This document shows positions 1 through 64,000 of a stretch of 64,000 nucleotides of DNA, piece after piece. Each line of letters opens with the position of its first letter. The first letter of the stretch is position 1. Source of the stretch: a bacterium F11 (GTDB lineage: Bacteria; Elusimicrobiota; Elusimicrobia; F11); contig MSYE01000215.1 in NCBI GenBank assembly GCA_002176905.1, forward strand, positions 1 through 64,000, in the 5' to 3' direction. Both the position numbers and the translations under genes were made by a program. Below the pieces are notes generated by a model. It did not search any database. It had not been told where the DNA came from and saw only the letters and a list, made by a program, of their open reading frames with translations.

Positions 1-2282
1 AAGAACACAATCATGACAACAATCCCAATGAATTTCATGGAATAACATCCCAGGGGGATGGGTCCCAAAGCCCTTATCTTCGAAAGTTGAGGCAGGTATA
101 TTTTTATTATCAATCTCAATGGATTGGTGAAGGCGGGATACGGGCAGACGCTGGAGGGAGTCGGGATATTGTTGACTCTCCCGCAGATGGTATTATCAAT
201 TCTGCTGAGTTGAATTTAATTGGTGTTTCTTGGCAATTAACGGAAGGGAATCCCAATTACAAAAGCGAAGTGGATTTTCGTGAAGATCAAACAATCAACG
301 CCCTCGATTTGAATGAGCTAGCTCAACGTTGGCTTGCCAAAAAAGGAGATGAACGATACAGAGTAGAATATGATGTTGCCGGAGGAGAGGGAACGGAGGA
401 AGTTACCCTTAACGGAAGTGCCAGCATTTCATCCGGCGGTCCTATTATTGCCTACCGTTGGTATAGGGTAAATGACCAAGGAGAAAGAGAATTTATAGAG
501 GATAATGTCGAAATTATTCAAAACCTTTCTCTTGGTGAACACACATTCGCCCTGGAAATCGAAAACGAGCAACATCAAACCGATGATGATGTTATTGTAA
601 TTAACATTGAGGATCCTGCTCCGGGAGAAGACAATTTTCTTATCGAAGGTCTCGTTACAGCCAGTCAAAGGTGGGGAGATGCTTCCATTCAGAAAAGGGG
701 GGAAGTCCTTAGCTTAACCTATCAGAGTGAAGGGAAACCCGATCGAACGATTATCTATGAATTGGATTTGCGGCAAAAAACGCTTCAGCGAACCCGAGTG
801 GGGGTGGATACCATCACAGAAATGGCCACAACGAACTTGGCGAATTACTTGGATCTTCTTGATGAAATGTATCAGGATTCCTGGAATGCGAGAGTCAGCG
901 ACCCATTGGACAATCCCAATTTTGAGTGGGAATTGGAATTGAAAAATCGATTTATTGCATTACTGGAAAACGAAGAACAACAAAGTCAACCAATAGAGGA
1001 TGCTTTGTTGGAGGCTGAATTGGGCGATATCCGGGTTTTTCGTACAGAGCGTACTGATAATGGACAAGGAGGAATTGTCTACCATTCTGTTAGGGTTATG
1101 AGAAACCAAGACATCCTCATCGATGTTCCCCTATCTTATGTTAATAAGGATATCGTCATCCGAGGAGATGGTTTGGTTTTGGTTCAGTATTTTGATGCGG
1201 ACCGTGGTACCCAATTATGGGCTTATGACACAAATTCCAATTCACCGTTTGATGCTTCTTTCAATGATCTGTTGGTGGATTGGTTTGCGAATCTGATAGA
1301 TCGGGATATACCTAGATTTTTTGATGAAACGCATTGGGTCGCCGAACGAAACCGCGAAACCATTTTGGTTCTTAAAAGTCCTCACCAAGGTGCGTCGGTT
1401 GATATTGAATTTGATTATTCAAACGAAATTATCTATGTGCCTGGATTGGATCCCATTTACCTCGAAAACAATCCAACTGAAGCCATAGCACATTTGGAAG
1501 CCATAATGCTGATATTAAGAAGAATGGAGCAAGAAGAATCGTCGGAAAAGCCTCGGATATATTCCTCTTTCTTAAGATCGCTGGGTGCAACCATAGAATC
1601 TTATTTGTTCCCTGCTGTGGCAGCTCCACTGGATCAAGGATTGAGGGTTGTCGCTGAAGATGACAAGGTTATCTCCATGCGCTATCTTGAGGGAGACCGC
1701 TACTTGGCTTTGACTGATTTAAGGGCCACGGTATATGACGATAATAATATCGCTGCAGCTTCTGTTCCGAACTTATGGTCACTAAAAGGATGCGATGTTA
1801 CTGGGTGTGAAGAACATGTTTCTCTTTTCTACGCTCAAGAACGAAGAGCCGGCGTCAATATAGATCGTCCAGGCGTGTACACGTTTCGCGTTGTCGCGGG
1901 TGAAGAATCCGAAGGCGTGCATGACGATGTTCAGGTCACGGTGGATTCCTTTGGTATTTTAAATCAATCAGAATTGGGAAGCCAAAACATACAGGAAAGG
2001 GAAGGAAGCCATGACCTTTCTCTAATTTCATTAAATAAGAAATTTAATCCTGAAAGGGGAGAAAAAGGAGATATCGATTTCAATCTCTCGACCGAAGCCA
2101 ATGTGAAAATTCACATTCTTAATCAGGATTACCACATTGTGGATAGATGGGGGAATGCACAGTATGGCGCCGGTCATCACATTCTCCAATGGGATGGAAG
2201 TGGCCTTCCTTCTGGATCCTATCATGTTTGGATCTATATCGATGGTAAGTTATCGAAATCAAAAATAATTATCTCAAAATAA
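1..2282 (+). CDS. 3' part of a secreted glycosidase-like protein with dockerin, PKD-like and FlgD-like tail domains
   Basis: The reading frame is open from base 3, so the start lies outside the window; 759 residues are visible. The first ~45 residues (EHN..NEFHGI.SQGDG..SPYLRKLR..Y.YYQS.W) match the end of each catalytic domain of the tandem glycosidase at 7744-12351, so the missing part is probably a clan GH-A barrel. Then follow a dockerin-like segment (about 49-112; DGIINSAELN, INALDLNELAQRW), a PKD-like beta-sandwich (about 120-206) and some 290 residues that I do not recognise. Next come a beta-sandwich with a WSLKGC...GCEE motif (about 548-650) and a C-terminal FlgD-Ig-like tail (LQWDG, SGSYHVW, ending KSKIIISK). 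It is probably secreted and held at or released from the cell surface by the tail. The glycosidase assignment rests only on homology of the truncated end; the domain order is seen directly. Confidence 0.8.
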   Translation, partial: EHNHDNNPNEFHGITSQGDGSQSPYLRKLRQVYFYYQSQWIGEGGIRADAGGSRDIVDSPADGIINSAELNLIGVSWQLTEGNPNYKSEVDFREDQTINALDLNELAQRWLAKKGDERYRVEYDVAGGEGTEEVTLNGSASISSGGPIIAYRWYRVNDQGEREFIEDNVEIIQNLSLGEHTFALEIENEQHQTDDDVIVINIEDPAPGEDNFLIEGLVTASQRWGDASIQKRGEVLSLTYQSEGKPDRTIIYELDLRQKTLQRTRVGVDTITEMATTNLANYLDLLDEMYQDSWNARVSDPLDNPNFEWELELKNRFIALLENEEQQSQPIEDALLEAELGDIRVFRTERTDNGQGGIVYHSVRVMRNQDILIDVPLSYVNKDIVIRGDGLVLVQYFDADRGTQLWAYDTNSNSPFDASFNDLLVDWFANLIDRDIPRFFDETHWVAERNRETILVLKSPHQGASVDIEFDYSNEIIYVPGLDPIYLENNPTEAIAHLEAIMLILRRMEQEESSEKPRIYSSFLRSLGATIESYLFPAVAAPLDQGLRVVAEDDKVISMRYLEGDRYLALTDLRATVYDDNNIAAASVPNLWSLKGCDVTGCEEHVSLFYAQERRAGVNIDRPGVYTFRVVAGEESEGVHDDVQVTVDSFGILNQSELGSQNIQEREGSHDLSLISLNKKFNPERGEKGDIDFNLSTEANVKIHILNQDYHIVDRWGNAQYGAGHHILQWDGSGLPSGSYHVWIYIDGKLSKSKIIISK

Positions 2283-2360
2283 CGGGCCTCACCAAGGGAT
2301 CCCCGTAACCATATTTGATAAGCTGTTTTTCTATTGCGCGGAGAAGAGGTTTTATTAGAT

Positions 2361-2870
2361 ATGGAACAAATTATTGAAAAAACAATAACTTTGCTTAAGA
2401 ATTATTCCCACAAGGGTTTGGTGGCCATTCTGATCCTCATCGGATTTTGGCTCATTGGATATGTGGCCAAAAGTCTCATTTGCTATACCGGGAAACGAAC
2501 ACGCCTTCCGGAAGCTTTCCTTGAATTCATCGCTCAAACCACGTACTGGATCATGATCATCTCTGGGTTTATTTTCTCTCTTGCTAATCTGGGTATCAAT
2601 ATATCGGCTCTCGTCGCTAGTCTTGGATTAACGGGATTTGCTTTGGGGTTTGCCTTGAGGGATGCGCTTTCAAATTTGATTTCGGGGATATTAATTCTTA
2701 TCTACAGGCCTTTTAAAGAAGGCAATCACATCTCAGTTGCGGGATTTGATGGACTTGTTGTCGATATTGACCTTCGTTATACTATTCTCAATAAAGAAGG
2801 AAAGAAGATATTGATACCAAACTTAACGTTGTTTACCAACCCTGTCTTGGTGACCGAAGGCGATAAATAA
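2361..2870 (+). CDS. Short MscS-family mechanosensitive channel protein
   Basis: This 169-residue protein has about three membrane segments (roughly 18-40, 55-80, 85-110). They are followed by the glycine/alanine-rich pore helix typical of MscS (SLGLTGFALGFALRDALSNL) and the start of the beta domain (GILILIYRPFKEGNHISVAG, then LIPNLTLFTNPV). E. coli MscS has 286 residues; this protein ends after the beta domain and lacks the alpha/beta cage region, so it is a minimal family member. ATG at 2361 is chosen because GAGAAGAGG lies 12-20 bases before it; a TTG at 2334 is less likely. It sits between two secreted-enzyme genes and is probably independent of them. The family call is firm. Whether such a short form gates as a channel is uncertain. 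Confidence 0.85.
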   Translation: MEQIIEKTITLLKNYSHKGLVAILILIGFWLIGYVAKSLICYTGKRTRLPEAFLEFIAQTTYWIMIISGFIFSLANLGINISALVASLGLTGFALGFALRDALSNLISGILILIYRPFKEGNHISVAGFDGLVVDIDLRYTILNKEGKKILIPNLTLFTNPVLVTEGDK

Positions 2871-2881
2871 TCCCTCATTGT

Positions 2882-5800
2882 TTATTTGATGACAGAAATC
2901 TTTTCAATATTTCCTTCCACATCTTGAAAGAAATAAGTCCCAGAAGCGACAACGAATCCATCTCGCGTTGTGCCATCCCATATTGCGGTTCCGTATTCCG
3001 ATGAGCTTGCTTGACATTTCAGCGTAACCACTTCAAATCCATTAAGGTCGCGAATAATCAAATTATCCTTGCAGGGAATTGAAATCTTGTCGTCTTCAAG
3101 AGGATAAAGATAATTGATAAATCTTATTTTCTTGTCCACCGGGCCTGGATTCGGGTTGATAAAGGGGGGCTCTGAGGAGTGAGATCCGTTTTCAACCAGG
3201 CTGTTTAAGTAGACCTCAAGATTCGTATAGCCTTCGGAATTTAGGGTTTTGTTGTTTCGATCGGTATCATCGTTTGGGTTAAGGCCGTGTGACAACTCCC
3301 AGCTATCCGGCATACCATCCAGATCGGAATCAGCTACGGGTGTTCCGGGTTCCAGTGGAACCAAGGGATCAGCAATACCAAGGATCGAAATAAGGTCATC
3401 CTGAGAGTTAATGACTTGCCCTGATCGCGTTATCAATTGAGCGATAATTCTTGTGTCGTGATAATCTCTGTGTTTGGAAGCACCCACACTGTTCAATATC
3501 CAATTGTAGGCCTCAGGTGCGGTCATAAGATAAGGAGAGTTATTAAGAGTAAAGGGAAAGGGGATAGAAACCAAATCACCAGGCTCAAATGCTCGAAAGG
3601 CTTCGTCTCCAATCAGAGTTCCGTCATGCCGGAGGTCCCCGTCAATATCCATGTAATTTGTACGGCCATGGAAAAGGATCGAGCCATGGCCATTATGTCC
3701 GAAGAAGGCTACATTTCGGATGCCATCCACTTTGGAAGGCCCAACAACAAGATAGTTCCCAATATAATTGGCATTTAGGAAACCTCGAGAAGGATTGGTC
3801 CCAACGTGACTCGAATTGTGAGACCAGTCATAAATAACATTGTTTACCACCTCTGCATCCATTCCATAGAAATCGCTACTGGATTCTGATCCAACGCTAA
3901 AATGGGGATTGCGAGCACGATTGTGGGCGATGAGAGATCGATAAAGTGTAACCCCGTTAATTCGAGCCGAACGTTCTTCCAATGATAAATTGTTGCGCAA
4001 AATAAGCCCAAATCCGTGGGGCCCTTTTTCGTGATAAGAGTAATCGAGCCCTTCTGCGATCAGACAATTTTGAATGGTGTAATTTTTTGCTCGATAGGCA
4101 TCCAGCGTTTCATCCATTCCCCAAGATGTAGAGAGATGGTCGAGAATAATAAGTTCTGATCCTAAACCAAAAGCTATCGTGTCACCAGAACTGCCTAATA
4201 AATCCATTTTTCCCTTGCCAACTTTTGATCCGAGTGTTTTCGCGTTATAATCCCCCAAACGGAATCGAAGATAGCGAACAATAAAATCCCGTCCTGAAAA
4301 AATCGTGGGATATCCGACAATCGTTATCCCTTGTCCCGGTGCTGTTTGTCCAGCCAGGGTTAGATTTGAGGTTTGAATTTTGAGCATTCTTTCCAACTTG
4401 ATATATCCCGCGACATTGAAAACAATGGTTCTTGGTCCATTGATCGTATCAACTCCACAACGAAGGCTCCCAGGTATGGGGCAATCCATTCCATCTGGAG
4501 TGGGGACATCATCATCATAATCCAAAAGATTGGTTACGACATAGACATCTCCGCCTCGTCCTCCAGTTGCTTTTGCGCCATATCCAACAGCACCAGGAAA
4601 TGCGGGCAGAAACGATTCTGGTTGGGGAGGCCCAAACTGAACAATACTGTGTTCAACCGCCCCAATGCTGCAGTTTTGGGACGGACGGGTAGCTCCGTAA
4701 AAGTCATAAGTTAAATCTTCGTGACAGGACGACTGAAGTTGATCAAAAGGATCTGTTGGCATCAGATTGAAATCCTTGTTATCCGGATTGACAAAGTTTA
4801 ATGTTACGGTTCTATTGCCGTTGGCATAGGGGCGCGCATTCAATTCATCCAGGGTGAGTTGTTCAAACTTGTTGGCATCGTTATTAAAACCGGCCACAAA
4901 CGGATTTCCATCCGTCTGGACCAAGACATTGTTATCCCACTGATTCCCATATGCATTATTTTGATCCGGCATGAATAAATCAACCGTTATTGGTTTGTTG
5001 TGGCTTTCTTCATAGGGGGTGTCATACCAATTTATTCCGTAAATAATGTTGTTAAAGATATAGTTATTGGCGAGTCGATTGGTTGCTGGTTGTCCTCCCG
5101 TAAAATGGCCAAGGAAAATTCCGATGGATCCGCCGCGATATATTGTGTTATTAAAAATCATGTTTCCATTAGCGGTGTCATCGGGATGATTGACAATATT
5201 AACCCCAATGCTAATGGCATGTGCGTCATAGGCACTGCTTGTATGGAATGTGTTATTGTAAATCTTGGTGTTATTGGAACTTTGAACTTGGAGTCCGTTG
5301 CCGGATAAGCTTCCGGAGGTGGGGGTGGTATTCCAATCGTGAAACCAATTGTTGCGGATGATGCTATCGTTGCATTTCCAATATCCGATGCCGGTGTGGA
5401 ATTCATTGGTAATTTCGTTGTTTTGAACAATCAGCCGTTCGGATTCTCGTAAAGAAAAACCTTGATGCCCACAACGTTGGGTTTTGTTATCTTCGATCAG
5501 AATATCTTCGGATATATTGACCAAAAGGCCTTCTCCTTTATATTGATCACGAACCAATCCAATCCCATCTGGGTTGCACCTGAAGAGATTGTTACGAATA
5601 ACAGTATTCCGAATAGATTCGAGATAAAAAGTTCGTCCCCAACCCTCTTCTCCTTCTTTTTCCTCGGGATAACGGTTCCCATGGCCAATATCATCCCAAT
5701 CGTGGGTATCCCGAAAAATACAGTTTTCGATCAGATGACCTTCCCCACTCCTCAAAGCAACAAGTTTGCGGGCATTTAAGGGTTTATTTGATTTTTGAAC

Positions 5801-6283
5801 AGTACCCACAAATTCAAGAGAATCCAAAATAAAATGACTCCCGTGTATTTCAAAGAAAAATTTCTGTGTGTAATTTCCATTCCGAATAATAACCTCTTCT
5901 TCCTCATAGGGACGAATGGTAATGGGATTGTTTGCATCGCCTGAAGACTTGATTATTATGGGTGGATGGATTGGATTTTCTTCATAATCTCCGCCACGAA
6001 TGTAAACGGTATCACCGGCTTTTACTCGAATTGATTGTAAATTCGATTCATCCAACGCAGAGAAGGAACACCAAGGAGAGGTGGGATCCAATGCCCATTC
6101 ACGCCCCTCAATTGATCCCAAAGGAGGGTCCTGGCAATTGCAGTTGTCCTTATCAATAAAAAGGACATTTTGCCCATTTGCCTTATTTTTAGGGTCGGAA
6201 TTTTCCCGACATTCTCCCTGAATTTGCAGGGGAATAAGCGCAAATAAACCAAGAAAAAATATGAATTTAGTCAGTGTTTTCAT
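2882..6283 (-). CDS. Secreted beta-helix / pectate-lyase-like protein with FlgD-like tail
   Basis: The protein has 1133 residues with a signal peptide (MKTLTKFIFFLGLFALIPL...). Residues ~35-490 form a right-handed parallel beta-helix of the DUF1565/NosD type, with many N-N-x-F/I and 'IRNN' turns. Residues ~555-905 begin AFPGAVGYGAKATGGRGG and continue with VYVVTNL, FNVAGYI, DHLSTSWGMDE, the pattern of bacterial PL1-like pectate lyases. A thrombospondin type 3-like calcium loop follows (DSDLDGMPDSWELSHGLNP, ~980). The last ~75 residues form the FlgD-like tail (AIWDG, VASGTYFF, ending KISVIK). It probably acts outside the cell on an acidic polysaccharide; the substrate is unknown. ATG at 6283 has AGGA eight bases upstream; a TTG at 6301 is possible but less likely. 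A sigma-54 type promoter lies at 6445-6459. Two potentially separate carbohydrate-binding helices in one chain are unusual. Confidence 0.85.
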   Translation of the reverse strand: MKTLTKFIFFLGLFALIPLQIQGECRENSDPKNKANGQNVLFIDKDNCNCQDPPLGSIEGREWALDPTSPWCSFSALDESNLQSIRVKAGDTVYIRGGDYEENPIHPPIIIKSSGDANNPITIRPYEEEEVIIRNGNYTQKFFFEIHGSHFILDSLEFVGTVQKSNKPLNARKLVALRSGEGHLIENCIFRDTHDWDDIGHGNRYPEEKEGEEGWGRTFYLESIRNTVIRNNLFRCNPDGIGLVRDQYKGEGLLVNISEDILIEDNKTQRCGHQGFSLRESERLIVQNNEITNEFHTGIGYWKCNDSIIRNNWFHDWNTTPTSGSLSGNGLQVQSSNNTKIYNNTFHTSSAYDAHAISIGVNIVNHPDDTANGNMIFNNTIYRGGSIGIFLGHFTGGQPATNRLANNYIFNNIIYGINWYDTPYEESHNKPITVDLFMPDQNNAYGNQWDNNVLVQTDGNPFVAGFNNDANKFEQLTLDELNARPYANGNRTVTLNFVNPDNKDFNLMPTDPFDQLQSSCHEDLTYDFYGATRPSQNCSIGAVEHSIVQFGPPQPESFLPAFPGAVGYGAKATGGRGGDVYVVTNLLDYDDDVPTPDGMDCPIPGSLRCGVDTINGPRTIVFNVAGYIKLERMLKIQTSNLTLAGQTAPGQGITIVGYPTIFSGRDFIVRYLRFRLGDYNAKTLGSKVGKGKMDLLGSSGDTIAFGLGSELIILDHLSTSWGMDETLDAYRAKNYTIQNCLIAEGLDYSYHEKGPHGFGLILRNNLSLEERSARINGVTLYRSLIAHNRARNPHFSVGSESSSDFYGMDAEVVNNVIYDWSHNSSHVGTNPSRGFLNANYIGNYLVVGPSKVDGIRNVAFFGHNGHGSILFHGRTNYMDIDGDLRHDGTLIGDEAFRAFEPGDLVSIPFPFTLNNSPYLMTAPEAYNWILNSVGASKHRDYHDTRIIAQLITRSGQVINSQDDLISILGIADPLVPLEPGTPVADSDLDGMPDSWELSHGLNPNDDTDRNNKTLNSEGYTNLEVYLNSLVENGSHSSEPPFINPNPGPVDKKIRFINYLYPLEDDKISIPCKDNLIIRDLNGFEVVTLKCQASSSEYGTAIWDGTTRDGFVVASGTYFFQDVEGNIEKISVIK

Positions 6284-6694
6284 GTGATGGTTCCTGAACA
6301 ATGAAAATCCCGTAAATAATTAATTGTCAACGCTATTGATTAATATAGCGGTTGATCCATCGTATTGTTTAGTTAGGGAACAATAATAAGGATAGGTTCA
6401 AATCAACTCTAATTATAGATGAATTAGGTCACACCTATTTTATAGCAACGTTAATGCCAGCAAGGGATAAGCCATAATCTATTAGCCTACCCATGGAGAG
6501 GAAAAGAGGCAATTACGGTACTCCTTATTATTAGCCCCCATTATGACTCATTACATTACATTCCTTCTAGAAATGCAAAATTCGGCCTTTTAATACACCT
6601 TTTAATGTCATTTTTACAACTTTTTTACCACTTCTTAAGGACTTCTTAATCCCCGCTCGATATCCTAAACTTATACGCAATCCCTCTTAAATTT
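6284..6694. other. AT-rich divergent intergenic region
   Basis: This 411-base gap separates the divergent beta-helix gene (left) and PorV-like gene (right). I see no convincing coding potential. It contains a sigma-54 type promoter facing left (6445-6459), a short inverted repeat TAGGT-cac-ACCTA at 6425-6437 just downstream of that promoter, and a GCTAT...ATAGC inverted repeat near 6341-6358. I found no clear sigma-70 promoter facing right. Confidence 0.6.
6445..6459 (-). promoter_or_regulatory. Sigma-54 (RpoN) type -24/-12 promoter for the beta-helix/lyase gene
   Basis: Reading the minus strand, the bases are TGGCATTAACGTTGC followed by TA. This matches the RpoN consensus TGGCAC-N5-TTGC with the invariant GG and GC at the correct 10-base separation. 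It lies about 160 bases before the ATG at 6283, leaving a long leader. Sigma-54 promoters need an enhancer-binding activator; none is encoded nearby. The match is seen directly; activity is inferred. Confidence 0.65.
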
Positions 6695-7738
6695 ATGCTT
6701 AATAAAATCAATACGTATCTAATAATTCTTCTATTGATACCAGGTTCTCTTCAAGCAAAAAGCCAGACGGAGGGAGCTTTGAGTCTTCTTGAGGCATCGG
6801 GAGCACGTCCCGCAGCGCTTGGAGAGGCCTTTTCTGCTGTTCCCAATGACGTCTCTGCTTTTGCTTATAATCCTGCCTCTCTTGCCTCTCTTCAAGAAAA
6901 TCATGTTTCTTTTCTGTTTCAACGGGGAATTTCCGATGATTCCTTCGGTCAATTTGCATTTGGAATTCCCCTTAACCAAGAAAGCGGATTGGGTTTTTCC
7001 ATTGGATATTATGATGGGGGGGACATCAGTTTTATCGAAGGAGGATCCCCAGTTACTTTAACGGCTCAGCGCGATTTGGTTTTGGCTCTTGGAGTGGCCA
7101 GTCAAATACAAATGGTATCGCTTGGCATTTCAGGTAAAATTCTCTCCTCTGAGTTGGCCGAGACAGATCACGCCAATGCCTATGCTGTTGATATGGGATT
7201 GGGTTTGACCCTTAATTCCCGTTTGCGGTTGGGCGCAGCAGTTCAGAATATCGGAAACAAACTAAAATTTAATGATGTTGGGGATGATCTCCCGCGCATT
7301 GTAAGAACCGGACTTTCCTATGACATCATCACATCAAACATCCCCACAACAATCTTTGCTGATCTCCCTTATCATCTGAACCAACACGAATATCGACCCG
7401 GAGTGGGACTTGAAACTTACGTTGGTCCTTTGGCATTTCGGGGTGGATACAAACAAGAGAGCAGTCTTGAGGAATTTTCAGCGGGAGTGGGATTTTATTT
7501 AAACCAAGCATCCTTTCATTATGCTTTTGGGTTGATCAACCAGCTGGACTCTCGGCATCAAGTCAGCTTGGATTTTCGGTTTGGATCAAGAGTGCGAACT
7601 CCAGATTTTGTTAAGAAGGACACCCCTGTAAGGGTGGTCGAAGAATTGGATCCGCTGGATCCATCAAAGAAACAAAAAAGTAAAAAAACTGATTTGGGTG
7701 AAAAACCAGCTATAACGGTTCCCGAATTAAAGGAATAA
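6695..7738 (+). CDS. PorV/PorQ-family (UPF0164) outer-membrane beta-barrel protein
   Basis: The protein has 347 residues with a signal peptide (about 1-21). The mature start carries the family signature A...LL..SGARPAALGEAFSAVPNDVSAFAYNPASLA, followed by alternating beta strands of a FadL-like barrel (GISGKILSSELAETDHANAYAVDMG; LRLGAAVQNIGNKLKF). In type IX secretion PorV is the barrel that receives cargo through its C-terminal domain and hands it to the attachment complex. Only five bases separate it from the glycosidase gene, whose product carries such a tail, so it may be a dedicated carrier. The C-terminus has an extra charged lysine-rich extension (about 300-347) probably facing the periplasm. 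No clear Shine-Dalgarno sequence precedes the ATG. A second paralogue is at 19749-20741. The family call is firm; the transport role is inferred. Confidence 0.85.
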   Translation: MLNKINTYLIILLLIPGSLQAKSQTEGALSLLEASGARPAALGEAFSAVPNDVSAFAYNPASLASLQENHVSFLFQRGISDDSFGQFAFGIPLNQESGLGFSIGYYDGGDISFIEGGSPVTLTAQRDLVLALGVASQIQMVSLGISGKILSSELAETDHANAYAVDMGLGLTLNSRLRLGAAVQNIGNKLKFNDVGDDLPRIVRTGLSYDIITSNIPTTIFADLPYHLNQHEYRPGVGLETYVGPLAFRGGYKQESSLEEFSAGVGFYLNQASFHYAFGLINQLDSRHQVSLDFRFGSRVRTPDFVKKDTPVRVVEELDPLDPSKKQKSKKTDLGEKPAITVPELKE

Positions 7739-7743
7739 TCATT

Positions 7744-10700
7744 ATGATTAAAAAAACTCTTATCATCAGCTTATCTACCCTCTTTATCCTAGCAGGATTC
7801 AAACTCTCCATTGCCCAACAGGGTGGAGCTTCTCATGTGGAGGTTGTTAAATCATCCCATGGTTGGTCTCTAACTGTGGATGGTCTACCCTACATTATTA
7901 AGGGAGTATCTTATTCCCCAGTTACGGTGGGACAGTCACCAGCCCAAGCCTCCCAAGAAGATTGGATGGAAGTTGATGTCAATAATAACGGTCGAAATGA
8001 TTTCGCTTATGATTCTTTTGTCGATACCGATGGTAACAATCGGCAAACCGTAGACGAACCAAGGATCGGTGATTTTCAGTTGTTGGAGAACATGGGTGTT
8101 AATACCATACGACTGTATCATCATGCATCGGATGATGATTCTGTTATCCCCGGATACAATGAAGAACCCAGTCAAGAAAAACAATACGAGCACCCCCCAA
8201 ACAAGGCGTTGTTACGGGAATTGTACGACAATCATGGTATCCGCGTGGCCATGGGAGATCTCTTGGGTGCCTATACGGTTGGGGCCGGAGTTACCCAACC
8301 CAACATTGTTTCCTATTCAAGTGAGACCCACAAAGAACGAATGGAAGCCAGTGTTCGACAAATGGTGATGGATTTTAAGGATGAACCTTATTTGCTGATG
8401 TACATTTTGGGAAATGAGAACAATTATGCATGGACCAACAACAATGCCTATCGAGAACCTCGGCCTTATGTGGAATTTGTCCATGAAATGGCCGAACTGA
8501 TTCACACTCTTGATGGAAAACATCCTGTTGCTGTTTGTGTGGGTGATTTGGGGCCGATTGATATGTTCGCCAAAGTGGCTCAGGAGAGAAAATCACAAGG
8601 TAAAGAAGACTATATTGATATTTATGGTTCCAACAACTATCGGAACAGAGGGGAAGGTTTTCAAGATCCCTTTGATGAAAGAGGATTCTTCCATGTTGTC
8701 AAAATGCGTTATGACAAACCCATTCTTTTAACAGAATTTGGAGACCTCGAACCTGTATTTGAGAATGGCGATCTGGATGAGGCAAATCAGGAGGAAATTC
8801 ATAAATCAGGATGGGAAGATATTGCGAGAAACATGGCCCATAGATCTGGTGAAGATAATGTCATTGGTGGTTTTGTCTTTGCATGGCTTGACAATTGGTG
8901 GCAAGGCGGTGATCCAGGAGGGCATGCCATTGGAGCTTTGAATGAATGGCATGGCATCGCTTCCCAAGGAAACGGTAGTTCAAGTCCCTATCTTCGAAAA
9001 CTTCGGCCTGTTTATGACTATTATGACCGGACCTGGAGCACCCCTCTACCTCCTCCCATAGCAAACGCAGGTGATGATCAGCGCGCTGTTGATAATCCAG
9101 GCGATGGGGACCTAAACGAGTGGGATCGCTTGGTCATAGAGAACGCACTCAACACCCAGCCACATGATAACGGTTGGGTAGCGTTAGCGGATCTCAATGG
9201 AGATCAGAGAATCGATCAAAAAGATTTGGATAAATGGGACCGCGCAAAGGAAGCATTTGATCCCTCCCCAAACTGGAACGAAGATGCCGATATTAATAAG
9301 GATGGAAGGGTTGACGCATTGGATGCCAATATTCTTCTTAGCGTGATCACCAATCCACCTGGGATCCCAGAAGCCGATATTGATGGTAATGGAACTGTCA
9401 ACGTGCAGGACTTTGTTGAATGGAAAAAGGCAAGGTTTACTCATGGTCCTGGTAAGCTGGATAAAGATGCCGATATCAATGAGATTGGATATCAGGAGAT
9501 AACCCTTGATGGAACCGGAAGCAGGGCGGCAGACGGTGACATCGTTTCCTATGTTTGGAGAGAAATGGGGACAATAATTGATCGAGGGGCTGTCATCACC
9601 GCTACATTTACCGTGGGTGTTCATCTTGTTACATTGGAAGTGGAAGATAGCAACGGGAATAAGAGCGAAGATTTGGTCATTGTTGCTATCGATAAATACG
9701 AACCTGTTCCACCAAAGGATAATACGCCTCAACCGGCCTTGGGTGATACGGGAGCCTCTGTGGTAACAGTGGATAAACAGGGAAACGATTGGGTTTTGTT
9801 GGTAGATGGAGAACCCTATGAAATAAGAGGGGTTTCATATTCTCCCGCACAAAAGGATCAATCACCCAACCTTTCCAATCTTCAGGATTGGATGGTGGTC
9901 GATATCAACAACAACGGTCGCAATGACTTTGGCTATGATTCGTTTGTGGATGCCAATAAAAACAACCTCCAAGATGCAGATGAATTATCTGTGGGTGATT
10001 TTCAATTGATGAAAGAGATGGGTGTTAATACCATTCGACAGTATCACCATGCCTCCAATCATCCTATTGTTCAACCGGGGTATCACACGGACCAAAATCA
10101 ACACACACAATTCAACCATTCTCCCAGAATGGATGTTATGGATGATCTATATGAAACATACGGGATTCGGATTGCTATCGGGGACTTCATCGGAGCCAAA
10201 ACCATCGGAAGTGGTGTGCCGTATCCCGATGATGGTGTGATTGATGCAGTGGTTGATTATGAAAATCCCTTACATAGGGATACCATGAGAGCAAGTGTTT
10301 TTCAGATGGTAATGGATTTTCGTGATAAGCCCTTCTTGCTTATGTACATTTTGGGAAATGAAAACAATTATGACAGCAGTTTCACAAATGCCCACGAAAA
10401 ACCACGTGCCTATGTTGAATTTGTCCACAGCCTTGCCGAAATGATAAATGACCTTGACCCCAATCATCCCGTGGCTGTTTGTGTGGGTGATTTGGGACCC
10501 ATCGACATGTTTAAAACGGTTGCTGATGAAAGAATCCAACAAGGAAAAGAAGATCATATCGATATTTACGGATCCAATAATTACCGAAATCGCGGAGGTG
10601 GATTTAGGGATCCGATTGATGATCTTGGATTTTTTAATGTTGTGAAGGAAAGATATGACAAACCAGTCTTGATGACCGAATTTGGAGATTTGGAACCCGA

Positions 10701-12351
10701 ATTTGTGGATGGTCAGTTGAATGAAGCCCAACAACTCCAGATTCATAGGACAGGTTGGATGGATATCAAACGAAACATGGCTGGAATTGCTGGCGCAGGG
10801 AATGCCATCGGCGGATTTGCATTTTCCTGGTTAGACAAGTGGTGGCCTGAAGGAAAACACAATGAGCATGATTTGCATCCCGAAGAATATCATGGTATTG
10901 CCTCACAAGCGGATGGTGAACTTAGTCCCTATATCCGTCAATTGCGAGATGTCTATTATTATTATCAGTCCGCTTGGTCCTCAGGCCTGGTTGCGATGCC
11001 CGGGGCCAATCAAGAGATAACCGATATTATTGGAGATAATTATATTGGACAAGAGGATGTTGATGCTTGGATTGCAGCCAAATTCTCAAATATCAACAGC
11101 CCAAATTGGAATGAAACCGCAGATATAAACGGAGATGGCGTCGTTGATGTCTCTGATATTAATGAAATTATTGCTGCCAAAGAAAGTAGAGGGCCTGCGG
11201 GTAATTACGATTCCAAAGCTGATGCCAATGGTGATGGTTCAGTTGACGTTGTTGATTTTAACATCATCAATTCGGCGAGGGGTTCCACATTTGGTGGACC
11301 AGGGTATACCACGGAAGCAGATGTATCTGGAGACGGAAAGGTAGATGAAGCCGACATCGTCATCTGGAATACTTTTAAATTTTCCAGACTTGCTGATGAT
11401 AATTGGAATTCACGAGCTGATATTAATGGAGAAGGGATTGAAAAGGTAACTTTGGACGGAAGTCAAAGTTATGATCTAACAGGTACGATAACCAGTTACC
11501 AATGGATTCTCGACAGCCGAACGCCTATTGGCAATAAGCCTCGTATTACCGTTTCCTTGCCTGTCGGTGAATATACGATTACCCTTCTGGTTCAAAACGA
11601 TAGACAACAATCAGCGCAAGAAAATACGCATGTTACCATTCGTCCTGCTGAACCAATTCCCGTGGCCGCTGCCGTTCCGGAAGAGAACGAATCACGTTTA
11701 ATGGTTAACGCAGGGAAGGAGCAATTTATCACCTTAAGAGAGGTTCCTGGTAGAGGATACATGGGATTGACAACCTTGGAAGGAGACGTTTCCAGGGGAG
11801 GAGAAGTTGTTAAAAAACCAGAGATATTGGAATGGTCATTTAGGGGATGTGAGAAGGAAGAAGCCTGTGGAGAGGTGTCAATCTATTATCCGAATTCCTT
11901 AAAAACGGGACTTAATATAAAAGTGCCAGGAATCTATCGGTTTATGTTGTTGGCGTTATCGGATGGAGAATTGGCTACCGATGAAGTTAAGGTTAATCTG
12001 CTCTCTCACGGTATTTATAATCTTTCCTCACTTGCGTCATTGAATGGTTTTAACTCCATCATTTCTCCTATTAAACGAGATTTAAGGAAGAAATTTAACC
12101 CCAATAACAACAATGAAACAGGTGAAATTGGTTTTGGTCTTTCTGAAACCGGATGGGTTACCATCACCATTAAGGATAGGAAAGGAGATTTGGTCCGACG
12201 TCTTATCAGTGCCAACTATTCGGCAGGAGAGCATGTCGTGGAATGGGATGGGAAAAGTGATTCCCAAGTCATTCAGGCATCAGGCTTTTATCGTGTCTAT
12301 TGCGAAGTGGATGGACACACGCATGAGCAAAAGTTGATTATTTCAAAGTAA
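7744..12351 (+). CDS. Secreted tandem clan GH-A glycoside hydrolase with dockerin, PKD-like and FlgD-like tail domains
   Basis: The protein has 1535 residues, a signal peptide (about 1-25) and AAGGA before the ATG. Two copies of a TIM-barrel glycosidase domain lie at about 30-440 and 675-1085. Each has the clan GH-A acid/base motif YILGNEN (E225 and E873) and the nucleophile motif LTEFGD (E331 and E979). After each barrel come dockerin-like calcium loops (for example DLNGDQRIDQKDLDKWD; DINGDGVVDVSDINE) and a PKD-like domain. Near the C-terminus are a WSFRGC...CGE beta-sandwich (about 1320-1420) and the FlgD-like tail (VEWDG, ASGFYRVY, ending KLIISK). The protein should act on extracellular beta-linked glycans; GH family and substrate cannot be fixed by eye. 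It follows the PorV gene by five bases and probably shares its transcript. The domain copies differ in sequence but keep both catalytic pairs, so both may be active. Confidence 0.88.
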   Translation: MIKKTLIISLSTLFILAGFKLSIAQQGGASHVEVVKSSHGWSLTVDGLPYIIKGVSYSPVTVGQSPAQASQEDWMEVDVNNNGRNDFAYDSFVDTDGNNRQTVDEPRIGDFQLLENMGVNTIRLYHHASDDDSVIPGYNEEPSQEKQYEHPPNKALLRELYDNHGIRVAMGDLLGAYTVGAGVTQPNIVSYSSETHKERMEASVRQMVMDFKDEPYLLMYILGNENNYAWTNNNAYREPRPYVEFVHEMAELIHTLDGKHPVAVCVGDLGPIDMFAKVAQERKSQGKEDYIDIYGSNNYRNRGEGFQDPFDERGFFHVVKMRYDKPILLTEFGDLEPVFENGDLDEANQEEIHKSGWEDIARNMAHRSGEDNVIGGFVFAWLDNWWQGGDPGGHAIGALNEWHGIASQGNGSSSPYLRKLRPVYDYYDRTWSTPLPPPIANAGDDQRAVDNPGDGDLNEWDRLVIENALNTQPHDNGWVALADLNGDQRIDQKDLDKWDRAKEAFDPSPNWNEDADINKDGRVDALDANILLSVITNPPGIPEADIDGNGTVNVQDFVEWKKARFTHGPGKLDKDADINEIGYQEITLDGTGSRAADGDIVSYVWREMGTIIDRGAVITATFTVGVHLVTLEVEDSNGNKSEDLVIVAIDKYEPVPPKDNTPQPALGDTGASVVTVDKQGNDWVLLVDGEPYEIRGVSYSPAQKDQSPNLSNLQDWMVVDINNNGRNDFGYDSFVDANKNNLQDADELSVGDFQLMKEMGVNTIRQYHHASNHPIVQPGYHTDQNQHTQFNHSPRMDVMDDLYETYGIRIAIGDFIGAKTIGSGVPYPDDGVIDAVVDYENPLHRDTMRASVFQMVMDFRDKPFLLMYILGNENNYDSSFTNAHEKPRAYVEFVHSLAEMINDLDPNHPVAVCVGDLGPIDMFKTVADERIQQGKEDHIDIYGSNNYRNRGGGFRDPIDDLGFFNVVKERYDKPVLMTEFGDLEPEFVDGQLNEAQQLQIHRTGWMDIKRNMAGIAGAGNAIGGFAFSWLDKWWPEGKHNEHDLHPEEYHGIASQADGELSPYIRQLRDVYYYYQSAWSSGLVAMPGANQEITDIIGDNYIGQEDVDAWIAAKFSNINSPNWNETADINGDGVVDVSDINEIIAAKESRGPAGNYDSKADANGDGSVDVVDFNIINSARGSTFGGPGYTTEADVSGDGKVDEADIVIWNTFKFSRLADDNWNSRADINGEGIEKVTLDGSQSYDLTGTITSYQWILDSRTPIGNKPRITVSLPVGEYTITLLVQNDRQQSAQENTHVTIRPAEPIPVAAAVPEENESRLMVNAGKEQFITLREVPGRGYMGLTTLEGDVSRGGEVVKKPEILEWSFRGCEKEEACGEVSIYYPNSLKTGLNIKVPGIYRFMLLALSDGELATDEVKVNLLSHGIYNLSSLASLNGFNSIISPIKRDLRKKFNPNNNNETGEIGFGLSETGWVTITIKDRKGDLVRRLISANYSAGEHVVEWDGKSDSQVIQASGFYRVYCEVDGHTHEQKLIISK
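7816..10980 (+). repeat. Intragenic tandem duplication of the glycosidase module
   Basis: Approximate extent of two homologous blocks (7816-9030 and 9760-10980). The catalytic residues of copy two are exactly 648 residues after those of copy one, and the acid/base-to-nucleophile distance is 106 residues in both, so no net indel has accumulated between them. Shared strings include YILGNENNY, GVNTIR.YHHAS and IDIYGSNNYRNRG. Confidence 0.8.
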
Positions 12352-12356
12352 ATATC

Positions 12357-12379
12357 GTTATCTTGTAACAAGTGATAAC
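12357..12379. repeat. Near-perfect inverted repeat after the glycosidase gene
   Basis: GTTATC-TTGT and ACAAG-TGATAAC face each other around a single A, with a two-base bulge. There is no T tract, so it does not look like an intrinsic terminator. It lies 50 bases before the GTG start of the SBBP gene and could be an operator or an RNA-processing or decay barrier. Confidence 0.4.
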
Positions 12380-12428
12380 CATATAAAAAATATCCCCTCC
12401 ACATATCTATTCACACAGGAAATAATGG

Positions 12429-15400
12429 GTGTTGAATCAAGTCCATAAAGTTATAGGGGTTCTTTTTTGCCTATTCCTAACATCAACATTAGGAATAAGA
12501 ATTCAGGCAGAAGATGTATCTGCGGAAATCGACTTTGCCACTTTCTTCAATTTGGGGGAGAATTCGGTTCTGACCGCTATTCAGGCTGACAACGAAGGAA
12601 ATGTCTTGATCGTTGGATCCGCTTATTATGATCCCCTCCGTTATCCCACCGCACACAGGATTGGCCCACCTGAATCCGTTGATAATCAGGATATCGTCCT
12701 ATCAAAAATTAACAAAGACGGGACTGATATTCTTTGGATGACCTTTATAGGAGGAAGAAGGGCAGATTATCCAACCGGAATTAAGCTATTGAAGGATCTT
12801 GATGGTTCCATCCTTTTAACCGGTCAGACAACCTCTCCTGACTTTCCAACAACAAACAATGCTGTCATACCCAGGCCTCCGCCGGTTGAGATTGATGATG
12901 GTGTGGTGGTTCGTCTGAGTGAAAACGGTTCGCAACTTCTTTATTCAACTTATTTCGGAGGAAGTGATGCCGATCAGGTCCTGGATGCGACCATGGATGT
13001 TTCCGGGAATATCTTTGTTGTTGGAAAAACCCACTCCCATGATATGCCCAATCCCCAAAATAGCTTGAAGGGTATAAGTGACGGTTTTGTCAGTGTTATA
13101 GACCACACAGGGTCCAATGTTGTCTTTACAGAATATATCGGAACCGAAGAGGACGATCTTCTTGTGCATGGCGAAAAGATTGAGGAAATTGAAATTAATC
13201 CGTGGCGAAGAGCCTATTTTTTGGGAAGTGTTTTTTCTGATGGATTGGAGACAACCGAGGACGCGCTTTATAAGAATCACCAAGGAAATGAAGATTTGTT
13301 TATTGGGGAGATTTCAGCCTTTGGGCAAATCCATTATTTGAGCTATTACGGTGGATCAGAAGCTGACGCCACGCTTGGCCATTCAATGGAAGTGGATCCC
13401 TTCGGCAATATCTATGTTTCTGGTGTTACACTGTCTCAAGATTTTCCACTCTATAATGCCCATCAGACAGACTATATCAATGAAAAGAATAATGGTTTTT
13501 TGTTTAAGATAAATTCCTTAAATAATTTAAGCTTCTCAACCTACATTGGAGGAGAAGCGCTCGATTTCTGCACGGGCATCACTGTTGATTCTTTCGGGCG
13601 AATATTTGTGAGTGGCGTGTCTGTCTCTTCTGATTTTGAATTAACACCTGGAGCCATAAAAACAGAATTAAATGGAAATTCCCGCACATTCATTCAAACG
13701 TATTCACCAAGGGGAAACCTGTTGTATTCCTCTTTTTTTGGGGGCAGTCAATATTCGCACGGACTTGATATTGACCTTGGTTTGGAGGAACAACCCATCC
13801 TCTTTGGTGTTTCAAATGAAACCGACTTTCCTGTAACACCCGGCGTCATCAATAGCCCGCCTGGACCTTTTGGCCAATCTGAATATGTTGCGAAAATTAA
13901 TCTTTCCAATTTTCCATCTCCCCTCATCTCAAGTAAAGGGATTGATGTTGATCTGGTTTTTTCCAGTTATTTTGATGTCGGGGGCTTTGATCCTAGCATC
14001 ACCGCCGTAAAATCAGATGAGGATGGATCAATCTACATCGGAGGTCATGTTTACTGGGGGCAGGACTCTATTCCTGATAATGCACGGCATTTTGGACCCC
14101 TGGGATTCATGGACTTTTTTATTGCAAAAATGAGTTCGGATGGATCAACCCTTCATTGGTTAAATTTGATCGGAGGAAGTGGCACAGAATTTTCCCGAAA
14201 CAGCGAGATAATAATTGGTCAAGACAAATCAATTTCCTTTTTTGGGGATAGCAGCTCCGATGATTTTCCAATAACCGACCAAGCTTTATTTTCTTCTAAT
14301 AGAAAATCAGATGGTGTTCTCTTTCGATTCAATTCCAAAGGCTCGAAGCTTCTTTATTCCTCTTATTTTGGGGGAAGTCAAAATGACGGTATCCTTAATA
14401 TGGCCCAGGATACAGATGGAAATTGGCTGGTGTCAGGGTACACCCAATCGCCTGATCTGCCTCAAGCGCGCAACTCCTTTGGTGGGGGATTATCAGATGG
14501 TTTTGTTACAAAAATATCATCTGATGGAACCCAAGTTCTTTTTTCTAAATATTTTGGTGGAAGCGATACATCGGTAAATGCGGTTGAAGAATATATCTAT
14601 GACGTGGTGATAGATTCAAATAACAATATTTATCTTGCGGGGGGAATTTATTCGGAAGGAATGCCAACCACAATGAATGCGTTTTCAAGGCAACCCATTG
14701 GAGAAAATGATGCCTATTTTGCAAAGCTCTCTTCAACTGGAGATCTCCTTTATGGAACATACTTTGGAGGAACAAAAAGAGAGGATTTTAATTTTAACCT
14801 GGCCAGAGACAATTTTGGGAATATCTATTTGGTAGGTGCCACATATTCGGATGACTATCCAACAACAGAGAATGCTTCCCAACCCCAATTTGGAGGCGTA
14901 TCAGATGGTTTTATCTCGAAATGGGATCCCAATATGAATTTGGTTTATCTGACCTACGTTGGTGGATATCTGGATGATGAATTAAGCAATTTGGCTATTG
15001 ATTCGACTGGAAATATATTTGTTATAGGAGACATGGAATCCCCCGATATGAAGGTGACAACGGATGCCTTTCAAACGGATTTAAAAGGATATGGGGACAG
15101 CTATTTGCGAATTTATGGGCCCAATGGCCATCTCTTATATTCAACTTATTTTGGGGGAACCAATTCAGATTATGGGAATGCCATAGATCTCAACCATAGG
15201 AGAGAAGTGACCATGGTGGGTTTCACCAATTCGGAAGATTATCCGACCACACCCGGTTCTCACCAGCAAACAAATGAAACAGATAATTCAGGTTTTATAA
15301 CAAAGGTCTCTGCGTCCGGGGTGCCAGATGGAGGTCCTCAAGCTGATGCTGGACCGGATCAGGATGGCATCATTGATTCCTTGGGAGATGATGTGGTTGA

Positions 15401-17912
15401 TGTTTCCGATTTTAATATTTGGAATGAAAACAAATTCAAAACTGAGAATGATCCAGAGCGAAACGATGATGCTGATATGAATGGGGATGGGGAAATTAAC
15501 GAAGTGGACTTTCAAATCTGGTTTGATGCCAAATTCACAGAAAAAGGACAGGGGAATTATGATAAGCGAGCCGACATAAATGGTCGGGGGCTTGAAAAGG
15601 TTTGTCTCGATGGAACTGAGAGTGTGGGCAATAACATTTCTTATGAATGGTTTGAAGATGAGATTCTCTTAGCGGTTGGGCCGACTCCTTGTCTTTCGTT
15701 GGCGGTTGGAACTCACACCCTCACCCTGATTGTTACCGATAAATTCGGACTCAGCAATCAAGATGAAGTTCATATTACAATCAAACCCTTCGGAACAATC
15801 AGAAAAATTGAGTCCGCCATTGAAGTTGAACTTGTTATGTCAACGTACTGGTCTATACCAAATCATACGTTCCATTTTCTTGAGAAAAACATCGGAACCA
15901 ACAGTAATGGGGAAATCTATATTTATGGAATAATCCAAAACTATCAAAAAGGGCAAGATCAAACCTCTGAAATTGGGGAATTGGGTGGTGCCTCAGACCT
16001 TTACGTAGCGAAATTAGATGCTGAGGGGACAAGGGTTTTATGGACAACCGTATTGGGTGGAAGTTCTTCTGATCATGCTGGTAAAAATGCACTTATCATC
16101 ACGCCTGATGACCGAATAATAATAGGAGGAAGTACGCAGTCTAGCGATTTTCCGGTTACTCCTGATGCATTTCAAAGACACTTAAAAGGACAAACAGATG
16201 GATTTGTGGTTCGATTGAGTACATCTGGTGAATTTGTGGAAAAATCAACCTATTTTGGAGGGGATGGCGCGGAGCTTCTAAATGCTCTCACAATTGATAA
16301 CCAAATGAATATTTACCTTGGTGGAGCCTCTACCAGCAACAATCTTCCCGGTGCCGTCAATGATTATCAGGGGGATACTTTTAAAGGACACGGATTCTTG
16401 GCCAACATTCATCAAGATACGGGGGAGGTCTTTTACTCACGTTATATTGCGGGTCCCATTAATCATGATGTTCTATTCGGTGATGCGATCGAAAGTATTT
16501 TTATTGATTCCTCTCAAATTTTGCATTTTCTTGGTGTGGTTCATTCACAAGTGGAAGTGACACAAGATGCATACGATAATACCTACAATGGAGATGCCGA
16601 TATTTATTATGGGAAATTGGATAATAACGGGAACCTAATATATGGGACTTTCTTTGGTGGATCCCATCGGGATAATCCTGGAAATTCTTTTGATATTGAT
16701 GGGGAGGGAAATGTCTATATAGTGGGGGGTTCAAATTCTGAAGACTTTCCGTTGGCCAATCCGCATCCCACTACGAATTCACGTGAAAATGACGGCGTTT
16801 TTCTTCGATTGAATTCCCGTGGTATACCTACTGATTCTTTTGCCGTTTCAGGATCTCGATCCGATTGGCTTACAGATTTGAAAATCAACGACGTAGGGCA
16901 GATTATTGTATTGGGTGACACAACCTCATCTGATGTTGAAACAACAACACCCACAATGAGAGAAGTCGGAAACTCTGACGAGGCGTTACTGGATGCTTTC
17001 TTTCAAATTTATGACATCAACGGAGATCTATTGTATTCGAGTTATTTTGGTGGATCAACCTTGAATTATTTTCATGATTTCACCATTGATAATAATGGGG
17101 ATATTGTTGCTATCGGGGGGACAGATTCAACTGATTTTCCCGTAACCTCTGGTGTCTATAAAGAATCAAAAGGAACAGCCCATCATTTTGTATCCAAATT
17201 TTCAATGGGTCATGGGGAGTTAATGGCGGGTCCGACTGATTCCAATCCAACAGAAAAAAAGACGAAATTCTGGGTTGATGCTGGTGAGAACATAAACACC
17301 CTAATGAGGCAAGTCAATAGCCATCGGAGACTTGGTCTTGCTGTTCTGGAAGGAAGCGCTTGGGATGACGATCAATTGCTAGATGAAGTGGATCGTTTGA
17401 GCTGGTCCTTGGAGGGATGCAACAAAGATCCATGTGGAGAGATCTCTATTGGTCACCCGAATTTGTTTCGTACCGGAGTAAATATGGCTGAACCCGGAAT
17501 ATATACTTTTGTTTTTTCAGCGGAAAAAGACCAGCAGAACGCATCAGATTCGGTTACTGTTACAGTTGGATCTTCTTTCCCAGATACGGATCCTGGTATT
17601 GGGAAAAGTGAAGACCCCTCTCCGGCCTTTTCTCAAACAGACCTAAGAGTAAAATTTAGTCCAGAACAAAAGGAAAAAGGAGAAATTGAATTCTTCCTTG
17701 AAACCGAAGGCTGGGTAAGTGCCGTCATCGAAGATCGAAATCGGATTGTTGTGCGACATCTTCTCAATCGGAGGTTTTCAGCCGGTCATCACACTGTAGA
17801 GTGGGATGGTCTGTTTGATAATCAACGTGACATGGTGCCGTCGGGTTTTTACAATGTTGTTGTGGTAACCCCTGAAAAAACCTTTAAATCTAAACTTGTG
17901 GTGTCAAAGTAG
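12429..17912 (+). CDS. Giant secreted SBBP beta-propeller protein with dockerin, PKD-like and FlgD-like tail domains
   Basis: The protein has 1827 residues. The GTG start is supported by AGGA eight bases upstream and by an immediate signal peptide (VIGVLFCLFLTSTLG). About 17 SBBP repeats, typified by LLYSTYFGGS...GNIYVVG.T.S.DFP, fall in three blocks (about 20-490, 520-960 and 1130-1600), consistent with two or three beta-propellers. A dockerin-like segment (about 975-1055; DMNGDGEINEVDFQIW) and a PKD-like domain (about 1060-1125) separate the second and third blocks. A WSLEGC...CGE beta-sandwich (about 1615-1710) and a FlgD-like tail (VEWDG, PSGFYNVV, ending KLVVSK) close the chain. Such propellers usually bind ligands or proteins rather than catalyse. 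It lies 77 bases after the glycosidase gene and ends at a bidirectional terminator. The function is unknown; surface adhesion or scaffolding is my inference. Confidence 0.88.
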   Translation: MLNQVHKVIGVLFCLFLTSTLGIRIQAEDVSAEIDFATFFNLGENSVLTAIQADNEGNVLIVGSAYYDPLRYPTAHRIGPPESVDNQDIVLSKINKDGTDILWMTFIGGRRADYPTGIKLLKDLDGSILLTGQTTSPDFPTTNNAVIPRPPPVEIDDGVVVRLSENGSQLLYSTYFGGSDADQVLDATMDVSGNIFVVGKTHSHDMPNPQNSLKGISDGFVSVIDHTGSNVVFTEYIGTEEDDLLVHGEKIEEIEINPWRRAYFLGSVFSDGLETTEDALYKNHQGNEDLFIGEISAFGQIHYLSYYGGSEADATLGHSMEVDPFGNIYVSGVTLSQDFPLYNAHQTDYINEKNNGFLFKINSLNNLSFSTYIGGEALDFCTGITVDSFGRIFVSGVSVSSDFELTPGAIKTELNGNSRTFIQTYSPRGNLLYSSFFGGSQYSHGLDIDLGLEEQPILFGVSNETDFPVTPGVINSPPGPFGQSEYVAKINLSNFPSPLISSKGIDVDLVFSSYFDVGGFDPSITAVKSDEDGSIYIGGHVYWGQDSIPDNARHFGPLGFMDFFIAKMSSDGSTLHWLNLIGGSGTEFSRNSEIIIGQDKSISFFGDSSSDDFPITDQALFSSNRKSDGVLFRFNSKGSKLLYSSYFGGSQNDGILNMAQDTDGNWLVSGYTQSPDLPQARNSFGGGLSDGFVTKISSDGTQVLFSKYFGGSDTSVNAVEEYIYDVVIDSNNNIYLAGGIYSEGMPTTMNAFSRQPIGENDAYFAKLSSTGDLLYGTYFGGTKREDFNFNLARDNFGNIYLVGATYSDDYPTTENASQPQFGGVSDGFISKWDPNMNLVYLTYVGGYLDDELSNLAIDSTGNIFVIGDMESPDMKVTTDAFQTDLKGYGDSYLRIYGPNGHLLYSTYFGGTNSDYGNAIDLNHRREVTMVGFTNSEDYPTTPGSHQQTNETDNSGFITKVSASGVPDGGPQADAGPDQDGIIDSLGDDVVDVSDFNIWNENKFKTENDPERNDDADMNGDGEINEVDFQIWFDAKFTEKGQGNYDKRADINGRGLEKVCLDGTESVGNNISYEWFEDEILLAVGPTPCLSLAVGTHTLTLIVTDKFGLSNQDEVHITIKPFGTIRKIESAIEVELVMSTYWSIPNHTFHFLEKNIGTNSNGEIYIYGIIQNYQKGQDQTSEIGELGGASDLYVAKLDAEGTRVLWTTVLGGSSSDHAGKNALIITPDDRIIIGGSTQSSDFPVTPDAFQRHLKGQTDGFVVRLSTSGEFVEKSTYFGGDGAELLNALTIDNQMNIYLGGASTSNNLPGAVNDYQGDTFKGHGFLANIHQDTGEVFYSRYIAGPINHDVLFGDAIESIFIDSSQILHFLGVVHSQVEVTQDAYDNTYNGDADIYYGKLDNNGNLIYGTFFGGSHRDNPGNSFDIDGEGNVYIVGGSNSEDFPLANPHPTTNSRENDGVFLRLNSRGIPTDSFAVSGSRSDWLTDLKINDVGQIIVLGDTTSSDVETTTPTMREVGNSDEALLDAFFQIYDINGDLLYSSYFGGSTLNYFHDFTIDNNGDIVAIGGTDSTDFPVTSGVYKESKGTAHHFVSKFSMGHGELMAGPTDSNPTEKKTKFWVDAGENINTLMRQVNSHRRLGLAVLEGSAWDDDQLLDEVDRLSWSLEGCNKDPCGEISIGHPNLFRTGVNMAEPGIYTFVFSAEKDQQNASDSVTVTVGSSFPDTDPGIGKSEDPSPAFSQTDLRVKFSPEQKEKGEIEFFLETEGWVSAVIEDRNRIVVRHLLNRRFSAGHHTVEWDGLFDNQRDMVPSGFYNVVVVTPEKTFKSKLVVSK

Positions 17913-17920
17913 AAAAAGAA

Positions 17921-17952
17921 AAGGGGTAGGCCTCGTGTGAGACCTACCCCTT
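17921..17952. terminator. Bidirectional intrinsic terminator between convergent genes
   Basis: A 14-base-pair stem with one mismatch (arms AAGGGGTAGGCCTC and GAGACCTACCCCTT) closes a GTGT loop at 17935-17938. On the minus strand the stem is followed by TTCTTTTTCT, a good U tract; on the plus strand it is followed by AATTAAGATT. It separates the SBBP gene and the convergent dockerin gene. Confidence 0.85.
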
Positions 17953-17971
17953 AATTAAGATTGGTGATTTT

Positions 17972-18475
17972 TTACCAATTCATTAACAGTTGCATCAAAT
18001 CAGAAGAGGTAACATCCCCATCACCGGTTAAATCCGCCCAAAGGTTGGGATTCTCACTGTACCAATTGATGGCAATGAAATTCAAATCAGCAGTATTTAC
18101 AACACCATCAATAACAGGATCAACAGGAATGGGGCAGCTTATGCCTTTCCATTGCCACATGTCACGATACCAATACATAGATCCTCCAGCTGTTCCACGG
18201 AACCAAGGAATACCATTTTCATAGCAGTAATTATCCATCCATGCTTCATCATCATCGTCTATGGCGCCATCATTGGTATAATCGTATGGAAGGTTATCTC
18301 GACATTCTTGGGCGAGATCCATTCGTTCTTTTCCTGAAGCATAGTTTCCACTATCGATTTGAGTAATGATAGCTTCAACCTCAGCTTTGCTCATTGGGGC
18401 TTCCTGCGCATCCGCAATAGCGGATCCCAAGAGCAAACCTATAACAGCAAAAGCAATGACATATAACTTTTTCAT
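17972..18475 (-). CDS. Small secreted dockerin-type protein
   Basis: The protein has 167 residues with a clear signal peptide ending near AIADAQ and a good Shine-Dalgarno sequence (AGGGGAA) before the ATG. The C-terminal half is a dockerin type I pair of calcium loops: DGVVNTADLNFIAINWYS and DLTGDGDVTSSDLMQLLMNW. The N-terminal half has another acidic loop (DYTNDGAIDDDDEAW) and three cysteines. It lacks the FlgD-like tail seen in its neighbours, so if it is surface-bound it must be held by a partner. In cellulosomes dockerins bind cohesins; no cohesin was recognised in the window. It is transcribed alone, between a strong terminator and a 276-base upstream gap. The specific role is unknown. 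Confidence 0.8.
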   Translation of the reverse strand: MKKLYVIAFAVIGLLLGSAIADAQEAPMSKAEVEAIITQIDSGNYASGKERMDLAQECRDNLPYDYTNDGAIDDDDEAWMDNYCYENGIPWFRGTAGGSMYWYRDMWQWKGISCPIPVDPVIDGVVNTADLNFIAINWYSENPNLWADLTGDGDVTSSDLMQLLMNW

Positions 18476-18494
18476 TTTATTTCCCCTGTAAATT

Positions 18495-18560
18495 AATTTA
18501 TTTTACATCCCGCTGCGATTGGCTTACCCGCTAGGTGCAACAGAAAGGCCCCTTCCACAT
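18495..18560 (-). other. GC-rich block in the leader of the dockerin gene, possibly a structured RNA
   Basis: Within an otherwise AT-rich 5' leader, the minus strand carries a conserved-looking GC-rich block with two AGCGGG direct repeats separated by TAAGCCAATCGC, preceded by GGGGCCTTTCTG. It does not match a riboswitch that I can name. Structure and function are conjecture. Confidence 0.2.
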
Positions 18561-18587
18561 TTTTTATCGTAATGATGCCAGCTTTTA

Positions 18588-18616
18588 AAAAACCACCTAA
18601 AATATTGATGGTTTTT
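18588..18616. repeat. AT-rich inverted repeat in the 18476-18751 gap
   Basis: Arms AAAAACCA and TGGTTTTT are separated by 13 bases. It lies between the dockerin gene leader and the SGNH esterase gene. It could be a weak terminator or an operator; nothing else was recognised in the rest of this gap. Confidence 0.35.
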
Positions 18617-18751
18617 AGGGCATCTCAATGGTTTGTGGAAAATTAATTGGGGATTAGAAGTGGTAAAAAGGACCCATGATTCGGGAATGTTCACCAATAT
18701 AAATTCCTGAGAAAGACTACCGCAATCATCATTTTGGTATTATTTCTCAAG

Positions 18752-19744
18752 ATGAAAAGCATCGGTAAGAAAATTACTTTTTCCATCATCCTTTTGCTCG
18801 GCCTTACTTTCCTGGTTGGAGTGGCTCTCGAATTTATGATTCGATTCATACCAAGTTCCTTCCGAACAGCACATCAGAGAGAGCGTTATTTGCAGGAAAG
18901 GAACATCATGCAATCCCTCTTTTGCGAAAAAGATCCTCATCCCCATATAGGGTGGAGATTCATTCCGGAAAAGGAAGGAGCATTTAAGAATAAGGAATTT
19001 TGGACAACTGTTCGGATTAATTCTTTGGGAATGCGAGGCTCAGAAGTAGATTTATCACAGGACAAGAAGAGGCTCTTAATTTTGGGGGATTCCATTGCAG
19101 TTGGGTGGGGAGTGGAAGAGGAGAGTATGTTTTCAACCCTCATGGGAAAAGAATTGAAGAATTGGATGATTTTAAACATGAGTGTTCCTGGATACTGCAC
19201 CAGATCCCAATTCTTCCAATTGGATAAGATGGGGGAGAAATATCATCCCTCCGTTGTTCTTCTGAGTTTTTATCACAATGATCCCATTGAAAACGCATAT
19301 CCCGAGGATTTCCAAATACATAATCCCCAATATTATAAAGGAATGGAACGTCTGTATGGTTATCACTTTTTAAGAAGAATATTGGATGGATCCCTTTTTA
19401 AAAAGGAAGCAAGGCCATACTATCGTGGGAGCAATAGGGAAATTTGGGCCCTTACGGAAGAATATTTGGAGAAGATAATGGCTTGGTGTCAGCAGAGGAA
19501 AGTCAGGTTCCATTTGGCATATTTTCCTGTTAAGGATGAAATAAATGAGAAAGAACCGGTGGGGTATCGCAAAAAGCTGGTGGAGTATTGTTTAAGGGAA
19601 AAGGTTTCGTATATTGATTTAACGGAAGTAATTCAATCTCAGCCTGAGCCCAGGGACGTGTATTTTGAGATTGATGAACACCTAAGTTCGCAGGGGCACC
19701 TGATTGTGGCACGCAAGCTTATGGAATATTTGGACCTTAGGTAA
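18752..19744 (+). CDS. Membrane-anchored or secreted SGNH/GDSL-type hydrolase
   Basis: The protein has 330 residues with an N-terminal hydrophobic segment (ITFSIILLLGLTFLVGVAL), so it is anchored in or exported across the inner membrane. The SGNH block I is LLILGDSIAVGWG with the nucleophile S114. A later block is VVLLSFYHNDP, and the C-terminal DEHLSSQGH supplies D308 and H310. Related proteins deacetylate or deacylate polysaccharides or lipids; the substrate here cannot be told. ATG at 18752 is preferred to a TTG at 18734, though no strong ribosome-binding site is visible. It is convergent with the second PorV gene (four bases apart) and may modify the same extracellular glycan as the neighbouring enzymes. 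Confidence 0.8.
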   Translation: MKSIGKKITFSIILLLGLTFLVGVALEFMIRFIPSSFRTAHQRERYLQERNIMQSLFCEKDPHPHIGWRFIPEKEGAFKNKEFWTTVRINSLGMRGSEVDLSQDKKRLLILGDSIAVGWGVEEESMFSTLMGKELKNWMILNMSVPGYCTRSQFFQLDKMGEKYHPSVVLLSFYHNDPIENAYPEDFQIHNPQYYKGMERLYGYHFLRRILDGSLFKKEARPYYRGSNREIWALTEEYLEKIMAWCQQRKVRFHLAYFPVKDEINEKEPVGYRKKLVEYCLREKVSYIDLTEVIQSQPEPRDVYFEIDEHLSSQGHLIVARKLMEYLDLR

Positions 19745-19748
19745 GAAA

Positions 19749-20741
19749 CTATTCCTGACTAAGAGTTCGTTTCTTCAGTCTACTGGGGTCAAAGGTGTCT
19801 TTTCGTAAGAAGTAATAACTCAACGTAACGCGGTGGGTTTCATCCAGCTCATCAAAAAGGCTAATGGCGTAATCAATAGAAAAACCTGAGAGGTTCGCTC
19901 CAACACCAACATTGACAGTTTGGGGATCAGATATATACCCTATTCGAAAAGCTGCGGATCCGTTCATGTTTTCTGTTTCGATATTCCTCTTGATTTCCAG
20001 TCCAGAGTGAGACGCCAAATCTTCCTCTTTTTGCTTAACTCCATCAGAGGTAAGCAAAAACTCAATTGGAATCCAACGGAATGCCCGGAATTGGCCAAGA
20101 TCAAGAGAGTAAGAGGCTCCGAATCGATAAGTGAGTGGAAGGGGATCAGAATCTTGTTCAAATTTCACATCGGGTCCTATATTTTGAGCCGACCCGCCTA
20201 GGTTAAAGTTTTTTAGAGGCGTTTTCCAAAGCAATCCCGAATCTAGCGCATATCCTGATTCATTTACGGTTTCTGCCAGTTCCAAACGAAACAATTTCCC
20301 CGTAACACCTATGGAAAGTGGGATGTTTCGGCCCAATCCAAATCCGACCATACCGACAATATCTTGTTGGGCATTCCTTTGCTCTTGTAGACCACTCGAA
20401 AGATTTAGATCAATGGATCCCCCATCAAAGTAAAGGGCCCCTACGAAAAGGGTTCCGAAGGGAACAGGTTGACCATAAGTCAACGTTCCTAGACTGTCAT
20501 CGACCATCCCGTTTAAGTACGTTGCTGATACTTCGGCATATGGTAGGTGTGACAATCCAGCGGGATTATACCCCAATGATTGAATCTGACCAGGAATTGA
20601 AACAAAGGATTGCCCCAATCCTTCGGCTTTTGCTCCGCCGCCTCTCTGTAAGGTAAGGGCTCCAGTTTGGGCTGTGTCAGCATAAAGAAGGCCAGATCCC
20701 AAAAGAAGAACCGAGAATATGGCAGATGAATAAATTCTCAT
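19749..20741 (-). CDS. Second PorV/PorQ-family (UPF0164) outer-membrane protein
   Basis: The protein has 330 residues with a signal peptide ending near LLYADTA. It aligns along its length with the PorV-like protein at 6695-7738: TGALTLQRGGGAKAEGLGQS, QSLGYNPAGLSHL, GVTGKLFRLELAETVNESGYALDSG and GGSAQNIGPDVKF. The start codon overlaps the stop of the upstream gene (20738-22243) by four bases, so the two are translationally coupled. That upstream product has a FlgD-like C-terminal tail, which again pairs a tail-bearing cargo with a PorV homologue. Carrier function is inferred from the type IX secretion PorV. Confidence 0.85.
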   Translation of the reverse strand: MRIYSSAIFSVLLLGSGLLYADTAQTGALTLQRGGGAKAEGLGQSFVSIPGQIQSLGYNPAGLSHLPYAEVSATYLNGMVDDSLGTLTYGQPVPFGTLFVGALYFDGGSIDLNLSSGLQEQRNAQQDIVGMVGFGLGRNIPLSIGVTGKLFRLELAETVNESGYALDSGLLWKTPLKNFNLGGSAQNIGPDVKFEQDSDPLPLTYRFGASYSLDLGQFRAFRWIPIEFLLTSDGVKQKEEDLASHSGLEIKRNIETENMNGSAAFRIGYISDPQTVNVGVGANLSGFSIDYAISLFDELDETHRVTLSYYFLRKDTFDPSRLKKRTLSQE

Positions 20742-22243
20742 TTAATAACCACGACTTTTTTGGTTTTGTCTAGTTTGGGCCCTTCCATATAAAGGAGATA
20801 CGTTCCACTGGCCACGACTTCACCCTTATCATTGGTACCGTCCCATGTTTCAGCAAATGTTCCAGATGAACGAGTTTGGTTGGATATGGTTTTCACGAGG
20901 CGGCCATTAAAAGTGTAAATCCGAAGTATGGTTTGGCCTTCCTGAAATATTGTCACAGAAATACTCAAGCTTTCTCCCTTCAATGGGCGAAACAAATTAT
21001 CGGTTAAGACAATGGTGGCCGCTGAAAAGGAAATTTGTAGGGCACTCGAAAGGGTTGCGCTCCTTCCATTGCTATTGGTAACCACGATATCCCAGAAGCC
21101 CAAGGCTTTGTCGTTGGTGTCGAAAGTTGCCAGGATGGTTTGGTCGCTTGTTCGGTTGATGCTTGTTCCCGTAATGGAGGTTTCACCCGTTTTCGTTAAT
21201 GTGACCGTTGGGGTAGTGGCGAATATTTCTCCTGTAATGGTTATTGTTTGTGCTGGATCAGCCTGGTTCACCACGCTGGGGCTGATGGTTAAGGGATCCG
21301 GATCAAGGGTAACCCCACTATAAATATGTGATGAGGAGGTAGAAGAATGATTCGTAAAATTGAAATAGACCCTCCATTGATAGGTGTCAGTCGACCGGAA
21401 AAGAACTGGATATGAGAGTGAACCACTTGATGATGTGGTCGACAACCGGAAAGTCGTTTCGGAACTAAAAATGTCTCCATCTGTTGTAGTAGATAGGCCG
21501 CTTAAAATTTGAGAATTGGTGGTTTCGCCAGTAAGGGGAGCGGTGTAGAAGAGGCGAACGATGTCATTGGTAAGAATTGCTGCCCCAACATGTCCGGCCC
21601 TGGTTGAATTTAAACGCCATGGGGTTCCCCAATTTGCACCTTCATCTGTTGAGGTTGTTGTATAAATACGGTAATCAGCTTGGCTGTTGGATCCGACGGA
21701 ATCTTGAATGTAATACAAACGCCAATTGCCGTTGGGGAGCTCAATTAATTGAGGAGATCCCAAGAAGGTTTGTCCACCATTGTCTTCCACACGGATTCCG
21801 GATTCGTTGGCCCAATTGAGGCCATCTGATGAGGTGGCGCTGACAATTTTATAATTACTGGTCGTGCCCATGACGGAATACAACATGCGGTATCCACCCG
21901 CATCCAATTCGAGAATAGAGCATCCTGTAACAGAGCTCACGTTGATAGATGGAGATGTATCTGAAGAAATCCGTATTCCTGATTCTTCAACCCAAGTTAC
22001 CCCATCTGCACTGGTAGCAGAACGAATCTCATAATTTCGCCTAAAATACATGCGAACACTGGGATAAGTACCGATAATGACTTGGGGAGAGGCGGATGAA
22101 ATTCGAATGCTGGATTCTTTGGTGAAATCAGGAACCGCAAAAGCTTTTTGATCAAAGAAAAGGAGACCCATAACAATTAGGGCTCCCGAAAAAAAATTCA
22201 GAAGGGGGAAAGAATTCTGAACACGTTGATGTATACTTTCCAT
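20738..22243 (-). CDS. Secreted sialidase-fold-like repeat protein with TIG-like domain and FlgD-like tail
   Basis: The protein has about 501 residues with a signal peptide (LLNFFSGALIVMGLLFF...AFA). Residues ~25-310 contain repeats of the form S..G..W..ESGIRIS and MRMLYSV/WRLYY.., typical of sialidase/BNR or five-bladed glycosidase-like propellers; no catalytic residues could be assigned. A TIG/IPT-like sandwich follows (about 315-410; TITGEIFATTPTVTLT), then a FlgD-like tail (ETWDG, VASGTYLLYM, ending KKVVVIK). The start is uncertain: ATG at 22243 or GTG at 22261, neither with a good ribosome-binding site. It is the first gene of a two-gene operon with the downstream PorV homologue. It may bind or cleave sugars at the cell surface. 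Confidence 0.75.
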   Translation of the reverse strand: MESIHQRVQNSFPLLNFFSGALIVMGLLFFDQKAFAVPDFTKESSIRISSASPQVIIGTYPSVRMYFRRNYEIRSATSADGVTWVEESGIRISSDTSPSINVSSVTGCSILELDAGGYRMLYSVMGTTSNYKIVSATSSDGLNWANESGIRVEDNGGQTFLGSPQLIELPNGNWRLYYIQDSVGSNSQADYRIYTTTSTDEGANWGTPWRLNSTRAGHVGAAILTNDIVRLFYTAPLTGETTNSQILSGLSTTTDGDIFSSETTFRLSTTSSSGSLSYPVLFRSTDTYQWRVYFNFTNHSSTSSSHIYSGVTLDPDPLTISPSVVNQADPAQTITITGEIFATTPTVTLTKTGETSITGTSINRTSDQTILATFDTNDKALGFWDIVVTNSNGRSATLSSALQISFSAATIVLTDNLFRPLKGESLSISVTIFQEGQTILRIYTFNGRLVKTISNQTRSSGTFAETWDGTNDKGEVVASGTYLLYMEGPKLDKTKKVVVIK

Positions 22244-22304
22244 GTTGTCTATTTTTAACACACTCGCAGGAAAACAGGAAGCAAATTTTTATATTTGATT
22301 TAAA

Positions 22305-24458
22305 ATGTCATTGACAATTCGATTAACAACCATTCTGAGTCTTCTCCTTTTTTTTCTCCCTTCAGCTGGAAGGGCACTGAAAGATGATAATAAATCACAC
22401 GTCAAAGCGACCATTTTGGCCGAGGTGAGGTCCATCCAGGCAGGATATCCCTTTTGGGTGGGAATCAAGTTCGAAATGGATGAGGGTTGGCATACGTATT
22501 GGAAAAATCCGGGGGATTCTGGAGGGCCCATACGTATTCAATGGGAGCTCCCGACTGGTTTTGAAGCTGGGCCCCTTCAATGGCCATACCCAAAGAAAAT
22601 AGAAACCCCTCCTTTGGTTACTTATGGTTATGAAAATGAAACCATGTTATTGGCGAAAATATCCCCAGCCCAAAATATCCCAAAATCTGATCTTTATCAG
22701 ATCAAAGCACATGTTCGTTGGATTGAATGTGCCGAAGCATGCAAACCTGGATCATCATCATTACTCCTGTCTCTGAAAAAGGGAGGCGGCACACCCCAAA
22801 TTCACAAGGATCATTCATCACTTATTTCTACTTACAAAGCCAAAATTCCCCTTTCGACATCGGATTGGTCCTTTGCTGCCACGGATAGGGGGGATTATAT
22901 TTCCCTAATGTTGTCCCAAGACTCACATAACAAAAATTCCATTGGAACGTTTGATTTTTTTCCCAATAAACCTGGCATATATCAGTTGCACAACCATCGA
23001 TCCATTGGGATTGGGAAAAATCGCAGTAAGCTTGTTATTGATAAAGTCGAAGGTTCGACAATTCCCTATGAAAATTTAGAAGGAATTCTTGTTAGTGATA
23101 TCGGATGGCGAGGGCCTGGTTCTGAAAAGGCACTCCAGATTAATATTCCGATTCATAAAGGACCTGGTGTTTGGTCAGCTTCTTTTCTTTGGATAGCTCT
23201 CCTCTTTGCTTTTATAGGTGGGATACTCCTCAATTTTATGCCCTGTGTTCTACCGGTTATTTCCATCAAAATTTTGGCATTAACCCGAAAAGGTCGATCA
23301 TCATCACATGAAAATCATCGTCATGGATTGTTATACGGTGCTGGCATCATGGGAACATTTTGGGCTTTGTTGGGTATTCTTTTGCTATTACGAGCAGGGG
23401 GAGAACATGTGGGATGGGGATTTCAACTCCAATCCCCAATCTTTGTGGCCCTGATGGCTTCTTTTTTCTTTCTGTTTGGATTAAACCTATTCGGTGTGTT
23501 CGAAATCGGTACGGGGCTTCTTCGCGCTGAAGAGATATTAAAATCCAAGCGAAAGAACATATCTGAAGATATGACATCCTTTTTTAGCGGGATTTTGGCA
23601 ACCATCGTAGCCACCCCCTGTACGGCACCTTTTATGGGAACTGCCTTGGGGTTTGCTCTTGTCCAACCCATTGCCATCGCTTTCCTCGTCTTTACCTTTC
23701 TCGCGTTGGGAATGGCAATTCCTTATTACGCACTTACCCTTTATCCGGCATTTCTAAACAGACTTCCCAAACCCGGACCTTGGATGACAACCCTCAAGCA
23801 GGTGATGGCCTTTTTAATGTGGGCGACAGTGGCTTGGTTATTATGGGTGTTGAGTTTACAGATTGGGTCAGAGCCGCTTGTCCCTATCCTGGTTGCTTTT
23901 CTTGTTCTTTTACTTTCGGTATGGATTTGGGGGAAATATGCCCGACCCCTTTATTCATCATTTTTGCGATATGGGGCTATGATCGTTTCATTTCTTCTTG
24001 GTCTGTTTGGTTTTTATTGGATTATCTCTACTATTCAAGGATCAAATCCGATTGGGGCTCCTTCGTTGATATCATCTCAGCAACGAGACCATCAAATTCA
24101 ATGGAAACCTTATCAACCGAATGAAGTTGAAAAGAGCATTGACCAAAATCATCCAGTTTTTATCAATTTTACGGCGGCTTGGTGTCTGACTTGTAAGGTC
24201 AATGAGAAGATCGTTTTTTCAAACGAAAAGGTGATTTCAAAATTCCGAGAAATGAAAATTGATGCTTTCAAAGCTGATTGGACCAACAAAAACGACATCA
24301 TTACAAAAGCTTTACAAAAATATGGTCGAAGTGGCGTCCCTGTGTACGTAATTTATGATCCCAATGATCCTCTAAACCCACGACTATTGCCTGAAGTCTT
24401 AACGCCCCGAATAGTGTTGGACGCGCTTGAGGCCATTACTGTAAAATACAGCTCTTGA
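22305..24458 (+). CDS. dsbD: Thiol:disulfide interchange protein, DsbD/ScsB type
   Basis: The protein has 717 residues with a signal peptide followed by a periplasmic domain (about 30-270) that contains a C-x3-C pair (ECAEAC). An eight-helix CcdA-like membrane core follows (about 295-580), with the redox cysteines in NFMPCVLPV and ATPCTAPFMG. A C-terminal thioredoxin domain has WCLTC (C627, C630). It passes electrons from cytoplasmic thioredoxin across the inner membrane to periplasmic targets. The N-terminal domain is longer than in E. coli DsbD and closer to ScsB, which reduces a dedicated partner. The next gene is a membrane-anchored thioredoxin-like protein, a plausible electron acceptor. 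The gene is divergent from the cargo/PorV operon. Confidence 0.9.
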   Translation: MSLTIRLTTILSLLLFFLPSAGRALKDDNKSHVKATILAEVRSIQAGYPFWVGIKFEMDEGWHTYWKNPGDSGGPIRIQWELPTGFEAGPLQWPYPKKIETPPLVTYGYENETMLLAKISPAQNIPKSDLYQIKAHVRWIECAEACKPGSSSLLLSLKKGGGTPQIHKDHSSLISTYKAKIPLSTSDWSFAATDRGDYISLMLSQDSHNKNSIGTFDFFPNKPGIYQLHNHRSIGIGKNRSKLVIDKVEGSTIPYENLEGILVSDIGWRGPGSEKALQINIPIHKGPGVWSASFLWIALLFAFIGGILLNFMPCVLPVISIKILALTRKGRSSSHENHRHGLLYGAGIMGTFWALLGILLLLRAGGEHVGWGFQLQSPIFVALMASFFFLFGLNLFGVFEIGTGLLRAEEILKSKRKNISEDMTSFFSGILATIVATPCTAPFMGTALGFALVQPIAIAFLVFTFLALGMAIPYYALTLYPAFLNRLPKPGPWMTTLKQVMAFLMWATVAWLLWVLSLQIGSEPLVPILVAFLVLLLSVWIWGKYARPLYSSFLRYGAMIVSFLLGLFGFYWIISTIQGSNPIGAPSLISSQQRDHQIQWKPYQPNEVEKSIDQNHPVFINFTAAWCLTCKVNEKIVFSNEKVISKFREMKIDAFKADWTNKNDIITKALQKYGRSGVPVYVIYDPNDPLNPRLLPEVLTPRIVLDALEAITVKYSS

Positions 24459-24502
24459 AATTGTCTTCCATTTCCTCTGAACAAATAAAAGGAGAAAAAT
24501 CG

Positions 24503-25138
24503 ATGAAAAAATGGATTGGTATTTCGGTCCTAATTGGTGTTGCGGGATTGGTTATTTTGGTCAACCTTAGTGCAAGGGGACGAAAATCTTTGAACTCGCT
24601 CTCCCTCCATCAAAAAGCCCCTGATTTCACATTGATTGATATTAAAGGAAAATCTCACTCCCTATCAAGCCACAAAGGCAAGTACGTTGTATTGGAGTGG
24701 ATTAACCACGGATGCCCGTACGTCAAAAAACATTACAACACGGGGAATATGCAAGAGCTTCAAAAAGAAATGACGAAAAAAGATGTAGTTTGGTTTTCAA
24801 TTTGTTCCTCGGCAAAGGGGAAACAAGGTCACTATTCAATGGAAGAATGGAACAAGATCTCAGTAGAAAAGAATTCTATGGCCACAGCGGTATTGATTGA
24901 TGAGAAAGGAACGGTTGGACGCTCATATGGAGCCAAGACAACGCCGCATATGTATATTATTGGTCCAGAAGGGACTGTTATATATCAGGGAGCGATTGAT
25001 GACAAGGCATCCACCGACGAGGATGATGTCCCGATCGCAAAAAACTTTGTGCGTCTGGCTTTGAACCAGGTGCTTAACGGAAAATCTATTGTGAATGCCC
25101 AAACCGTAGCGTATGGATGCTCCGTTAAATACGAATAA
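24503..25138 (+). CDS. Membrane-anchored thioredoxin/peroxiredoxin-like protein
   Basis: The protein has 211 residues. ATG at 24503 is chosen because GGAG lies ten bases upstream. An N-terminal membrane anchor (MKKWIGISVLIGVAGLVIL) is followed by an AhpC/TSA-type thioredoxin fold: APDFTLIDIKGK, then EWINHGCPYVKKHY, where C replaces the CxxC of ordinary thioredoxins, and the cis-proline strand TTPHMYIIGPEG. This GCP(Y/F)VKKHY class occurs in periplasmic proteins of unclear substrate, including some linked to metal or sulfur chemistry. It follows dsbD by 44 bases and probably receives electrons from it. The fold is certain; the activity is unknown. Confidence 0.85.
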   Translation: MKKWIGISVLIGVAGLVILVNLSARGRKSLNSLSLHQKAPDFTLIDIKGKSHSLSSHKGKYVVLEWINHGCPYVKKHYNTGNMQELQKEMTKKDVVWFSICSSAKGKQGHYSMEEWNKISVEKNSMATAVLIDEKGTVGRSYGAKTTPHMYIIGPEGTVIYQGAIDDKASTDEDDVPIAKNFVRLALNQVLNGKSIVNAQTVAYGCSVKYE

Positions 25139-25153
25139 CATCTATATTGCATC

Positions 25154-26656
25154 ATGATTGGGGGAAAACACTTAATTAAAAAATTGGTCCTTCCTGTAAT
25201 CTTGGCTGGATGTTTAGCGGGAATGGCTCTGTTTCATGGTCAACGGATCCTTCGACCGCTCGCTGATCAATTGGTCTCACCAAACCATCAAACACGCCAT
25301 TTTGCCTACCGCCGTTTTAATAAGCTAAATTCCACGAAAAGAAGTTTGATGGTTGACCCTCTCCTTGTTCATGCAAGAAATTCGGATCCTTTTGTTCGAA
25401 GGTTGTCTCTCTATGCTCTCCGGCAAATTGAACCGAAGGATGAAAAGATAGTTATAAGCTTCCTAAAAGGAATCAAGGACCCTTCCAAGATGGTCCGAGA
25501 TGAGGCAGTTATTACACTAACCAACCTTGGTCCTTCAATATTGTTAAGAATTTTTGATTTGTATGAAGATCTTGAAAAGGACACAGAAAAGCAGTTAACG
25601 GAATCTCTCTTACAATTGGGGGATATGTTATTGCCTCCCCTTAAAAAAGGATTAAAAGAAGAAACTCTTAAGCGACGTCTATATTCAGCTTTTTTTCTAT
25701 GGAAATTGGGACTTCTGGCCAAAGAAGCCGAACCGAATTTGAGAAATACACTCTCAGATCCCAATCAAGAGATAAGGCTTTTCTGTGCTTTGAGCCTGAA
25801 TCAAATCGATTCAACAGATGACGTTGTGGTTCCTATCTTTACTGAAAGCCTCAAAGCCCCCATTTGGAAGGAATACCATTATGAAACTCTTAATCGTCTT
25901 GCAAAATTCAGCAAAAAAGCAAAAAGGAGCATTCCTATACTTATTGATGTTTTTGAAAAAGGAAAGGATGGGTTTGGAGAAGGACCTTACAAGAAGCCCC
26001 TGATAGCCAAAGCTCTTTCTGAAATTAATCCTCGTTATACGAGTCCCCAGGGATTGTCTAGGGATTTGAAACACAAAAAAGTTCTCTATCGATATCGGGC
26101 CGCATGGACCATGGGTCAAGAGGAACCTCCAAATTCAGCTTTTTTATCGGCTTTGGTCGATGCTTTGGAAGAACAAGATCCGGCTGTCTTGGGTAGGGTG
26201 GTTTATGCTTTATCAAGAATTGAACTAAGAAAATCTACGCGTTTTAATAGAAAGTTAATCCCTTCTCTTCTTCTAACCATGGAAAACCCTTTGAACCAAC
26301 AAGAAATTGAGGGATATTTGGATATGACGGCCCATACGTTGGCATCCCTGGGAAGCGCTTGTCTTTCTCCCATAATGGATCACCTGCAAAAAGATAAGAT
26401 CTCTTTTTGGACAGCTTATCTCGTTTTATCAAAACTGGATAAAACCTTTATCCCTTCACTTCGGCCTTATCTAGATTATGGGAACTCAGACATTCGGTTA
26501 TTGGCAGCATTATTTCTTGCTGATCAGCAGATTTCGAATCCCAAAATTAAGGTTGAGTTGAACAGAGGGGCCTATCATGAAGATGGAAAAATCCAAAAAG
26601 AGGCCCGAAAACGAATACATTCCTTAAAAATGGATACGTCCGATAACGGAAAGTAG
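25154..26656 (+). CDS. Membrane-anchored HEAT-repeat protein
   Basis: The protein has 500 residues. An N-terminal hydrophobic segment (LVLPVILAGCLAGMALF) suggests an anchor or a signal peptide. The rest consists of alpha-helical HEAT repeats such as DPFVRRLSLYALRQI, DPSKMVRDEAVITLTNLG and DPNQEIRLFCALSLNQI. HEAT arrays scaffold protein contacts. It starts 15 bases after the thioredoxin-like gene, so it may belong to the dsbD operon, although no clear ribosome-binding site precedes it. Its 3' end overlaps the convergent pgeF by 33 bases. No specific function can be given. Confidence 0.8.
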   Translation: MIGGKHLIKKLVLPVILAGCLAGMALFHGQRILRPLADQLVSPNHQTRHFAYRRFNKLNSTKRSLMVDPLLVHARNSDPFVRRLSLYALRQIEPKDEKIVISFLKGIKDPSKMVRDEAVITLTNLGPSILLRIFDLYEDLEKDTEKQLTESLLQLGDMLLPPLKKGLKEETLKRRLYSAFFLWKLGLLAKEAEPNLRNTLSDPNQEIRLFCALSLNQIDSTDDVVVPIFTESLKAPIWKEYHYETLNRLAKFSKKAKRSIPILIDVFEKGKDGFGEGPYKKPLIAKALSEINPRYTSPQGLSRDLKHKKVLYRYRAAWTMGQEEPPNSAFLSALVDALEEQDPAVLGRVVYALSRIELRKSTRFNRKLIPSLLLTMENPLNQQEIEGYLDMTAHTLASLGSACLSPIMDHLQKDKISFWTAYLVLSKLDKTFIPSLRPYLDYGNSDIRLLAALFLADQQISNPKIKVELNRGAYHEDGKIQKEARKRIHSLKMDTSDNGK

Positions 26657-27442
26657 TCGCCCCACACGTCCACCACTTTTTGCCCCTTCAATTCGATGGG
26701 AGAAAAAAAGATCATTCTGGTGCATGGTGCAATAACCGGAAGAAATTATCTGATTTGATGGAATTCCGGCTTCAATGAGTTGCTCCTTATTGAATTCAAC
26801 CAAATCCAAAAGATATTTTTGATTTTCCTGGCTTTTCTTGATTATGCGATCAGCATAAGAAAAACCCTTCCGGAAAATCTGATAAACATCTTCTTCAATT
26901 TCATAGCACTGTCCACAAGCTGTTGGACCAAATGTAGCCCAACAGTTTTTTTCTTGAACCCCGACTTCTTTGATAAGTCGAAAAAGTGTTTTCTTGGCAA
27001 CTTCTTTTACAGAGCCACGCCAACCAGCATGAACAGAAGCAAAATATCCTGTGTGGGGATCAGCGAGGAAAAGAGGAAGGCAATCTGCTGTTTTGACTCC
27101 CAGCAGAATATCTGTCCGGTTTGAATAGAGAGAATCCGCTTCGGGTTCGGGGTTGTTAGGTTGGAAATCATTATTAACATAGACGGCTTTATCCGAATGT
27201 ATTTGTTTGACGGTGACTATTTTATTAATTCCTATATTTAGGGCACTTATAAATCGTTTTCTGTTTTCATCAACATTTTCTTTTTTGTCGTTGATGTAGG
27301 CAAGATTGAGGTCTTGTGAAGGAAGGGGACTAATGCCCCCTATTCGTGTCCCAAAAGCATGGGGAAAACCAATTTTTTCTAATGGTTCACAAACAAGGAA
27401 TTTAATCCCATTCTTCTGTCTCATTTGAAAGGAATTCGTCAT
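26624..27442 (-). CDS. pgeF: PgeF/YfiH family laccase-domain protein (purine nucleoside phosphorylase / peptidoglycan editing factor)
   Basis: The protein has 272 residues and is full length for the family. Signature blocks are AFGTRIGGISP, VKQIHSDKAV, GVKTADCLPLFLADP, SVHAGWRGSVKEV, TFGPTACGQCYEI and HQNDLFFSHR. The histidine and cysteine residues in these blocks form the metal site. Family members act on purine nucleosides, and E. coli YfiH prevents wrong amino-acid use in peptidoglycan precursors. It is cytoplasmic. The gene is convergent with the HEAT-repeat gene. The start at 27442 could instead be the internal ATG six codons later. Confidence 0.9.
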   Translation of the reverse strand: MTNSFQMRQKNGIKFLVCEPLEKIGFPHAFGTRIGGISPLPSQDLNLAYINDKKENVDENRKRFISALNIGINKIVTVKQIHSDKAVYVNNDFQPNNPEPEADSLYSNRTDILLGVKTADCLPLFLADPHTGYFASVHAGWRGSVKEVAKKTLFRLIKEVGVQEKNCWATFGPTACGQCYEIEEDVYQIFRKGFSYADRIIKKSQENQKYLLDLVEFNKEQLIEAGIPSNQIISSGYCTMHQNDLFFSHRIEGAKSGGRVGRLLSVIGRIHF

Positions 27443-27510
27443 GAATTTCTTTTGTATTATAAATTGATGAAGAGGTAAATTAAAATCATGAAAACAGATC
27501 CAAATAATTT

Positions 27511-28149
27511 ATGATGCCCAATTTGAAAACGATATATGATGACACCTTTTTCCAAGAATGGGGAATTGAACATCAAAAATATATTGAGTCAGCCAAGATT
27601 ATTACAGACATTCTAATGAATCATTTGAATCCCAGGCGACTTATCGATTTGGGGTGTGGCTGCGGTGTTTACAGCGATTCCTTTTTTCAGAAAGGGGTTC
27701 AAATTGTCTCAGTCGATGGCGTTCAACCTCCCCAAAGATTTTCTTTTCCCGTTCCCATTCAGGTTCAAGATTTAACTGTCCCTTTTAAAAATTTATGGGG
27801 GAAATTCGATGTCACCCTTTGTCTAGAGGTTGCCGAACACATACCCGAAGAATTCGTTGATACGTTTTTATCCAATCTTCTTCAATTTGGGGATCTGTTG
27901 GTTCTTTCTGCTGCACCCCCCAAACAGGGGGGCCATCATCATGTAAATGAACAACCAAAACGATATTGGGTTCAAAAGTGTGCCCAATTGGGTTGGATTT
28001 ATAACCGAAAGAAAACAGGGAAATTTATTGAGGATTTCAAAAGCAGGAAAGCTCCATATATGTGGATGGGGGAACATATCAGTTTTTACCAAAGAGCTCT
28101 TCCCAACGAGAATAAGAAAAAGGAGTTGCCCTTTTCGGTTAGGATATGA
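27511..28149 (+). CDS. SAM-dependent class I methyltransferase
   Basis: The protein has 212 residues and a Rossmann-type methyltransferase fold. Motif I is RLIDLGCGCGVYSDSF, motif II SVDG, and the post-motif acidic strand is FDVTLCLEVAEHIPEEF. The C-terminal part has a histidine run (GGHHHVNEQPKRYW). The pattern resembles small-molecule or glycan methyltransferases. It is too short and different to be EgtD despite the nearby EgtB gene. The substrate is unknown. The gene is convergent with the receiver gene that follows. Confidence 0.8.
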   Translation: MMPNLKTIYDDTFFQEWGIEHQKYIESAKIITDILMNHLNPRRLIDLGCGCGVYSDSFFQKGVQIVSVDGVQPPQRFSFPVPIQVQDLTVPFKNLWGKFDVTLCLEVAEHIPEEFVDTFLSNLLQFGDLLVLSAAPPKQGGHHHVNEQPKRYWVQKCAQLGWIYNRKKTGKFIEDFKSRKAPYMWMGEHISFYQRALPNENKKKELPFSVRI

Positions 28150-28173
28150 GTGGGAGCGGAGAGATAATTCTGA

Positions 28174-28596
28174 TTACTTAAATTTTAAACGGGTCGGTAA
28201 AGAAAAGTTGCCATTCAATGCATCCAGAACCTGCATCAGCAATTCATCAAACATAATGGGTTTTTCTATGAGACCCTGTGCCCCAACCTCTTTTGCCCTT
28301 TGAACACCATTGGGTTCACCATAGGCGGTAATAAATAAGATAGGGATCTTGGCTGTGTCTTCTTTCTCTCTTAATTTTCGACAGAGGGTAATCCCATCCA
28401 TTTTGGGAAGCATGATATCAAGCAATATAAGATCGGGTTTTCTGGTTTTGATAAGACTCAGAACGGTCTCAGCATCTATAACTTCCATTACTTGAAATCC
28501 TTCGCTTTTAAGTGAAAAAGCAAGGAATGATTTAACTGACTCATCATCATCAACTACCATAATGGTCTTTTTTGAATATTGATCTGATTTTCCCAT
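28174..28596 (-). CDS. Stand-alone response regulator receiver domain (CheY-like)
   Basis: The protein has 140 residues and only a REC domain: the acidic pair VVDDDES, phospho-acceptor region LILLDIMLPKMDG, the conserved threonine in ILFITAY and lysine in LIEKP. There is no output domain, so it acts by protein contact or phosphotransfer. No histidine kinase is encoded in the window. A second single-domain receiver is at 56347-56712. It is transcribed divergently from egtB. Confidence 0.9.
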   Translation of the reverse strand: MGKSDQYSKKTIMVVDDDESVKSFLAFSLKSEGFQVMEVIDAETVLSLIKTRKPDLILLDIMLPKMDGITLCRKLREKEDTAKIPILFITAYGEPNGVQRAKEVGAQGLIEKPIMFDELLMQVLDALNGNFSLPTRLKFK

Positions 28597-28758
28597 CGTG
28601 AAATCAGTTTAAATTTACATTCCGAATAGTTCCATCCCTTTTTTAATTAAATCTCATAATGCCTGACAGTCAATTATTATGGAATTGCCCATTATCGATC
28701 CTTTTTATTTGAATCGATACTTAATAACATACCATCAACAAAATACCTTGAGCATATA

Positions 28759-30075
28759 ATGAACCCCACCATTCTAAAAGAAGCACCACGCAACCGCAGT
28801 CACTTTTTGGCGGAATTTGATCGGATCAGAGAAACAACTGAGTTTCTTTGTCATCCGTTACAGACAGAAGACTATGTGGTTCAACCTATTGAAGATGTGA
28901 GCCCTCCCAAATGGCATTTGGGTCATACGACTTGGTTTTTTGAATCCAATATTCTCAAGCCTTTTTCGCCCCGCTACCGTCTTTATCATGAAAAATTCAA
29001 CTTTCTATTTAATTCATATTATGAGTCATTTGGCCCTCGAACCCTGCGCTCACAGCGTGGATTCCTATCCCGTCCCACCGTTAAGGAAATTTATGAATAT
29101 CGTCGATATATCAATGATAAGATCAATCAACTTTCCATTAACCTTTCTGAAGAAGATTGGGTTGAATTTGTTCGGTTAATGAACATTGGGCTCCAACATG
29201 AACAACAACATCAAGAACTATTAATCACCGATCTTAAATTTATTTTCGGAAACAATCCCTTAAAGCCTTTCTATTATAAGCAGAATACCTCACCTGAAAT
29301 GACTCAGCCTTCGAACAAAAAAAAGGCAACCCAAACCTTTCTTGGCTTCCATGGGGGAATAGTTCCCTTCGGTTTTTCAGGAAAGGGTTTTGCGTTTGAT
29401 AATGAAAAACCTTCACATCAGGTTTACTTGCCTGAATATAAATTAATGAATCGTCTGATAACAAACGGTGAATATTTGGAGTTTATTCAAGATGGGGGCT
29501 ATCGCAATTTTCGTTTGTGGCTTTCTGATGGGTGGGAATTGGTAAACCGAAAAAATTGGGAAGCTCCTTTGTACTGGGAAAAAGAAGGTGGGAAATGGTT
29601 TCTCTATTCCTTAAACGGATTTAAAGAGTTGAACCTTGAAGAACCTGTTTGTCATATCAGTTTTTATGAGGCTGATGCCTATGCGAGATGGGCCAAGAAA
29701 AGACTTCCAACAGAAGTGGAGTGGGAAAATGCGGCGAGAATTCATATCCGAAATTTTGACGATGCCAATCTATTGGATGACCATCATTTTCATCCTCAAG
29801 TGTTGGCCAATTCCCCGCTCCAAAACCGATCGACTTTAAAGCAAATGATAGGGGATGTTTGGGAATGGACCTCAAGCTCTTATCTTCCTTATCCGGGTTT
29901 CCAACCCGAAGAAGGGGTATTGGGGGAATATAACGGAAAATTTATGATTAATCAGATGGTCCTCAGGGGCGGATCCTGTGCCACGCCTCGATCCCATATA
30001 AGAATAAGTTACAGGAATTTCTTTCAGCCAGATAAACGTTGGCAATTTTCAGGTATACGTCTGGCCAGCGATTAA
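28759..30075 (+). CDS. egtB: Ergothioneine biosynthesis protein EgtB-type sulfoxide synthase
   Basis: The protein has 438 residues. The N-terminal DinB-like domain begins with TEDYVVQPIEDVSPPKWHLG-type sequence and carries the iron ligands in WHLGHTTWF and HEQQHQE. The C-terminal domain is the formylglycine-generating-enzyme fold (EVEWENAAR, GDVWEWTSS, VLRGGSCATPRSHIR..YRNFF). EgtB joins a thiol (gamma-glutamylcysteine or cysteine) to hercynine with oxygen on a non-haem iron. The partner EgtD, which makes hercynine, was not found in the window; the methyltransferase at 27511 is not EgtD-like. EgtB homologues also include OvoA-like and selenoneine enzymes, so the exact product remains open. 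Confidence 0.88.
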   Translation: MNPTILKEAPRNRSHFLAEFDRIRETTEFLCHPLQTEDYVVQPIEDVSPPKWHLGHTTWFFESNILKPFSPRYRLYHEKFNFLFNSYYESFGPRTLRSQRGFLSRPTVKEIYEYRRYINDKINQLSINLSEEDWVEFVRLMNIGLQHEQQHQELLITDLKFIFGNNPLKPFYYKQNTSPEMTQPSNKKKATQTFLGFHGGIVPFGFSGKGFAFDNEKPSHQVYLPEYKLMNRLITNGEYLEFIQDGGYRNFRLWLSDGWELVNRKNWEAPLYWEKEGGKWFLYSLNGFKELNLEEPVCHISFYEADAYARWAKKRLPTEVEWENAARIHIRNFDDANLLDDHHFHPQVLANSPLQNRSTLKQMIGDVWEWTSSSYLPYPGFQPEEGVLGEYNGKFMINQMVLRGGSCATPRSHIRISYRNFFQPDKRWQFSGIRLASD

Positions 30076-30082
30076 CCACTTA

Positions 30083-32350
30083 TCACGAAAACAGTTTACG
30101 AAACCAACCCTTGATTCCCCCAGGATGCATATGGCATTTTTCCGTTGGTTCGCTTCCCTTTAAATACCACTCAAATTTGGTTTGTGGACAACCCGACTGA
30201 GCCAATTGATTTGACTGCGGATCGATTTTTATTTTTAAAATTCCCTGTGGCTCCTGAAAGGAAGGGGGAGGATTGCCCTCTGTTCTCTTTTTCATGAATT
30301 GTGCCCAAATGGGAACAGCGTTTTTCGAGCCAGAAGCGTAAATGGGTTTGGCTTGATCATTTCCTACCCAAGTTCCAACTAACAGATCGGAAGTGTAGCC
30401 TATAAACCATGCATCTTTTCCTTTGTTGGTCGTTCCCGTTTTGCCGGCTGATGGATATTTCCAACCAAGCTTTTTTAATCGTTTTGCTGTTCCCTCCTCA
30501 ATAACGGATTGCAAGAGAGAAGAAATTAAATAACTTAAAGCCGGATCAAGAACCGATTTTTTTTCTTGGGAATCCATTTCAATAAGGGTTCCTTTTGCAT
30601 CCAATACGGATGAAACAAGATAGGGTTTTATTCGAAAACCGCCATTAATAAAGGGGGCATAAGCACCGGTTATTTCGATTAAGGTAACCTCATATGCTCC
30701 TAAAGCAAGCGCCAAAGTGGGTTCGAGAGGACTGATAATCCCCATGCGTCTAGCGAAGTCAATAATGTCAACTGGAGTAACTTTCCGGGCAAGATCGAGT
30801 GTCGCCGCATTAATAGAATGAGAAAGACCTTGGCGAAGGGTTACTGTGCCACGATAAATATCATCGAAATTTCGAGGAGACCAAAGATTCTCTCCAACTT
30901 TCCCTTTAAAGGATTGAAAAGTGTCATTTAAAACTGAAGTGGGGGTGTAACCCTTTTCTAGGGCAGCACCATAAACAAAAGGCTTAAAGGCACTTCCAGG
31001 TTGTCTCCTGGCTTGTGTAACACGATTGAATTGACTCTTCTGATAATCTTTTCCACCAACAAGAGCCAGGGTCGCCCCATTTGAGGGATTTAATACAACG
31101 AGGGCAGCTTGATGGGATGTTTTTTGAACAGCGGCGTGTGCCCAATCTTGATAAAGAAGGTCCATGGTGGTATAGATTTTCAATCCAAACCGATATAGAG
31201 CCTCTTCTCCATAAAGAGGAATTAACTGGCGAATGACCTCCGAAATGAAAAAAGCAACCGATTCATTTGTCGAAGCCCCTAAGGCTTGTTTTGAAACACT
31301 CAGAGGTGTTTGTTGCGCTTCATACCACTCTGATGAAGAAATAAACTTTTCTTCCATCATTCGACGAAGAATATGATCACGTCGGTTTTTGCATTTATCT
31401 GGATCTCTAAATGGATTGTACAAATAGGGTGATCGAATCAAGCCAGCCAGCGTGGCACTATCTTCAATGGTCAATTCTTTGAGATCTTTTCCAAAATAAA
31501 ACTTGGCTGCTGAATGAACGCCAGCAACACTTACAAAACCATCCTGCCCCAGATAAATGTGATTCAAATAAAGGGAGAGAATCTTTTCCTTGCTATAACG
31601 AAACTCCAGATAAACAGCCAAAAGGGCTTCTACCATTTTACGTCGTAGTGTTCGTTGGGGTGTCAGGAAAAGGTTCTTTGCAAGTTGTTGGGTAATGGTG
31701 CTTCCCCCGTGCGGAGGGCCTTCCCGACGAATATTGTGAAGAAGGGCTCGAAAAATGGCCAACGGGCGAACCCCCCAGTGGCGAAAATATCTATGATCTT
31801 CTGCTGATATGACCGCGTGAATGAGATGTGGTGGAAAGTCATCCCATTCAGCTAGTGAGCGACGAATCCGTTTCTTGCCAGATAATTCGGCAATGAGCAC
31901 CGGTTCCAATCCAAATTCGGGGAGCGTTATTCCCAATGAATCCTCAATTGCCCAAGAACCATTTGATTCCATTTTAATCGAAACGATTTCGGCTGGTTGT
32001 GCATATGACGGGATATTGAATTGGCGAACGAAAAGGGAGCCGGTTTTTCCATCGAAATGATACTGTCCTGGTTTGATGGGAATACCAGGAGAGGGGGAAT
32101 AATTACATTGTTTTAATCTTTCAATAAAATGAGGCCAAGAATAGGAATGAGCGTTTTTGAAAATAGTTGGGGCGGCATAAATTTTCGTTGAAAAACTTTC
32201 GCCAAGTCCCCCTAAAACGAGTTTTGAAAGTTTTTTTTCCGCAAAGCCGATAACAACGAAAATGGTGACAAACGAACCCAGCGCAAATAGACTAAAAAAA
32301 GATGCAAAGTAATATTTAAGGCGACGTGATTTGGATTTCCTCTGTCTCAT
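30083..32350 (-). CDS. Class A penicillin-binding protein (PBP1B-like)
   Basis: The protein has 755 residues with a short basic cytoplasmic tail and one membrane anchor (YYFASFFSLFALGSFVTIFV). A small UB2H-like segment follows (about 75-115; SPGIPIKPGQYHFDG). The GT51 glycosyltransferase has the catalytic Glu in ISAEDHRYF (E184) and GGSTITQQLAKNLFL. The transpeptidase has the nucleophile in GSAFK (S453), SINAATLDL and KTGTTNKG. It polymerises and cross-links peptidoglycan at the inner membrane. The UB2H-like region fits PBP1B rather than PBP1A. No lipoprotein activator gene (LpoB) was recognised nearby. The gene is convergent with egtB. Confidence 0.92.
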   Translation of the reverse strand: MRQRKSKSRRLKYYFASFFSLFALGSFVTIFVVIGFAEKKLSKLVLGGLGESFSTKIYAAPTIFKNAHSYSWPHFIERLKQCNYSPSPGIPIKPGQYHFDGKTGSLFVRQFNIPSYAQPAEIVSIKMESNGSWAIEDSLGITLPEFGLEPVLIAELSGKKRIRRSLAEWDDFPPHLIHAVISAEDHRYFRHWGVRPLAIFRALLHNIRREGPPHGGSTITQQLAKNLFLTPQRTLRRKMVEALLAVYLEFRYSKEKILSLYLNHIYLGQDGFVSVAGVHSAAKFYFGKDLKELTIEDSATLAGLIRSPYLYNPFRDPDKCKNRRDHILRRMMEEKFISSSEWYEAQQTPLSVSKQALGASTNESVAFFISEVIRQLIPLYGEEALYRFGLKIYTTMDLLYQDWAHAAVQKTSHQAALVVLNPSNGATLALVGGKDYQKSQFNRVTQARRQPGSAFKPFVYGAALEKGYTPTSVLNDTFQSFKGKVGENLWSPRNFDDIYRGTVTLRQGLSHSINAATLDLARKVTPVDIIDFARRMGIISPLEPTLALALGAYEVTLIEITGAYAPFINGGFRIKPYLVSSVLDAKGTLIEMDSQEKKSVLDPALSYLISSLLQSVIEEGTAKRLKKLGWKYPSAGKTGTTNKGKDAWFIGYTSDLLVGTWVGNDQAKPIYASGSKNAVPIWAQFMKKRTEGNPPPSFQEPQGILKIKIDPQSNQLAQSGCPQTKFEWYLKGSEPTEKCHMHPGGIKGWFRKLFS

Positions 32351-32416
32351 TAAGGTAATTTAATATTTTAAGCAGAATCTTGCTAATTAGACTTCGAACC
32401 CGTATACTCAAATAGA

Positions 32417-32836
32417 ATGAGAAAACAATACATAACCCATCCCAAATTCCAGTATTCATTTACCTTTTCATTTGTTTTAGGGATTCTCCTTATACTAATT
32501 TTCCTTGGTGGAACATCACTGGCAACTTTATACCTTATATCAAAGCAGAGCTTCCTCACTTTGGCTCAGCAACAAAACCTTTCCGAAGGGATCCAAAGCC
32601 TGCTTAGGTTTGTGTTGTTGTTGGGAATGCCAAGTCTTTTTATGTTTACTTTATTGGGACTATATCTCTCTTATAAGTTTGTTGGGCCCCTCTACCGTTT
32701 GGAGAATTGGCTCGAATTTCACCTTTTGGGGAAAAATCCTCCTCCCCTCAAGCTTCGACCTGGGGATGAATTGCAACCCATTGCGAATATTTTGGCTCAA
32801 ACACTTTCCCAGAAACATTCAAAGAGGGGGGGGTAA
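32417..32836 (+). CDS. Small two-helix membrane protein with an orphan HAMP-like domain (copy 1)
   Basis: The protein has 139 residues. Two hydrophobic helices (about 15-43 and 66-88) flank a short periplasmic loop, followed by a HAMP-like cytoplasmic segment (YKFVGPLYRLENWL, then LRPGDELQPIANILAQTL). HAMP domains normally connect a sensor to a kinase, cyclase or chemotaxis output; here the chain ends after the HAMP. The next gene, overlapping by one base, encodes a paralogue of the same design. The two may form a hetero-oligomer or modulate another sensor. No output partner is seen in the window. Confidence 0.7.
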   Translation: MRKQYITHPKFQYSFTFSFVLGILLILIFLGGTSLATLYLISKQSFLTLAQQQNLSEGIQSLLRFVLLLGMPSLFMFTLLGLYLSYKFVGPLYRLENWLEFHLLGKNPPPLKLRPGDELQPIANILAQTLSQKHSKRGG

Positions 32837-33258
32837 TGCCAGGCTCCCGTTTTGTTCTTCATCCTGTCTTGTTAAATAAAAGAAGTCGGTTGATTTTTAT
32901 ATGGTTTCTTATGGTCTCCATTTTGATTGGGGGAGCTATTTATTGGAAATTTCAGCAAATATTGAGTCAAGCAGATGTCCTCAATGACCTGAGAACAACC
33001 CCCCTTAAATGGTACCTCTCGGTTTTACTATCGCCTCATTTTAAGGTTACTCTCGTTCTGGCTTCTGCTGCATTAGCCGGTGCCATTACAGCACATTATG
33101 TGGTAGGTCCCGTTAGACGAATTGAACAGTGGATCAAAGATTGGAAATCAGGCCTAACCATAAGTGAATTAAGGGTTCGCCAGGGAGACAAATTTACCAC
33201 CCTAGTTCGCATTCTTAATGACCTTCACGCCAAATTTTCCCATTCCAAACGATCCTGA
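32836..33258 (+). CDS. Small two-helix membrane protein with an orphan HAMP-like domain (copy 2)
   Basis: The protein has 140 residues and is arranged like the preceding protein: helix about 16-36, a periplasmic loop of ~45 residues, helix about 70-92, then YVVGPVRRIEQWIK and LRVRQGDKFTTLVRILNDL. Its ATG overlaps the stop of copy 1 (TAATG), so translation is coupled. The sequences have diverged considerably, which suggests an old duplication and distinct partners. It is followed after 16 bases by the carbon-nitrogen hydrolase gene. The signalling role is inferred from the fold only. Confidence 0.7.
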   Translation: MPGSRFVLHPVLLNKRSRLIFIWFLMVSILIGGAIYWKFQQILSQADVLNDLRTTPLKWYLSVLLSPHFKVTLVLASAALAGAITAHYVVGPVRRIEQWIKDWKSGLTISELRVRQGDKFTTLVRILNDLHAKFSHSKRS

Positions 33259-33274
33259 CATTAAGATGTGAATC

Positions 33275-34051
33275 ATGAAGATCAAGCTTAGTGTTCTACA
33301 GACATCCCCATTGTTTCTCAATTCCAATGCCAATCGAAAAAAGATGGAATCGGAAATCACGAAGGCAAAGGGAGAGATATTGGTTTTTCCGGAACTTTGC
33401 ACCTCTGGGTATAATTTCCGAACAAAACGGGAGGTACAAAAAGTCGCAGAGCCGGCGTTCTCAGGTCCTACATCCCTCCTCTTGTTCCGTTTGGCCCAAA
33501 AAAAGAATTGCGTTATCGTCGCAGGATTCCCAGAAGTGCATCGTGACCGTTATTTTAACTCTGCCCTTATTGTTACACCGAAAAAACAAGAAGTATATCG
33601 CAAAGTCCATCTTTTTTGGAAAGAAAAGCTTTTCTTTTCTCCTGGAATGATAAGACCATCTCTTTACGCATGGAAAGGACTTCGCTTTGGCGTCATGATC
33701 TGCTTTGATTGGTTCTTTCCAGAAATGGCTCGTTCCTTATCTCTTGGTGGGGCTCAGGTTTTGATTCATCCATCGAATCTTGTCCTTCCATATGCTCCTC
33801 TCGGGATGAGAGTCCGGAGTTTGGAAAACCATGTCTATTCTGCGACCGCCAACCGAGTTGGATCAGAAAAAGGATTAAAATATATTGGGCAATCGCAAAT
33901 CACCGGACCAAAGGGAAATATTCTGGGAAAACTCGATGGAATAAAAACAGGTACTCTCACTGTCACCATTGATGTCAATTTGGCCAATCAAAAAAATATA
34001 ACCCCCCTTAATCACATTTTTAAAGATCGCAAACCCAAACTATATTTCTAA
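33275..34051 (+). CDS. Carbon-nitrogen hydrolase (nitrilase superfamily amidase)
   Basis: The protein has 258 residues and is full length for a single-domain nitrilase-fold amidase. The catalytic triad is visible: E40 in VFPELCTSGY, K110 in YRKVHLFWKEK and C143 in GVMICFDWFFPE. These enzymes hydrolyse linear amides; common members are omega-amidase and N-carbamoylputrescine amidase. Neighbours give no substrate hint. It is probably co-transcribed with the HAMP pair and the RNA methyltransferase that starts 11 bases downstream. The enzyme class is firm; the substrate is unknown. Confidence 0.88.
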   Translation: MKIKLSVLQTSPLFLNSNANRKKMESEITKAKGEILVFPELCTSGYNFRTKREVQKVAEPAFSGPTSLLLFRLAQKKNCVIVAGFPEVHRDRYFNSALIVTPKKQEVYRKVHLFWKEKLFFSPGMIRPSLYAWKGLRFGVMICFDWFFPEMARSLSLGGAQVLIHPSNLVLPYAPLGMRVRSLENHVYSATANRVGSEKGLKYIGQSQITGPKGNILGKLDGIKTGTLTVTIDVNLANQKNITPLNHIFKDRKPKLYF

Positions 34052-34062
34052 ATGGAGTCATT

Positions 34063-34893
34063 GTGAAAAAAGAACTGAAATTGATCAAAAAAAGATCAGA
34101 TCCCCAAATTAAACATTTGCGACAAATTCGAGATGGCGTAACAAAATCTTATGTGTTTTGCGAAGGAGTTAAATTAATCGAGGAGTATGCCCGCTCCGGA
34201 TTTTCTTTAAAAACACTCGTATGCCTCAAGACGATGGAGGGGGCTGTTGAAAATCTCAAAAGGATTTATCACATAGACAATGTCCCCGTTCAATATGTGA
34301 CCTCTGAGGTCATGGATTTTGTGTCGGATTTGGCCTCTCCTCCCGGGATCCTGGCCATAGGAGAAAGACCTGAACCCTCCCGGTTCGAACCATTACCAAA
34401 AGAAAAATTTCCTTTGATCCTTGTGATTCACCAGATTCAACTTCCACAAAATATGGGAGCGTTGATACGAACAGCAGAAGCCACAGGGGTTACCGAGGTT
34501 TGGACCACGAATCGAACCGCAGACCCTTATGGTCCCAAAGTGCTAAGGGGTTCGATGGGAAGTGTTTTTAGAGTCGCTATTCGAACTGGACTCGACCTTC
34601 ATACCGCCTTAAAAACCCTAAATTCCCAGCATGTTCATGTTATTGGGGCCACCCAGGAAGGCAAGAGAGTATACAGTGGCATCAGCTGGATTCGGCCGAC
34701 AGCCCTTATCTTGGGATCTGAAGGTTCGGGATTATCAATTGAGGAAACGAAATACATGAACGACACCATTCGGATCCCGATGTTAGGAAAAGTAGAATCT
34801 TTGAATGTGGGTATTGCTGCTGCTGTCTGTTTGTTTGAAGCATCAAAACAAAGAAGGACCGCCCTGAAAACCCTGAAAAATAAAGTAAAATGA
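34063..34893 (+). CDS. SpoU/TrmH family RNA 2'-O-methyltransferase
   Basis: The protein has 276 residues. A GTG start is supported by GGAG six to nine bases upstream. The N-terminal L30e-like substrate-binding domain (about 1-105) is followed by the knotted SPOUT domain with motifs LPQNMGALIRTAEATGV, LILGSEGSGLS and ESLNVGIAAAVCLFEA. The family methylates ribose in rRNA (RlmB-like) or tRNA. It is cytoplasmic. It lies in a same-direction series with the amidase gene before and the tolC-like gene after. The family is certain; the target nucleotide is not. Confidence 0.9.
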   Translation: MKKELKLIKKRSDPQIKHLRQIRDGVTKSYVFCEGVKLIEEYARSGFSLKTLVCLKTMEGAVENLKRIYHIDNVPVQYVTSEVMDFVSDLASPPGILAIGERPEPSRFEPLPKEKFPLILVIHQIQLPQNMGALIRTAEATGVTEVWTTNRTADPYGPKVLRGSMGSVFRVAIRTGLDLHTALKTLNSQHVHVIGATQEGKRVYSGISWIRPTALILGSEGSGLSIEETKYMNDTIRIPMLGKVESLNVGIAAAVCLFEASKQRRTALKTLKNKVK

Positions 34894-34941
34894 TTTTTTT
34901 CTTAACATCCCAGAGAAAAGGTAATCCAAAATCCACTAACA

Positions 34942-36456
34942 ATGAAGCTTTTTTCATATTTGAGGCATCCACTAAAATGCCTTCTTTTAATTACTACCAC
35001 ACTGCTAATAAATGGCCCTCTCTATTCTTTTGAACTGACCCTAAAGAAAGCCATCGAACTAACGTTCCAAACCCATCCTGATATTTTAAGAATGTTAAGT
35101 GATTATCGGACCTTACAAGCACAAACTAGGTTAAATTTGGGGTTATACGATTGGGTTGTGGATTTGGGGTTTGATTATTCAGATGTTGATCAGGCACCTG
35201 TTGTGATTTTCCAACCAACGAACACACGAAAAACCACTTATAATCTCAACGCTGGAAAATCTCTTGCAACAGGAACAACTTTTGGATTATCAACCTCCGT
35301 TCTAAAAACTGAAGACAACAGCTCTTTTAATCTCTTCAGTAAACGTTATGAAACTCAACTGGGATTAACCCTCCAGCAAAATCTTTTGGATGGATTCCTG
35401 GGACAACCTGATCGGGTAAAACTAAAAACCGATCAGTCCCGTTTAAAATCACTGCAATTGATGTTGTGGCGTGAGTTAGAAATGTTGGCCTCAGCTATTT
35501 CTCAGCGTTATTGGAATCTTTGGAGGGATGTCCAATTATACGCGGTTGCCAGAGAATCAGAGGACGAAGCCAAAGATTTCATGGATGAAACAGTTCGGCT
35601 TTCGAAAATCGGATTAAGGGAAGAGGATGACATCTTACAAGCTGAGGCCTCTTGGCTAAGGAGGCGAGAGGAAACCTTAACTGCAAAGACTTTGTTAGAT
35701 AATGCATGGAGCTCTTTGAAGATAAGCATTGGTCTTCATAAAGATACAGATTGGGATTCTCTTCCATCGCTTGAAGATCCTGACTGGAACAATCAAGTTG
35801 ACTATGAAAAAACATTGAAAATGGCCTATATCAATCGCGCTGATTTGCAGTCGTCAGCAATAAGCCGAGAATTAAACAAAGAATTAAAGGACAGCCAAAA
35901 TTCAAAAATCTGGCCTCAATTAACAGCATCTGGTGGATATTCTCTTGTTGGACTAGATCCGAAATTAAAGACGAGTATCAAGCAGGTTAGGAAATACAAA
36001 AATGAAGGTTGGAATCTCGGCATGTCGCTTTCTCATTCCTTTGGTCAAAACATGGATCGTTCCGAGATGGAGCTCGCAGAAGCCGAATACCTTCGTTCTC
36101 AATCCCAGTACAGGAAACGAATCAATGCGGTTGAGGAAGAAGTCGAAGTTGGTGTCAATGAATTTAAACGGCAACTTCAGATTCTCGATTTATCCAAAGA
36201 AATTGAAAACCGTCGTATGCGAATAAAAAATATCTTTCAGAAGAAATTTAAAAATGGACGCATATCAATACAAGACCTACTTAGGGCCCAAGAAGAAAGC
36301 CGCCAGTCACGATATCGACGACACTTAGCTGAGTCCCAAATGGCCATCACCCAATTGAAAGTGGATCTGGCTCAAGGATCCTATCTCTCTCAACTCGGAT
36401 TTGGAGAGAGATATTCATTACCCATTATTGAGAAAACCCATTATGAAACAGAATAA
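34942..36456 (+). CDS. TolC-family outer-membrane efflux protein
   Basis: The protein has 504 residues with a signal peptide (LLLITTTLLINGPLYSF). The long alpha-helical duplicated structure of TolC/OEP proteins is visible: LTLKKAIELTFQTHPDIL near the start, and amphipathic heptad-rich helices around 170-260 and 375-480 (ISIQDLLRAQEESRQSRYRRHLAESQ). It forms the outer-membrane exit duct of a tripartite pump. Its 3' end overlaps the RND permease gene by 14 bases, so the two are coupled. No periplasmic adaptor gene is present between or next to them. Confidence 0.88.
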   Translation: MKLFSYLRHPLKCLLLITTTLLINGPLYSFELTLKKAIELTFQTHPDILRMLSDYRTLQAQTRLNLGLYDWVVDLGFDYSDVDQAPVVIFQPTNTRKTTYNLNAGKSLATGTTFGLSTSVLKTEDNSSFNLFSKRYETQLGLTLQQNLLDGFLGQPDRVKLKTDQSRLKSLQLMLWRELEMLASAISQRYWNLWRDVQLYAVARESEDEAKDFMDETVRLSKIGLREEDDILQAEASWLRRREETLTAKTLLDNAWSSLKISIGLHKDTDWDSLPSLEDPDWNNQVDYEKTLKMAYINRADLQSSAISRELNKELKDSQNSKIWPQLTASGGYSLVGLDPKLKTSIKQVRKYKNEGWNLGMSLSHSFGQNMDRSEMELAEAEYLRSQSQYRKRINAVEEEVEVGVNEFKRQLQILDLSKEIENRRMRIKNIFQKKFKNGRISIQDLLRAQEESRQSRYRRHLAESQMAITQLKVDLAQGSYLSQLGFGERYSLPIIEKTHYETE

Positions 36457-39400
36457 CCATCCACGGGACAAACGAGAAAGTGGTCTTTTTCGGTTTTTTG
36501 TACACCAAAGTGTTTTCATTAATATCCTTTATTTGGCTGTTATCATTGTTGGCCTTTTTCTTTGGGTTAAAGTTCTTAATAGAGAAGCTTTTGGAAATTT
36601 CGATTTTGACATTGTTCAAATTACAACCCCTTTCCCTGGCGCCACGGCAGAAGAAGTAGAGCAACTTGTAACTCTCCCACTTGAAAACGCCATTAAACCT
36701 GTTGAAGGAATTGATGAATTGTGGTCGGTTTCCGTTGAAGGAATGTCCATTATTACGGTTCAATTGGATCCAGATTCCAATGATAGCCAGAAGATTGTTC
36801 GAACAATCGAGCGTGAAGTTGATCGTATTCGAATGATCGATTTACCGGATGACGGAGATGAGCCTATCGTAAGAGAAATCACGGCGGCATTTCCCGTTGT
36901 TACAATTGGTGTGTTTGGTGAATTGTCTGAGTGGGAGCTACGGAAAGCAGCCGATGAATTGGAAGATGTATTGGAAGATATTGACGGTGTGAGCCGAATT
37001 GAAATAAATGGATATAAAGAAAAACAGATTTGGGTTGAAGCAGATGTTAACAAATTGAATGAAACCCATCTTTCTCTTCTGGATCTAATTAATCGAATTC
37101 GTCAAGCAGACCACACTTCCCCTGGAGGTCGGCTAGATATAGATGGACGAGAGATCATTATCCGAACATTGAGTCGTCTTCAAACGATTGAGGATGTTGA
37201 ACGCGTTGTTCTTCGATCAAATGAACAAGGAAATGCCGTATTGGTTAAGGATGTGGCCATGGTTGCCGAAAGGCTAGAAAGGGAACGACGATTTACCCGA
37301 TTTAATACCTCGAAGGCCATTGAGCTCCATATTTTAAAAAAGGATTCTGGAGATACATTAAAAATCACAGACCAAGTAAAAGAAGAGGTTAATAATTTTA
37401 AGGAAAATAGATACCCCAAGCTCCAATTTGCCTACGCCAATGAAATTGCTTTTTATATAAATAGGCGACTTAACGTGATGATCAGGAATGGGACCGTCGG
37501 CCTGTTCTTGGTTTTAATAATTATGATCCTTTTTTTGAAACCCCAAAGTGCCTTTTGGAGCACAACAGCCATTCCCTTTGCCTTTTTGGGCGGTATTATT
37601 ACCATGTATTTGGCAGGACTCACCATAAATCTCTTATCGATGTTTGCCTTTATTCTTGTAGGAGGAATGTTGGTTGACAACGGAATTGTTGTCGCGGAAT
37701 ATATCGAGAGAAAAAGAGAAGAGGGATTAAGTCCTTTTACAGCGGCCTCTGTTGGGATTTCCGAGATGTCTCTGCCCGTGTTTGGTGCCTCGCTTACAAC
37801 AATATTGGCGTTTGCTCCCCTGGCATTTATGTCCGGGATCACTGGGAAATTTTTGCGACAAATGCCGCTTGTACTGGTTGCTTGTTTGATTTGGGATCTT
37901 ATTGAATGCCTTTTTATTCTTCCAGGGCATCTCTATCACTACAATTGGAAAATATCTTTTCCACGCTTTATTCAAAGCATAAGAAATTCAGCTCAAAAAG
38001 GCTTAGACGCATTGTCTTTGTTTTATGGATCGCTTCTCTGGCGTATCGTATATTGGCCAAAGCTGACTGTAACAATTCTTTGTGCCATATTGGCTATCTC
38101 TTTGTCAATAACAGGAATCTATCTCAAGCGTTCTTTCTTTCCCAATATCGTCGATATGTTTGTAATTAGTTTTGAAAATCCTGTCGGTACAACATTGGAG
38201 AAGACGGAGCGAATCGTCAAAGAACTCGAATCAATTGTTTACACCCTTCCCAAAGAAGAAATTGAAGCGGTTGTGAGTCAAGTGGGAAGCCAAGGAGACC
38301 AGAGACGGTCCAACAGCGGAACCAATGTGGGGGAAGTACGAGTTTATCTCAACAAATATAAATCAGACCGAATTCATGGCGAAATCTTGATGGAACAAAT
38401 TCGCGGGGATGTCGAAGAATATGGACAAGAGAAAAACCTGGTAAAATTGGACTTAGAAAAGGTTCGCGGAGGCCCCCCCTCTGGAAGAGCCATTGAACTT
38501 CTTCTCATTCACGATGAATATAAGCAGATATTGATTTTGGCGGAGGAAATCAAAACTTTTCTAAAGAATATCAAAGGAACCATCGGAATCAGCGATGATT
38601 ATGATGAAGGAAAAGAAGAGATTCGCCTGGTCATCGACCAAGAGGCAACGGCACGAGCAGGTTTAACGACGGCCCAGTTGGCTTCTGTTGTCAGGGCTGC
38701 TTTTGATGGATTTGAAACGGTGGATATCAAACGGGTGGGAGAAACAGACGACATTCCCGTTCTTGTTAAATTACCGGAGTCAGCTCGAGAACGGTTGTCC
38801 TCTTTGGATGAAATAAGAATCACCACAAATCGAGGAAACCTCGTTCCCTTAAAATCATTGATCAAGATTGAAAGGGGCCGTGGAATATTGAGAATCTTGC
38901 GCAACGATGCCGAAAGGACTGTAACAATATCGGGGGAGGTTGATTCTCGCAAAGTAACCCCTGCTGAAGTAAATAAGCAATTAGAGGCCTTCCTCCAAGA
39001 AAAATTAACAGAGTATCCAGGTGTGAGATACAAATTTAGCGGAGAAAAGAAAAACCAAGACGAATCCAATCAATCTTTGAAGCGTGCTTTCTTGGTGGCC
39101 TTGGTGCTTATTTATTTGGTCTTGGCCACGTTGTTTCGCTCATATTGGGATCCCATCATTATTTTGTCTGTCATACCATTTGGGCTCCTTGGCATTTTTC
39201 TGGCGCTCCTCATCCCAGGCAAATTTTTAACCCTTCTTGTTTGGATTGGAGCAGCAGGCCTCATGGGGGTTGTTATCAACAATTCCATCCTCATGGTCGA
39301 TACTTTTAATCGTGTAAAACGTCAAGTTGGTGGCACCTATAAAGAAACCGTCATACAAGGTGCTCGTCAACGATTACGTCCCATCCTTTTAACCAGTCTC

Positions 39401-39682
39401 AGTACTTTTTTTGGAGTTATGCCGTTGGGATATGGAATTGGGGGTCAAGAACCTTTTCTTGAGGATATGGCGTATGCCTTCGGATGGGGTCTTTTGTTCT
39501 GCAGCGTAACAACCCTTCTTTGGATCCCTGCTTTCTTTATGAGTTCCATGCAGACAATGATATTTTTTAAGCGAACTTATAAATTTGTTTTCCTATCAAT
39601 TTGTCACCCTGTTAGATTCGTTAGAAAACACTTTCGCCAATTGGGTCGGATGTTTTTTATTTATTTTTTGGGAATGAAATAA
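36443..39682 (+). CDS. RND-superfamily efflux permease (AcrB/MdtB-like, HAE1 type)
   Basis: The protein has 1079 residues, the usual length for an RND permease. Twelve membrane helices fall in two repeats: one around residue 13-35, a block from ~340 to 480, and the second set from ~520 and ~880 to 1040. Large periplasmic loops lie between them (TTPFPGATAEEVEQLVTLP is the family signature). The proton relay motif on helix 4 is GGMLVDNGIVVAEYIE, with a single D where AcrB has DD. ATG at 36443 is preferred; it overlaps the tolC stop, and an upstream TTG would extend it by 14 residues. It is an inner-membrane proton/drug antiporter; the substrate is unknown. The adaptor must be encoded elsewhere. 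Confidence 0.9.
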   Translation: MKQNNHPRDKRESGLFRFFVHQSVFINILYLAVIIVGLFLWVKVLNREAFGNFDFDIVQITTPFPGATAEEVEQLVTLPLENAIKPVEGIDELWSVSVEGMSIITVQLDPDSNDSQKIVRTIEREVDRIRMIDLPDDGDEPIVREITAAFPVVTIGVFGELSEWELRKAADELEDVLEDIDGVSRIEINGYKEKQIWVEADVNKLNETHLSLLDLINRIRQADHTSPGGRLDIDGREIIIRTLSRLQTIEDVERVVLRSNEQGNAVLVKDVAMVAERLERERRFTRFNTSKAIELHILKKDSGDTLKITDQVKEEVNNFKENRYPKLQFAYANEIAFYINRRLNVMIRNGTVGLFLVLIIMILFLKPQSAFWSTTAIPFAFLGGIITMYLAGLTINLLSMFAFILVGGMLVDNGIVVAEYIERKREEGLSPFTAASVGISEMSLPVFGASLTTILAFAPLAFMSGITGKFLRQMPLVLVACLIWDLIECLFILPGHLYHYNWKISFPRFIQSIRNSAQKGLDALSLFYGSLLWRIVYWPKLTVTILCAILAISLSITGIYLKRSFFPNIVDMFVISFENPVGTTLEKTERIVKELESIVYTLPKEEIEAVVSQVGSQGDQRRSNSGTNVGEVRVYLNKYKSDRIHGEILMEQIRGDVEEYGQEKNLVKLDLEKVRGGPPSGRAIELLLIHDEYKQILILAEEIKTFLKNIKGTIGISDDYDEGKEEIRLVIDQEATARAGLTTAQLASVVRAAFDGFETVDIKRVGETDDIPVLVKLPESARERLSSLDEIRITTNRGNLVPLKSLIKIERGRGILRILRNDAERTVTISGEVDSRKVTPAEVNKQLEAFLQEKLTEYPGVRYKFSGEKKNQDESNQSLKRAFLVALVLIYLVLATLFRSYWDPIIILSVIPFGLLGIFLALLIPGKFLTLLVWIGAAGLMGVVINNSILMVDTFNRVKRQVGGTYKETVIQGARQRLRPILLTSLSTFFGVMPLGYGIGGQEPFLEDMAYAFGWGLLFCSVTTLLWIPAFFMSSMQTMIFFKRTYKFVFLSICHPVRFVRKHFRQLGRMFFIYFLGMK

Positions 39683-39748
39683 TTTGGGACAAATTGAGTA
39701 TTATTTCTTCTTGGAGAGAGTCCGCATCATTTTGTAAAAGGAAATTAT

Positions 39749-40084
39749 ATGAGCCAGGGACGTGAACGAAGAAAAACAGACAGACTGGAATCCAAATTCT
39801 TTCTTGAAATCTTCAAGCTCCCTTCAAAAGAAAAGAAGGGAAGAGGGGTCGTGGTTGATGTTTCTTTAACGGGAATGGCCATTGAAACAGAAGCAGATTT
39901 AAAACCGGGAGATACCCTGGAGTGCCACATTGAAGCTCCTGTTCGAATCAAAACAAAAGTGGTTCGGCATCTTATCCCCGGACAAGTTAAGACGTATGGA
40001 TTAAAAATGGTTAACCTGTCGCTTTTGGATAAATTGGTCATAAAGAAGATTTTAAAGGGAAGTCGTTTGACAAGGAAGATTTAG
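39749..40084 (+). CDS. PilZ domain protein (c-di-GMP receptor)
   Basis: The protein has 111 residues and is a single PilZ domain. The c-di-GMP contacts are present: the RxxxR motif in RRKTDR (R8, R12) and DVSLTG (DxSxxG). It therefore should bind cyclic di-GMP and act through protein contact. It begins 66 bases after the RND gene, with AAAAGGAAA just upstream as ribosome-binding site. It is followed closely by a secreted lysine-rich protein gene. A degenerate GGDEF protein at 45831-46358 is the only other visible link to this messenger. Confidence 0.88.
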   Translation: MSQGRERRKTDRLESKFFLEIFKLPSKEKKGRGVVVDVSLTGMAIETEADLKPGDTLECHIEAPVRIKTKVVRHLIPGQVKTYGLKMVNLSLLDKLVIKKILKGSRLTRKI

Positions 40085-40091
40085 GGCTCAA

Positions 40092-40643
40092 ATGATACGG
40101 TTTGTTCAAACTGGGATTGTCATGATGTTGGTTCTCGGTATCACTGGTTTGGGTTTTGGACAATACCGCATCGGCGAAAGAAAGCCTGTTCGTATTGATA
40201 AGAAACAAAAGGGCTATCAATCCCCCAAAAAAAAGAAAAAAACCCTTTCAAAAAGAAAAAGAATCAAAAAGATTCGATCGTCAAAATCAAAGACCAATCC
40301 CCCTGCTCAACCGACAAAACAGAGGAAATTTGATGACTGGCCCTATTTGAAAACTCTAAATCAACGGTACAACGTTGGATTAGATAAGCTTCAGTATTGG
40401 CGGCGCCTTCATCACGGCTATGAAGAGATCATCAAAGCCATCATCATATCCAAAGAGGCCCAGGTTGAAGTGGGACGGGTTTTACAAAAGCGAATCCAAG
40501 GTCAAGAATGGAAAGAATTGGCCAATCAATTTTTTGTTGACCCAAAAGAATTAAACGGAGAAACCAAAAACGTTCTAAAATCTTTAGGGAATATTCCTAA
40601 AGAAATCATATCAGAAAGACCTGTAATTCGAGGAGAACAATAA
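40092..40643 (+). CDS. Secreted or anchored lysine-rich hypothetical protein
   Basis: The protein has 183 residues with an N-terminal hydrophobic segment (TGIVMMLVLGITGLGFG). A strongly basic stretch (about 38-78; repeated KKKK, KRKRIKKIR) is followed by a more ordinary helical C-terminal region (LDKLQYWRRLHHGYEEIIKAI, RIQGQEWKELANQFFVDP). I do not recognise the family. It starts seven bases after pilZ and ends two bases before the dehydrogenase gene, so it is in an operon with both. The basic linker could contact peptidoglycan, nucleic acid or acidic polysaccharide. Confidence 0.65.
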   Translation: MIRFVQTGIVMMLVLGITGLGFGQYRIGERKPVRIDKKQKGYQSPKKKKKTLSKRKRIKKIRSSKSKTNPPAQPTKQRKFDDWPYLKTLNQRYNVGLDKLQYWRRLHHGYEEIIKAIIISKEAQVEVGRVLQKRIQGQEWKELANQFFVDPKELNGETKNVLKSLGNIPKEIISERPVIRGEQ

Positions 40644-40645
40644 CG

Positions 40646-41536
40646 ATGTCATCTAAACCAACGATTGGATTTATTGGGTTGGGAATCATGGGGATGGCCA
40701 TGGCGAAAAACACACAAGCCAAGGGCTATCCCGTGTTGGTGACAAATCGATCTGAGGGACGAAGAAAGGAAGCCAAATCAGAAGGATTGTCTGTTCTCTC
40801 CACTCCGAAAGAGATTGCAGACCAATCCGATGCCATTGTCATTATGGTAACGGATTCATCAGGTGTTCAAGATGTGCTAAAAGGACCCGGGGGAATTCTT
40901 CAGGGTGAGGTCCGTAATAAAACCGTTATCCAAATGAGCACAATCGATGAGCCTTCGACATTAAAATTTTCGATTCAAGCAGAGGAAGCGGGACTGTATT
41001 TTCTTGATTGTCCCGTTGCCGGCAGCAAAAAACAAGTGGAAGCGGGACAACTTGTTATATTGGCCGGAGGGGATCCTGAAATACTTGAGAAATGGAATGG
41101 TCCTCTTATGGCCATGGGAAAGGCCATTGTTCATGCAGGAGGAATTGGAAAAGGAACAGCATTAAAGCTCTGTATGAATTTGATCGTGTCTCAAATGACA
41201 ACAGCTCTTTGTGAATCGGTGGCATTGGCAAAAGTGCAGAAAATATCTCCAGAAGCCATATTTGATGTCATTCGAGAGAGCCCAGCGATAAATTGTGGAT
41301 ATTTTCAAATAAAGGAGAAGCCCATTCTTGAAGACAATTTTAAACCGGCTTTTTCATTAGAAAACATGTTAAAAGATGTCCGCTTTATGGATGAAGCCGC
41401 CAAACACCATCGATTGGCTCTTCCTGTTACCCAAGCTGTTCGATTTCTCATGGAAGCAGCTAGAACTGAGGGGTTTGGGAAAGAGGACCTCATCAGCATA
41501 AAAAAAGTTTTAACACCAAAAATAAGCCAAAATTAA
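40646..41536 (+). CDS. Beta-hydroxyacid dehydrogenase family NAD(P)-dependent oxidoreductase
   Basis: The protein has 296 residues. The Rossmann motif GFIGLGIMGMAMAKN binds NAD(P). The substrate signature is DCPVAGSKKQVEAGQL and the catalytic lysine lies in KGTALKLCMNL. These are the hallmarks of 3-hydroxyisobutyrate dehydrogenase relatives, including glyoxylate/succinic semialdehyde reductases (GLYR/GHBDH). AGGAG lies 11-15 bases upstream of the ATG. It is cytoplasmic. The exact substrate cannot be read; the absence of valine-catabolic neighbours argues against 3-hydroxyisobutyrate. Confidence 0.88.
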   Translation: MSSKPTIGFIGLGIMGMAMAKNTQAKGYPVLVTNRSEGRRKEAKSEGLSVLSTPKEIADQSDAIVIMVTDSSGVQDVLKGPGGILQGEVRNKTVIQMSTIDEPSTLKFSIQAEEAGLYFLDCPVAGSKKQVEAGQLVILAGGDPEILEKWNGPLMAMGKAIVHAGGIGKGTALKLCMNLIVSQMTTALCESVALAKVQKISPEAIFDVIRESPAINCGYFQIKEKPILEDNFKPAFSLENMLKDVRFMDEAAKHHRLALPVTQAVRFLMEAARTEGFGKEDLISIKKVLTPKISQN

Positions 41537-41594
41537 GGAACTTTTGTGATCCTAAAGGGTCAAAAAGGATGGCAAATAAAAAGGGAGGATTCCT

Positions 41595-42206
41595 TTGAAT
41601 AATGTAGGTTGGATCAGCATCATAAAAGCCGGGTGGCCAGTGTTATCAGTTCTTCTTGTCGGTTCTATCTTGACCGTGGCCGTTGTTTTGGAAAGATGGA
41701 AAGCCTTTCGGTTTATCCAGAAGAATTCGGATCTATTTTTTGAGTCTCTAAAACGAAGCCAGGATACAAACAAACTAATTCAATGGTGTGAACAAAGTGA
41801 ACAACCCTTGGCTTTGATCACAGGGGCCATTTACAAAACCCCTTCAACACGTCCTGATAAAGAAAGAGCCCTCCAAAAATCTATCCAAAAATTGGTCCGA
41901 AAATACGAAAGTCACGTGTCACTTTTGGGCACCATTGCCAGCGTGGCTCCCTTTGTTGGATTGTTGGGTACAGTCATTGGAATTATCAAGGCTTTTCGTG
42001 CTGTATCAATGGCTTCAACAGCAGGGGCCAGTTTGGTGGCCGTCGGTATTGCCGAGGCATTGGTTGGTACCGCTGCTGGTTTGATTGTCGCGATACCGGC
42101 CCTCCTTGCATACAATTATTTTGCCAACCGGATTCGTAGACTGACACAAGAATGGGAATTGGTGGGCTCTGATATTATTGATCTGTCCCTTTCAATAAAA
42201 GGATAA
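41595..42206 (+). CDS. exbB: MotA/TolQ/ExbB proton channel family protein
   Basis: The protein has 203 residues. The TTG start is backed by a strong AGGGAGG six bases upstream. There are three membrane helices (about 13-33, 110-135, 155-180). The conserved channel helices are SHVSLLGTIASVAPFVGLLGTVIGIIKAF and ALVGTAAGLIVAIPALLAYNYF. It forms the inner-membrane pentamer that couples proton flow to energisation of an outer-membrane process. The next two genes encode its ExbD/TolR and TonB partners. No TonB-dependent receptor or TolB/Pal gene is in the window, so ExbB versus TolQ is not settled. Confidence 0.88.
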   Translation: MNNVGWISIIKAGWPVLSVLLVGSILTVAVVLERWKAFRFIQKNSDLFFESLKRSQDTNKLIQWCEQSEQPLALITGAIYKTPSTRPDKERALQKSIQKLVRKYESHVSLLGTIASVAPFVGLLGTVIGIIKAFRAVSMASTAGASLVAVGIAEALVGTAAGLIVAIPALLAYNYFANRIRRLTQEWELVGSDIIDLSLSIKG

Positions 42207-42210
42207 TCCA

Positions 42211-42633
42211 ATGAAAATTGGTACAACCCAAGGGCAAGGTCGCTATCATATACAAGCCGAGATCAACATGATTCCGCTTATTGATGTGGCCCTTGTTCTG
42301 CTTATCATCTTCATGGTGATTTCTCCGATTTTGGTTGATAGTCAGCTAAAGATTAACCTTCCAAAAGTAACTAATGCAGGGCTAAGCGATGAAACTGCCA
42401 TTAAAGTGGAAGTGGATGCCAAAGGACGCGTATCCATCGAAGGAAAAATAATTCCGCGAGACAGACTTCGAACCGCTTTCAGTGGCTATCTTCCCCGAGG
42501 TCACAGTGTCGCTATTCTGATTCAGGCAGATAAAGATACTCCTTTCCAGGACGTGGTCTCCGTGATGGATATCGCAAAACAATTCAAGGTCGAAAAATTG
42601 GGTGTGGCGGTCGTACCGGAATTCAATCGGTAA
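42211..42633 (+). CDS. exbD: ExbD/TolR biopolymer transport protein
   Basis: The protein has 140 residues with one N-terminal membrane helix (MIPLIDVALVLLIIFMVISP) that includes the conserved proton-carrying Asp in LIDVAL, then a periplasmic domain ending DIAKQFKVEKLGVAVVPE. It works inside the ExbB pentamer. It starts four bases after exbB and shares its last base with the start of the TonB-like gene, a tight operon. Confidence 0.9.
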   Translation: MKIGTTQGQGRYHIQAEINMIPLIDVALVLLIIFMVISPILVDSQLKINLPKVTNAGLSDETAIKVEVDAKGRVSIEGKIIPRDRLRTAFSGYLPRGHSVAILIQADKDTPFQDVVSVMDIAKQFKVEKLGVAVVPEFNR

Positions 42634-43415
42634 TGAATCGATACCTCGTTCAATCCAGCTTCCTCCATTTATTTGTTCTGACTCTCTTTTTTCTATTCCA
42701 CATTTTTTTCCCTCAGCCCCAATACTTCAGAATTGATCTGGGCTTTGATTTCAGTGGTGGAACAGGAGGAGGGGGACCAAAAGGGGATGGTGGTATAAAA
42801 AAAGGAACAACCCTTGATCCCAAAAAAAGAGGACAACCCGTTCCTCAACCAACTGATGTTCCTGTCCCTGACATACCAGCTCCTCCTCAACCAGCCACAA
42901 AGGGAGAGGAGACCTGGGAAATTAAAGATAAACCTAAGACGACGATAAAAGAGAAAACTCCCGATGTGGCTCAACCAGGAGAGAAATCCCAACCACAAAA
43001 AACAAATATTATAAGAAAGGGAACCCCAGACGGAGAAAAGGGAGAAAAAGAATTTGGATCAATAAGAGGAACAGGTACCGGATCTGGATCGGGAAGAGAT
43101 ATCGCTATTGGTTTGGGACCAGGAGATGGCGGGGGATTTGGAATAGGTAATTACGGCTCCATCCTTTATAGAAGGATTTTAACAGAATGGTTGCAATACA
43201 CACCTTTTGGAACAAACAAATCCTGTGTTATTGCTATAACGGTCTTAAAATCAGGGACTGTGACCAAGATCAAATTGGAAGAGTCATCAGGCGATGACGT
43301 TTTTGATGACACAGCCCGTCGTGCCATTCGAAATTCTTCTCCTCTTCCACCATTGCCCTACAATTTTCCAAACCCTGAGCAGAAATTTCGACTCAAGTTT
43401 AAACTGTTGGACTAA
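42633..43415 (+). CDS. TonB/TolA-type energy transducer
   Basis: The protein has 260 residues: an N-terminal signal anchor (SSFLHLFVLTLFFLFHIFF), a glycine-, proline- and lysine-rich periplasmic spacer (about 35-165), and a C-terminal TonB/TolA-like domain (YRRILTEWLQYTPF; VLKSGTVTKIKLEESSGDDVFD; ARRAIRNSSPLPPLP). The last pattern is the classic TonB_C signature of the form V...G.V....++.SSG...+D..A..A+. It transmits energy from ExbB/ExbD to an outer-membrane partner. TolA has a similar domain, so the assignment TonB versus TolA is open. Confidence 0.85.
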   Translation: MNRYLVQSSFLHLFVLTLFFLFHIFFPQPQYFRIDLGFDFSGGTGGGGPKGDGGIKKGTTLDPKKRGQPVPQPTDVPVPDIPAPPQPATKGEETWEIKDKPKTTIKEKTPDVAQPGEKSQPQKTNIIRKGTPDGEKGEKEFGSIRGTGTGSGSGRDIAIGLGPGDGGGFGIGNYGSILYRRILTEWLQYTPFGTNKSCVIAITVLKSGTVTKIKLEESSGDDVFDDTARRAIRNSSPLPPLPYNFPNPEQKFRLKFKLLD

Positions 43416-43418
43416 AAA

Positions 43419-43640
43419 TTAAGCTTGGGAGTCAATCAACCGGATAAGGTTAATTTGTCGTTGGATGGCACCAGATTTTTGAGAAGGAAGGGGTGAAGGA
43501 TGAACCTTAGTAGGTTTCTCATTCTTATTGATGGCTTGATAAAAATCAATCCAAAGGGGATTCTTTAAACTCGGAAAAGGAATGTGAGGGATTCCATTAA
43601 AAAAAAGCGTGACGCCGAGGAATAAAGATTTTATTGTCAT
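43419..43640 (-). CDS. Possible small secreted protein of unknown function
   Basis: A 73-codon frame on the minus strand, convergent with the TonB gene (three bases apart). The first ~20 residues (MTIKSLFLGVTLFFNGIPHI) look like a signal peptide, and the rest is basic and proline-containing with no recognised motif. GAGGT lies about 15 bases upstream of the ATG, which is too far to be convincing. It is the only candidate in the 300-base gap between 43416 and 43715. It may be spurious. Confidence 0.35.
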   Translation of the reverse strand: MTIKSLFLGVTLFFNGIPHIPFPSLKNPLWIDFYQAINKNEKPTKVHPSPLPSQKSGAIQRQINLIRLIDSQA

Positions 43641-43715
43641 ACCTATTAAAAGTACCTCAAAAATCAGGATTTCTCAAGTAAAATACGATCTTCCAAAACA
43701 AGGATATATGTAAAA

Positions 43716-44315
43716 ATGATCATAATGAATTGGTTCCGCAATCTTTATAAATGGGTTCTTCACTGGGCTGACACACCATGGGGACCCCTTGCCCTATTTC
43801 TATTGGCCTTTATCGAGTCATCAATCTTTCCAATTCCACCTGATGCCCTCCTCATGGTCCTCTGTCTGGGGAAGCCCAAACATGGTTTCTATTTTGCTGC
43901 CATATGCACCGTGGGCTCTGTCCTCGGTGGAATGGCGGGGTATTTTATCGGTTTTGGTTTCTGGAATATATCCAAAGATTTCTTTCTTACTTATATATTT
44001 TCTGAATCACTTTTTTACCGGGTTAAAGACCTCTATCAGCAAAATGCTTTTTCTTCGGTTTTCATTTCCGGATTCACACCCATCCCCTATAAAGTTTTTA
44101 CTATTGCCGCGGGCGTTTTCCATCTATCAATCCCTGTGTTTCTAATCGCTTCTATATTGGGAAGGGGAATGCGATTTTTATTGGTGGCCCTTGCCTTCTA
44201 TTTCTTTGGTCCAGCTATTAAAAAAATTATTGACCGTTACTTCGAGATTCTTACTGTTCTATTTTCCGTTCTCCTTATTGGGGGATTTATCTTCATTAAG
44301 TGGCTTCTTCACTAA
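43716..44315 (+). CDS. DedA/VTT-domain membrane protein (YqaA-like)
   Basis: The protein has 199 residues with four to five membrane segments. The VTT (SNARE-associated Golgi) domain features are ESSIFPIPPDALLMVLCLG, GSVLGGMAGYFIGFG, and the re-entrant FISGFTPIPYKVFTIAAGVF. The FTPIPYKVFT motif is typical of the YqaA subgroup. DedA-family proteins are associated with lipid-carrier (undecaprenyl phosphate) or phospholipid translocation and membrane homeostasis. Only three bases separate it from the GT9 gene. A second in-frame ATG at 43725 is an alternative start. Confidence 0.88.
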   Translation: MIIMNWFRNLYKWVLHWADTPWGPLALFLLAFIESSIFPIPPDALLMVLCLGKPKHGFYFAAICTVGSVLGGMAGYFIGFGFWNISKDFFLTYIFSESLFYRVKDLYQQNAFSSVFISGFTPIPYKVFTIAAGVFHLSIPVFLIASILGRGMRFLLVALAFYFFGPAIKKIIDRYFEILTVLFSVLLIGGFIFIKWLLH

Positions 44316-44318
44316 AAA

Positions 44319-45350
44319 ATGAAAATATTGTGTATACAATTAAGACGCCTGGGGGATATTCTTTTAACCACACCAGCCATTTCCTATCTAAAAAAACAAT
44401 ATCCCCAAGCCTCCATTGATTATTTATCAGAACCTATTGGAAAATTGGCCCTGCAGAAAAATCCCAATTTAAATGATGTCTTGATTTATGATAGCAAGAA
44501 TCCAATAGGAGAAATTAAGAGGATTCGGTCTAAGAAATATGATGTGATTTTCGATTTTATGGGAAATCCGAGAACGGCTGTTCTTTCTCGGCTGAGTTCA
44601 GCAAAATTGCGGGTTGGATTCCCGCATCATGCCAGATCATTTTTTTATAATCTAAAACCCGTAAAAGCAAAAAAACCTGAATATAACGGGCTGAGAAAAG
44701 TTCGATTAATTCAGGCCTGGTTGAACAAATTGGGTCAACCAACCCCCGAGCCGATGTTCATCCGTCCTCAACTTTTTTTGACCGATGAGGATGAAAAATA
44801 TGCTCAAGAATGGATAAAAGAACAAAATATGGGGTCTTCACCATTTGTTGTTTTGGCGCCAGCCAGTCGAATTCCTACCCGTCGTTGGGGACCAGATGGA
44901 TTTCGGGATCTAGGGCTGGATCTTTATCGAAAAATGAATATTAAAGTTTATTATGCTTGGGGACCTTCTGAGGAAGGTCTGATTCAGTCTATTCGAGATG
45001 GCTACGAAAATGAGTTAAAAATGTTACCAGCCACAAACATACGACAGATGGCGGCCATTATTAAAAGGGCACAATTTGTGGTATCCCTTGATTCTGGGGT
45101 AATGCATATCGCAGTGGCGATGAACACATCAACTGTCACTATTTATGGTCCAACAAGACCCATTGACTGGAATCCCTCACTTACAGATGAGGCACCAACC
45201 GTTCAAAACGAAATTGTGCAAGTTCAAAATCTTGATTGCCTGGGGTGCCATCTAAATGAATGTCCCATTGGACATTATTGTATGAAACGTCTTTCAAAGG
45301 ACGATGTCTTTCGATTCTGTGAACAAATATTGGTAAAGGAGGCCAAATGA
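44319..45350 (+). CDS. Glycosyltransferase family 9 (heptosyltransferase-like)
   Basis: The protein has 343 residues. N-terminal [21 protein letters not shown] and C-terminal [26 protein letters not shown] are the GT9 hallmarks, with D in GDIL and the nucleotide-sugar pocket in the second. A cysteine-rich C-terminal segment ([15 protein letters not shown]) is common in this branch. Such enzymes add heptose or a related sugar to the lipopolysaccharide core in the cytoplasm. The ATGA overlap with the next gene indicates coupled translation with two small proteins often found beside GT9 genes. No other LPS genes are visible. Confidence 0.88.
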
Positions 45351-45559
45351 CAAGCCAAAATACGAAAGGATTAGGAAAATTGGTCGCAGAGCTTTCCCAA
45401 GTAAATGTAGAGCTCTGGCATGAAGAAGATAAGGCAAGATCAAAAGATGATCAGCAGGTTGTCCAAGCGAAGAGACAAGTTGATAAGCTAAATCAAAAAC
45501 GGAATGATTTGATTGAAAGAATTGATGATTTCTTTATCCAAGGAAGTCGAAATGGCTGA
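45347..45559 (+). CDS. DUF4254-like small protein linked to GT9
   Basis: The protein has 70 residues and is mostly helical. The strings [16 protein letters not shown] and [23 protein letters not shown] resemble DUF4254 proteins, which are found next to LPS glycosyltransferases. Its start overlaps the GT9 stop by four bases. It is shorter than typical DUF4254 members, and the next gene may encode what is the other half of larger homologues. The biochemical function is unknown. Confidence 0.7.
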
Positions 45560-45827
45560 AACAATCGGTAGTCTGATAGACAAAATAACCATAGTAGATT
45601 TAAAGATTTATCACATGCAAGAGCAGATTGACAGAAGGGATGCATCCCCCCAACATCAAGAGGCCTGTCAGAATAAATTAAAGATATTGAAAATACAAAA
45701 AGACGATTTGTCTGAAGAATTGTCAGGATTGGCCAAAGAAGTATTGCAAGGAAATAGAGAGTTGAAAGTTTATCGTCAATTCAAGATGTACAACGATCCC
45801 ATCTATCAAATCAAACGAGATATCTAA
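45552..45827 (+). CDS. Small helical protein, companion of the DUF4254-like protein
   Basis: The protein has 91 residues. ATG at 45552 has AAGGAAG just upstream and overlaps the previous gene by eight bases. The sequence ([51 protein letters not shown]) is amphipathic helical and looks like a paralogue or partner of DUF4254/DUF6165-type proteins in LPS loci. In some lineages both segments may occur as one chain. Its function is unknown; operon position suggests a role with the GT9 enzyme. Confidence 0.65.
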
Positions 45828-45830
45828 CTT

Positions 45831-46358
45831 TTATCGGTTCAATTCGTCTACGTGACAAAGAGCGCGTTTGACAACCTGTGTGGCATTTTCTCCATCCCTG
45901 GGATAGATCGCCCATCCGATACGAGGATAGATGACCGAGGGTTTTCCAGGTGTTAGGAATTGCGCAATTATCTCACTCCAACGTGAAGAAAGGTCGTTAT
46001 AATGGCCGCCTCGAATAACTTGTGTGGCCAGGGCGGTAATTTTTTTCCCGATGAAATCAACCTGTCCCACATCAACAGCATCAAAGACAAACCCAAATCC
46101 ATCCTGAAAAGTCCCCACAAACTGGCTTTGGTGAACTGCCTTGCGCAGAATTTGAAACAGCTCTTTGTACAAATTTAAAACAACATATCGGGGTTTTCGC
46201 TTTGAAAAAGCCTCAATATTTTCAATTTGTAAGAGAATCACAAAGAAAGGACGGCCCGTTTCTCTGCTCCGGTGGATGGCGGAATCAATCCGATCCGCAA
46301 AATCAGTTCCACGAGGTAAGTTTTGAACTCTTTCTGTTACTAAGTTATTGCCCTTCAT
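45831..46358 (-). CDS. Degenerate GGDEF-domain protein
   Basis: The protein has 175 residues. The outline of a diguanylate cyclase domain is recognisable: FADRIDSAIHRSRETGRPFFVILLQIENIEAF at the start and RIGWAIYPRDGENATQVVKRALCHVD at the end. The active-site GG(D/E)EF loop is replaced by DGFGF in the middle, and the metal-binding Asp of the first block is changed (QIENIE). It should not make c-di-GMP and may act as a receptor or scaffold. A strong Shine-Dalgarno sequence (GGAGGAG) precedes the ATG. It lies downstream of, and convergent to, the GT9 operon. Confidence 0.72.
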   Translation of the reverse strand: MKGNNLVTERVQNLPRGTDFADRIDSAIHRSRETGRPFFVILLQIENIEAFSKRKPRYVVLNLYKELFQILRKAVHQSQFVGTFQDGFGFVFDAVDVGQVDFIGKKITALATQVIRGGHYNDLSSRWSEIIAQFLTPGKPSVIYPRIGWAIYPRDGENATQVVKRALCHVDELNR

Positions 46359-46455
46359 AATCTCCTCCCGAAGTGAATGATTAGGTTTATATATGATTTC
46401 TTTATGTTCAACTTCGAGATATTCATTACTTATCCCTCAATACCCCGAAAATCAA

Positions 46456-46471
46456 TGTGACAAGTGACACA
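46456..46471. promoter_or_regulatory. CRP/FNR-like palindrome between divergent genes
   Basis: TGTGA-CAAGTG-ACACA matches the CRP consensus TGTGA-N6-TCACA at nine of ten positions. It lies in the 229-base region between the degenerate GGDEF gene (left) and a small gene (right). No CRP/FNR gene is in the window, and a site of this length can occur by chance. Confidence 0.25.
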
Positions 46472-46587
46472 CGAAGAATGATTTAAGTTTTAAATTCCCT
46501 AAATTTTTGCCTTATTCATTAAAATTTTCATTTGTTTGTCACGGCTATGTCCCCATTATGACGTCACTTGGGATTTATATTAAGCCC

Positions 46588-46764
46588 ATGAATGAACTAA
46601 ATTGGATCGGACAAATTCAGTGGCAAGATGAGGCAAAACCGCTTGAAATACCTGAGGGTCAAGAGGTTTACACCCTTTATCTAAGTGATTTCAATCGTCT
46701 CCCTGATGTGGATTACCTCGAGCTGATAGATTTGGATCCTCATATTCGTGCCCTCCTAAACTAG
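46588..46764 (+). CDS. Small hypothetical protein
   Basis: A 58-residue acidic frame (MNELNWIGQIQWQ...VYTLYLSDFNRLPDVDYLELIDLD). In-frame upstream starts exist at 46558 (ATG) and 46507 (TTG), but none has a clear ribosome-binding site. Composition and a regular amphipathic pattern suggest a real small cytoplasmic protein. There is no recognised family. It lies alone between the GGDEF-like gene and the large NHL/transglutaminase gene. Confidence 0.45.
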   Translation: MNELNWIGQIQWQDEAKPLEIPEGQEVYTLYLSDFNRLPDVDYLELIDLDPHIRALLN

Positions 46765-46879
46765 AGGTTCCCACCACTTATCAGCTCCATGAGATTAATC
46801 CCTCATCAAATAATTCTGCCTCAATCACTTGAAAGAACCTTAAATTCCATGTAATTATAAAGGGATTAATTAATAAGGT

Positions 46880-49800
46880 ATGAATGTGAGGTCTTCCATT
46901 AAACATCCAAAATTGTCTTTGTTTCTCTGTTTACTAACCAGCTCATCTCTTTTTGCTTATGATCAGGTCAAAATTGGTCAAACACTTCCGTTAGCAGAAA
47001 AAAAGATGACTCCGACTTTGCTCCGTTTTGATAATACGGGCCAGCCTTGGATCTACAATCAAAAATCAGGGAGTATCAATAAGATTTCTAAAGAGGGACG
47101 AACCCAACAGATTTTAAAATCTCAAGCATCGGGTAAAGACACCTTTAAATCAGTCGCTGATTTTGTTTTCACTCCCAAAGGAACCCTTTTCGTAGCTGAC
47201 AAAAAAGCCAACAAGATAGTCGTCATGACGTCTAACTTATCCTTGGAGGATCCATGGAAAGAGGCCAAAAGAGATTATTGGTTTTATTCTGAAAGTCCAG
47301 ATGCGCTCGCCCTTAGCCAAGATGATGTGATCGCTGTCGCAAATAACAAAGAAAAAGTTATTCATATATTCTCCATTGACGGGGTTCTTCTACATAACCT
47401 TTTCTTACCCGGTCCTTCTTCTTTTAAAAAGGTTGTCAGTTTGGGTTTTTCACGAGATGGGGTACTGTGGGTTCTTGATCAAGGCTTAGGAGAACTTCAT
47501 CGCTTTTCAAATAAACGAAAGTGGATGGGGCGTACGGGGGGCCTGTCCTCTCCACAAGATGTGGTTGTCGATGACCATGGTTACGCCTATGTTAGCTCTG
47601 TAAAGGGAAAATGGTATGAAATTGATTCGGAAGGAAAAATTCTGGGATCTTTCGGAACCAAAGGGAAAAAGCCTGGCCAAATGTCCTCTCCTCATGGATT
47701 GGCACTAAAAAATAATAATGAATTATGGGTTGCGGAAAAGGGCAACAGACGACTTCAATCATTTCTTATCAGCACAAGCAATAAACCCATAAAACCCGCA
47801 TTTGAACCCGTTGCTCGAATTCAAATCCGTCGTATTGCTGAGTGGCCCACAGTCAGCAAAAAGGCGATTTTCAACAGAAAGGGTCATCTCCTCCTCTTTG
47901 GTAGAAAAAAAGGAAAATTTGAATGGATTGATGATCAAGGGAACCCAATATCATCTTTCGGTGATGATAAGAATCTATTTTCAAGACCAGTAGATATGGT
48001 TTTGGACCAGGCGGATAATCTATGGATTTTGGATGCAGGTGATCATTCCATAAAAAAGGTATCTAAAGATGGGGTGGTGGAAAAGAAAGTTGGTGAGAAA
48101 GGACGAAAAGAAGGTTATCTCAAAGATCCGATCTATTTGGTTCTCAGAAAGGACAATTCGTTCCTTGTTGTTGACAAAAACGGAGGAAGGGTACAAGCAC
48201 TTGGACCGGATGGACTTTTCCTTTTCGCCATCCGAAACCCGGGGAAGGAAAAAGGTCAGGTAAGTGAGGTTTCGGGAATCACCATTAACGATGAAAGGAT
48301 TGGAATAATTGATAACCAACGTAAAGCTCTTCTATTCTTTGACCATAATGGAAACTTTTTGGCTGAAATTGCCAATAAAGAAAATAAGGCTCCGATTTGG
48401 GCTGACATCACTGGTGTTGCAACCGACCATAAGGGTCGCTTTTATGTTTTAGACAAAGGTGCCAGAAGGATCCGAATATTTTCACCCAAGGGTCGATTTA
48501 TAGCTGATCTTTCTCTTTTCGGTGAGGGTCTAACATTGGGGCCAGATGGAAGAATCCTGATGATTGAGAAGAAACATATATCAATTTATCAAATGGATAT
48601 CGTTCCGAAAGAGCTGGGCAATTTGAGTGCCAAGGATGTAGAAGGAATTATCACAGTGTCATGGGATTTTTGCACTTCTTGTGTTGAATACGAATTGCAT
48701 CGGTCAAGCTCGGTCAGGGGATTCAAATTATTAACCAAATTGGATAAAGGAGTATATGAGGATGAAGATGTCCGCCCGGGAATCCTATATCGCTATCGGG
48801 TACGAGGCATCAACAGCATGGGATATAAAGGAAATTGGACGATCTCCGAGGCTGTTGAACCATCCCGGAGAAAAGATATTTCCTTGGTTAGTTTGGGAGA
48901 TATTAAATTCCGACCCATTTTTAGTGCTTCTTATAAGACATATGTGAATCAACCTATTGGAGAAGTTGAGGTTAGAAACAATGATGATAGGGTTTATCGA
49001 AATGTTAAGTTATCCCTTTCGATAAAAAAATATACGGATTTTCCAACAGAGTTGGTCCTTCAAGATCTGCAGCCTGGTGAGAGGCGATTGGTCCCCGTTA
49101 CCCTTACATTCAATGATGATATCTTAGAGCTCACAGAAAACACCCCTGTTCAAGTTGAACTTCAGGTGATTTACTTTCAAGATAACGAAAAAAAGAAAGT
49201 TTCACGAAATGCCCCCATTACCCTTTACTCACGTAACGCCATTGTCTGGGAAGATAAAAAAAGAATATCTTCTTTCATTACCCCACGGGACAAACCAATC
49301 GTTGATCTTGCCAGAAAAGGAATTAGTCATTTCATAAGCCCCTTGAAGGGATCAACCGTTGGCAAGCAACTGGCAAAAGCCGCCCTGTTTTATGAGGCCA
49401 TGAACGCTCTGGAAATTGCCTATGTTCCAGATCCCAATACTCCCTTTGCAGAGGCAGCAGGCAACAAAGATGTGATCGACTATATTCAATTTCCCCGAGA
49501 GACCTTACGTCATCGAACAGGGGATTGCGATGATACGACAGCCCTGTTGTCATCCTTATTGGAAAGCATTGGTGTGGAAACAGCCCTTGTTGATACTCCT
49601 AATCACATTTTTCTCATGGCTAATCTAGACGAAGATGATCCAGAGGTAATAGGGCTTCCCGAAGAGAGATTTGTGGAATTTCGTGGAAGCCTATGGGTCC
49701 CAATTGAAACAACAAAGTTGGGGCAAGATTTCCTAGAAGCCTGGAAGGTAGGAATGGCCCAGGTCATGGATGGAAAAGAAAAAGGAAATATAGAGTTTAT

Positions 49801-50344
49801 TCCGGTGGTTGAAGCAAGCGAGCATTACAGTCCCGTAACATTGACAGAAAAAGTCGATGAAAAAATTCCCTTTCCGAAAGGAAAAGTGGAAGCATCATTT
49901 ATGATTATAATGGATAAAATGCAACGGGAACGCTACGAGAGACAAGTTGCCAAATTCAAAGAATTAATGAGGGAAGATCCTGAAAGCGACATGCTTCACA
50001 TTCGACTGGGAATGGCGCACGTTGAGGGAGGCAAAAAGGCGGAAGGTAGAAAAATATTTCAGTCCTATGTAACCAGCCCTGATTTGGAAGTTCGGGCTGC
50101 TGCGCAAAACAATTTAGGAAACTTAGCTTATCTTAATGGCAATTACAAAGCTGCCGAAAAATATTTGGCCAATGCCTCCATCTCTTCTCCAAAAGATGGT
50201 GGCATTTTGGTTAACAGGGCGCGTACCGCTTGGAAATTGGGAAAGAAGGAAAAGGCAAAAGAATTACTAAAGAAAGCCAGCAAGCTTTTAGATGATTGGA
50301 GAGAATATGTTTGGGATATGCCGGCAGAATACTACCCAAAATAG
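46880..50344 (+). CDS. Large secreted NHL-repeat / FN3 / transglutaminase-like / TPR protein
   Basis: The protein has 1154 residues with a signal peptide (LSLFLCLLTSSSLFAY). Residues ~40-570 hold about ten NHL/propeller repeats (DVVVDDHGYAYVSS; PHGLALKNNNELWVAEKGNRRLQSF; DMVLDQADNLWILDAGDHSIKKV). An FN3-like module follows (about 575-660; ITVSWDF...YRYRVRGINSMGYKG), then a beta domain, then a transglutaminase-like peptidase fold (about 840-950) with C883 in GDCDDTTALL and H909 in NHIFLM. TPR-like helices end the chain (about 1030-1150). The protein is periplasmic or extracellular. The fold permits proteolysis, transamidation or sugar-linked roles; the activity is unknown. It is followed 14 bases later by a lysine-rich secreted protein. 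Confidence 0.85.
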   Translation: MNVRSSIKHPKLSLFLCLLTSSSLFAYDQVKIGQTLPLAEKKMTPTLLRFDNTGQPWIYNQKSGSINKISKEGRTQQILKSQASGKDTFKSVADFVFTPKGTLFVADKKANKIVVMTSNLSLEDPWKEAKRDYWFYSESPDALALSQDDVIAVANNKEKVIHIFSIDGVLLHNLFLPGPSSFKKVVSLGFSRDGVLWVLDQGLGELHRFSNKRKWMGRTGGLSSPQDVVVDDHGYAYVSSVKGKWYEIDSEGKILGSFGTKGKKPGQMSSPHGLALKNNNELWVAEKGNRRLQSFLISTSNKPIKPAFEPVARIQIRRIAEWPTVSKKAIFNRKGHLLLFGRKKGKFEWIDDQGNPISSFGDDKNLFSRPVDMVLDQADNLWILDAGDHSIKKVSKDGVVEKKVGEKGRKEGYLKDPIYLVLRKDNSFLVVDKNGGRVQALGPDGLFLFAIRNPGKEKGQVSEVSGITINDERIGIIDNQRKALLFFDHNGNFLAEIANKENKAPIWADITGVATDHKGRFYVLDKGARRIRIFSPKGRFIADLSLFGEGLTLGPDGRILMIEKKHISIYQMDIVPKELGNLSAKDVEGIITVSWDFCTSCVEYELHRSSSVRGFKLLTKLDKGVYEDEDVRPGILYRYRVRGINSMGYKGNWTISEAVEPSRRKDISLVSLGDIKFRPIFSASYKTYVNQPIGEVEVRNNDDRVYRNVKLSLSIKKYTDFPTELVLQDLQPGERRLVPVTLTFNDDILELTENTPVQVELQVIYFQDNEKKKVSRNAPITLYSRNAIVWEDKKRISSFITPRDKPIVDLARKGISHFISPLKGSTVGKQLAKAALFYEAMNALEIAYVPDPNTPFAEAAGNKDVIDYIQFPRETLRHRTGDCDDTTALLSSLLESIGVETALVDTPNHIFLMANLDEDDPEVIGLPEERFVEFRGSLWVPIETTKLGQDFLEAWKVGMAQVMDGKEKGNIEFIPVVEASEHYSPVTLTEKVDEKIPFPKGKVEASFMIIMDKMQRERYERQVAKFKELMREDPESDMLHIRLGMAHVEGGKKAEGRKIFQSYVTSPDLEVRAAAQNNLGNLAYLNGNYKAAEKYLANASISSPKDGGILVNRARTAWKLGKKEKAKELLKKASKLLDDWREYVWDMPAEYYPK

Positions 50345-50358
50345 GGTTAGGAGGAATT

Positions 50359-50955
50359 ATGTCTAAATGCAACAAAATGTTGTTCAACCTCATTGTCTTT
50401 ATTTTTGCCATTTTATTGGTACTGGGCCCCGTTTCTTTAATCGCTCAGAACACTTCTGAGGCAACAACGCCCAGCAGTGAAAAGATAAGAAAGGAAAACA
50501 AAAAGAGAATAAAGGATAAAATCAGAAAAAAGGCTCAAAAAAAGAAAAAAGTCCAGCATGTTAAAAGAAAATCAGCTGTTAAAGTCAAAAAGAAAGCCCT
50601 CAAAAAAAAGAAGAAAGCGCAAAGATCTTTGACAGTTTGGTTGAAAAAGTTGAAGAAGCGAATTGCCCGGACCCATGCAAAAAGGAATCAAATTGTATCT
50701 GTAGGAGCGGTTAGGGGAAACAAAAAACCTGATTCCCCGCCTCTTTATTGGAAGGGGAAAAAATCCAAGGGTCCGGTGGATTTGCCAGAAATCGAGGAAT
50801 TTAATGATGCCCTCGAGTTGGCCATCAACGGCGAAAAAATCCTGGCTATTGAAAAATTGGAACAGTTTATCGCCAATAATCCCAAGAGTTCTCTAAGGGA
50901 TGATGCCACGCATACCGTGGTGATGCTCCGCAAGGCAGAATCTCCGACGAAATAG
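50359..50955 (+). CDS. Secreted lysine-rich hypothetical protein with TPR-like end
   Basis: The protein has 198 residues. ATG at 50359 has GGAGG upstream and encodes a signal peptide (LFNLIVFIFAILLVLGPVSLIA). Residues ~35-120 are extremely basic (KKKK, KKRI, KKKKKAQR); the C-terminal ~60 residues look like one TPR-like helix pair (EFNDALELAINGEKILAIEKLEQFIANNP). It resembles the other basic secreted protein at 40092 in layout only. It is probably co-transcribed with the transglutaminase-like gene; its basic part could bind an acidic envelope polymer. I do not recognise a family. Confidence 0.7.
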   Translation: MSKCNKMLFNLIVFIFAILLVLGPVSLIAQNTSEATTPSSEKIRKENKKRIKDKIRKKAQKKKKVQHVKRKSAVKVKKKALKKKKKAQRSLTVWLKKLKKRIARTHAKRNQIVSVGAVRGNKKPDSPPLYWKGKKSKGPVDLPEIEEFNDALELAINGEKILAIEKLEQFIANNPKSSLRDDATHTVVMLRKAESPTK

Positions 50956-50984
50956 ACATCCAGCTAAATAATTAGCCCAAATTG

Positions 50985-51015
50985 AAACTCGGAACAACTG
51001 AGTTTTAATTATTTT
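50985..51015 (+). terminator. Intrinsic terminator-like hairpin before secA
   Basis: Arms AAACTCGG and CTGAGTTT (8 base pairs, one G-T) enclose an AACAA loop and are followed by a T-rich tract (TTTTAATTATTTT, 51003-51015). It separates the upstream operon from secA, whose ATG is only 15 bases beyond. It could end the previous transcript or act as an attenuator in the secA leader. Confidence 0.55.
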
Positions 51016-51030
51016 GATAACATCAACCCC

Positions 51031-53730
51031 ATGTTTGAATTCATCTCAAAAGTCCTTGGTGGCACACGTAACGAACGGGTTATTAAAAAGCTCTATCCTG
51101 TTGTCGACGAAATAAATGCGCTTGAACCTGAATATGAAAGTCTATCAGATGACGCGCTTCGAGCAAAAACCGACGAATTTCGCTCACTCCTAAAAGAAGG
51201 GAAAAAACTCGACGATATCCTTCCTCAAGCTTTTGCGGCTGTTAGAGAAGCTTCCAAAAGAACAATTGGCCTTCGGCATTTTGATGTTCAACTGATAGGC
51301 GGTGTCGTTCTCCACCAAGGAAAAATTTCAGAGATGAGGACAGGTGAAGGAAAAACGCTTGTGGCCACTCTTCCCGTTTACCTCAATGCCATTGAAGGAA
51401 AAGGGGTTCATATCGTTACAGTAAATGACTATCTCGCCAAAAGAGACCGCGATTGGATGGGTCCTGTTTTTGAATTCCTAGGGCTTACTGTCGGATTTAT
51501 TCAACATGATATGCCTTTGTATCAACACAAAGAGATGCATCAAAAAGACATTACTTACATCACCAACAATGAAATGGGATTTGATTATCTCCGTGACAAT
51601 TTGGTCCGGGCAGCCCAGGACCGATCCTTGAAACCTTTTAATTACGCCTTGATAGACGAGGTCGACTCCATCCTCATCGATGAAGCAAGAACACCACTAA
51701 TTATCTCGGGGCAAGGAGATCCTGCGACACAACGGTATTACACCGCAGACAAAGTCATTCCTCATCTAAAAGGCCGATTCGTCACAGAGAATGAAGAGGT
51801 TAAAGCCAAATATGAAGGCATTGATCTTGGAAAAGGCTATGACTATATTGCGGATGAAAAAAATCAAAATGCGGTATTAACCGAACAAGGAATCCGAACA
51901 TGTGAACGGCTTTTAAAAATACCATCAATCTATGATGATCTTGAAGGAGAATGGGTCCATCATATTTCGACAGCTCTCCGTGCACACAACCTTTTTAAAA
52001 AAGATGTCCATTACGTGGTAAAGGATGGGGAAGTCATCATTGTCGATGAATTTACAGGACGCCTGATGCCAGGGAGACGTTGGTCGGATGGGCTTCACCA
52101 AGCCATTGAGGCAAAAGAGCGTCTGAAGATTGAAGCTGAAAATCAAACGCTGGCAACCGTCACCTTTCAAAACTTTTTCCGTCTATTTAAAAAATTGGCT
52201 GGGATGACAGGGACAGCCCTCACTGAGGCAAATGAATTCTGGCAAATCTACAAATTGGATGTAATTGCTGTCCCCACCAATAAACCGAACATCAGGCTCG
52301 ATTATGCTGATCGAATATTTCGGTCAGGGCGAGAAAAAAACAATGCAATTATTGAGGAAATTGAAGAATTATGGAAAAAGGGACAACCGGTACTCGTTGG
52401 CACTCGATCCATCGAAGGCTCAGAGAACTTGTCACGTCTTCTTCGACAAAAAGGGATTCCCCACAACGTATTAAATGCGAAGTATCACGAGAGAGAAGCC
52501 CAAATCATTGCTCAGGCCGGACGCAGAGGCGCGGTCACCATTGCCACCAATATGGCAGGGCGTGGTACGGATATTCTCTTGGGAGGTAATCCCCAAAACA
52601 GCGAAGAGGCAGAGTTCGTGAAATCCGTCGGGGGCCTTCATGTTTTGGGATCAGAACGACACGAATCAAGGCGCATCGATAATCAACTTCGCGGTCGAAC
52701 AGGCAGACAAGGTGACCCCGGAAGTTCCCGATTTTATCTTTCCTTGGATGATGAACTTATGCGTCTATTTGGATCCGAAAGAATATCTGGGATTATGGGC
52801 AAGTTGGGTATGAAAGAAGGGGAGGATATTCAACACCCGTGGATCAGCAGAGCCGTTGAAAATGCCCAGAAGAAAGTCGAAGGAATGAACTTCGACATTC
52901 GAAAACAAGTCCTTGATTATGACAATGTCATGAACAAACAAAGGGAGGCGATCTACCGCTTCCGGAATTCTATTTTGGACGAGCCAGATGTATCCGACCG
53001 GTTTTCAAGCATGCTTCAGGAATCGGTAGAAGAACACTTGGATCAGATGGCACCCTCAAAATCTGATCCGGAAGAATGGGATATCACCACCCTATCATCT
53101 TGGTTGAAAACCACGTTTGTCACAGAATGGGATGTGCCTCCCTCCGACATACACAACAAGGAGAATTTGGAAGACCGTGTAAAAGAAAAAATAGAACAAG
53201 CCAAAAATAGTCGAATCCAAGAACTGGGACAGGAAAATTTTAATGAATTACAGAAAGGGGTTTTGTTGTCTATTTTGGACAGTGTTTGGGTTGAACACCT
53301 CACCTATTTGGAACAACTTCGCCGCGGAATATTTTTAAGGGCCTATGCGCAAAAAGATCCCCTCATTGAGTTTCAGAAAGAAGGATTTCGATTGTTTGAG
53401 GCCATGATGGTGCGTATTCGAGATACCTCGATCGAATACATCTTCCGTATGTCGGCGCAAGCGGTCTCAGAATCCATGGCTGAATCAAATCGAGAACAAA
53501 GAGGGCCTACTCCTATGATGGCAGAAAAGGAGGAGTTCGAAGGCGTGGCGAGTCTAGTTGAGAAGAAGGAGTCGAATATGTCTTCGTCCCGTCCCAGCGG
53601 AGTGGTTCCTGTCCCCAGAGGAGGGAATCTCCCCAAAAAATCTGCTCCCATTAAAGTGGAAAAGATTGGACGCAATGAACCTTGTCATTGTGGGAGCGGA
53701 AAAAAGTATAAGAAATGTCATGGTCAGTAG
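51031..53730 (+). CDS. secA: Protein translocase ATPase SecA
   Basis: The protein has 899 residues, the usual length. Walker A is MRTGEGKTLVATLP, the DEAD-like box is DEVDSILIDEARTPLI, and the later helicase motifs are TNMAGRGTDI and QLRGRTGRQGDPGSSRF. The C-terminal zinc-binding SEC-C motif is intact (CHCGSGKKYKKCH), which supports SecB or ribosome/phospholipid binding. It drives preproteins through SecYEG. The next gene, lnt, starts inside its last codons. Confidence 0.97.
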   Translation: MFEFISKVLGGTRNERVIKKLYPVVDEINALEPEYESLSDDALRAKTDEFRSLLKEGKKLDDILPQAFAAVREASKRTIGLRHFDVQLIGGVVLHQGKISEMRTGEGKTLVATLPVYLNAIEGKGVHIVTVNDYLAKRDRDWMGPVFEFLGLTVGFIQHDMPLYQHKEMHQKDITYITNNEMGFDYLRDNLVRAAQDRSLKPFNYALIDEVDSILIDEARTPLIISGQGDPATQRYYTADKVIPHLKGRFVTENEEVKAKYEGIDLGKGYDYIADEKNQNAVLTEQGIRTCERLLKIPSIYDDLEGEWVHHISTALRAHNLFKKDVHYVVKDGEVIIVDEFTGRLMPGRRWSDGLHQAIEAKERLKIEAENQTLATVTFQNFFRLFKKLAGMTGTALTEANEFWQIYKLDVIAVPTNKPNIRLDYADRIFRSGREKNNAIIEEIEELWKKGQPVLVGTRSIEGSENLSRLLRQKGIPHNVLNAKYHEREAQIIAQAGRRGAVTIATNMAGRGTDILLGGNPQNSEEAEFVKSVGGLHVLGSERHESRRIDNQLRGRTGRQGDPGSSRFYLSLDDELMRLFGSERISGIMGKLGMKEGEDIQHPWISRAVENAQKKVEGMNFDIRKQVLDYDNVMNKQREAIYRFRNSILDEPDVSDRFSSMLQESVEEHLDQMAPSKSDPEEWDITTLSSWLKTTFVTEWDVPPSDIHNKENLEDRVKEKIEQAKNSRIQELGQENFNELQKGVLLSILDSVWVEHLTYLEQLRRGIFLRAYAQKDPLIEFQKEGFRLFEAMMVRIRDTSIEYIFRMSAQAVSESMAESNREQRGPTPMMAEKEEFEGVASLVEKKESNMSSSRPSGVVPVPRGGNLPKKSAPIKVEKIGRNEPCHCGSGKKYKKCHGQ

Positions 53731-55250
53731 TGATAATACTATCCCTTGTTTCAGGAATCCTTTTTGGTTTGTCGTTCCCTCCTTTTGGTTTTTCCGCCTT
53801 CGCTTGGTTCTGCCTTGTACCAGTCCTCTATCTTAATTTAAAAAATTCAAAACAAGCTTCTATGGCAGGCCTTCTCACTGGAATGGTTGCCAATGGGCTT
53901 ATTTTTATATGGCTCTGGAAAACCTTGGCAGCGGCTCAAATTGGAATTGGAACAACCCTGTTTTGTTGGACGGCCCTCTCTCTTCTCTTGTCTTTGTACT
54001 TTCTCTTGTTTTTTCTGGTTTATTATTACTTGCCAACCACTATTTGGAAACCTTGGATTGTTGCATTCTTCTGGATTGTCTTGAATCATATTCAAACAAC
54101 GATTTTTACCGGATTTCCTTGGGCCTTTCTCGGCATGACACAGGCCTATAATCTTCCCTTGATTCAAATGGTTTCAATAACGGGCGTGGAGGGAATTACT
54201 TTTTTAATTGTTGTCACGAATGTGACATTTGCTGAATTCCTAAAGAGTTTTAATAGGGGGAAATCGTCAATTCCTCCCGCCTGTTTTGTGAATGCCCTTG
54301 TGGTCCTGGGACTTTTGTTGGGTTGGCATCTTTACGGTTTGGGGAGGCTTCACTTATCGAAAGCGTATCCAGCAAATGAATTCCGTGTCGCTATTCTGCA
54401 GGGAAATATTGATCAATATAAAAAATGGAATGACACTTACGAGGAAAACATAAGAGAGGTATATGCGAACTTGGCTAGGAAAGGATCAGATGAGAATCCT
54501 GATCTTATGGTTTGGCCAGAAAGCGCAGTACCTGGTTGGTTTCCAAATGACAAGTATTACCACACATGGATTAAGGAAATTGCCCAACAAACAAAAACAC
54601 ATCACATTATTGGTGCGGTCACAACCCGCAATGGTGGAGACTATAACTCAGCATTCCTAATAAATCCAAACGGGGAAATTCTATCAGAATACGCCAAACA
54701 ACATCTTGTCCCTTTTGGCGAGTATATTCCATTTGGGGAGTCGTTAGATAATATTTTTCCATACCTCGGACAACTGGGAGTCTTTACCCCTGGAAATCAA
54801 CCATTGATGTTTCAGGTTAAAGATTTTCAGTTGACCCCCAATATCTGTTACGAAGCTATTTTTTCAAACTTGATTCGAAAAAATGTACGTCAGGGAGCAG
54901 ATGTAATCGTTAATTTGACCAATGATGGTTGGTATTTGGATACTGGTGCTCCTGAACAACACTATATATCCAATATTTTTCGGGCTGTGGAGATGGGGAA
55001 GCCCGTCATTCGTGCAGCCAATACCGGCATTTCTGCTGTTATTGATCCGTGGGGACGAGAGCTTTTAAGAAGCCCACTTTTGGTTTCTGGAATTTTTTGT
55101 CAAGCAATTCCCATTCCCAAACATTCAATCAAAACACTCTATCTAAAATGGGGATCTTGGTTTTTTGGATTGGCTTGGTTGTTCGTGGTCTTGTATACTG
55201 CGAAATATGTCACGAGAATTAAAAGAAAAAATAGAACAACTCACAAATAA
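53715..55250 (+). CDS. lnt: Apolipoprotein N-acyltransferase
   Basis: The protein has 511 residues: an N-terminal membrane domain of about seven helices (1-215) followed by a nitrilase-fold domain. The catalytic triad is E269 in VWPESAVPG, K328 in KQHLVPFGEYIP and C378 in PNICYEAIF. It adds the third acyl chain to lipoproteins at the inner membrane, a step found in diderms, which fits the lol genes downstream. Its start overlaps secA by 16 bases and its end overlaps prfB by 44 bases. Confidence 0.95.
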   Translation: MSWSVVIILSLVSGILFGLSFPPFGFSAFAWFCLVPVLYLNLKNSKQASMAGLLTGMVANGLIFIWLWKTLAAAQIGIGTTLFCWTALSLLLSLYFLLFFLVYYYLPTTIWKPWIVAFFWIVLNHIQTTIFTGFPWAFLGMTQAYNLPLIQMVSITGVEGITFLIVVTNVTFAEFLKSFNRGKSSIPPACFVNALVVLGLLLGWHLYGLGRLHLSKAYPANEFRVAILQGNIDQYKKWNDTYEENIREVYANLARKGSDENPDLMVWPESAVPGWFPNDKYYHTWIKEIAQQTKTHHIIGAVTTRNGGDYNSAFLINPNGEILSEYAKQHLVPFGEYIPFGESLDNIFPYLGQLGVFTPGNQPLMFQVKDFQLTPNICYEAIFSNLIRKNVRQGADVIVNLTNDGWYLDTGAPEQHYISNIFRAVEMGKPVIRAANTGISAVIDPWGRELLRSPLLVSGIFCQAIPIPKHSIKTLYLKWGSWFFGLAWLFVVLYTAKYVTRIKRKNRTTHK

Positions 55251-56332
55251 GATCTCCGATCTGGGGAGGTTTCTTTGACATCTCAAGAAAAAGAGATGTC
55301 GTAAATCAATTACAAGAGACAACATCCGCCCCCGATTTCTGGCAAGATCCCCAAAAAGCAAAAAAAGTGATGCGTCAATTGGATGCCGCCAAAGGAGATA
55401 TCGAGTTATGGAATACCCTTGTCAAAAAGATGGAGGACATCTCAGCTCACCTTGAATTGGCCATCGAAGCCAATGATGCCTCAGAAGAAAAAGACGTTGC
55501 CAATCAGCTCCAAACCTTGGAAACACATATCTCAGAATTGGAAGTTCGGGCTTTATTGGGTGACGAACATGACATGTCAAATGCAATTCTTACCATCCAT
55601 TCAGGAGCGGGGGGGACAGAAGCAGCGGATTGGACCAATATGCTGCTTCGTATGTACATGCGGTACACCGAACGGAAAGGATTTAAATTTTCGATCACAG
55701 ATATTCTCCCTGGTGACGAAGCAGGCATAAAAAGAGTGACCGCAATTGTGTCTGGGGCATTTTCTTATGGATTACTAAAAGCAGAAATGGGAGTTCATCG
55801 ATTGGTTCGTATATCTCCTTTTGATTCCAATAAACGCAGGCATACATCCTTTGCCTCATGTGATGTTATTCCTGAAATTGATGAAGAAATTAATATTGAG
55901 GTCAATGAATCCGACCTTCGAATAGATACATTCCGATCATCCGGGGCAGGTGGACAACATGTCAATAAAACAGATTCCGCCGTACGAATTACCCATAATC
56001 CCACCGGAATTGTCGTTGCTTGCCAACAAGAACGATCTCAAATTAAAAATCGGGCTGTGGCGATGAAAATTCTGAAAGCCAAACTCTATGAATTGGAACA
56101 AGAGAAGAAACGGGCAGCTTTGGAGAAACATTACGACGAAAGGGGTGATATTGCCTGGGGGAGCCAAATCCGATCCTATGTCTTTATGCCCTATCAATTG
56201 GTTAAAGATCTTCGCACCAACCATGAGACGGGGAATGTCGGGGCTGTCTTAGATGGAGATTTGGACCCTTTTATTCGTGCTTTTCTTGATTGGAAGACCA
56301 CAAAAAAAGATGCTAATATCGCAAAATCCTAA
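55207..56332 (+). CDS. prfB: Peptide chain release factor 2 with programmed +1 frameshift
   Basis: The gene is read as 55207-55275 joined to 55277-56332, giving about 374 residues. The first 23 codons end at CTT followed by an in-frame TGA (55276-55278); a slip of one base gives Asp and opens the main frame. The SD-like GGGGAGG (55263-55269) sits three bases before CTT TGA, as in E. coli prfB. The main frame carries the SPF anticodon-mimic tripeptide (RISPFDS) and the GGQ motif (SGAGGQHVNKTD). RF2 terminates at UGA and UAA and senses its own level through the frameshift. The start ATG lies inside lnt. An annotation from the main frame alone would lose the N-terminus. Confidence 0.95.
55261..55279 (+). 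promoter_or_regulatory. RF2 autoregulatory +1 frameshift site
   Basis: CTG GGG AGG TTT CTT TGA C: an internal Shine-Dalgarno sequence, the slippery CTT codon and a TGA followed by C, the weakest stop context. Low RF2 leaves TGA unread and favours the slip into the full-length frame. Confidence 0.92.
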
Positions 56333-56346
56333 TATTGGAGGATACA

Positions 56347-56712
56347 GTGGCAAAAATATTGGTTGTTGATGATGAAAAGGATGTTGTTGAGTTATTAAAG
56401 TTCCTTCTGGAAAAAGATGGTTATGTTGTCACGACCGCTTCCAATGGAAGAGAAGCTTTGGATATGGTGCAAAAAGAATCACCTGATTTGATACTGCTCG
56501 ATGTGATGATGCCAGAGATGGATGGCTATACCGTTCAAACACAACTTCTCGAAAATCCCCAAACAAAAGATATTCCTGTCATTATTCTTACAGCCAAAGG
56601 GCAATTAAAGGATGTGTTTGCCATGTCGGCCAACGTTCAGGCATATATCGAGAAACCATTTGATCCCAAATCTTTGCGTAGCAAGATTCAAGAAGCGATT
56701 CAGCCCAAATAA
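56347..56712 (+). CDS. Stand-alone response regulator receiver domain
   Basis: The protein has 121 residues. The GTG start at 56347 follows GGAGG by six bases. REC features: ILVVDDEKDV, phospho-acceptor LILLDVMMPEMDG, threonine in IILTAKG and lysine in IEKPFDP. There is no output domain. Its place between prfB and lysS in a housekeeping series is curious; it may simply ride on the operon. No kinase is encoded nearby. Confidence 0.92.
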   Translation: MAKILVVDDEKDVVELLKFLLEKDGYVVTTASNGREALDMVQKESPDLILLDVMMPEMDGYTVQTQLLENPQTKDIPVIILTAKGQLKDVFAMSANVQAYIEKPFDPKSLRSKIQEAIQPK

Positions 56713-56748
56713 CAATTGTTCCCATCTTATAAATCCTCGAGTTGAATT

Positions 56749-58272
56749 ATGACAACACCAATGTCTTCTACTGAAAAGTCAGCACCTGTTGACCAGATCA
56801 TCGAACAAAGAAGGGAAAAAAAAGACCGCTTATTAAAAGCAGGAAAGACCCCTTACGGACATCGATTTATTAAATCCATGAACCTTTCTGATGTTCATGA
56901 TCAATTCGAATCCCAAATACCCAACCCAGACCAACCAGATCAACAAAAAGACCGTCCCATATTAAAGGTGGTGGGGCGACTGATGACCCGACGAGATCTG
57001 GGGAAACTTTGTTTTGCCCATCTGCATGATCAAACAGGTCGGCTACAGCTTAAGATCAATCGCCAAGATATTGGTCCTGAAGCCTATAAGGAATTTCTCA
57101 AAGATGTCGATATTGGTGACATCCTGGGTGCTGAAGGAACCTTATGTCGAACAAAAACAGGTGAACTCTCAATCCAGCTTGTGAAGTTTGAAATTCTGTC
57201 CAAATCCCTTCGACCGTGGCCTGAGAAATTTCATGGTCTAACCGATGTAGAAGCCCGATCTCGCCAGCGTGAATTGGACTTGGTAACAAATTCGGAAAGT
57301 CGAAAAAGATTTGAAATGAGATCGATTCTTATTCAATCTTTGAGAAAATCATTGCATGAAAACAAATTCATGGAAGTTGAAACTCCCCTTATGCAACCGG
57401 TTCCAGGTGGCGCTGCAGCAAAACCCTTTATTACCCATCATGAGGCTCTCGATGTTGATTTGTATCTTCGCGTGGCTCCAGAATTATTCCTAAAAAGACT
57501 GTTGGTTGGCGGTTTTGATCGTGTGTATGAAATAGGACGAGCCTTTCGTAATGAAGGAATTGACACCCGACACAATCCGGAATTCACCATTCTCGAGGCC
57601 TATCAAGCCTATGCCGATGTCAATGACATGATGGATCTCACAGAAAAATTAATAGGAAATGTTGCAAGGGAGCTGAACATCAAAGAATCGACATATCGGG
57701 ACGAAGTGTGTAGCTTCACAGAGCCTTTTGAACGTCGGTCTCTGATAGATTTGTTTCAGGAATACCTCAATTTGGATTTGATTGTTCTTTGTCAAAAGAA
57801 TAACTGGAAGAATGCTGCCCAAGAGAAGGGAATCAATATCCCATCCACCGCTTCGGACAGAAAGGCTTTTGACTTACTCTTTGATGAGAGAATTCTGATT
57901 CATCTCAAAAAACCAACTTTTGTTTTGGATTACCCAACGGTTTTTTCTCCATTGGCCAAACCGAAATCGAACGAACCACTGCTTACAGATCGATTTGAAC
58001 TTTTCCTGGCCAAAGAAGAAGTGGCAAATGCGTATACCGAACAAAATGATCCGGATGAACAAAGCCGAAAATTTAAAGATGAATTGAACAAACGTCAAAA
58101 AGGTGACGAAGAAGCCATGGTCATAGATGAGGAATTTATTACTGCACTTCAGTTTGGCATGCCGCCTGCCGGTGGCCTGGGAATTGGAATAGATCGATTG
58201 GCCATGGTTCTTTCCGGGAGCAGCTCTATCCGAGAAGTTATACTATTTCCTCTTTTGCGTCCTCAAAATTAA
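56749..58272 (+). CDS. lysS: Lysyl-tRNA synthetase, class II
   Basis: The protein has 507 residues. An OB-fold anticodon-binding domain (about 60-170) is followed by the class II catalytic core: motif 1 region [17 protein letters not shown], motif 2 [14 protein letters not shown], motif 3 [15 protein letters not shown]. The specificity string [13 protein letters not shown] is typical of LysRS. It charges tRNA-Lys with lysine. The lolC/E gene starts immediately at the next base. Confidence 0.95.
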
Positions 58273-59514
58273 ATGACCTTCGAGTTTTATTTAGCCAACC
58301 GCTACCTCATAAGCCGTCGACACGGTGTATGGGGATGGATAATCAGTTCAATCGCAACCGGAAGTGTAGCCCTTGGCGTGGCAGCTCTTATTGTTACCTT
58401 GGCCATTATGACCGGATTCCGAGAAGATATTCGTTCGAAAATGCTTGGTGTCCAACCTCACGTCCTGATGACATCCTTTTCAGGGAAAATAAATCCAAAA
58501 AGAATAAAAGCAGATGAAATCCTAAATAATAATCCGCAAATTTCAGATTGGGCTCCCTTCGTGACAGGACAGATATTAATTGGAAAGGGAAAACTAAATT
58601 CAGGGGCCAAAGTGAAAGGGATTGATCCGAAAAAGGAGCCCTCTGTTGTCAATGTGATGGACCGACTAAGAGAGGGGCAATGGGAGGATTTAAGGGAAGA
58701 ATCTTTGGTTGTAAGGCCAGATAAGCCGAAAATAATTCTTGGCCAAGAACTTGCCAGACATATCGGAGCCCGTGTTGGAAATATAGTTTGGGTGGTAACC
58801 CCTAATTCTATTGGAATTTCTGCTTTCTCAATTCCTAAAGCCCATCTTTTCGAGGTTTCCGGGATTTTACATACAGGCCTATATGATTTTGATTCAGCGT
58901 TGGCGTATACACATCTCTCTTCTGCTCAAACCCTCTTCAATATGGGGACTGAAATTACAGGTTATGGAATAAGCTTAAAAGATATCGATGGAGCTGATCA
59001 AATTGCATCAGACCTACAAATTTCTTTCAAGGGAGACTTCTGGGTTCGATCATGGTTGTCGCAAAATAAGAATTTATTTTCTGCTCTAAAGCTGGAACGG
59101 ACAGTAATGTTTCTTATTCTGGCCATGTTATCTGTTGTGGCCGCTTTTATGATTGTGACCAATCTTCTCCTCAATATAACTCAAAAAGTGAAAGAAATTG
59201 GAATTTTAAGAGCGATGGGCGCAACACCGCAAATTATCCGTAAAATCTTTCTTTATCAAGGACTTTTAATGGGAATAGTGGGTAATTTTATTGGGATTAT
59301 AATCGGTGTTGGCATTTCTCTTTTTCTAGCGAAATCAAACATCATTCATCTCCCAGCCGATGTATATTACATAGATAAACTCCCTATTCGACTGATTCCT
59401 ATTGATATCTGTTCTGTCGTCATACTATCTCTCTTGATTGTTGTTGTTGCCACAATATATCCGGCAAATAAGGCCGCTCAGTTGGATCCTTTGGATGCGA
59501 TACGTTATGGATAA
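58273..59514 (+). CDS. lolC: Lipoprotein-releasing ABC transporter permease LolC/LolE
   Basis: The protein has 413 residues. It has the MacB/LolC topology: a helix at about 22-47, a long periplasmic domain (48-265) and three C-terminal helices (about 275-300, 325-350, 375-395), with the FtsX-like signature EIGILRAMGATPQIIRKIFLYQG. The N-terminus YLANRYLISRR is typical of LolC/LolE. With LolD it extracts outer-membrane lipoproteins from the inner membrane. Only one permease gene is present, so it may work as a homodimer (LolF-like). Confidence 0.92.
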   Translation: MTFEFYLANRYLISRRHGVWGWIISSIATGSVALGVAALIVTLAIMTGFREDIRSKMLGVQPHVLMTSFSGKINPKRIKADEILNNNPQISDWAPFVTGQILIGKGKLNSGAKVKGIDPKKEPSVVNVMDRLREGQWEDLREESLVVRPDKPKIILGQELARHIGARVGNIVWVVTPNSIGISAFSIPKAHLFEVSGILHTGLYDFDSALAYTHLSSAQTLFNMGTEITGYGISLKDIDGADQIASDLQISFKGDFWVRSWLSQNKNLFSALKLERTVMFLILAMLSVVAAFMIVTNLLLNITQKVKEIGILRAMGATPQIIRKIFLYQGLLMGIVGNFIGIIIGVGISLFLAKSNIIHLPADVYYIDKLPIRLIPIDICSVVILSLLIVVVATIYPANKAAQLDPLDAIRYG

Positions 59515-60169
59515 TTCTCTTTTGTACCTTTTAAATATTAAGAAGAGCTTCGGCGCACTCCAAATTTTGGATGAGGTTTCACTGAAACTTAACGAGGGTG
59601 AGTCCATTGCAATATTGGGTCCGTCTGGAGCGGGAAAATCTACCCTCCTCCATATCGCTGGATTAATGGAAAAACCTTCAGGGGGATCCGTTTTGATTAA
59701 AGGACAAAAGATGGAAATTATGTCAGAATACCATCGAGCTCAAGAACGAAGAGATAGGGTAGGATTCCTATTCCAATTCCATTATTTGCTGCCTGACTTT
59801 GATGTAATTGAAAATGTGTTGATTCCGGCCCGCATGGCAAAGGACAATCTTGTTAACGCAGAGAAAGAGGCGCATGAAATCTTGGAACAACTTGGTCTTG
59901 AGAACAGACTTCATCATAGACCATACCAATTATCTGGTGGAGAACAACAACGGGCAGCACTGGCTCGCGCCCTTATCAGAAAACCCGATATTCTATTATG
60001 TGACGAACCCACGGGGAATTTGGATCAAAAAACGGGTCAATCAGTTATGTCGCTGGTTTGGTCAGAAATCAAGACAAGGAAGTTGGCATCAATAATTGTG
60101 ACTCATAATGAGAAAATTGCCAAAGAGGCTGATTCGATATGTTATTTGGAAAATGGTCATCTGACCTAA
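59507..60169 (+). CDS. lolD: Lipoprotein-releasing ABC transporter ATPase LolD
   Basis: The protein has 220 residues. ATG at 59507 overlaps the permease stop by eight bases. Walker A is GPSGAGKST, the ABC signature [15 protein letters not shown], Walker [13 protein letters not shown] and the switch histidine VTHN. It powers lipoprotein release with the adjacent permease. The MacB/FtsE family has a very similar ATPase, but the gene pair supports LolD. Confidence 0.93.
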
Positions 60170-60188
60170 CAAAGGGAGGAAACAATAT

Positions 60189-61076
60189 ATGACATTGCCT
60201 CTTATTTACTTGGATGGGGAGTGGGTATCTCCGGAAGAGGCCAAATTATCAGTTTTTGATCATGGTGTGCTTTATGGTGACGGTGTTTTTGAAGGTATTC
60301 GTGCCTATAATGGACGCGTGTTTAAACTCAGACAGCATATGGATCGTCTTTATCAATCCGCAAAAATTATTTCCCTAACAATTCCGATGGAACAACAAAA
60401 ACTTACCGCAATTGTTGAACAATCCATTCAAAAAAACAATTTAACCGATGCTTATATTCGGTTATTGGTCACCCGGGGAGTGGGCGATCTTGGGCTTGAT
60501 CCTCGTGCATGCCCAAATCCCAGTATTGTGGTTATTGCAGACAAATTGGCTTTATTTCCGGAACGTTGCTACAAAGAAGGGCTCGAGGCCATTTTTGCAA
60601 AAACCAGACGAAACTTGGTTGAGGCCATGAATCCCATCGTCAAATCGATGAATTACCTAAATAATATTCTTGCCAAAATCGAAGCCAATAACAAAGGGGT
60701 CCCAGAAGCCATTCTTCTTAACTATGAGGGATATGTGTCTGAATGTACCGGAGACAATGTCTTTTTTATAAAAAATAAGACAGTTTTCACTCCTCCTGTA
60801 TCTGTGGGCGTATTGGAAGGAATTACGCGTTCAACTGTTATGGAGATACTTCATAAGATATCGGATTATTCAGTACAAGAAAAACTTTTTTACCCTGATG
60901 AGCTTCTTGGAGCTGATGAGGTATTTTTCACTGGAACTGCAGCCGAGGTCATACCCGTCACGAAAATCGATGGCAAACCAATCGGTTCTGGAAAGCCTGG
61001 TACCATTACCCAAGAATTGATGCGATTATTCCGAGAACATACAAATGAGGAGTCCCTTATCCCTCAAAAGAACTAA
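60189..61076 (+). CDS. ilvE: Branched-chain amino acid aminotransferase (class IV PLP enzyme)
   Basis: The protein has 295 residues, with GGAGG before the ATG. Fold type IV features: YLDGEWVSPEEAKLSVFDHGVLYGDGVFEGIRAY at the start, the PLP lysine K152 in IVKSMNYLNNILAK, and ECTGDNVFFIKN, EVFFTGTAAEVIPV at the end. It catalyses the last step in leucine, isoleucine and valine synthesis. Related D-amino acid transaminases and aminodeoxychorismate lyase share the fold, but the MNYLNN and FTGTAAE strings favour IlvE. It lies 19 bases after lolD. Confidence 0.92.
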   Translation: MTLPLIYLDGEWVSPEEAKLSVFDHGVLYGDGVFEGIRAYNGRVFKLRQHMDRLYQSAKIISLTIPMEQQKLTAIVEQSIQKNNLTDAYIRLLVTRGVGDLGLDPRACPNPSIVVIADKLALFPERCYKEGLEAIFAKTRRNLVEAMNPIVKSMNYLNNILAKIEANNKGVPEAILLNYEGYVSECTGDNVFFIKNKTVFTPPVSVGVLEGITRSTVMEILHKISDYSVQEKLFYPDELLGADEVFFTGTAAEVIPVTKIDGKPIGSGKPGTITQELMRLFREHTNEESLIPQKN

Positions 61077-61078
61077 TC

Positions 61079-61636
61079 ATGATTTGTTCGAAGTGCCAAA
61101 AAAATGAAGCAACCGTTCATTTTACCGGTGTCGTCAATGGAAAGACCACTCAACTAGATGTTTGTGGATCATGCTCGGAAAAACTAGGAATATCATTTCA
61201 ATCTATTTTCAATTTCCCAACAGTCCCTTCACATTTTTCAGAGTTGTTCAACCTTCTCTCTAATTGGCCTCAATCTCCTTTCACTCCCCTTAATGTTAAC
61301 AATTGTCCCAAATGTCGTTGGACGGTCAATCAAATCCAGAAGACTGGGAAATTGGGTTGCTCGGAATGTTACACGCATTTTCAACAAGAGCTATCACATA
61401 TCCTAAAAACAATTCAAGGAACAACAACCCATCGAGGCAAAAAAATATCCGTAATGTCGAAAAAAGAACCGACAAGGAAATCCAAAAAGGGAAAAGGCAA
61501 GAACATGAAAGATGCGCTCGAAAAATTGCACGCCCAATTGGATTTTTTGGTTGACGAAGAAAGATTCGAAGAAGCAGCCAATATTCGAGATAAAATTCGA
61601 GAATTTGAAAATAAGCCTAAAAAGAAGGACGGATGA
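61079..61636 (+). CDS. mcsA: McsA-like zinc-finger/UVR-motif activator of McsB
   Basis: The protein has 185 residues. It has two pairs of CxxC zinc-binding motifs (CSKCQ, CGSC; CPKC, CSEC) in the N-terminal half, a basic linker and a C-terminal UVR helix motif (LEKLHAQLDFLVDEERFEEAANIRDKI). McsA activates the arginine kinase McsB and can bind ClpC. It starts two bases after ilvE and overlaps mcsB by four bases. Confidence 0.93.
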   Translation: MICSKCQKNEATVHFTGVVNGKTTQLDVCGSCSEKLGISFQSIFNFPTVPSHFSELFNLLSNWPQSPFTPLNVNNCPKCRWTVNQIQKTGKLGCSECYTHFQQELSHILKTIQGTTTHRGKKISVMSKKEPTRKSKKGKGKNMKDALEKLHAQLDFLVDEERFEEAANIRDKIREFENKPKKKDG

Positions 61637-62724
61637 CCACCGGGAAAGGATTGGATTTTAAGAATTGGGCAACGGCTCCGCCAAGTTGGATCACGTCTTC
61701 TGGGACCACATTGGATGGAACCGTACTTGCCTCCAGGGTCCGAATAGCTCGGAATTTAACTTCCTTTCCCTATCCTCATAATTCTCCCATTAGTACTCAA
61801 AAACAAATCCTCCAAACGGTGATTCCCGTCCTTGTGAATACATCAATCTTGAAGAAAAGTATTTCCCTACAACTGGCACCCCTCACTTTATTGGATCGTA
61901 CATTTTTAATGGAAAGACAACTCATCTCACATCAACATGCCTATACAGACGGGGCCAAGGGCCTTGTTGTGTCATCAGGAGAAAGTTTATCAGTAATGAT
62001 AAATGAAGAAGATCATATCCGCGCTGCCAGTTTTTATCCGGGATTTGGTATTACTGAAGCATGGGAAAATCTATCCAAATTAGACGACGAAATGAATCAG
62101 CATTTACCGATATCTTATCACCAAGAATTTGGATTTTTAACCGCATGGCCAACCAACACGGGAACGGGCTTAAGGGCTTCGTGCTTATTGCATCTACCCG
62201 GATTGATTTTGACCCGCCAAATATCGCCTGCCATTCAGAATCTTGATGAAATGGGACTAACAATCCGTGGATTCTATGGAGAAGGGACCAGTGCCGTGGG
62301 AGACCTTTTACAGGTTTCAAACGCAAAAACGCTTGGTATCACTGAGTTGGATTTAATTAAAAAAGTTGAAAAGGTGGTAAAAAACCTTCACCGCCTCGAG
62401 AATCTGGCAATGGACGAACTTCTTTCATCTCAAAAAAGGGGGCAGTTGGAAGACCAAATTTATCGATCATTGGGAACATTAAAATCAGCTAGATTGTTGA
62501 ATTATAATGAGGCCATGCAGCATTTGTCTATGGTTCGATTGGGAATAAAATTGGGTTTAAAATTGGATATTGAGGCAAGCAAAATAACAAACCTATTCTT
62601 TTTGTCGCAATCAGCTCATGTGTGGATTGGCCGCAATCAAGAAGGGGATATAAAAACCTCAAAAGAGGTTTCTTTTAGGGCTGATTTTATGCGATCTTTT
62701 TTTGACAAGAATTCTCATCATTAA
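61633..62724 (+). CDS. mcsB: Protein arginine kinase McsB
   Basis: The protein has 363 residues. It has the phosphagen-kinase fold; nucleotide-contact strings include LASRVRIARNLTSFPYP, EEDHIRAASFYPGF, GTGLRASCLLHLPGL and IRGFYGEGTSAVGDLLQVSN. McsB phosphorylates arginines on misfolded proteins and thereby marks them for ClpCP. The ctsR repressor that leads this operon in Firmicutes is absent; ilvE takes its place. clpC follows after 139 bases. Confidence 0.95.
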   Translation: MTTGKGLDFKNWATAPPSWITSSGTTLDGTVLASRVRIARNLTSFPYPHNSPISTQKQILQTVIPVLVNTSILKKSISLQLAPLTLLDRTFLMERQLISHQHAYTDGAKGLVVSSGESLSVMINEEDHIRAASFYPGFGITEAWENLSKLDDEMNQHLPISYHQEFGFLTAWPTNTGTGLRASCLLHLPGLILTRQISPAIQNLDEMGLTIRGFYGEGTSAVGDLLQVSNAKTLGITELDLIKKVEKVVKNLHRLENLAMDELLSSQKRGQLEDQIYRSLGTLKSARLLNYNEAMQHLSMVRLGIKLGLKLDIEASKITNLFFLSQSAHVWIGRNQEGDIKTSKEVSFRADFMRSFFDKNSHH

Positions 62725-62733
62725 TAAATGATG
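62716..62733. repeat. Short hairpin at the mcsB stop codon
   Basis: CATCATT and AATGATG (7 base pairs) enclose AATA and include the mcsB stop. It lacks a good T tract. It may be a weak terminator or a 3' stabilising hairpin. The remaining bases to clpC (62734-62863) are AT-rich and probably hold the clpC promoter, which I cannot place with confidence. No CtsR box was recognised. Confidence 0.4.
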
Positions 62734-62863
62734 GTGCCTGAAAGATTTTGAGTGACCGACAAGTAATAAAAAGTTATTATTTTTCATGGAAATTTCGAAC
62801 GAATCGTATTATAAAAAGAATGTAGCTAATTATTGCACTATTTTTCTAAGGAGGAACCAGCCT

Positions 62864-64000
62864 GATGTCAAACCGATTCACTGAAAGAGCCCAACGGGTT
62901 ATCCTCATAGCTCAAGAAGAGGCAAAAAGACTTAATCATGATTATGTGGGGACAGAACACTTACTTCTGGGATTAATAGCTCTTGGAGAAGGCGTTGCCG
63001 CCCAGGTTTTAGCCAATTTGGGTGTTGATTTACGACGAGTCAGAACTGAAATTGAGAAGATCGTCGGAACAGGGGACAACGTTATGTTGTTGGGTGAAAT
63101 ACCCTTCACACCTCGAGCAAAGAAGGTATTGGAACTGGCTGTTGAAGAGGCCCAAAACATGGGTCACAATTATGTTGGGACCGAACATCTGCTTTTGGGA
63201 CTTATTCGGGAGGAAGAAGGCGTAGCAGCAAGGGTTTTGGAGAATTTGGGCGTTCGGCTGGATGTGGTTCGAGAGGAGGTCATTTCTCTCCTGGGAGAAG
63301 GGCAACCCCATTCAACAAGTCAACATACCTCCACACAAAAATCCAAATCCAAAACGCCTACACTGGATGAATTTGGAAGAGATTTAACAACCCTTGCCAA
63401 GGATAAGAAGATGGACCCGGTCATAGGCCGGGTGGACGAAATAGACCGTCTTATTCAAATTTTGGCTCGTCGAACAAAGAATAATCCGGTTCTTATTGGT
63501 GATCCTGGCGTCGGAAAAACAGCGATTGTTGAAGGTCTGGCCCAAAAGATTGCTGTGGCTGATATTCCCGAGATACTCCAAGGGAAAAGAGTCATGACCC
63601 TTGATTTGGCAGCTGTTGTGGCCGGGACCAAATACCGCGGTGAGTTTGAACAACGATTAAAAAACATCATGGAGGAAATTAGAAGGGCAAAAAATCAAAT
63701 TATCCTTTTTATTGATGAATTACATACCGTAATTGGTGCGGGTGCTGCCGAAGGGGCCATTGATGCTTCAAATATGCTAAAGCCGGCTTTGTCCCGAGGT
63801 GAGTTGCAATGCATTGGGGCGACGACAATGGATGAGTACCGCCGTCATATTGAACACGATGCGGCTCTTGAAAGACGATTCCAGCCCATTCAGGTGGAAC
63901 CCCCTAGTATTGAAGATACCGTCAAAATCCTTAAGGGATTAAGGGAAAAATATGAGGCCCACCATAAGGTTAAATTCACTGATGAGGCATTAAAAGCTGC
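62864..64000 (+). CDS. clpC: ClpC-type AAA+ unfoldase, 5' part
   Basis: 379 residues are visible; the gene runs off the window. AAGGAGG lies 10-16 bases before the ATG. Two Clp N repeats ([31 protein letters not shown]) are followed by the D1 AAA domain with Walker [14 protein letters not shown] and Walker [15 protein letters not shown]. The repeated [11 protein letters not shown] and the short linker are typical of ClpC, the partner of McsB-tagged substrates, rather than ClpA. The central coiled-coil that confirms ClpC over ClpB/ClpA lies beyond the window edge. It has its own ribosome-binding site and probably its own promoter. Confidence 0.93.

What the first reader, a model, noticed from the sequence alone, without database searches (positions are those of the whole stretch)
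1..22261. Five secreted proteins with a common C-terminal tail next to two PorV homologues: a type IX-like secretion locus
The products of 1-2282, 2882-6283, 7744-12351, 12429-17912 and 20738-22243 all end in about 80 residues with WDG, a (P/A/L)SG.Y strand and a last hydrophobic strand closing with K. PorV-type barrels are encoded next to these cargo genes twice. In known type IX secretion the C-terminal domain is recognised by PorV. FlgD-like tails also occur in lineages where no type IX genes have been described, so this may be a divergent or simplified export/attachment route for carbohydrate-active proteins.
Basis: partly seen in the sequence, partly recalled or inferred. Interest (0 to 1): 0.78.

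Follow-up and report, generated by a model that had tools for sequence, protein, structure and literature searches.

The report
Type IX-like secretion in Elusimicrobiota
These genes make proteins tagged for export across the outer membrane together with matching carrier barrels, and relatives carry a version of the giant pore of the type IX secretion system usually described only for Bacteroidota, so this protein-export route seems to be more widespread than thought.

Summary
In detail: all five proteins end in one homologous tail of about 80 residues, and two PorV-family barrels directly abut tail genes (5-bp gap; 4-bp overlap). The window's own genome is not held; PorV and SecA place it in Elusimicrobiota (best SecA identity 74%).

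In that phylum a ~1,800-residue homologue of SprA, the type IX translocon, is in 166 of 198 genomes, including two of the three nearest the window; the third shows none. A SprA profile matches solved SprA at E 2e-65, and the predicted structure of a 1,193-residue homologue retrieves SprA entries as the top four PDB hits. All 166 also have PorV-family matches; 154 have tail matches. The tail is modelled as a seven-strand sandwich whose best PDB match is the PorU C-terminal domain.

PorV genes are multiplied and sit beside tailed cargo more often than shuffled positions give. Some carry extra TPR, CarboxypepD_reg or OmpA domains (module types of the wall anchor PorE), or LysM. PorU-type peptidase is nearly absent (1 of 198). 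The GldM motor was not recognised, but that test lacks sensitivity.

Best reading: a divergent type IX system in which many cargoes have their own PorV carrier and probable anchor. New variant of a known kind.

The parts
3..2282 (+). Cargo 1 (5' end outside window): PKD-type region, dockerin-like stretch by alignment with cargo 3, then the tail
1983..2279 (+). C-terminal sorting tail (CTD) of cargo 1
   Evidence: leave-window-out HMM E 1.2e-5
2882..6301 (-). Cargo 2: beta-helix, partial match to pectate lyase PelZ (96.6 bits, cut-off 840), tail; divergent from PorV1
2885..3181 (-). CTD of cargo 2
   Evidence: E 6.8e-5
6695..7738 (+). PorV1, PorV/PorQ-family outer-membrane barrel, with a ~45-residue C-terminal extension without LysM
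7744..12351 (+). Cargo 3: GH2-like TIM barrel (a second copy seen by eye and in the alignment), dockerin-type and PKD modules, tail; 5 bp after PorV1
12052..12348 (+). CTD of cargo 3
   Evidence: E 7.6e-13
12429..17912 (+). Cargo 4: SBBP beta-propeller repeats, weak PKD and dockerin matches below cut-off, tail; 77 bp after cargo 3, probably the same transcript
17613..17909 (+). CTD of cargo 4
   Evidence: E 8.9e-6
19749..20741 (-). PorV2, second PorV/PorQ-family barrel (NCBIfam match; no Pfam match at E<=0.01)
20738..22261 (-). Cargo 5: BNR-like propeller (29.5 bits, cut-off 31.4), tail; stop overlaps the PorV2 start by 4 bp
20741..21037 (-). CTD of cargo 5; TIGR04183 25.5 bits (cut-off 23) when scanned alone, 19.9 in the whole protein; AF2 model pLDDT 93.7, seven strands

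Best explanation
The window carries two PorV-plus-cargo units and two further cargo genes without a same-strand PorV beside them, parts of a divergent type IX secretion system in an Elusimicrobiota bacterium. Proposed working: (1) cargo crosses the inner membrane by Sec (inferred from signal-like N-termini). (2) Its C-terminal Ig-like domain is the outer-membrane export signal (homology shown; function inferred). (3) A SprA-type translocon, encoded elsewhere in the genome and seen in close relatives but not in this window, passes the cargo through the outer membrane with a PorV-type barrel docked at its lateral gate (SprA homology shown; docking inferred from Flavobacterium). (4) Unlike the single shared PorV described for type A cargo of Bacteroidota, many cargoes have their own PorV paralogue encoded next door, which takes the cargo out and probably stays bound as its surface anchor (linkage shown; function inferred), as PorP/SprF-like barrels do for type B cargo. 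In some relatives that PorV carries wall-binding or scaffold domains itself.
Confidence: 0.74

Rival explanations
1. A complete, canonical type IX system with one shared PorV, GldKLMN motor and PorU sortase is present, but its other parts are too divergent for the models used; the many PorV-like barrels are later paralogues with mixed roles.
For: The GldM model also misses genomes that clearly have SprA (G011, G012, G013), so its silence is weak evidence. G001 has a C25 peptidase with a tail.
Against: The C25 model rings in the three SprA-positive non-Elusimicrobia genomes G011, G012 and G013, yet in only 1 of 198 Elusimicrobiota genomes. PorV-cargo gene pairing is strong. Among the 22 gene clusters listed around SprA in 19 loci I recognised no motor gene by eye.
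Confidence: 0.2
2. The tails are generic FlgD-type Ig domains used for folding or binding, and the PorV-like barrels are FadL-type transporters for the sugars or lipids released by the neighbouring enzymes; export uses another route.
For: Pfam calls the tails FlgD_ig; FlgD structures rank among the best PDB matches. 16 of 50 PorV rows also match Toluene_X/FadL.
Against: Strict C-terminal position, T9SS tail models, PorU CTD as best fold match, PorV as best PDB sequence hit of the barrel profile, and co-occurrence with SprA.
Confidence: 0.06

Closest known systems
Type IX secretion system of Bacteroidota (SprA/Sov, PorV, type A CTD)
   Same: SprA-type giant barrel, PorV-type carrier, C-terminal Ig-like seven-strand domain ending in a basic residue, enzymes among the cargo
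   Different: PorV strongly multiplied and often encoded beside individual cargoes; C25/PorU peptidase nearly absent (1 of 198); GldM not recognised; no T9SS gene cluster seen within about 6 kb of SprA in 19 loci; lies in Elusimicrobiota
Type B cargo with cognate PorP/SprF-like shuttle-anchors (PMC12618676 abstract; PMC9143113 passages)
   Same: One carrier barrel per cargo, gene linkage, carrier thought to stay as anchor
   Different: Here the barrel is PorV-like and the tail type A-like; only 2 of 36 tails match the type B model TIGR04131
PorE (TPR, propeller, carboxypeptidase-regulatory-like and OmpA-like domains; PMC9143113 passage)
   Same: TPR, CarboxypepD_reg and OmpA modules occur in Elusimicrobiota PorV proteins
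   Different: There a separate lipoprotein; here such modules, or LysM, are fused one kind at a time to the PorV barrel

Membership tests
Type IX secretion system | SprA/Sov translocon | tested here: met
   Not in the window; in 166 of 198 phylum genomes and in G003 and G179 among the three closest, not in G001; PDB profile match E 2.3e-65; Foldseek ranks 1-4; TIGR04189 below its curated cut-off
Type IX secretion system | PorV-type carrier barrel | tested here: met
   Two in the window over the NCBIfam PorV_fam cut-off, both below the stricter PorV and PorQ equivalog cut-offs; PorV2 without Pfam match; profile matches PDB PorV at E 2.5e-20
Type IX secretion system | Cargo with C-terminal export domain (TIGR04183/TIGR04131) | tested here: met
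   Tail of 20738-22261 passes TIGR04183 when scanned alone (25.5 against 23) but not in the whole protein (19.9); 27 of 36 tails match at E<=0.01; the other window tails are tied to it by HMM, not by a curated cut-off
Type IX secretion system | Sec signal peptide on cargo | tested here: inconclusive
   Seen by eye in four of four complete cargoes; no predictor run
Type IX secretion system | PMF-driven GldL/GldM (PorL/PorM) motor | tested here: inconclusive
   PF12081 0 of 198 over cut-off; it rings in the Bacteroidetes bin G211 but not in SprA-positive G011, G012, G013; TIGR03517 rang nowhere; GldL not tested
Type IX secretion system | PorU C25 sortase for type A cargo anchoring | tested here: not met
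   1 of 198 genomes; one of nine Elusimicrobia handles, G001. An attachment part rather than the translocation core
Type IX secretion system | PorK/PorN ring, PorW/SprE, PorE as separate proteins | not tested
FlgD hook-cap protein | Tail inside a flagellar FlgD protein | tested here: not met
   Tails sit at the C-terminus of large modular proteins; NCBIfam FlgD models score at most 34.7 bits against cut-offs of 230 and more

The most novel reading that the evidence does not exclude
Elusimicrobiota use an early-branching type IX system that works without the GldLM rotary motor and without PorU: a single SprA pore is served by a large set of cargo-specific PorV carriers, each remaining on its cargo as a non-covalent surface anchor and in some cases pinned to the cell wall by its own fused TPR, OmpA, CarboxypepD_reg or LysM domain. 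The Bacteroidota system, with one shared type A carrier, a motor and a sortase, would be the derived form.
Probability: 0.3. Interest if true: 0.87.

Novelty: new variant of a known kind. Interest (0 to 1): 0.73.

Why it matters
Papers seen here describe T9SS as confined to Bacteroidota, or to the Fibrobacteres-Bacteroidetes-Chlorobi superphylum (PMC4793230 passages; PMC7463736 abstract start in listing; PMC11205867 passages). A SprA-PorV-tail system across most of Elusimicrobiota would give that mostly uncultured phylum a named route for its secretome. It would let the cargo list be read directly from genomes, and it would allow the order in which translocon, carriers, motor and sortase were assembled to be tested.

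Tried and rejected
Flagellar FlgD: rejected, the tails end large modular proteins. Plain FadL transporters: kept as a minor rival. Absence of the motor as a firm claim: rejected, because PF12081 and TIGR03517 are also silent in the SprA-positive KSB1, Ignavibacteria and Roseithermus genomes; the two sub-cut-off PF12081 hits in Elusimicrobiota (L121, L122) are an OmpA/coiled-coil lipoprotein and a TPR protein by eye. SprA_N (PF14349) as the only test: too insensitive, 5 of 13 genomes at E<=0.001 and 4 over cut-off against 12 of 13 with an Elusimicrobia SprA query. First tail alignment A5 was spoiled by three untrimmed rows and replaced by A6. A LysM-like regular expression flagged no PorV ORF, although Pfam then found LysM in 4 of 50; the expression was too strict. 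Absence of a family from the VIA-align tables was not used as evidence. Paper search used whole-word matching, so its term 'elusimicrobi' could not match; only demanded both the phylum name and a T9SS term, while asked for some of several terms and listed only part of the papers found.

Full report
What is in the window. One search confirms five long ORFs with the reported ends, and searches give their modules: beta-helix with a partial pectate-lyase PelZ match (2882-6301), GH2-type TIM barrel with PKD and dockerin modules (7744-12351), SBBP propeller (12429-17912), BNR-like propeller just below cut-off (20738-22261), and a fragment (3-2282) that aligns with parts of 7744-12351. Their last ~80 residues align with 12 invariant columns. 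A tail HMM made without window rows, though its rows were first gathered with window tails as seed, finds exactly these five ORFs among window ORFs of 70 aa or more at E<=1 (E 7e-18 to 7e-5) and nothing in shuffled ORFs. The two barrels belong to the NCBIfam PorV/PorQ family (129.5 and 110 bits, cut-off 90) and are 32% identical; PorV2 has no Pfam match at E<=0.01. Gene spacing suggests two units: PorV1, cargo 7744-12351 and cargo 12429-17912 (gaps 5 and 77 bp), and cargo 20738-22261 with PorV2 (4-bp overlap). The cargoes at 3-2282 and 2882-6301 have no same-strand PorV beside them in the window.

Where it comes from. No whole genome is held for the window. A scan of species genomes with ten PorV1 relatives (A3) returned 25 loci, the best four in genomes named Elusimicrobia or Ca. 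Obscuribacterium magneticum. SecA of the window, searched only in the phylum of G003 (named Elusimicrobia bacterium in its record), matched 308 of 340 genomes at E<=1e-150; the nearest are G001 (Obscuribacterium), G179 and G003, each 74% identical, then G135 at 66%.

Co-occurrence. Over the same 198 genomes: PorV_fam in 177 at E<=0.001 (115 over cut-off; 1 of 14 controls rings, none over cut-off), SprA in 166, both 166, SprA alone 0, PorV alone 11, neither 21. The Fisher P values of about 1e-20 are not corrected for kinship or completeness; genomes with neither are small (0.2-1.4 Mb). The completeness column was empty for all these genomes.

Linkage. In 20 regions centred on PorV (L061-L080), 18 of 21 tails have a same-strand PorV within 500 bp (shuffled mean 7.3, maximum 15). 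In 40 regions chosen for neither (SprA flanks and distant stretches, L081-L120), 9 of 13 (mean 1.5, maximum 7); in 12 Elusimicrobia loci, 10 of 13 (mean 3.0, maximum 8); in 13 loci of other phyla, 13 of 25 (mean 3.8, maximum 10); 2,000 shuffles each. An earlier count with shorter ORFs gave 14 tails in the 40 regions. In 793 kb of G179, 6 tails, all C-terminal, 4 of them within 135 bp of a PorV; the C5 and C6 pieces were taken because they held known hits, but on contig C2 (595 kb), taken whole for its length and its SprA and SecA genes, it is 2 of 2.

PorV fusions. 56 PorV-family ORFs were found; 50 were scanned (fragments, repeats and one run-on ORF were dropped, and one gene is still in twice, as L080:4826 and L155:8032). 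TPR_2 in 4, LysM in 4, CsgG in 3, CarboxypepD_reg in 2, OmpA in 1 (examples). 16 of the 60 listed PorV1 homologues (the window's own included in the 60) also carry LysM. PorE is described with TPR, propeller, carboxypeptidase-regulatory-like and OmpA-like domains (PMC9143113 passage). I infer that such PorV proteins join carrier and wall anchor in one chain. PorV1 and PorV2 of the window have no such domain by Pfam.

What was not found. C25 (PorU-type) in 1 of 198 genomes and in 4 of 13 handles, including G001. GldM_1st over cut-off in 0 of 198 and in 1 of 20 handles, the Bacteroidetes bin G211; because SprA-positive non-Bacteroidota genomes are equally silent, this does not show that a motor is absent. 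SprA neighbours in 19 loci: LptF/LptG-like in 16, ComF in 13, pgk and gap in 9 (names by eye), a cluster of tailed proteins in 8 (its L089 member is an M6-type protease), a PorV cluster in 6 and a cluster with only weak PorV similarity in 4; no motor recognised by eye.

Mechanism. From the Flavobacterium structures PorV covers the lateral gate of SprA and its loops bind the CTD in the pore (PMC10994853 passages). The same parts are here, so I place the same core steps at high probability (about 0.85). That each PorV serves and holds its neighbour's cargo rests on linkage, number, near-absent sortase, fusions and the type B/PorP precedent (PMC12618676 abstract; PMC9143113 passages); about 0.6. 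Independence from GldLM is open; about 0.4.

Literature. The listings, abstracts and passages seen (one search returned no paper) describe T9SS, where they speak of its range, as Bacteroidota-specific or FCB-specific, and none that I saw names SprA in Elusimicrobiota. Subscription papers and preprints are not held and two Elusimicrobiota papers I looked up were missing, so prior reports cannot be excluded.

Noticed in passing
window 17972-18475 (-): Small secreted-looking protein ending in a dockerin-like module (GC-type dockerin 27.4 bits, cut-off 29), without the tail, between cargo 4 and a GDSL-like gene.
   Followed up: no
window 46880-50344 (+): 1,154-residue protein that by eye combines NHL-type propeller, transglutaminase-like and TPR parts; not scanned.
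   Followed up: no
window 41595-43415 (+): By eye an ExbB/TolQ-like and a TonB-like gene; a possible energy source across the envelope, but with no link shown to export.
   Followed up: no
L081-L100: SprA in Elusimicrobiota usually lies beside LptF/LptG-like (16 of 19 loci) and ComF (13 of 19) genes, and in several genomes near a PorV plus a tailed protein.
   Followed up: partly
L066, L068, L072, L077, L085, L088, L101, L109, L161, L002: PorV barrels with extra C-terminal CarboxypepD_reg, TPR, OmpA, LysM or CsgG/LpoB-like domains, several next to tailed cargo.
   Followed up: yes
L048:94-2718 (genome G001): C25 peptidase with a type IX-like tail in Obscuribacterium, the one of the three close relatives where no SprA was found.
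   Followed up: partly
G179 contig C5 73439-99277: Open frame of 8,613 residues ending in the tail, a giant putative cargo whose nearest PorV is 26 kb away.
   Followed up: no
L032 (genome G010, Hydrogenedentota) 6452-12754: A 2,100-residue SprA homologue (TIGR04189 143 bits, cut-off 200) outside Bacteroidota and Elusimicrobiota.
   Followed up: partly
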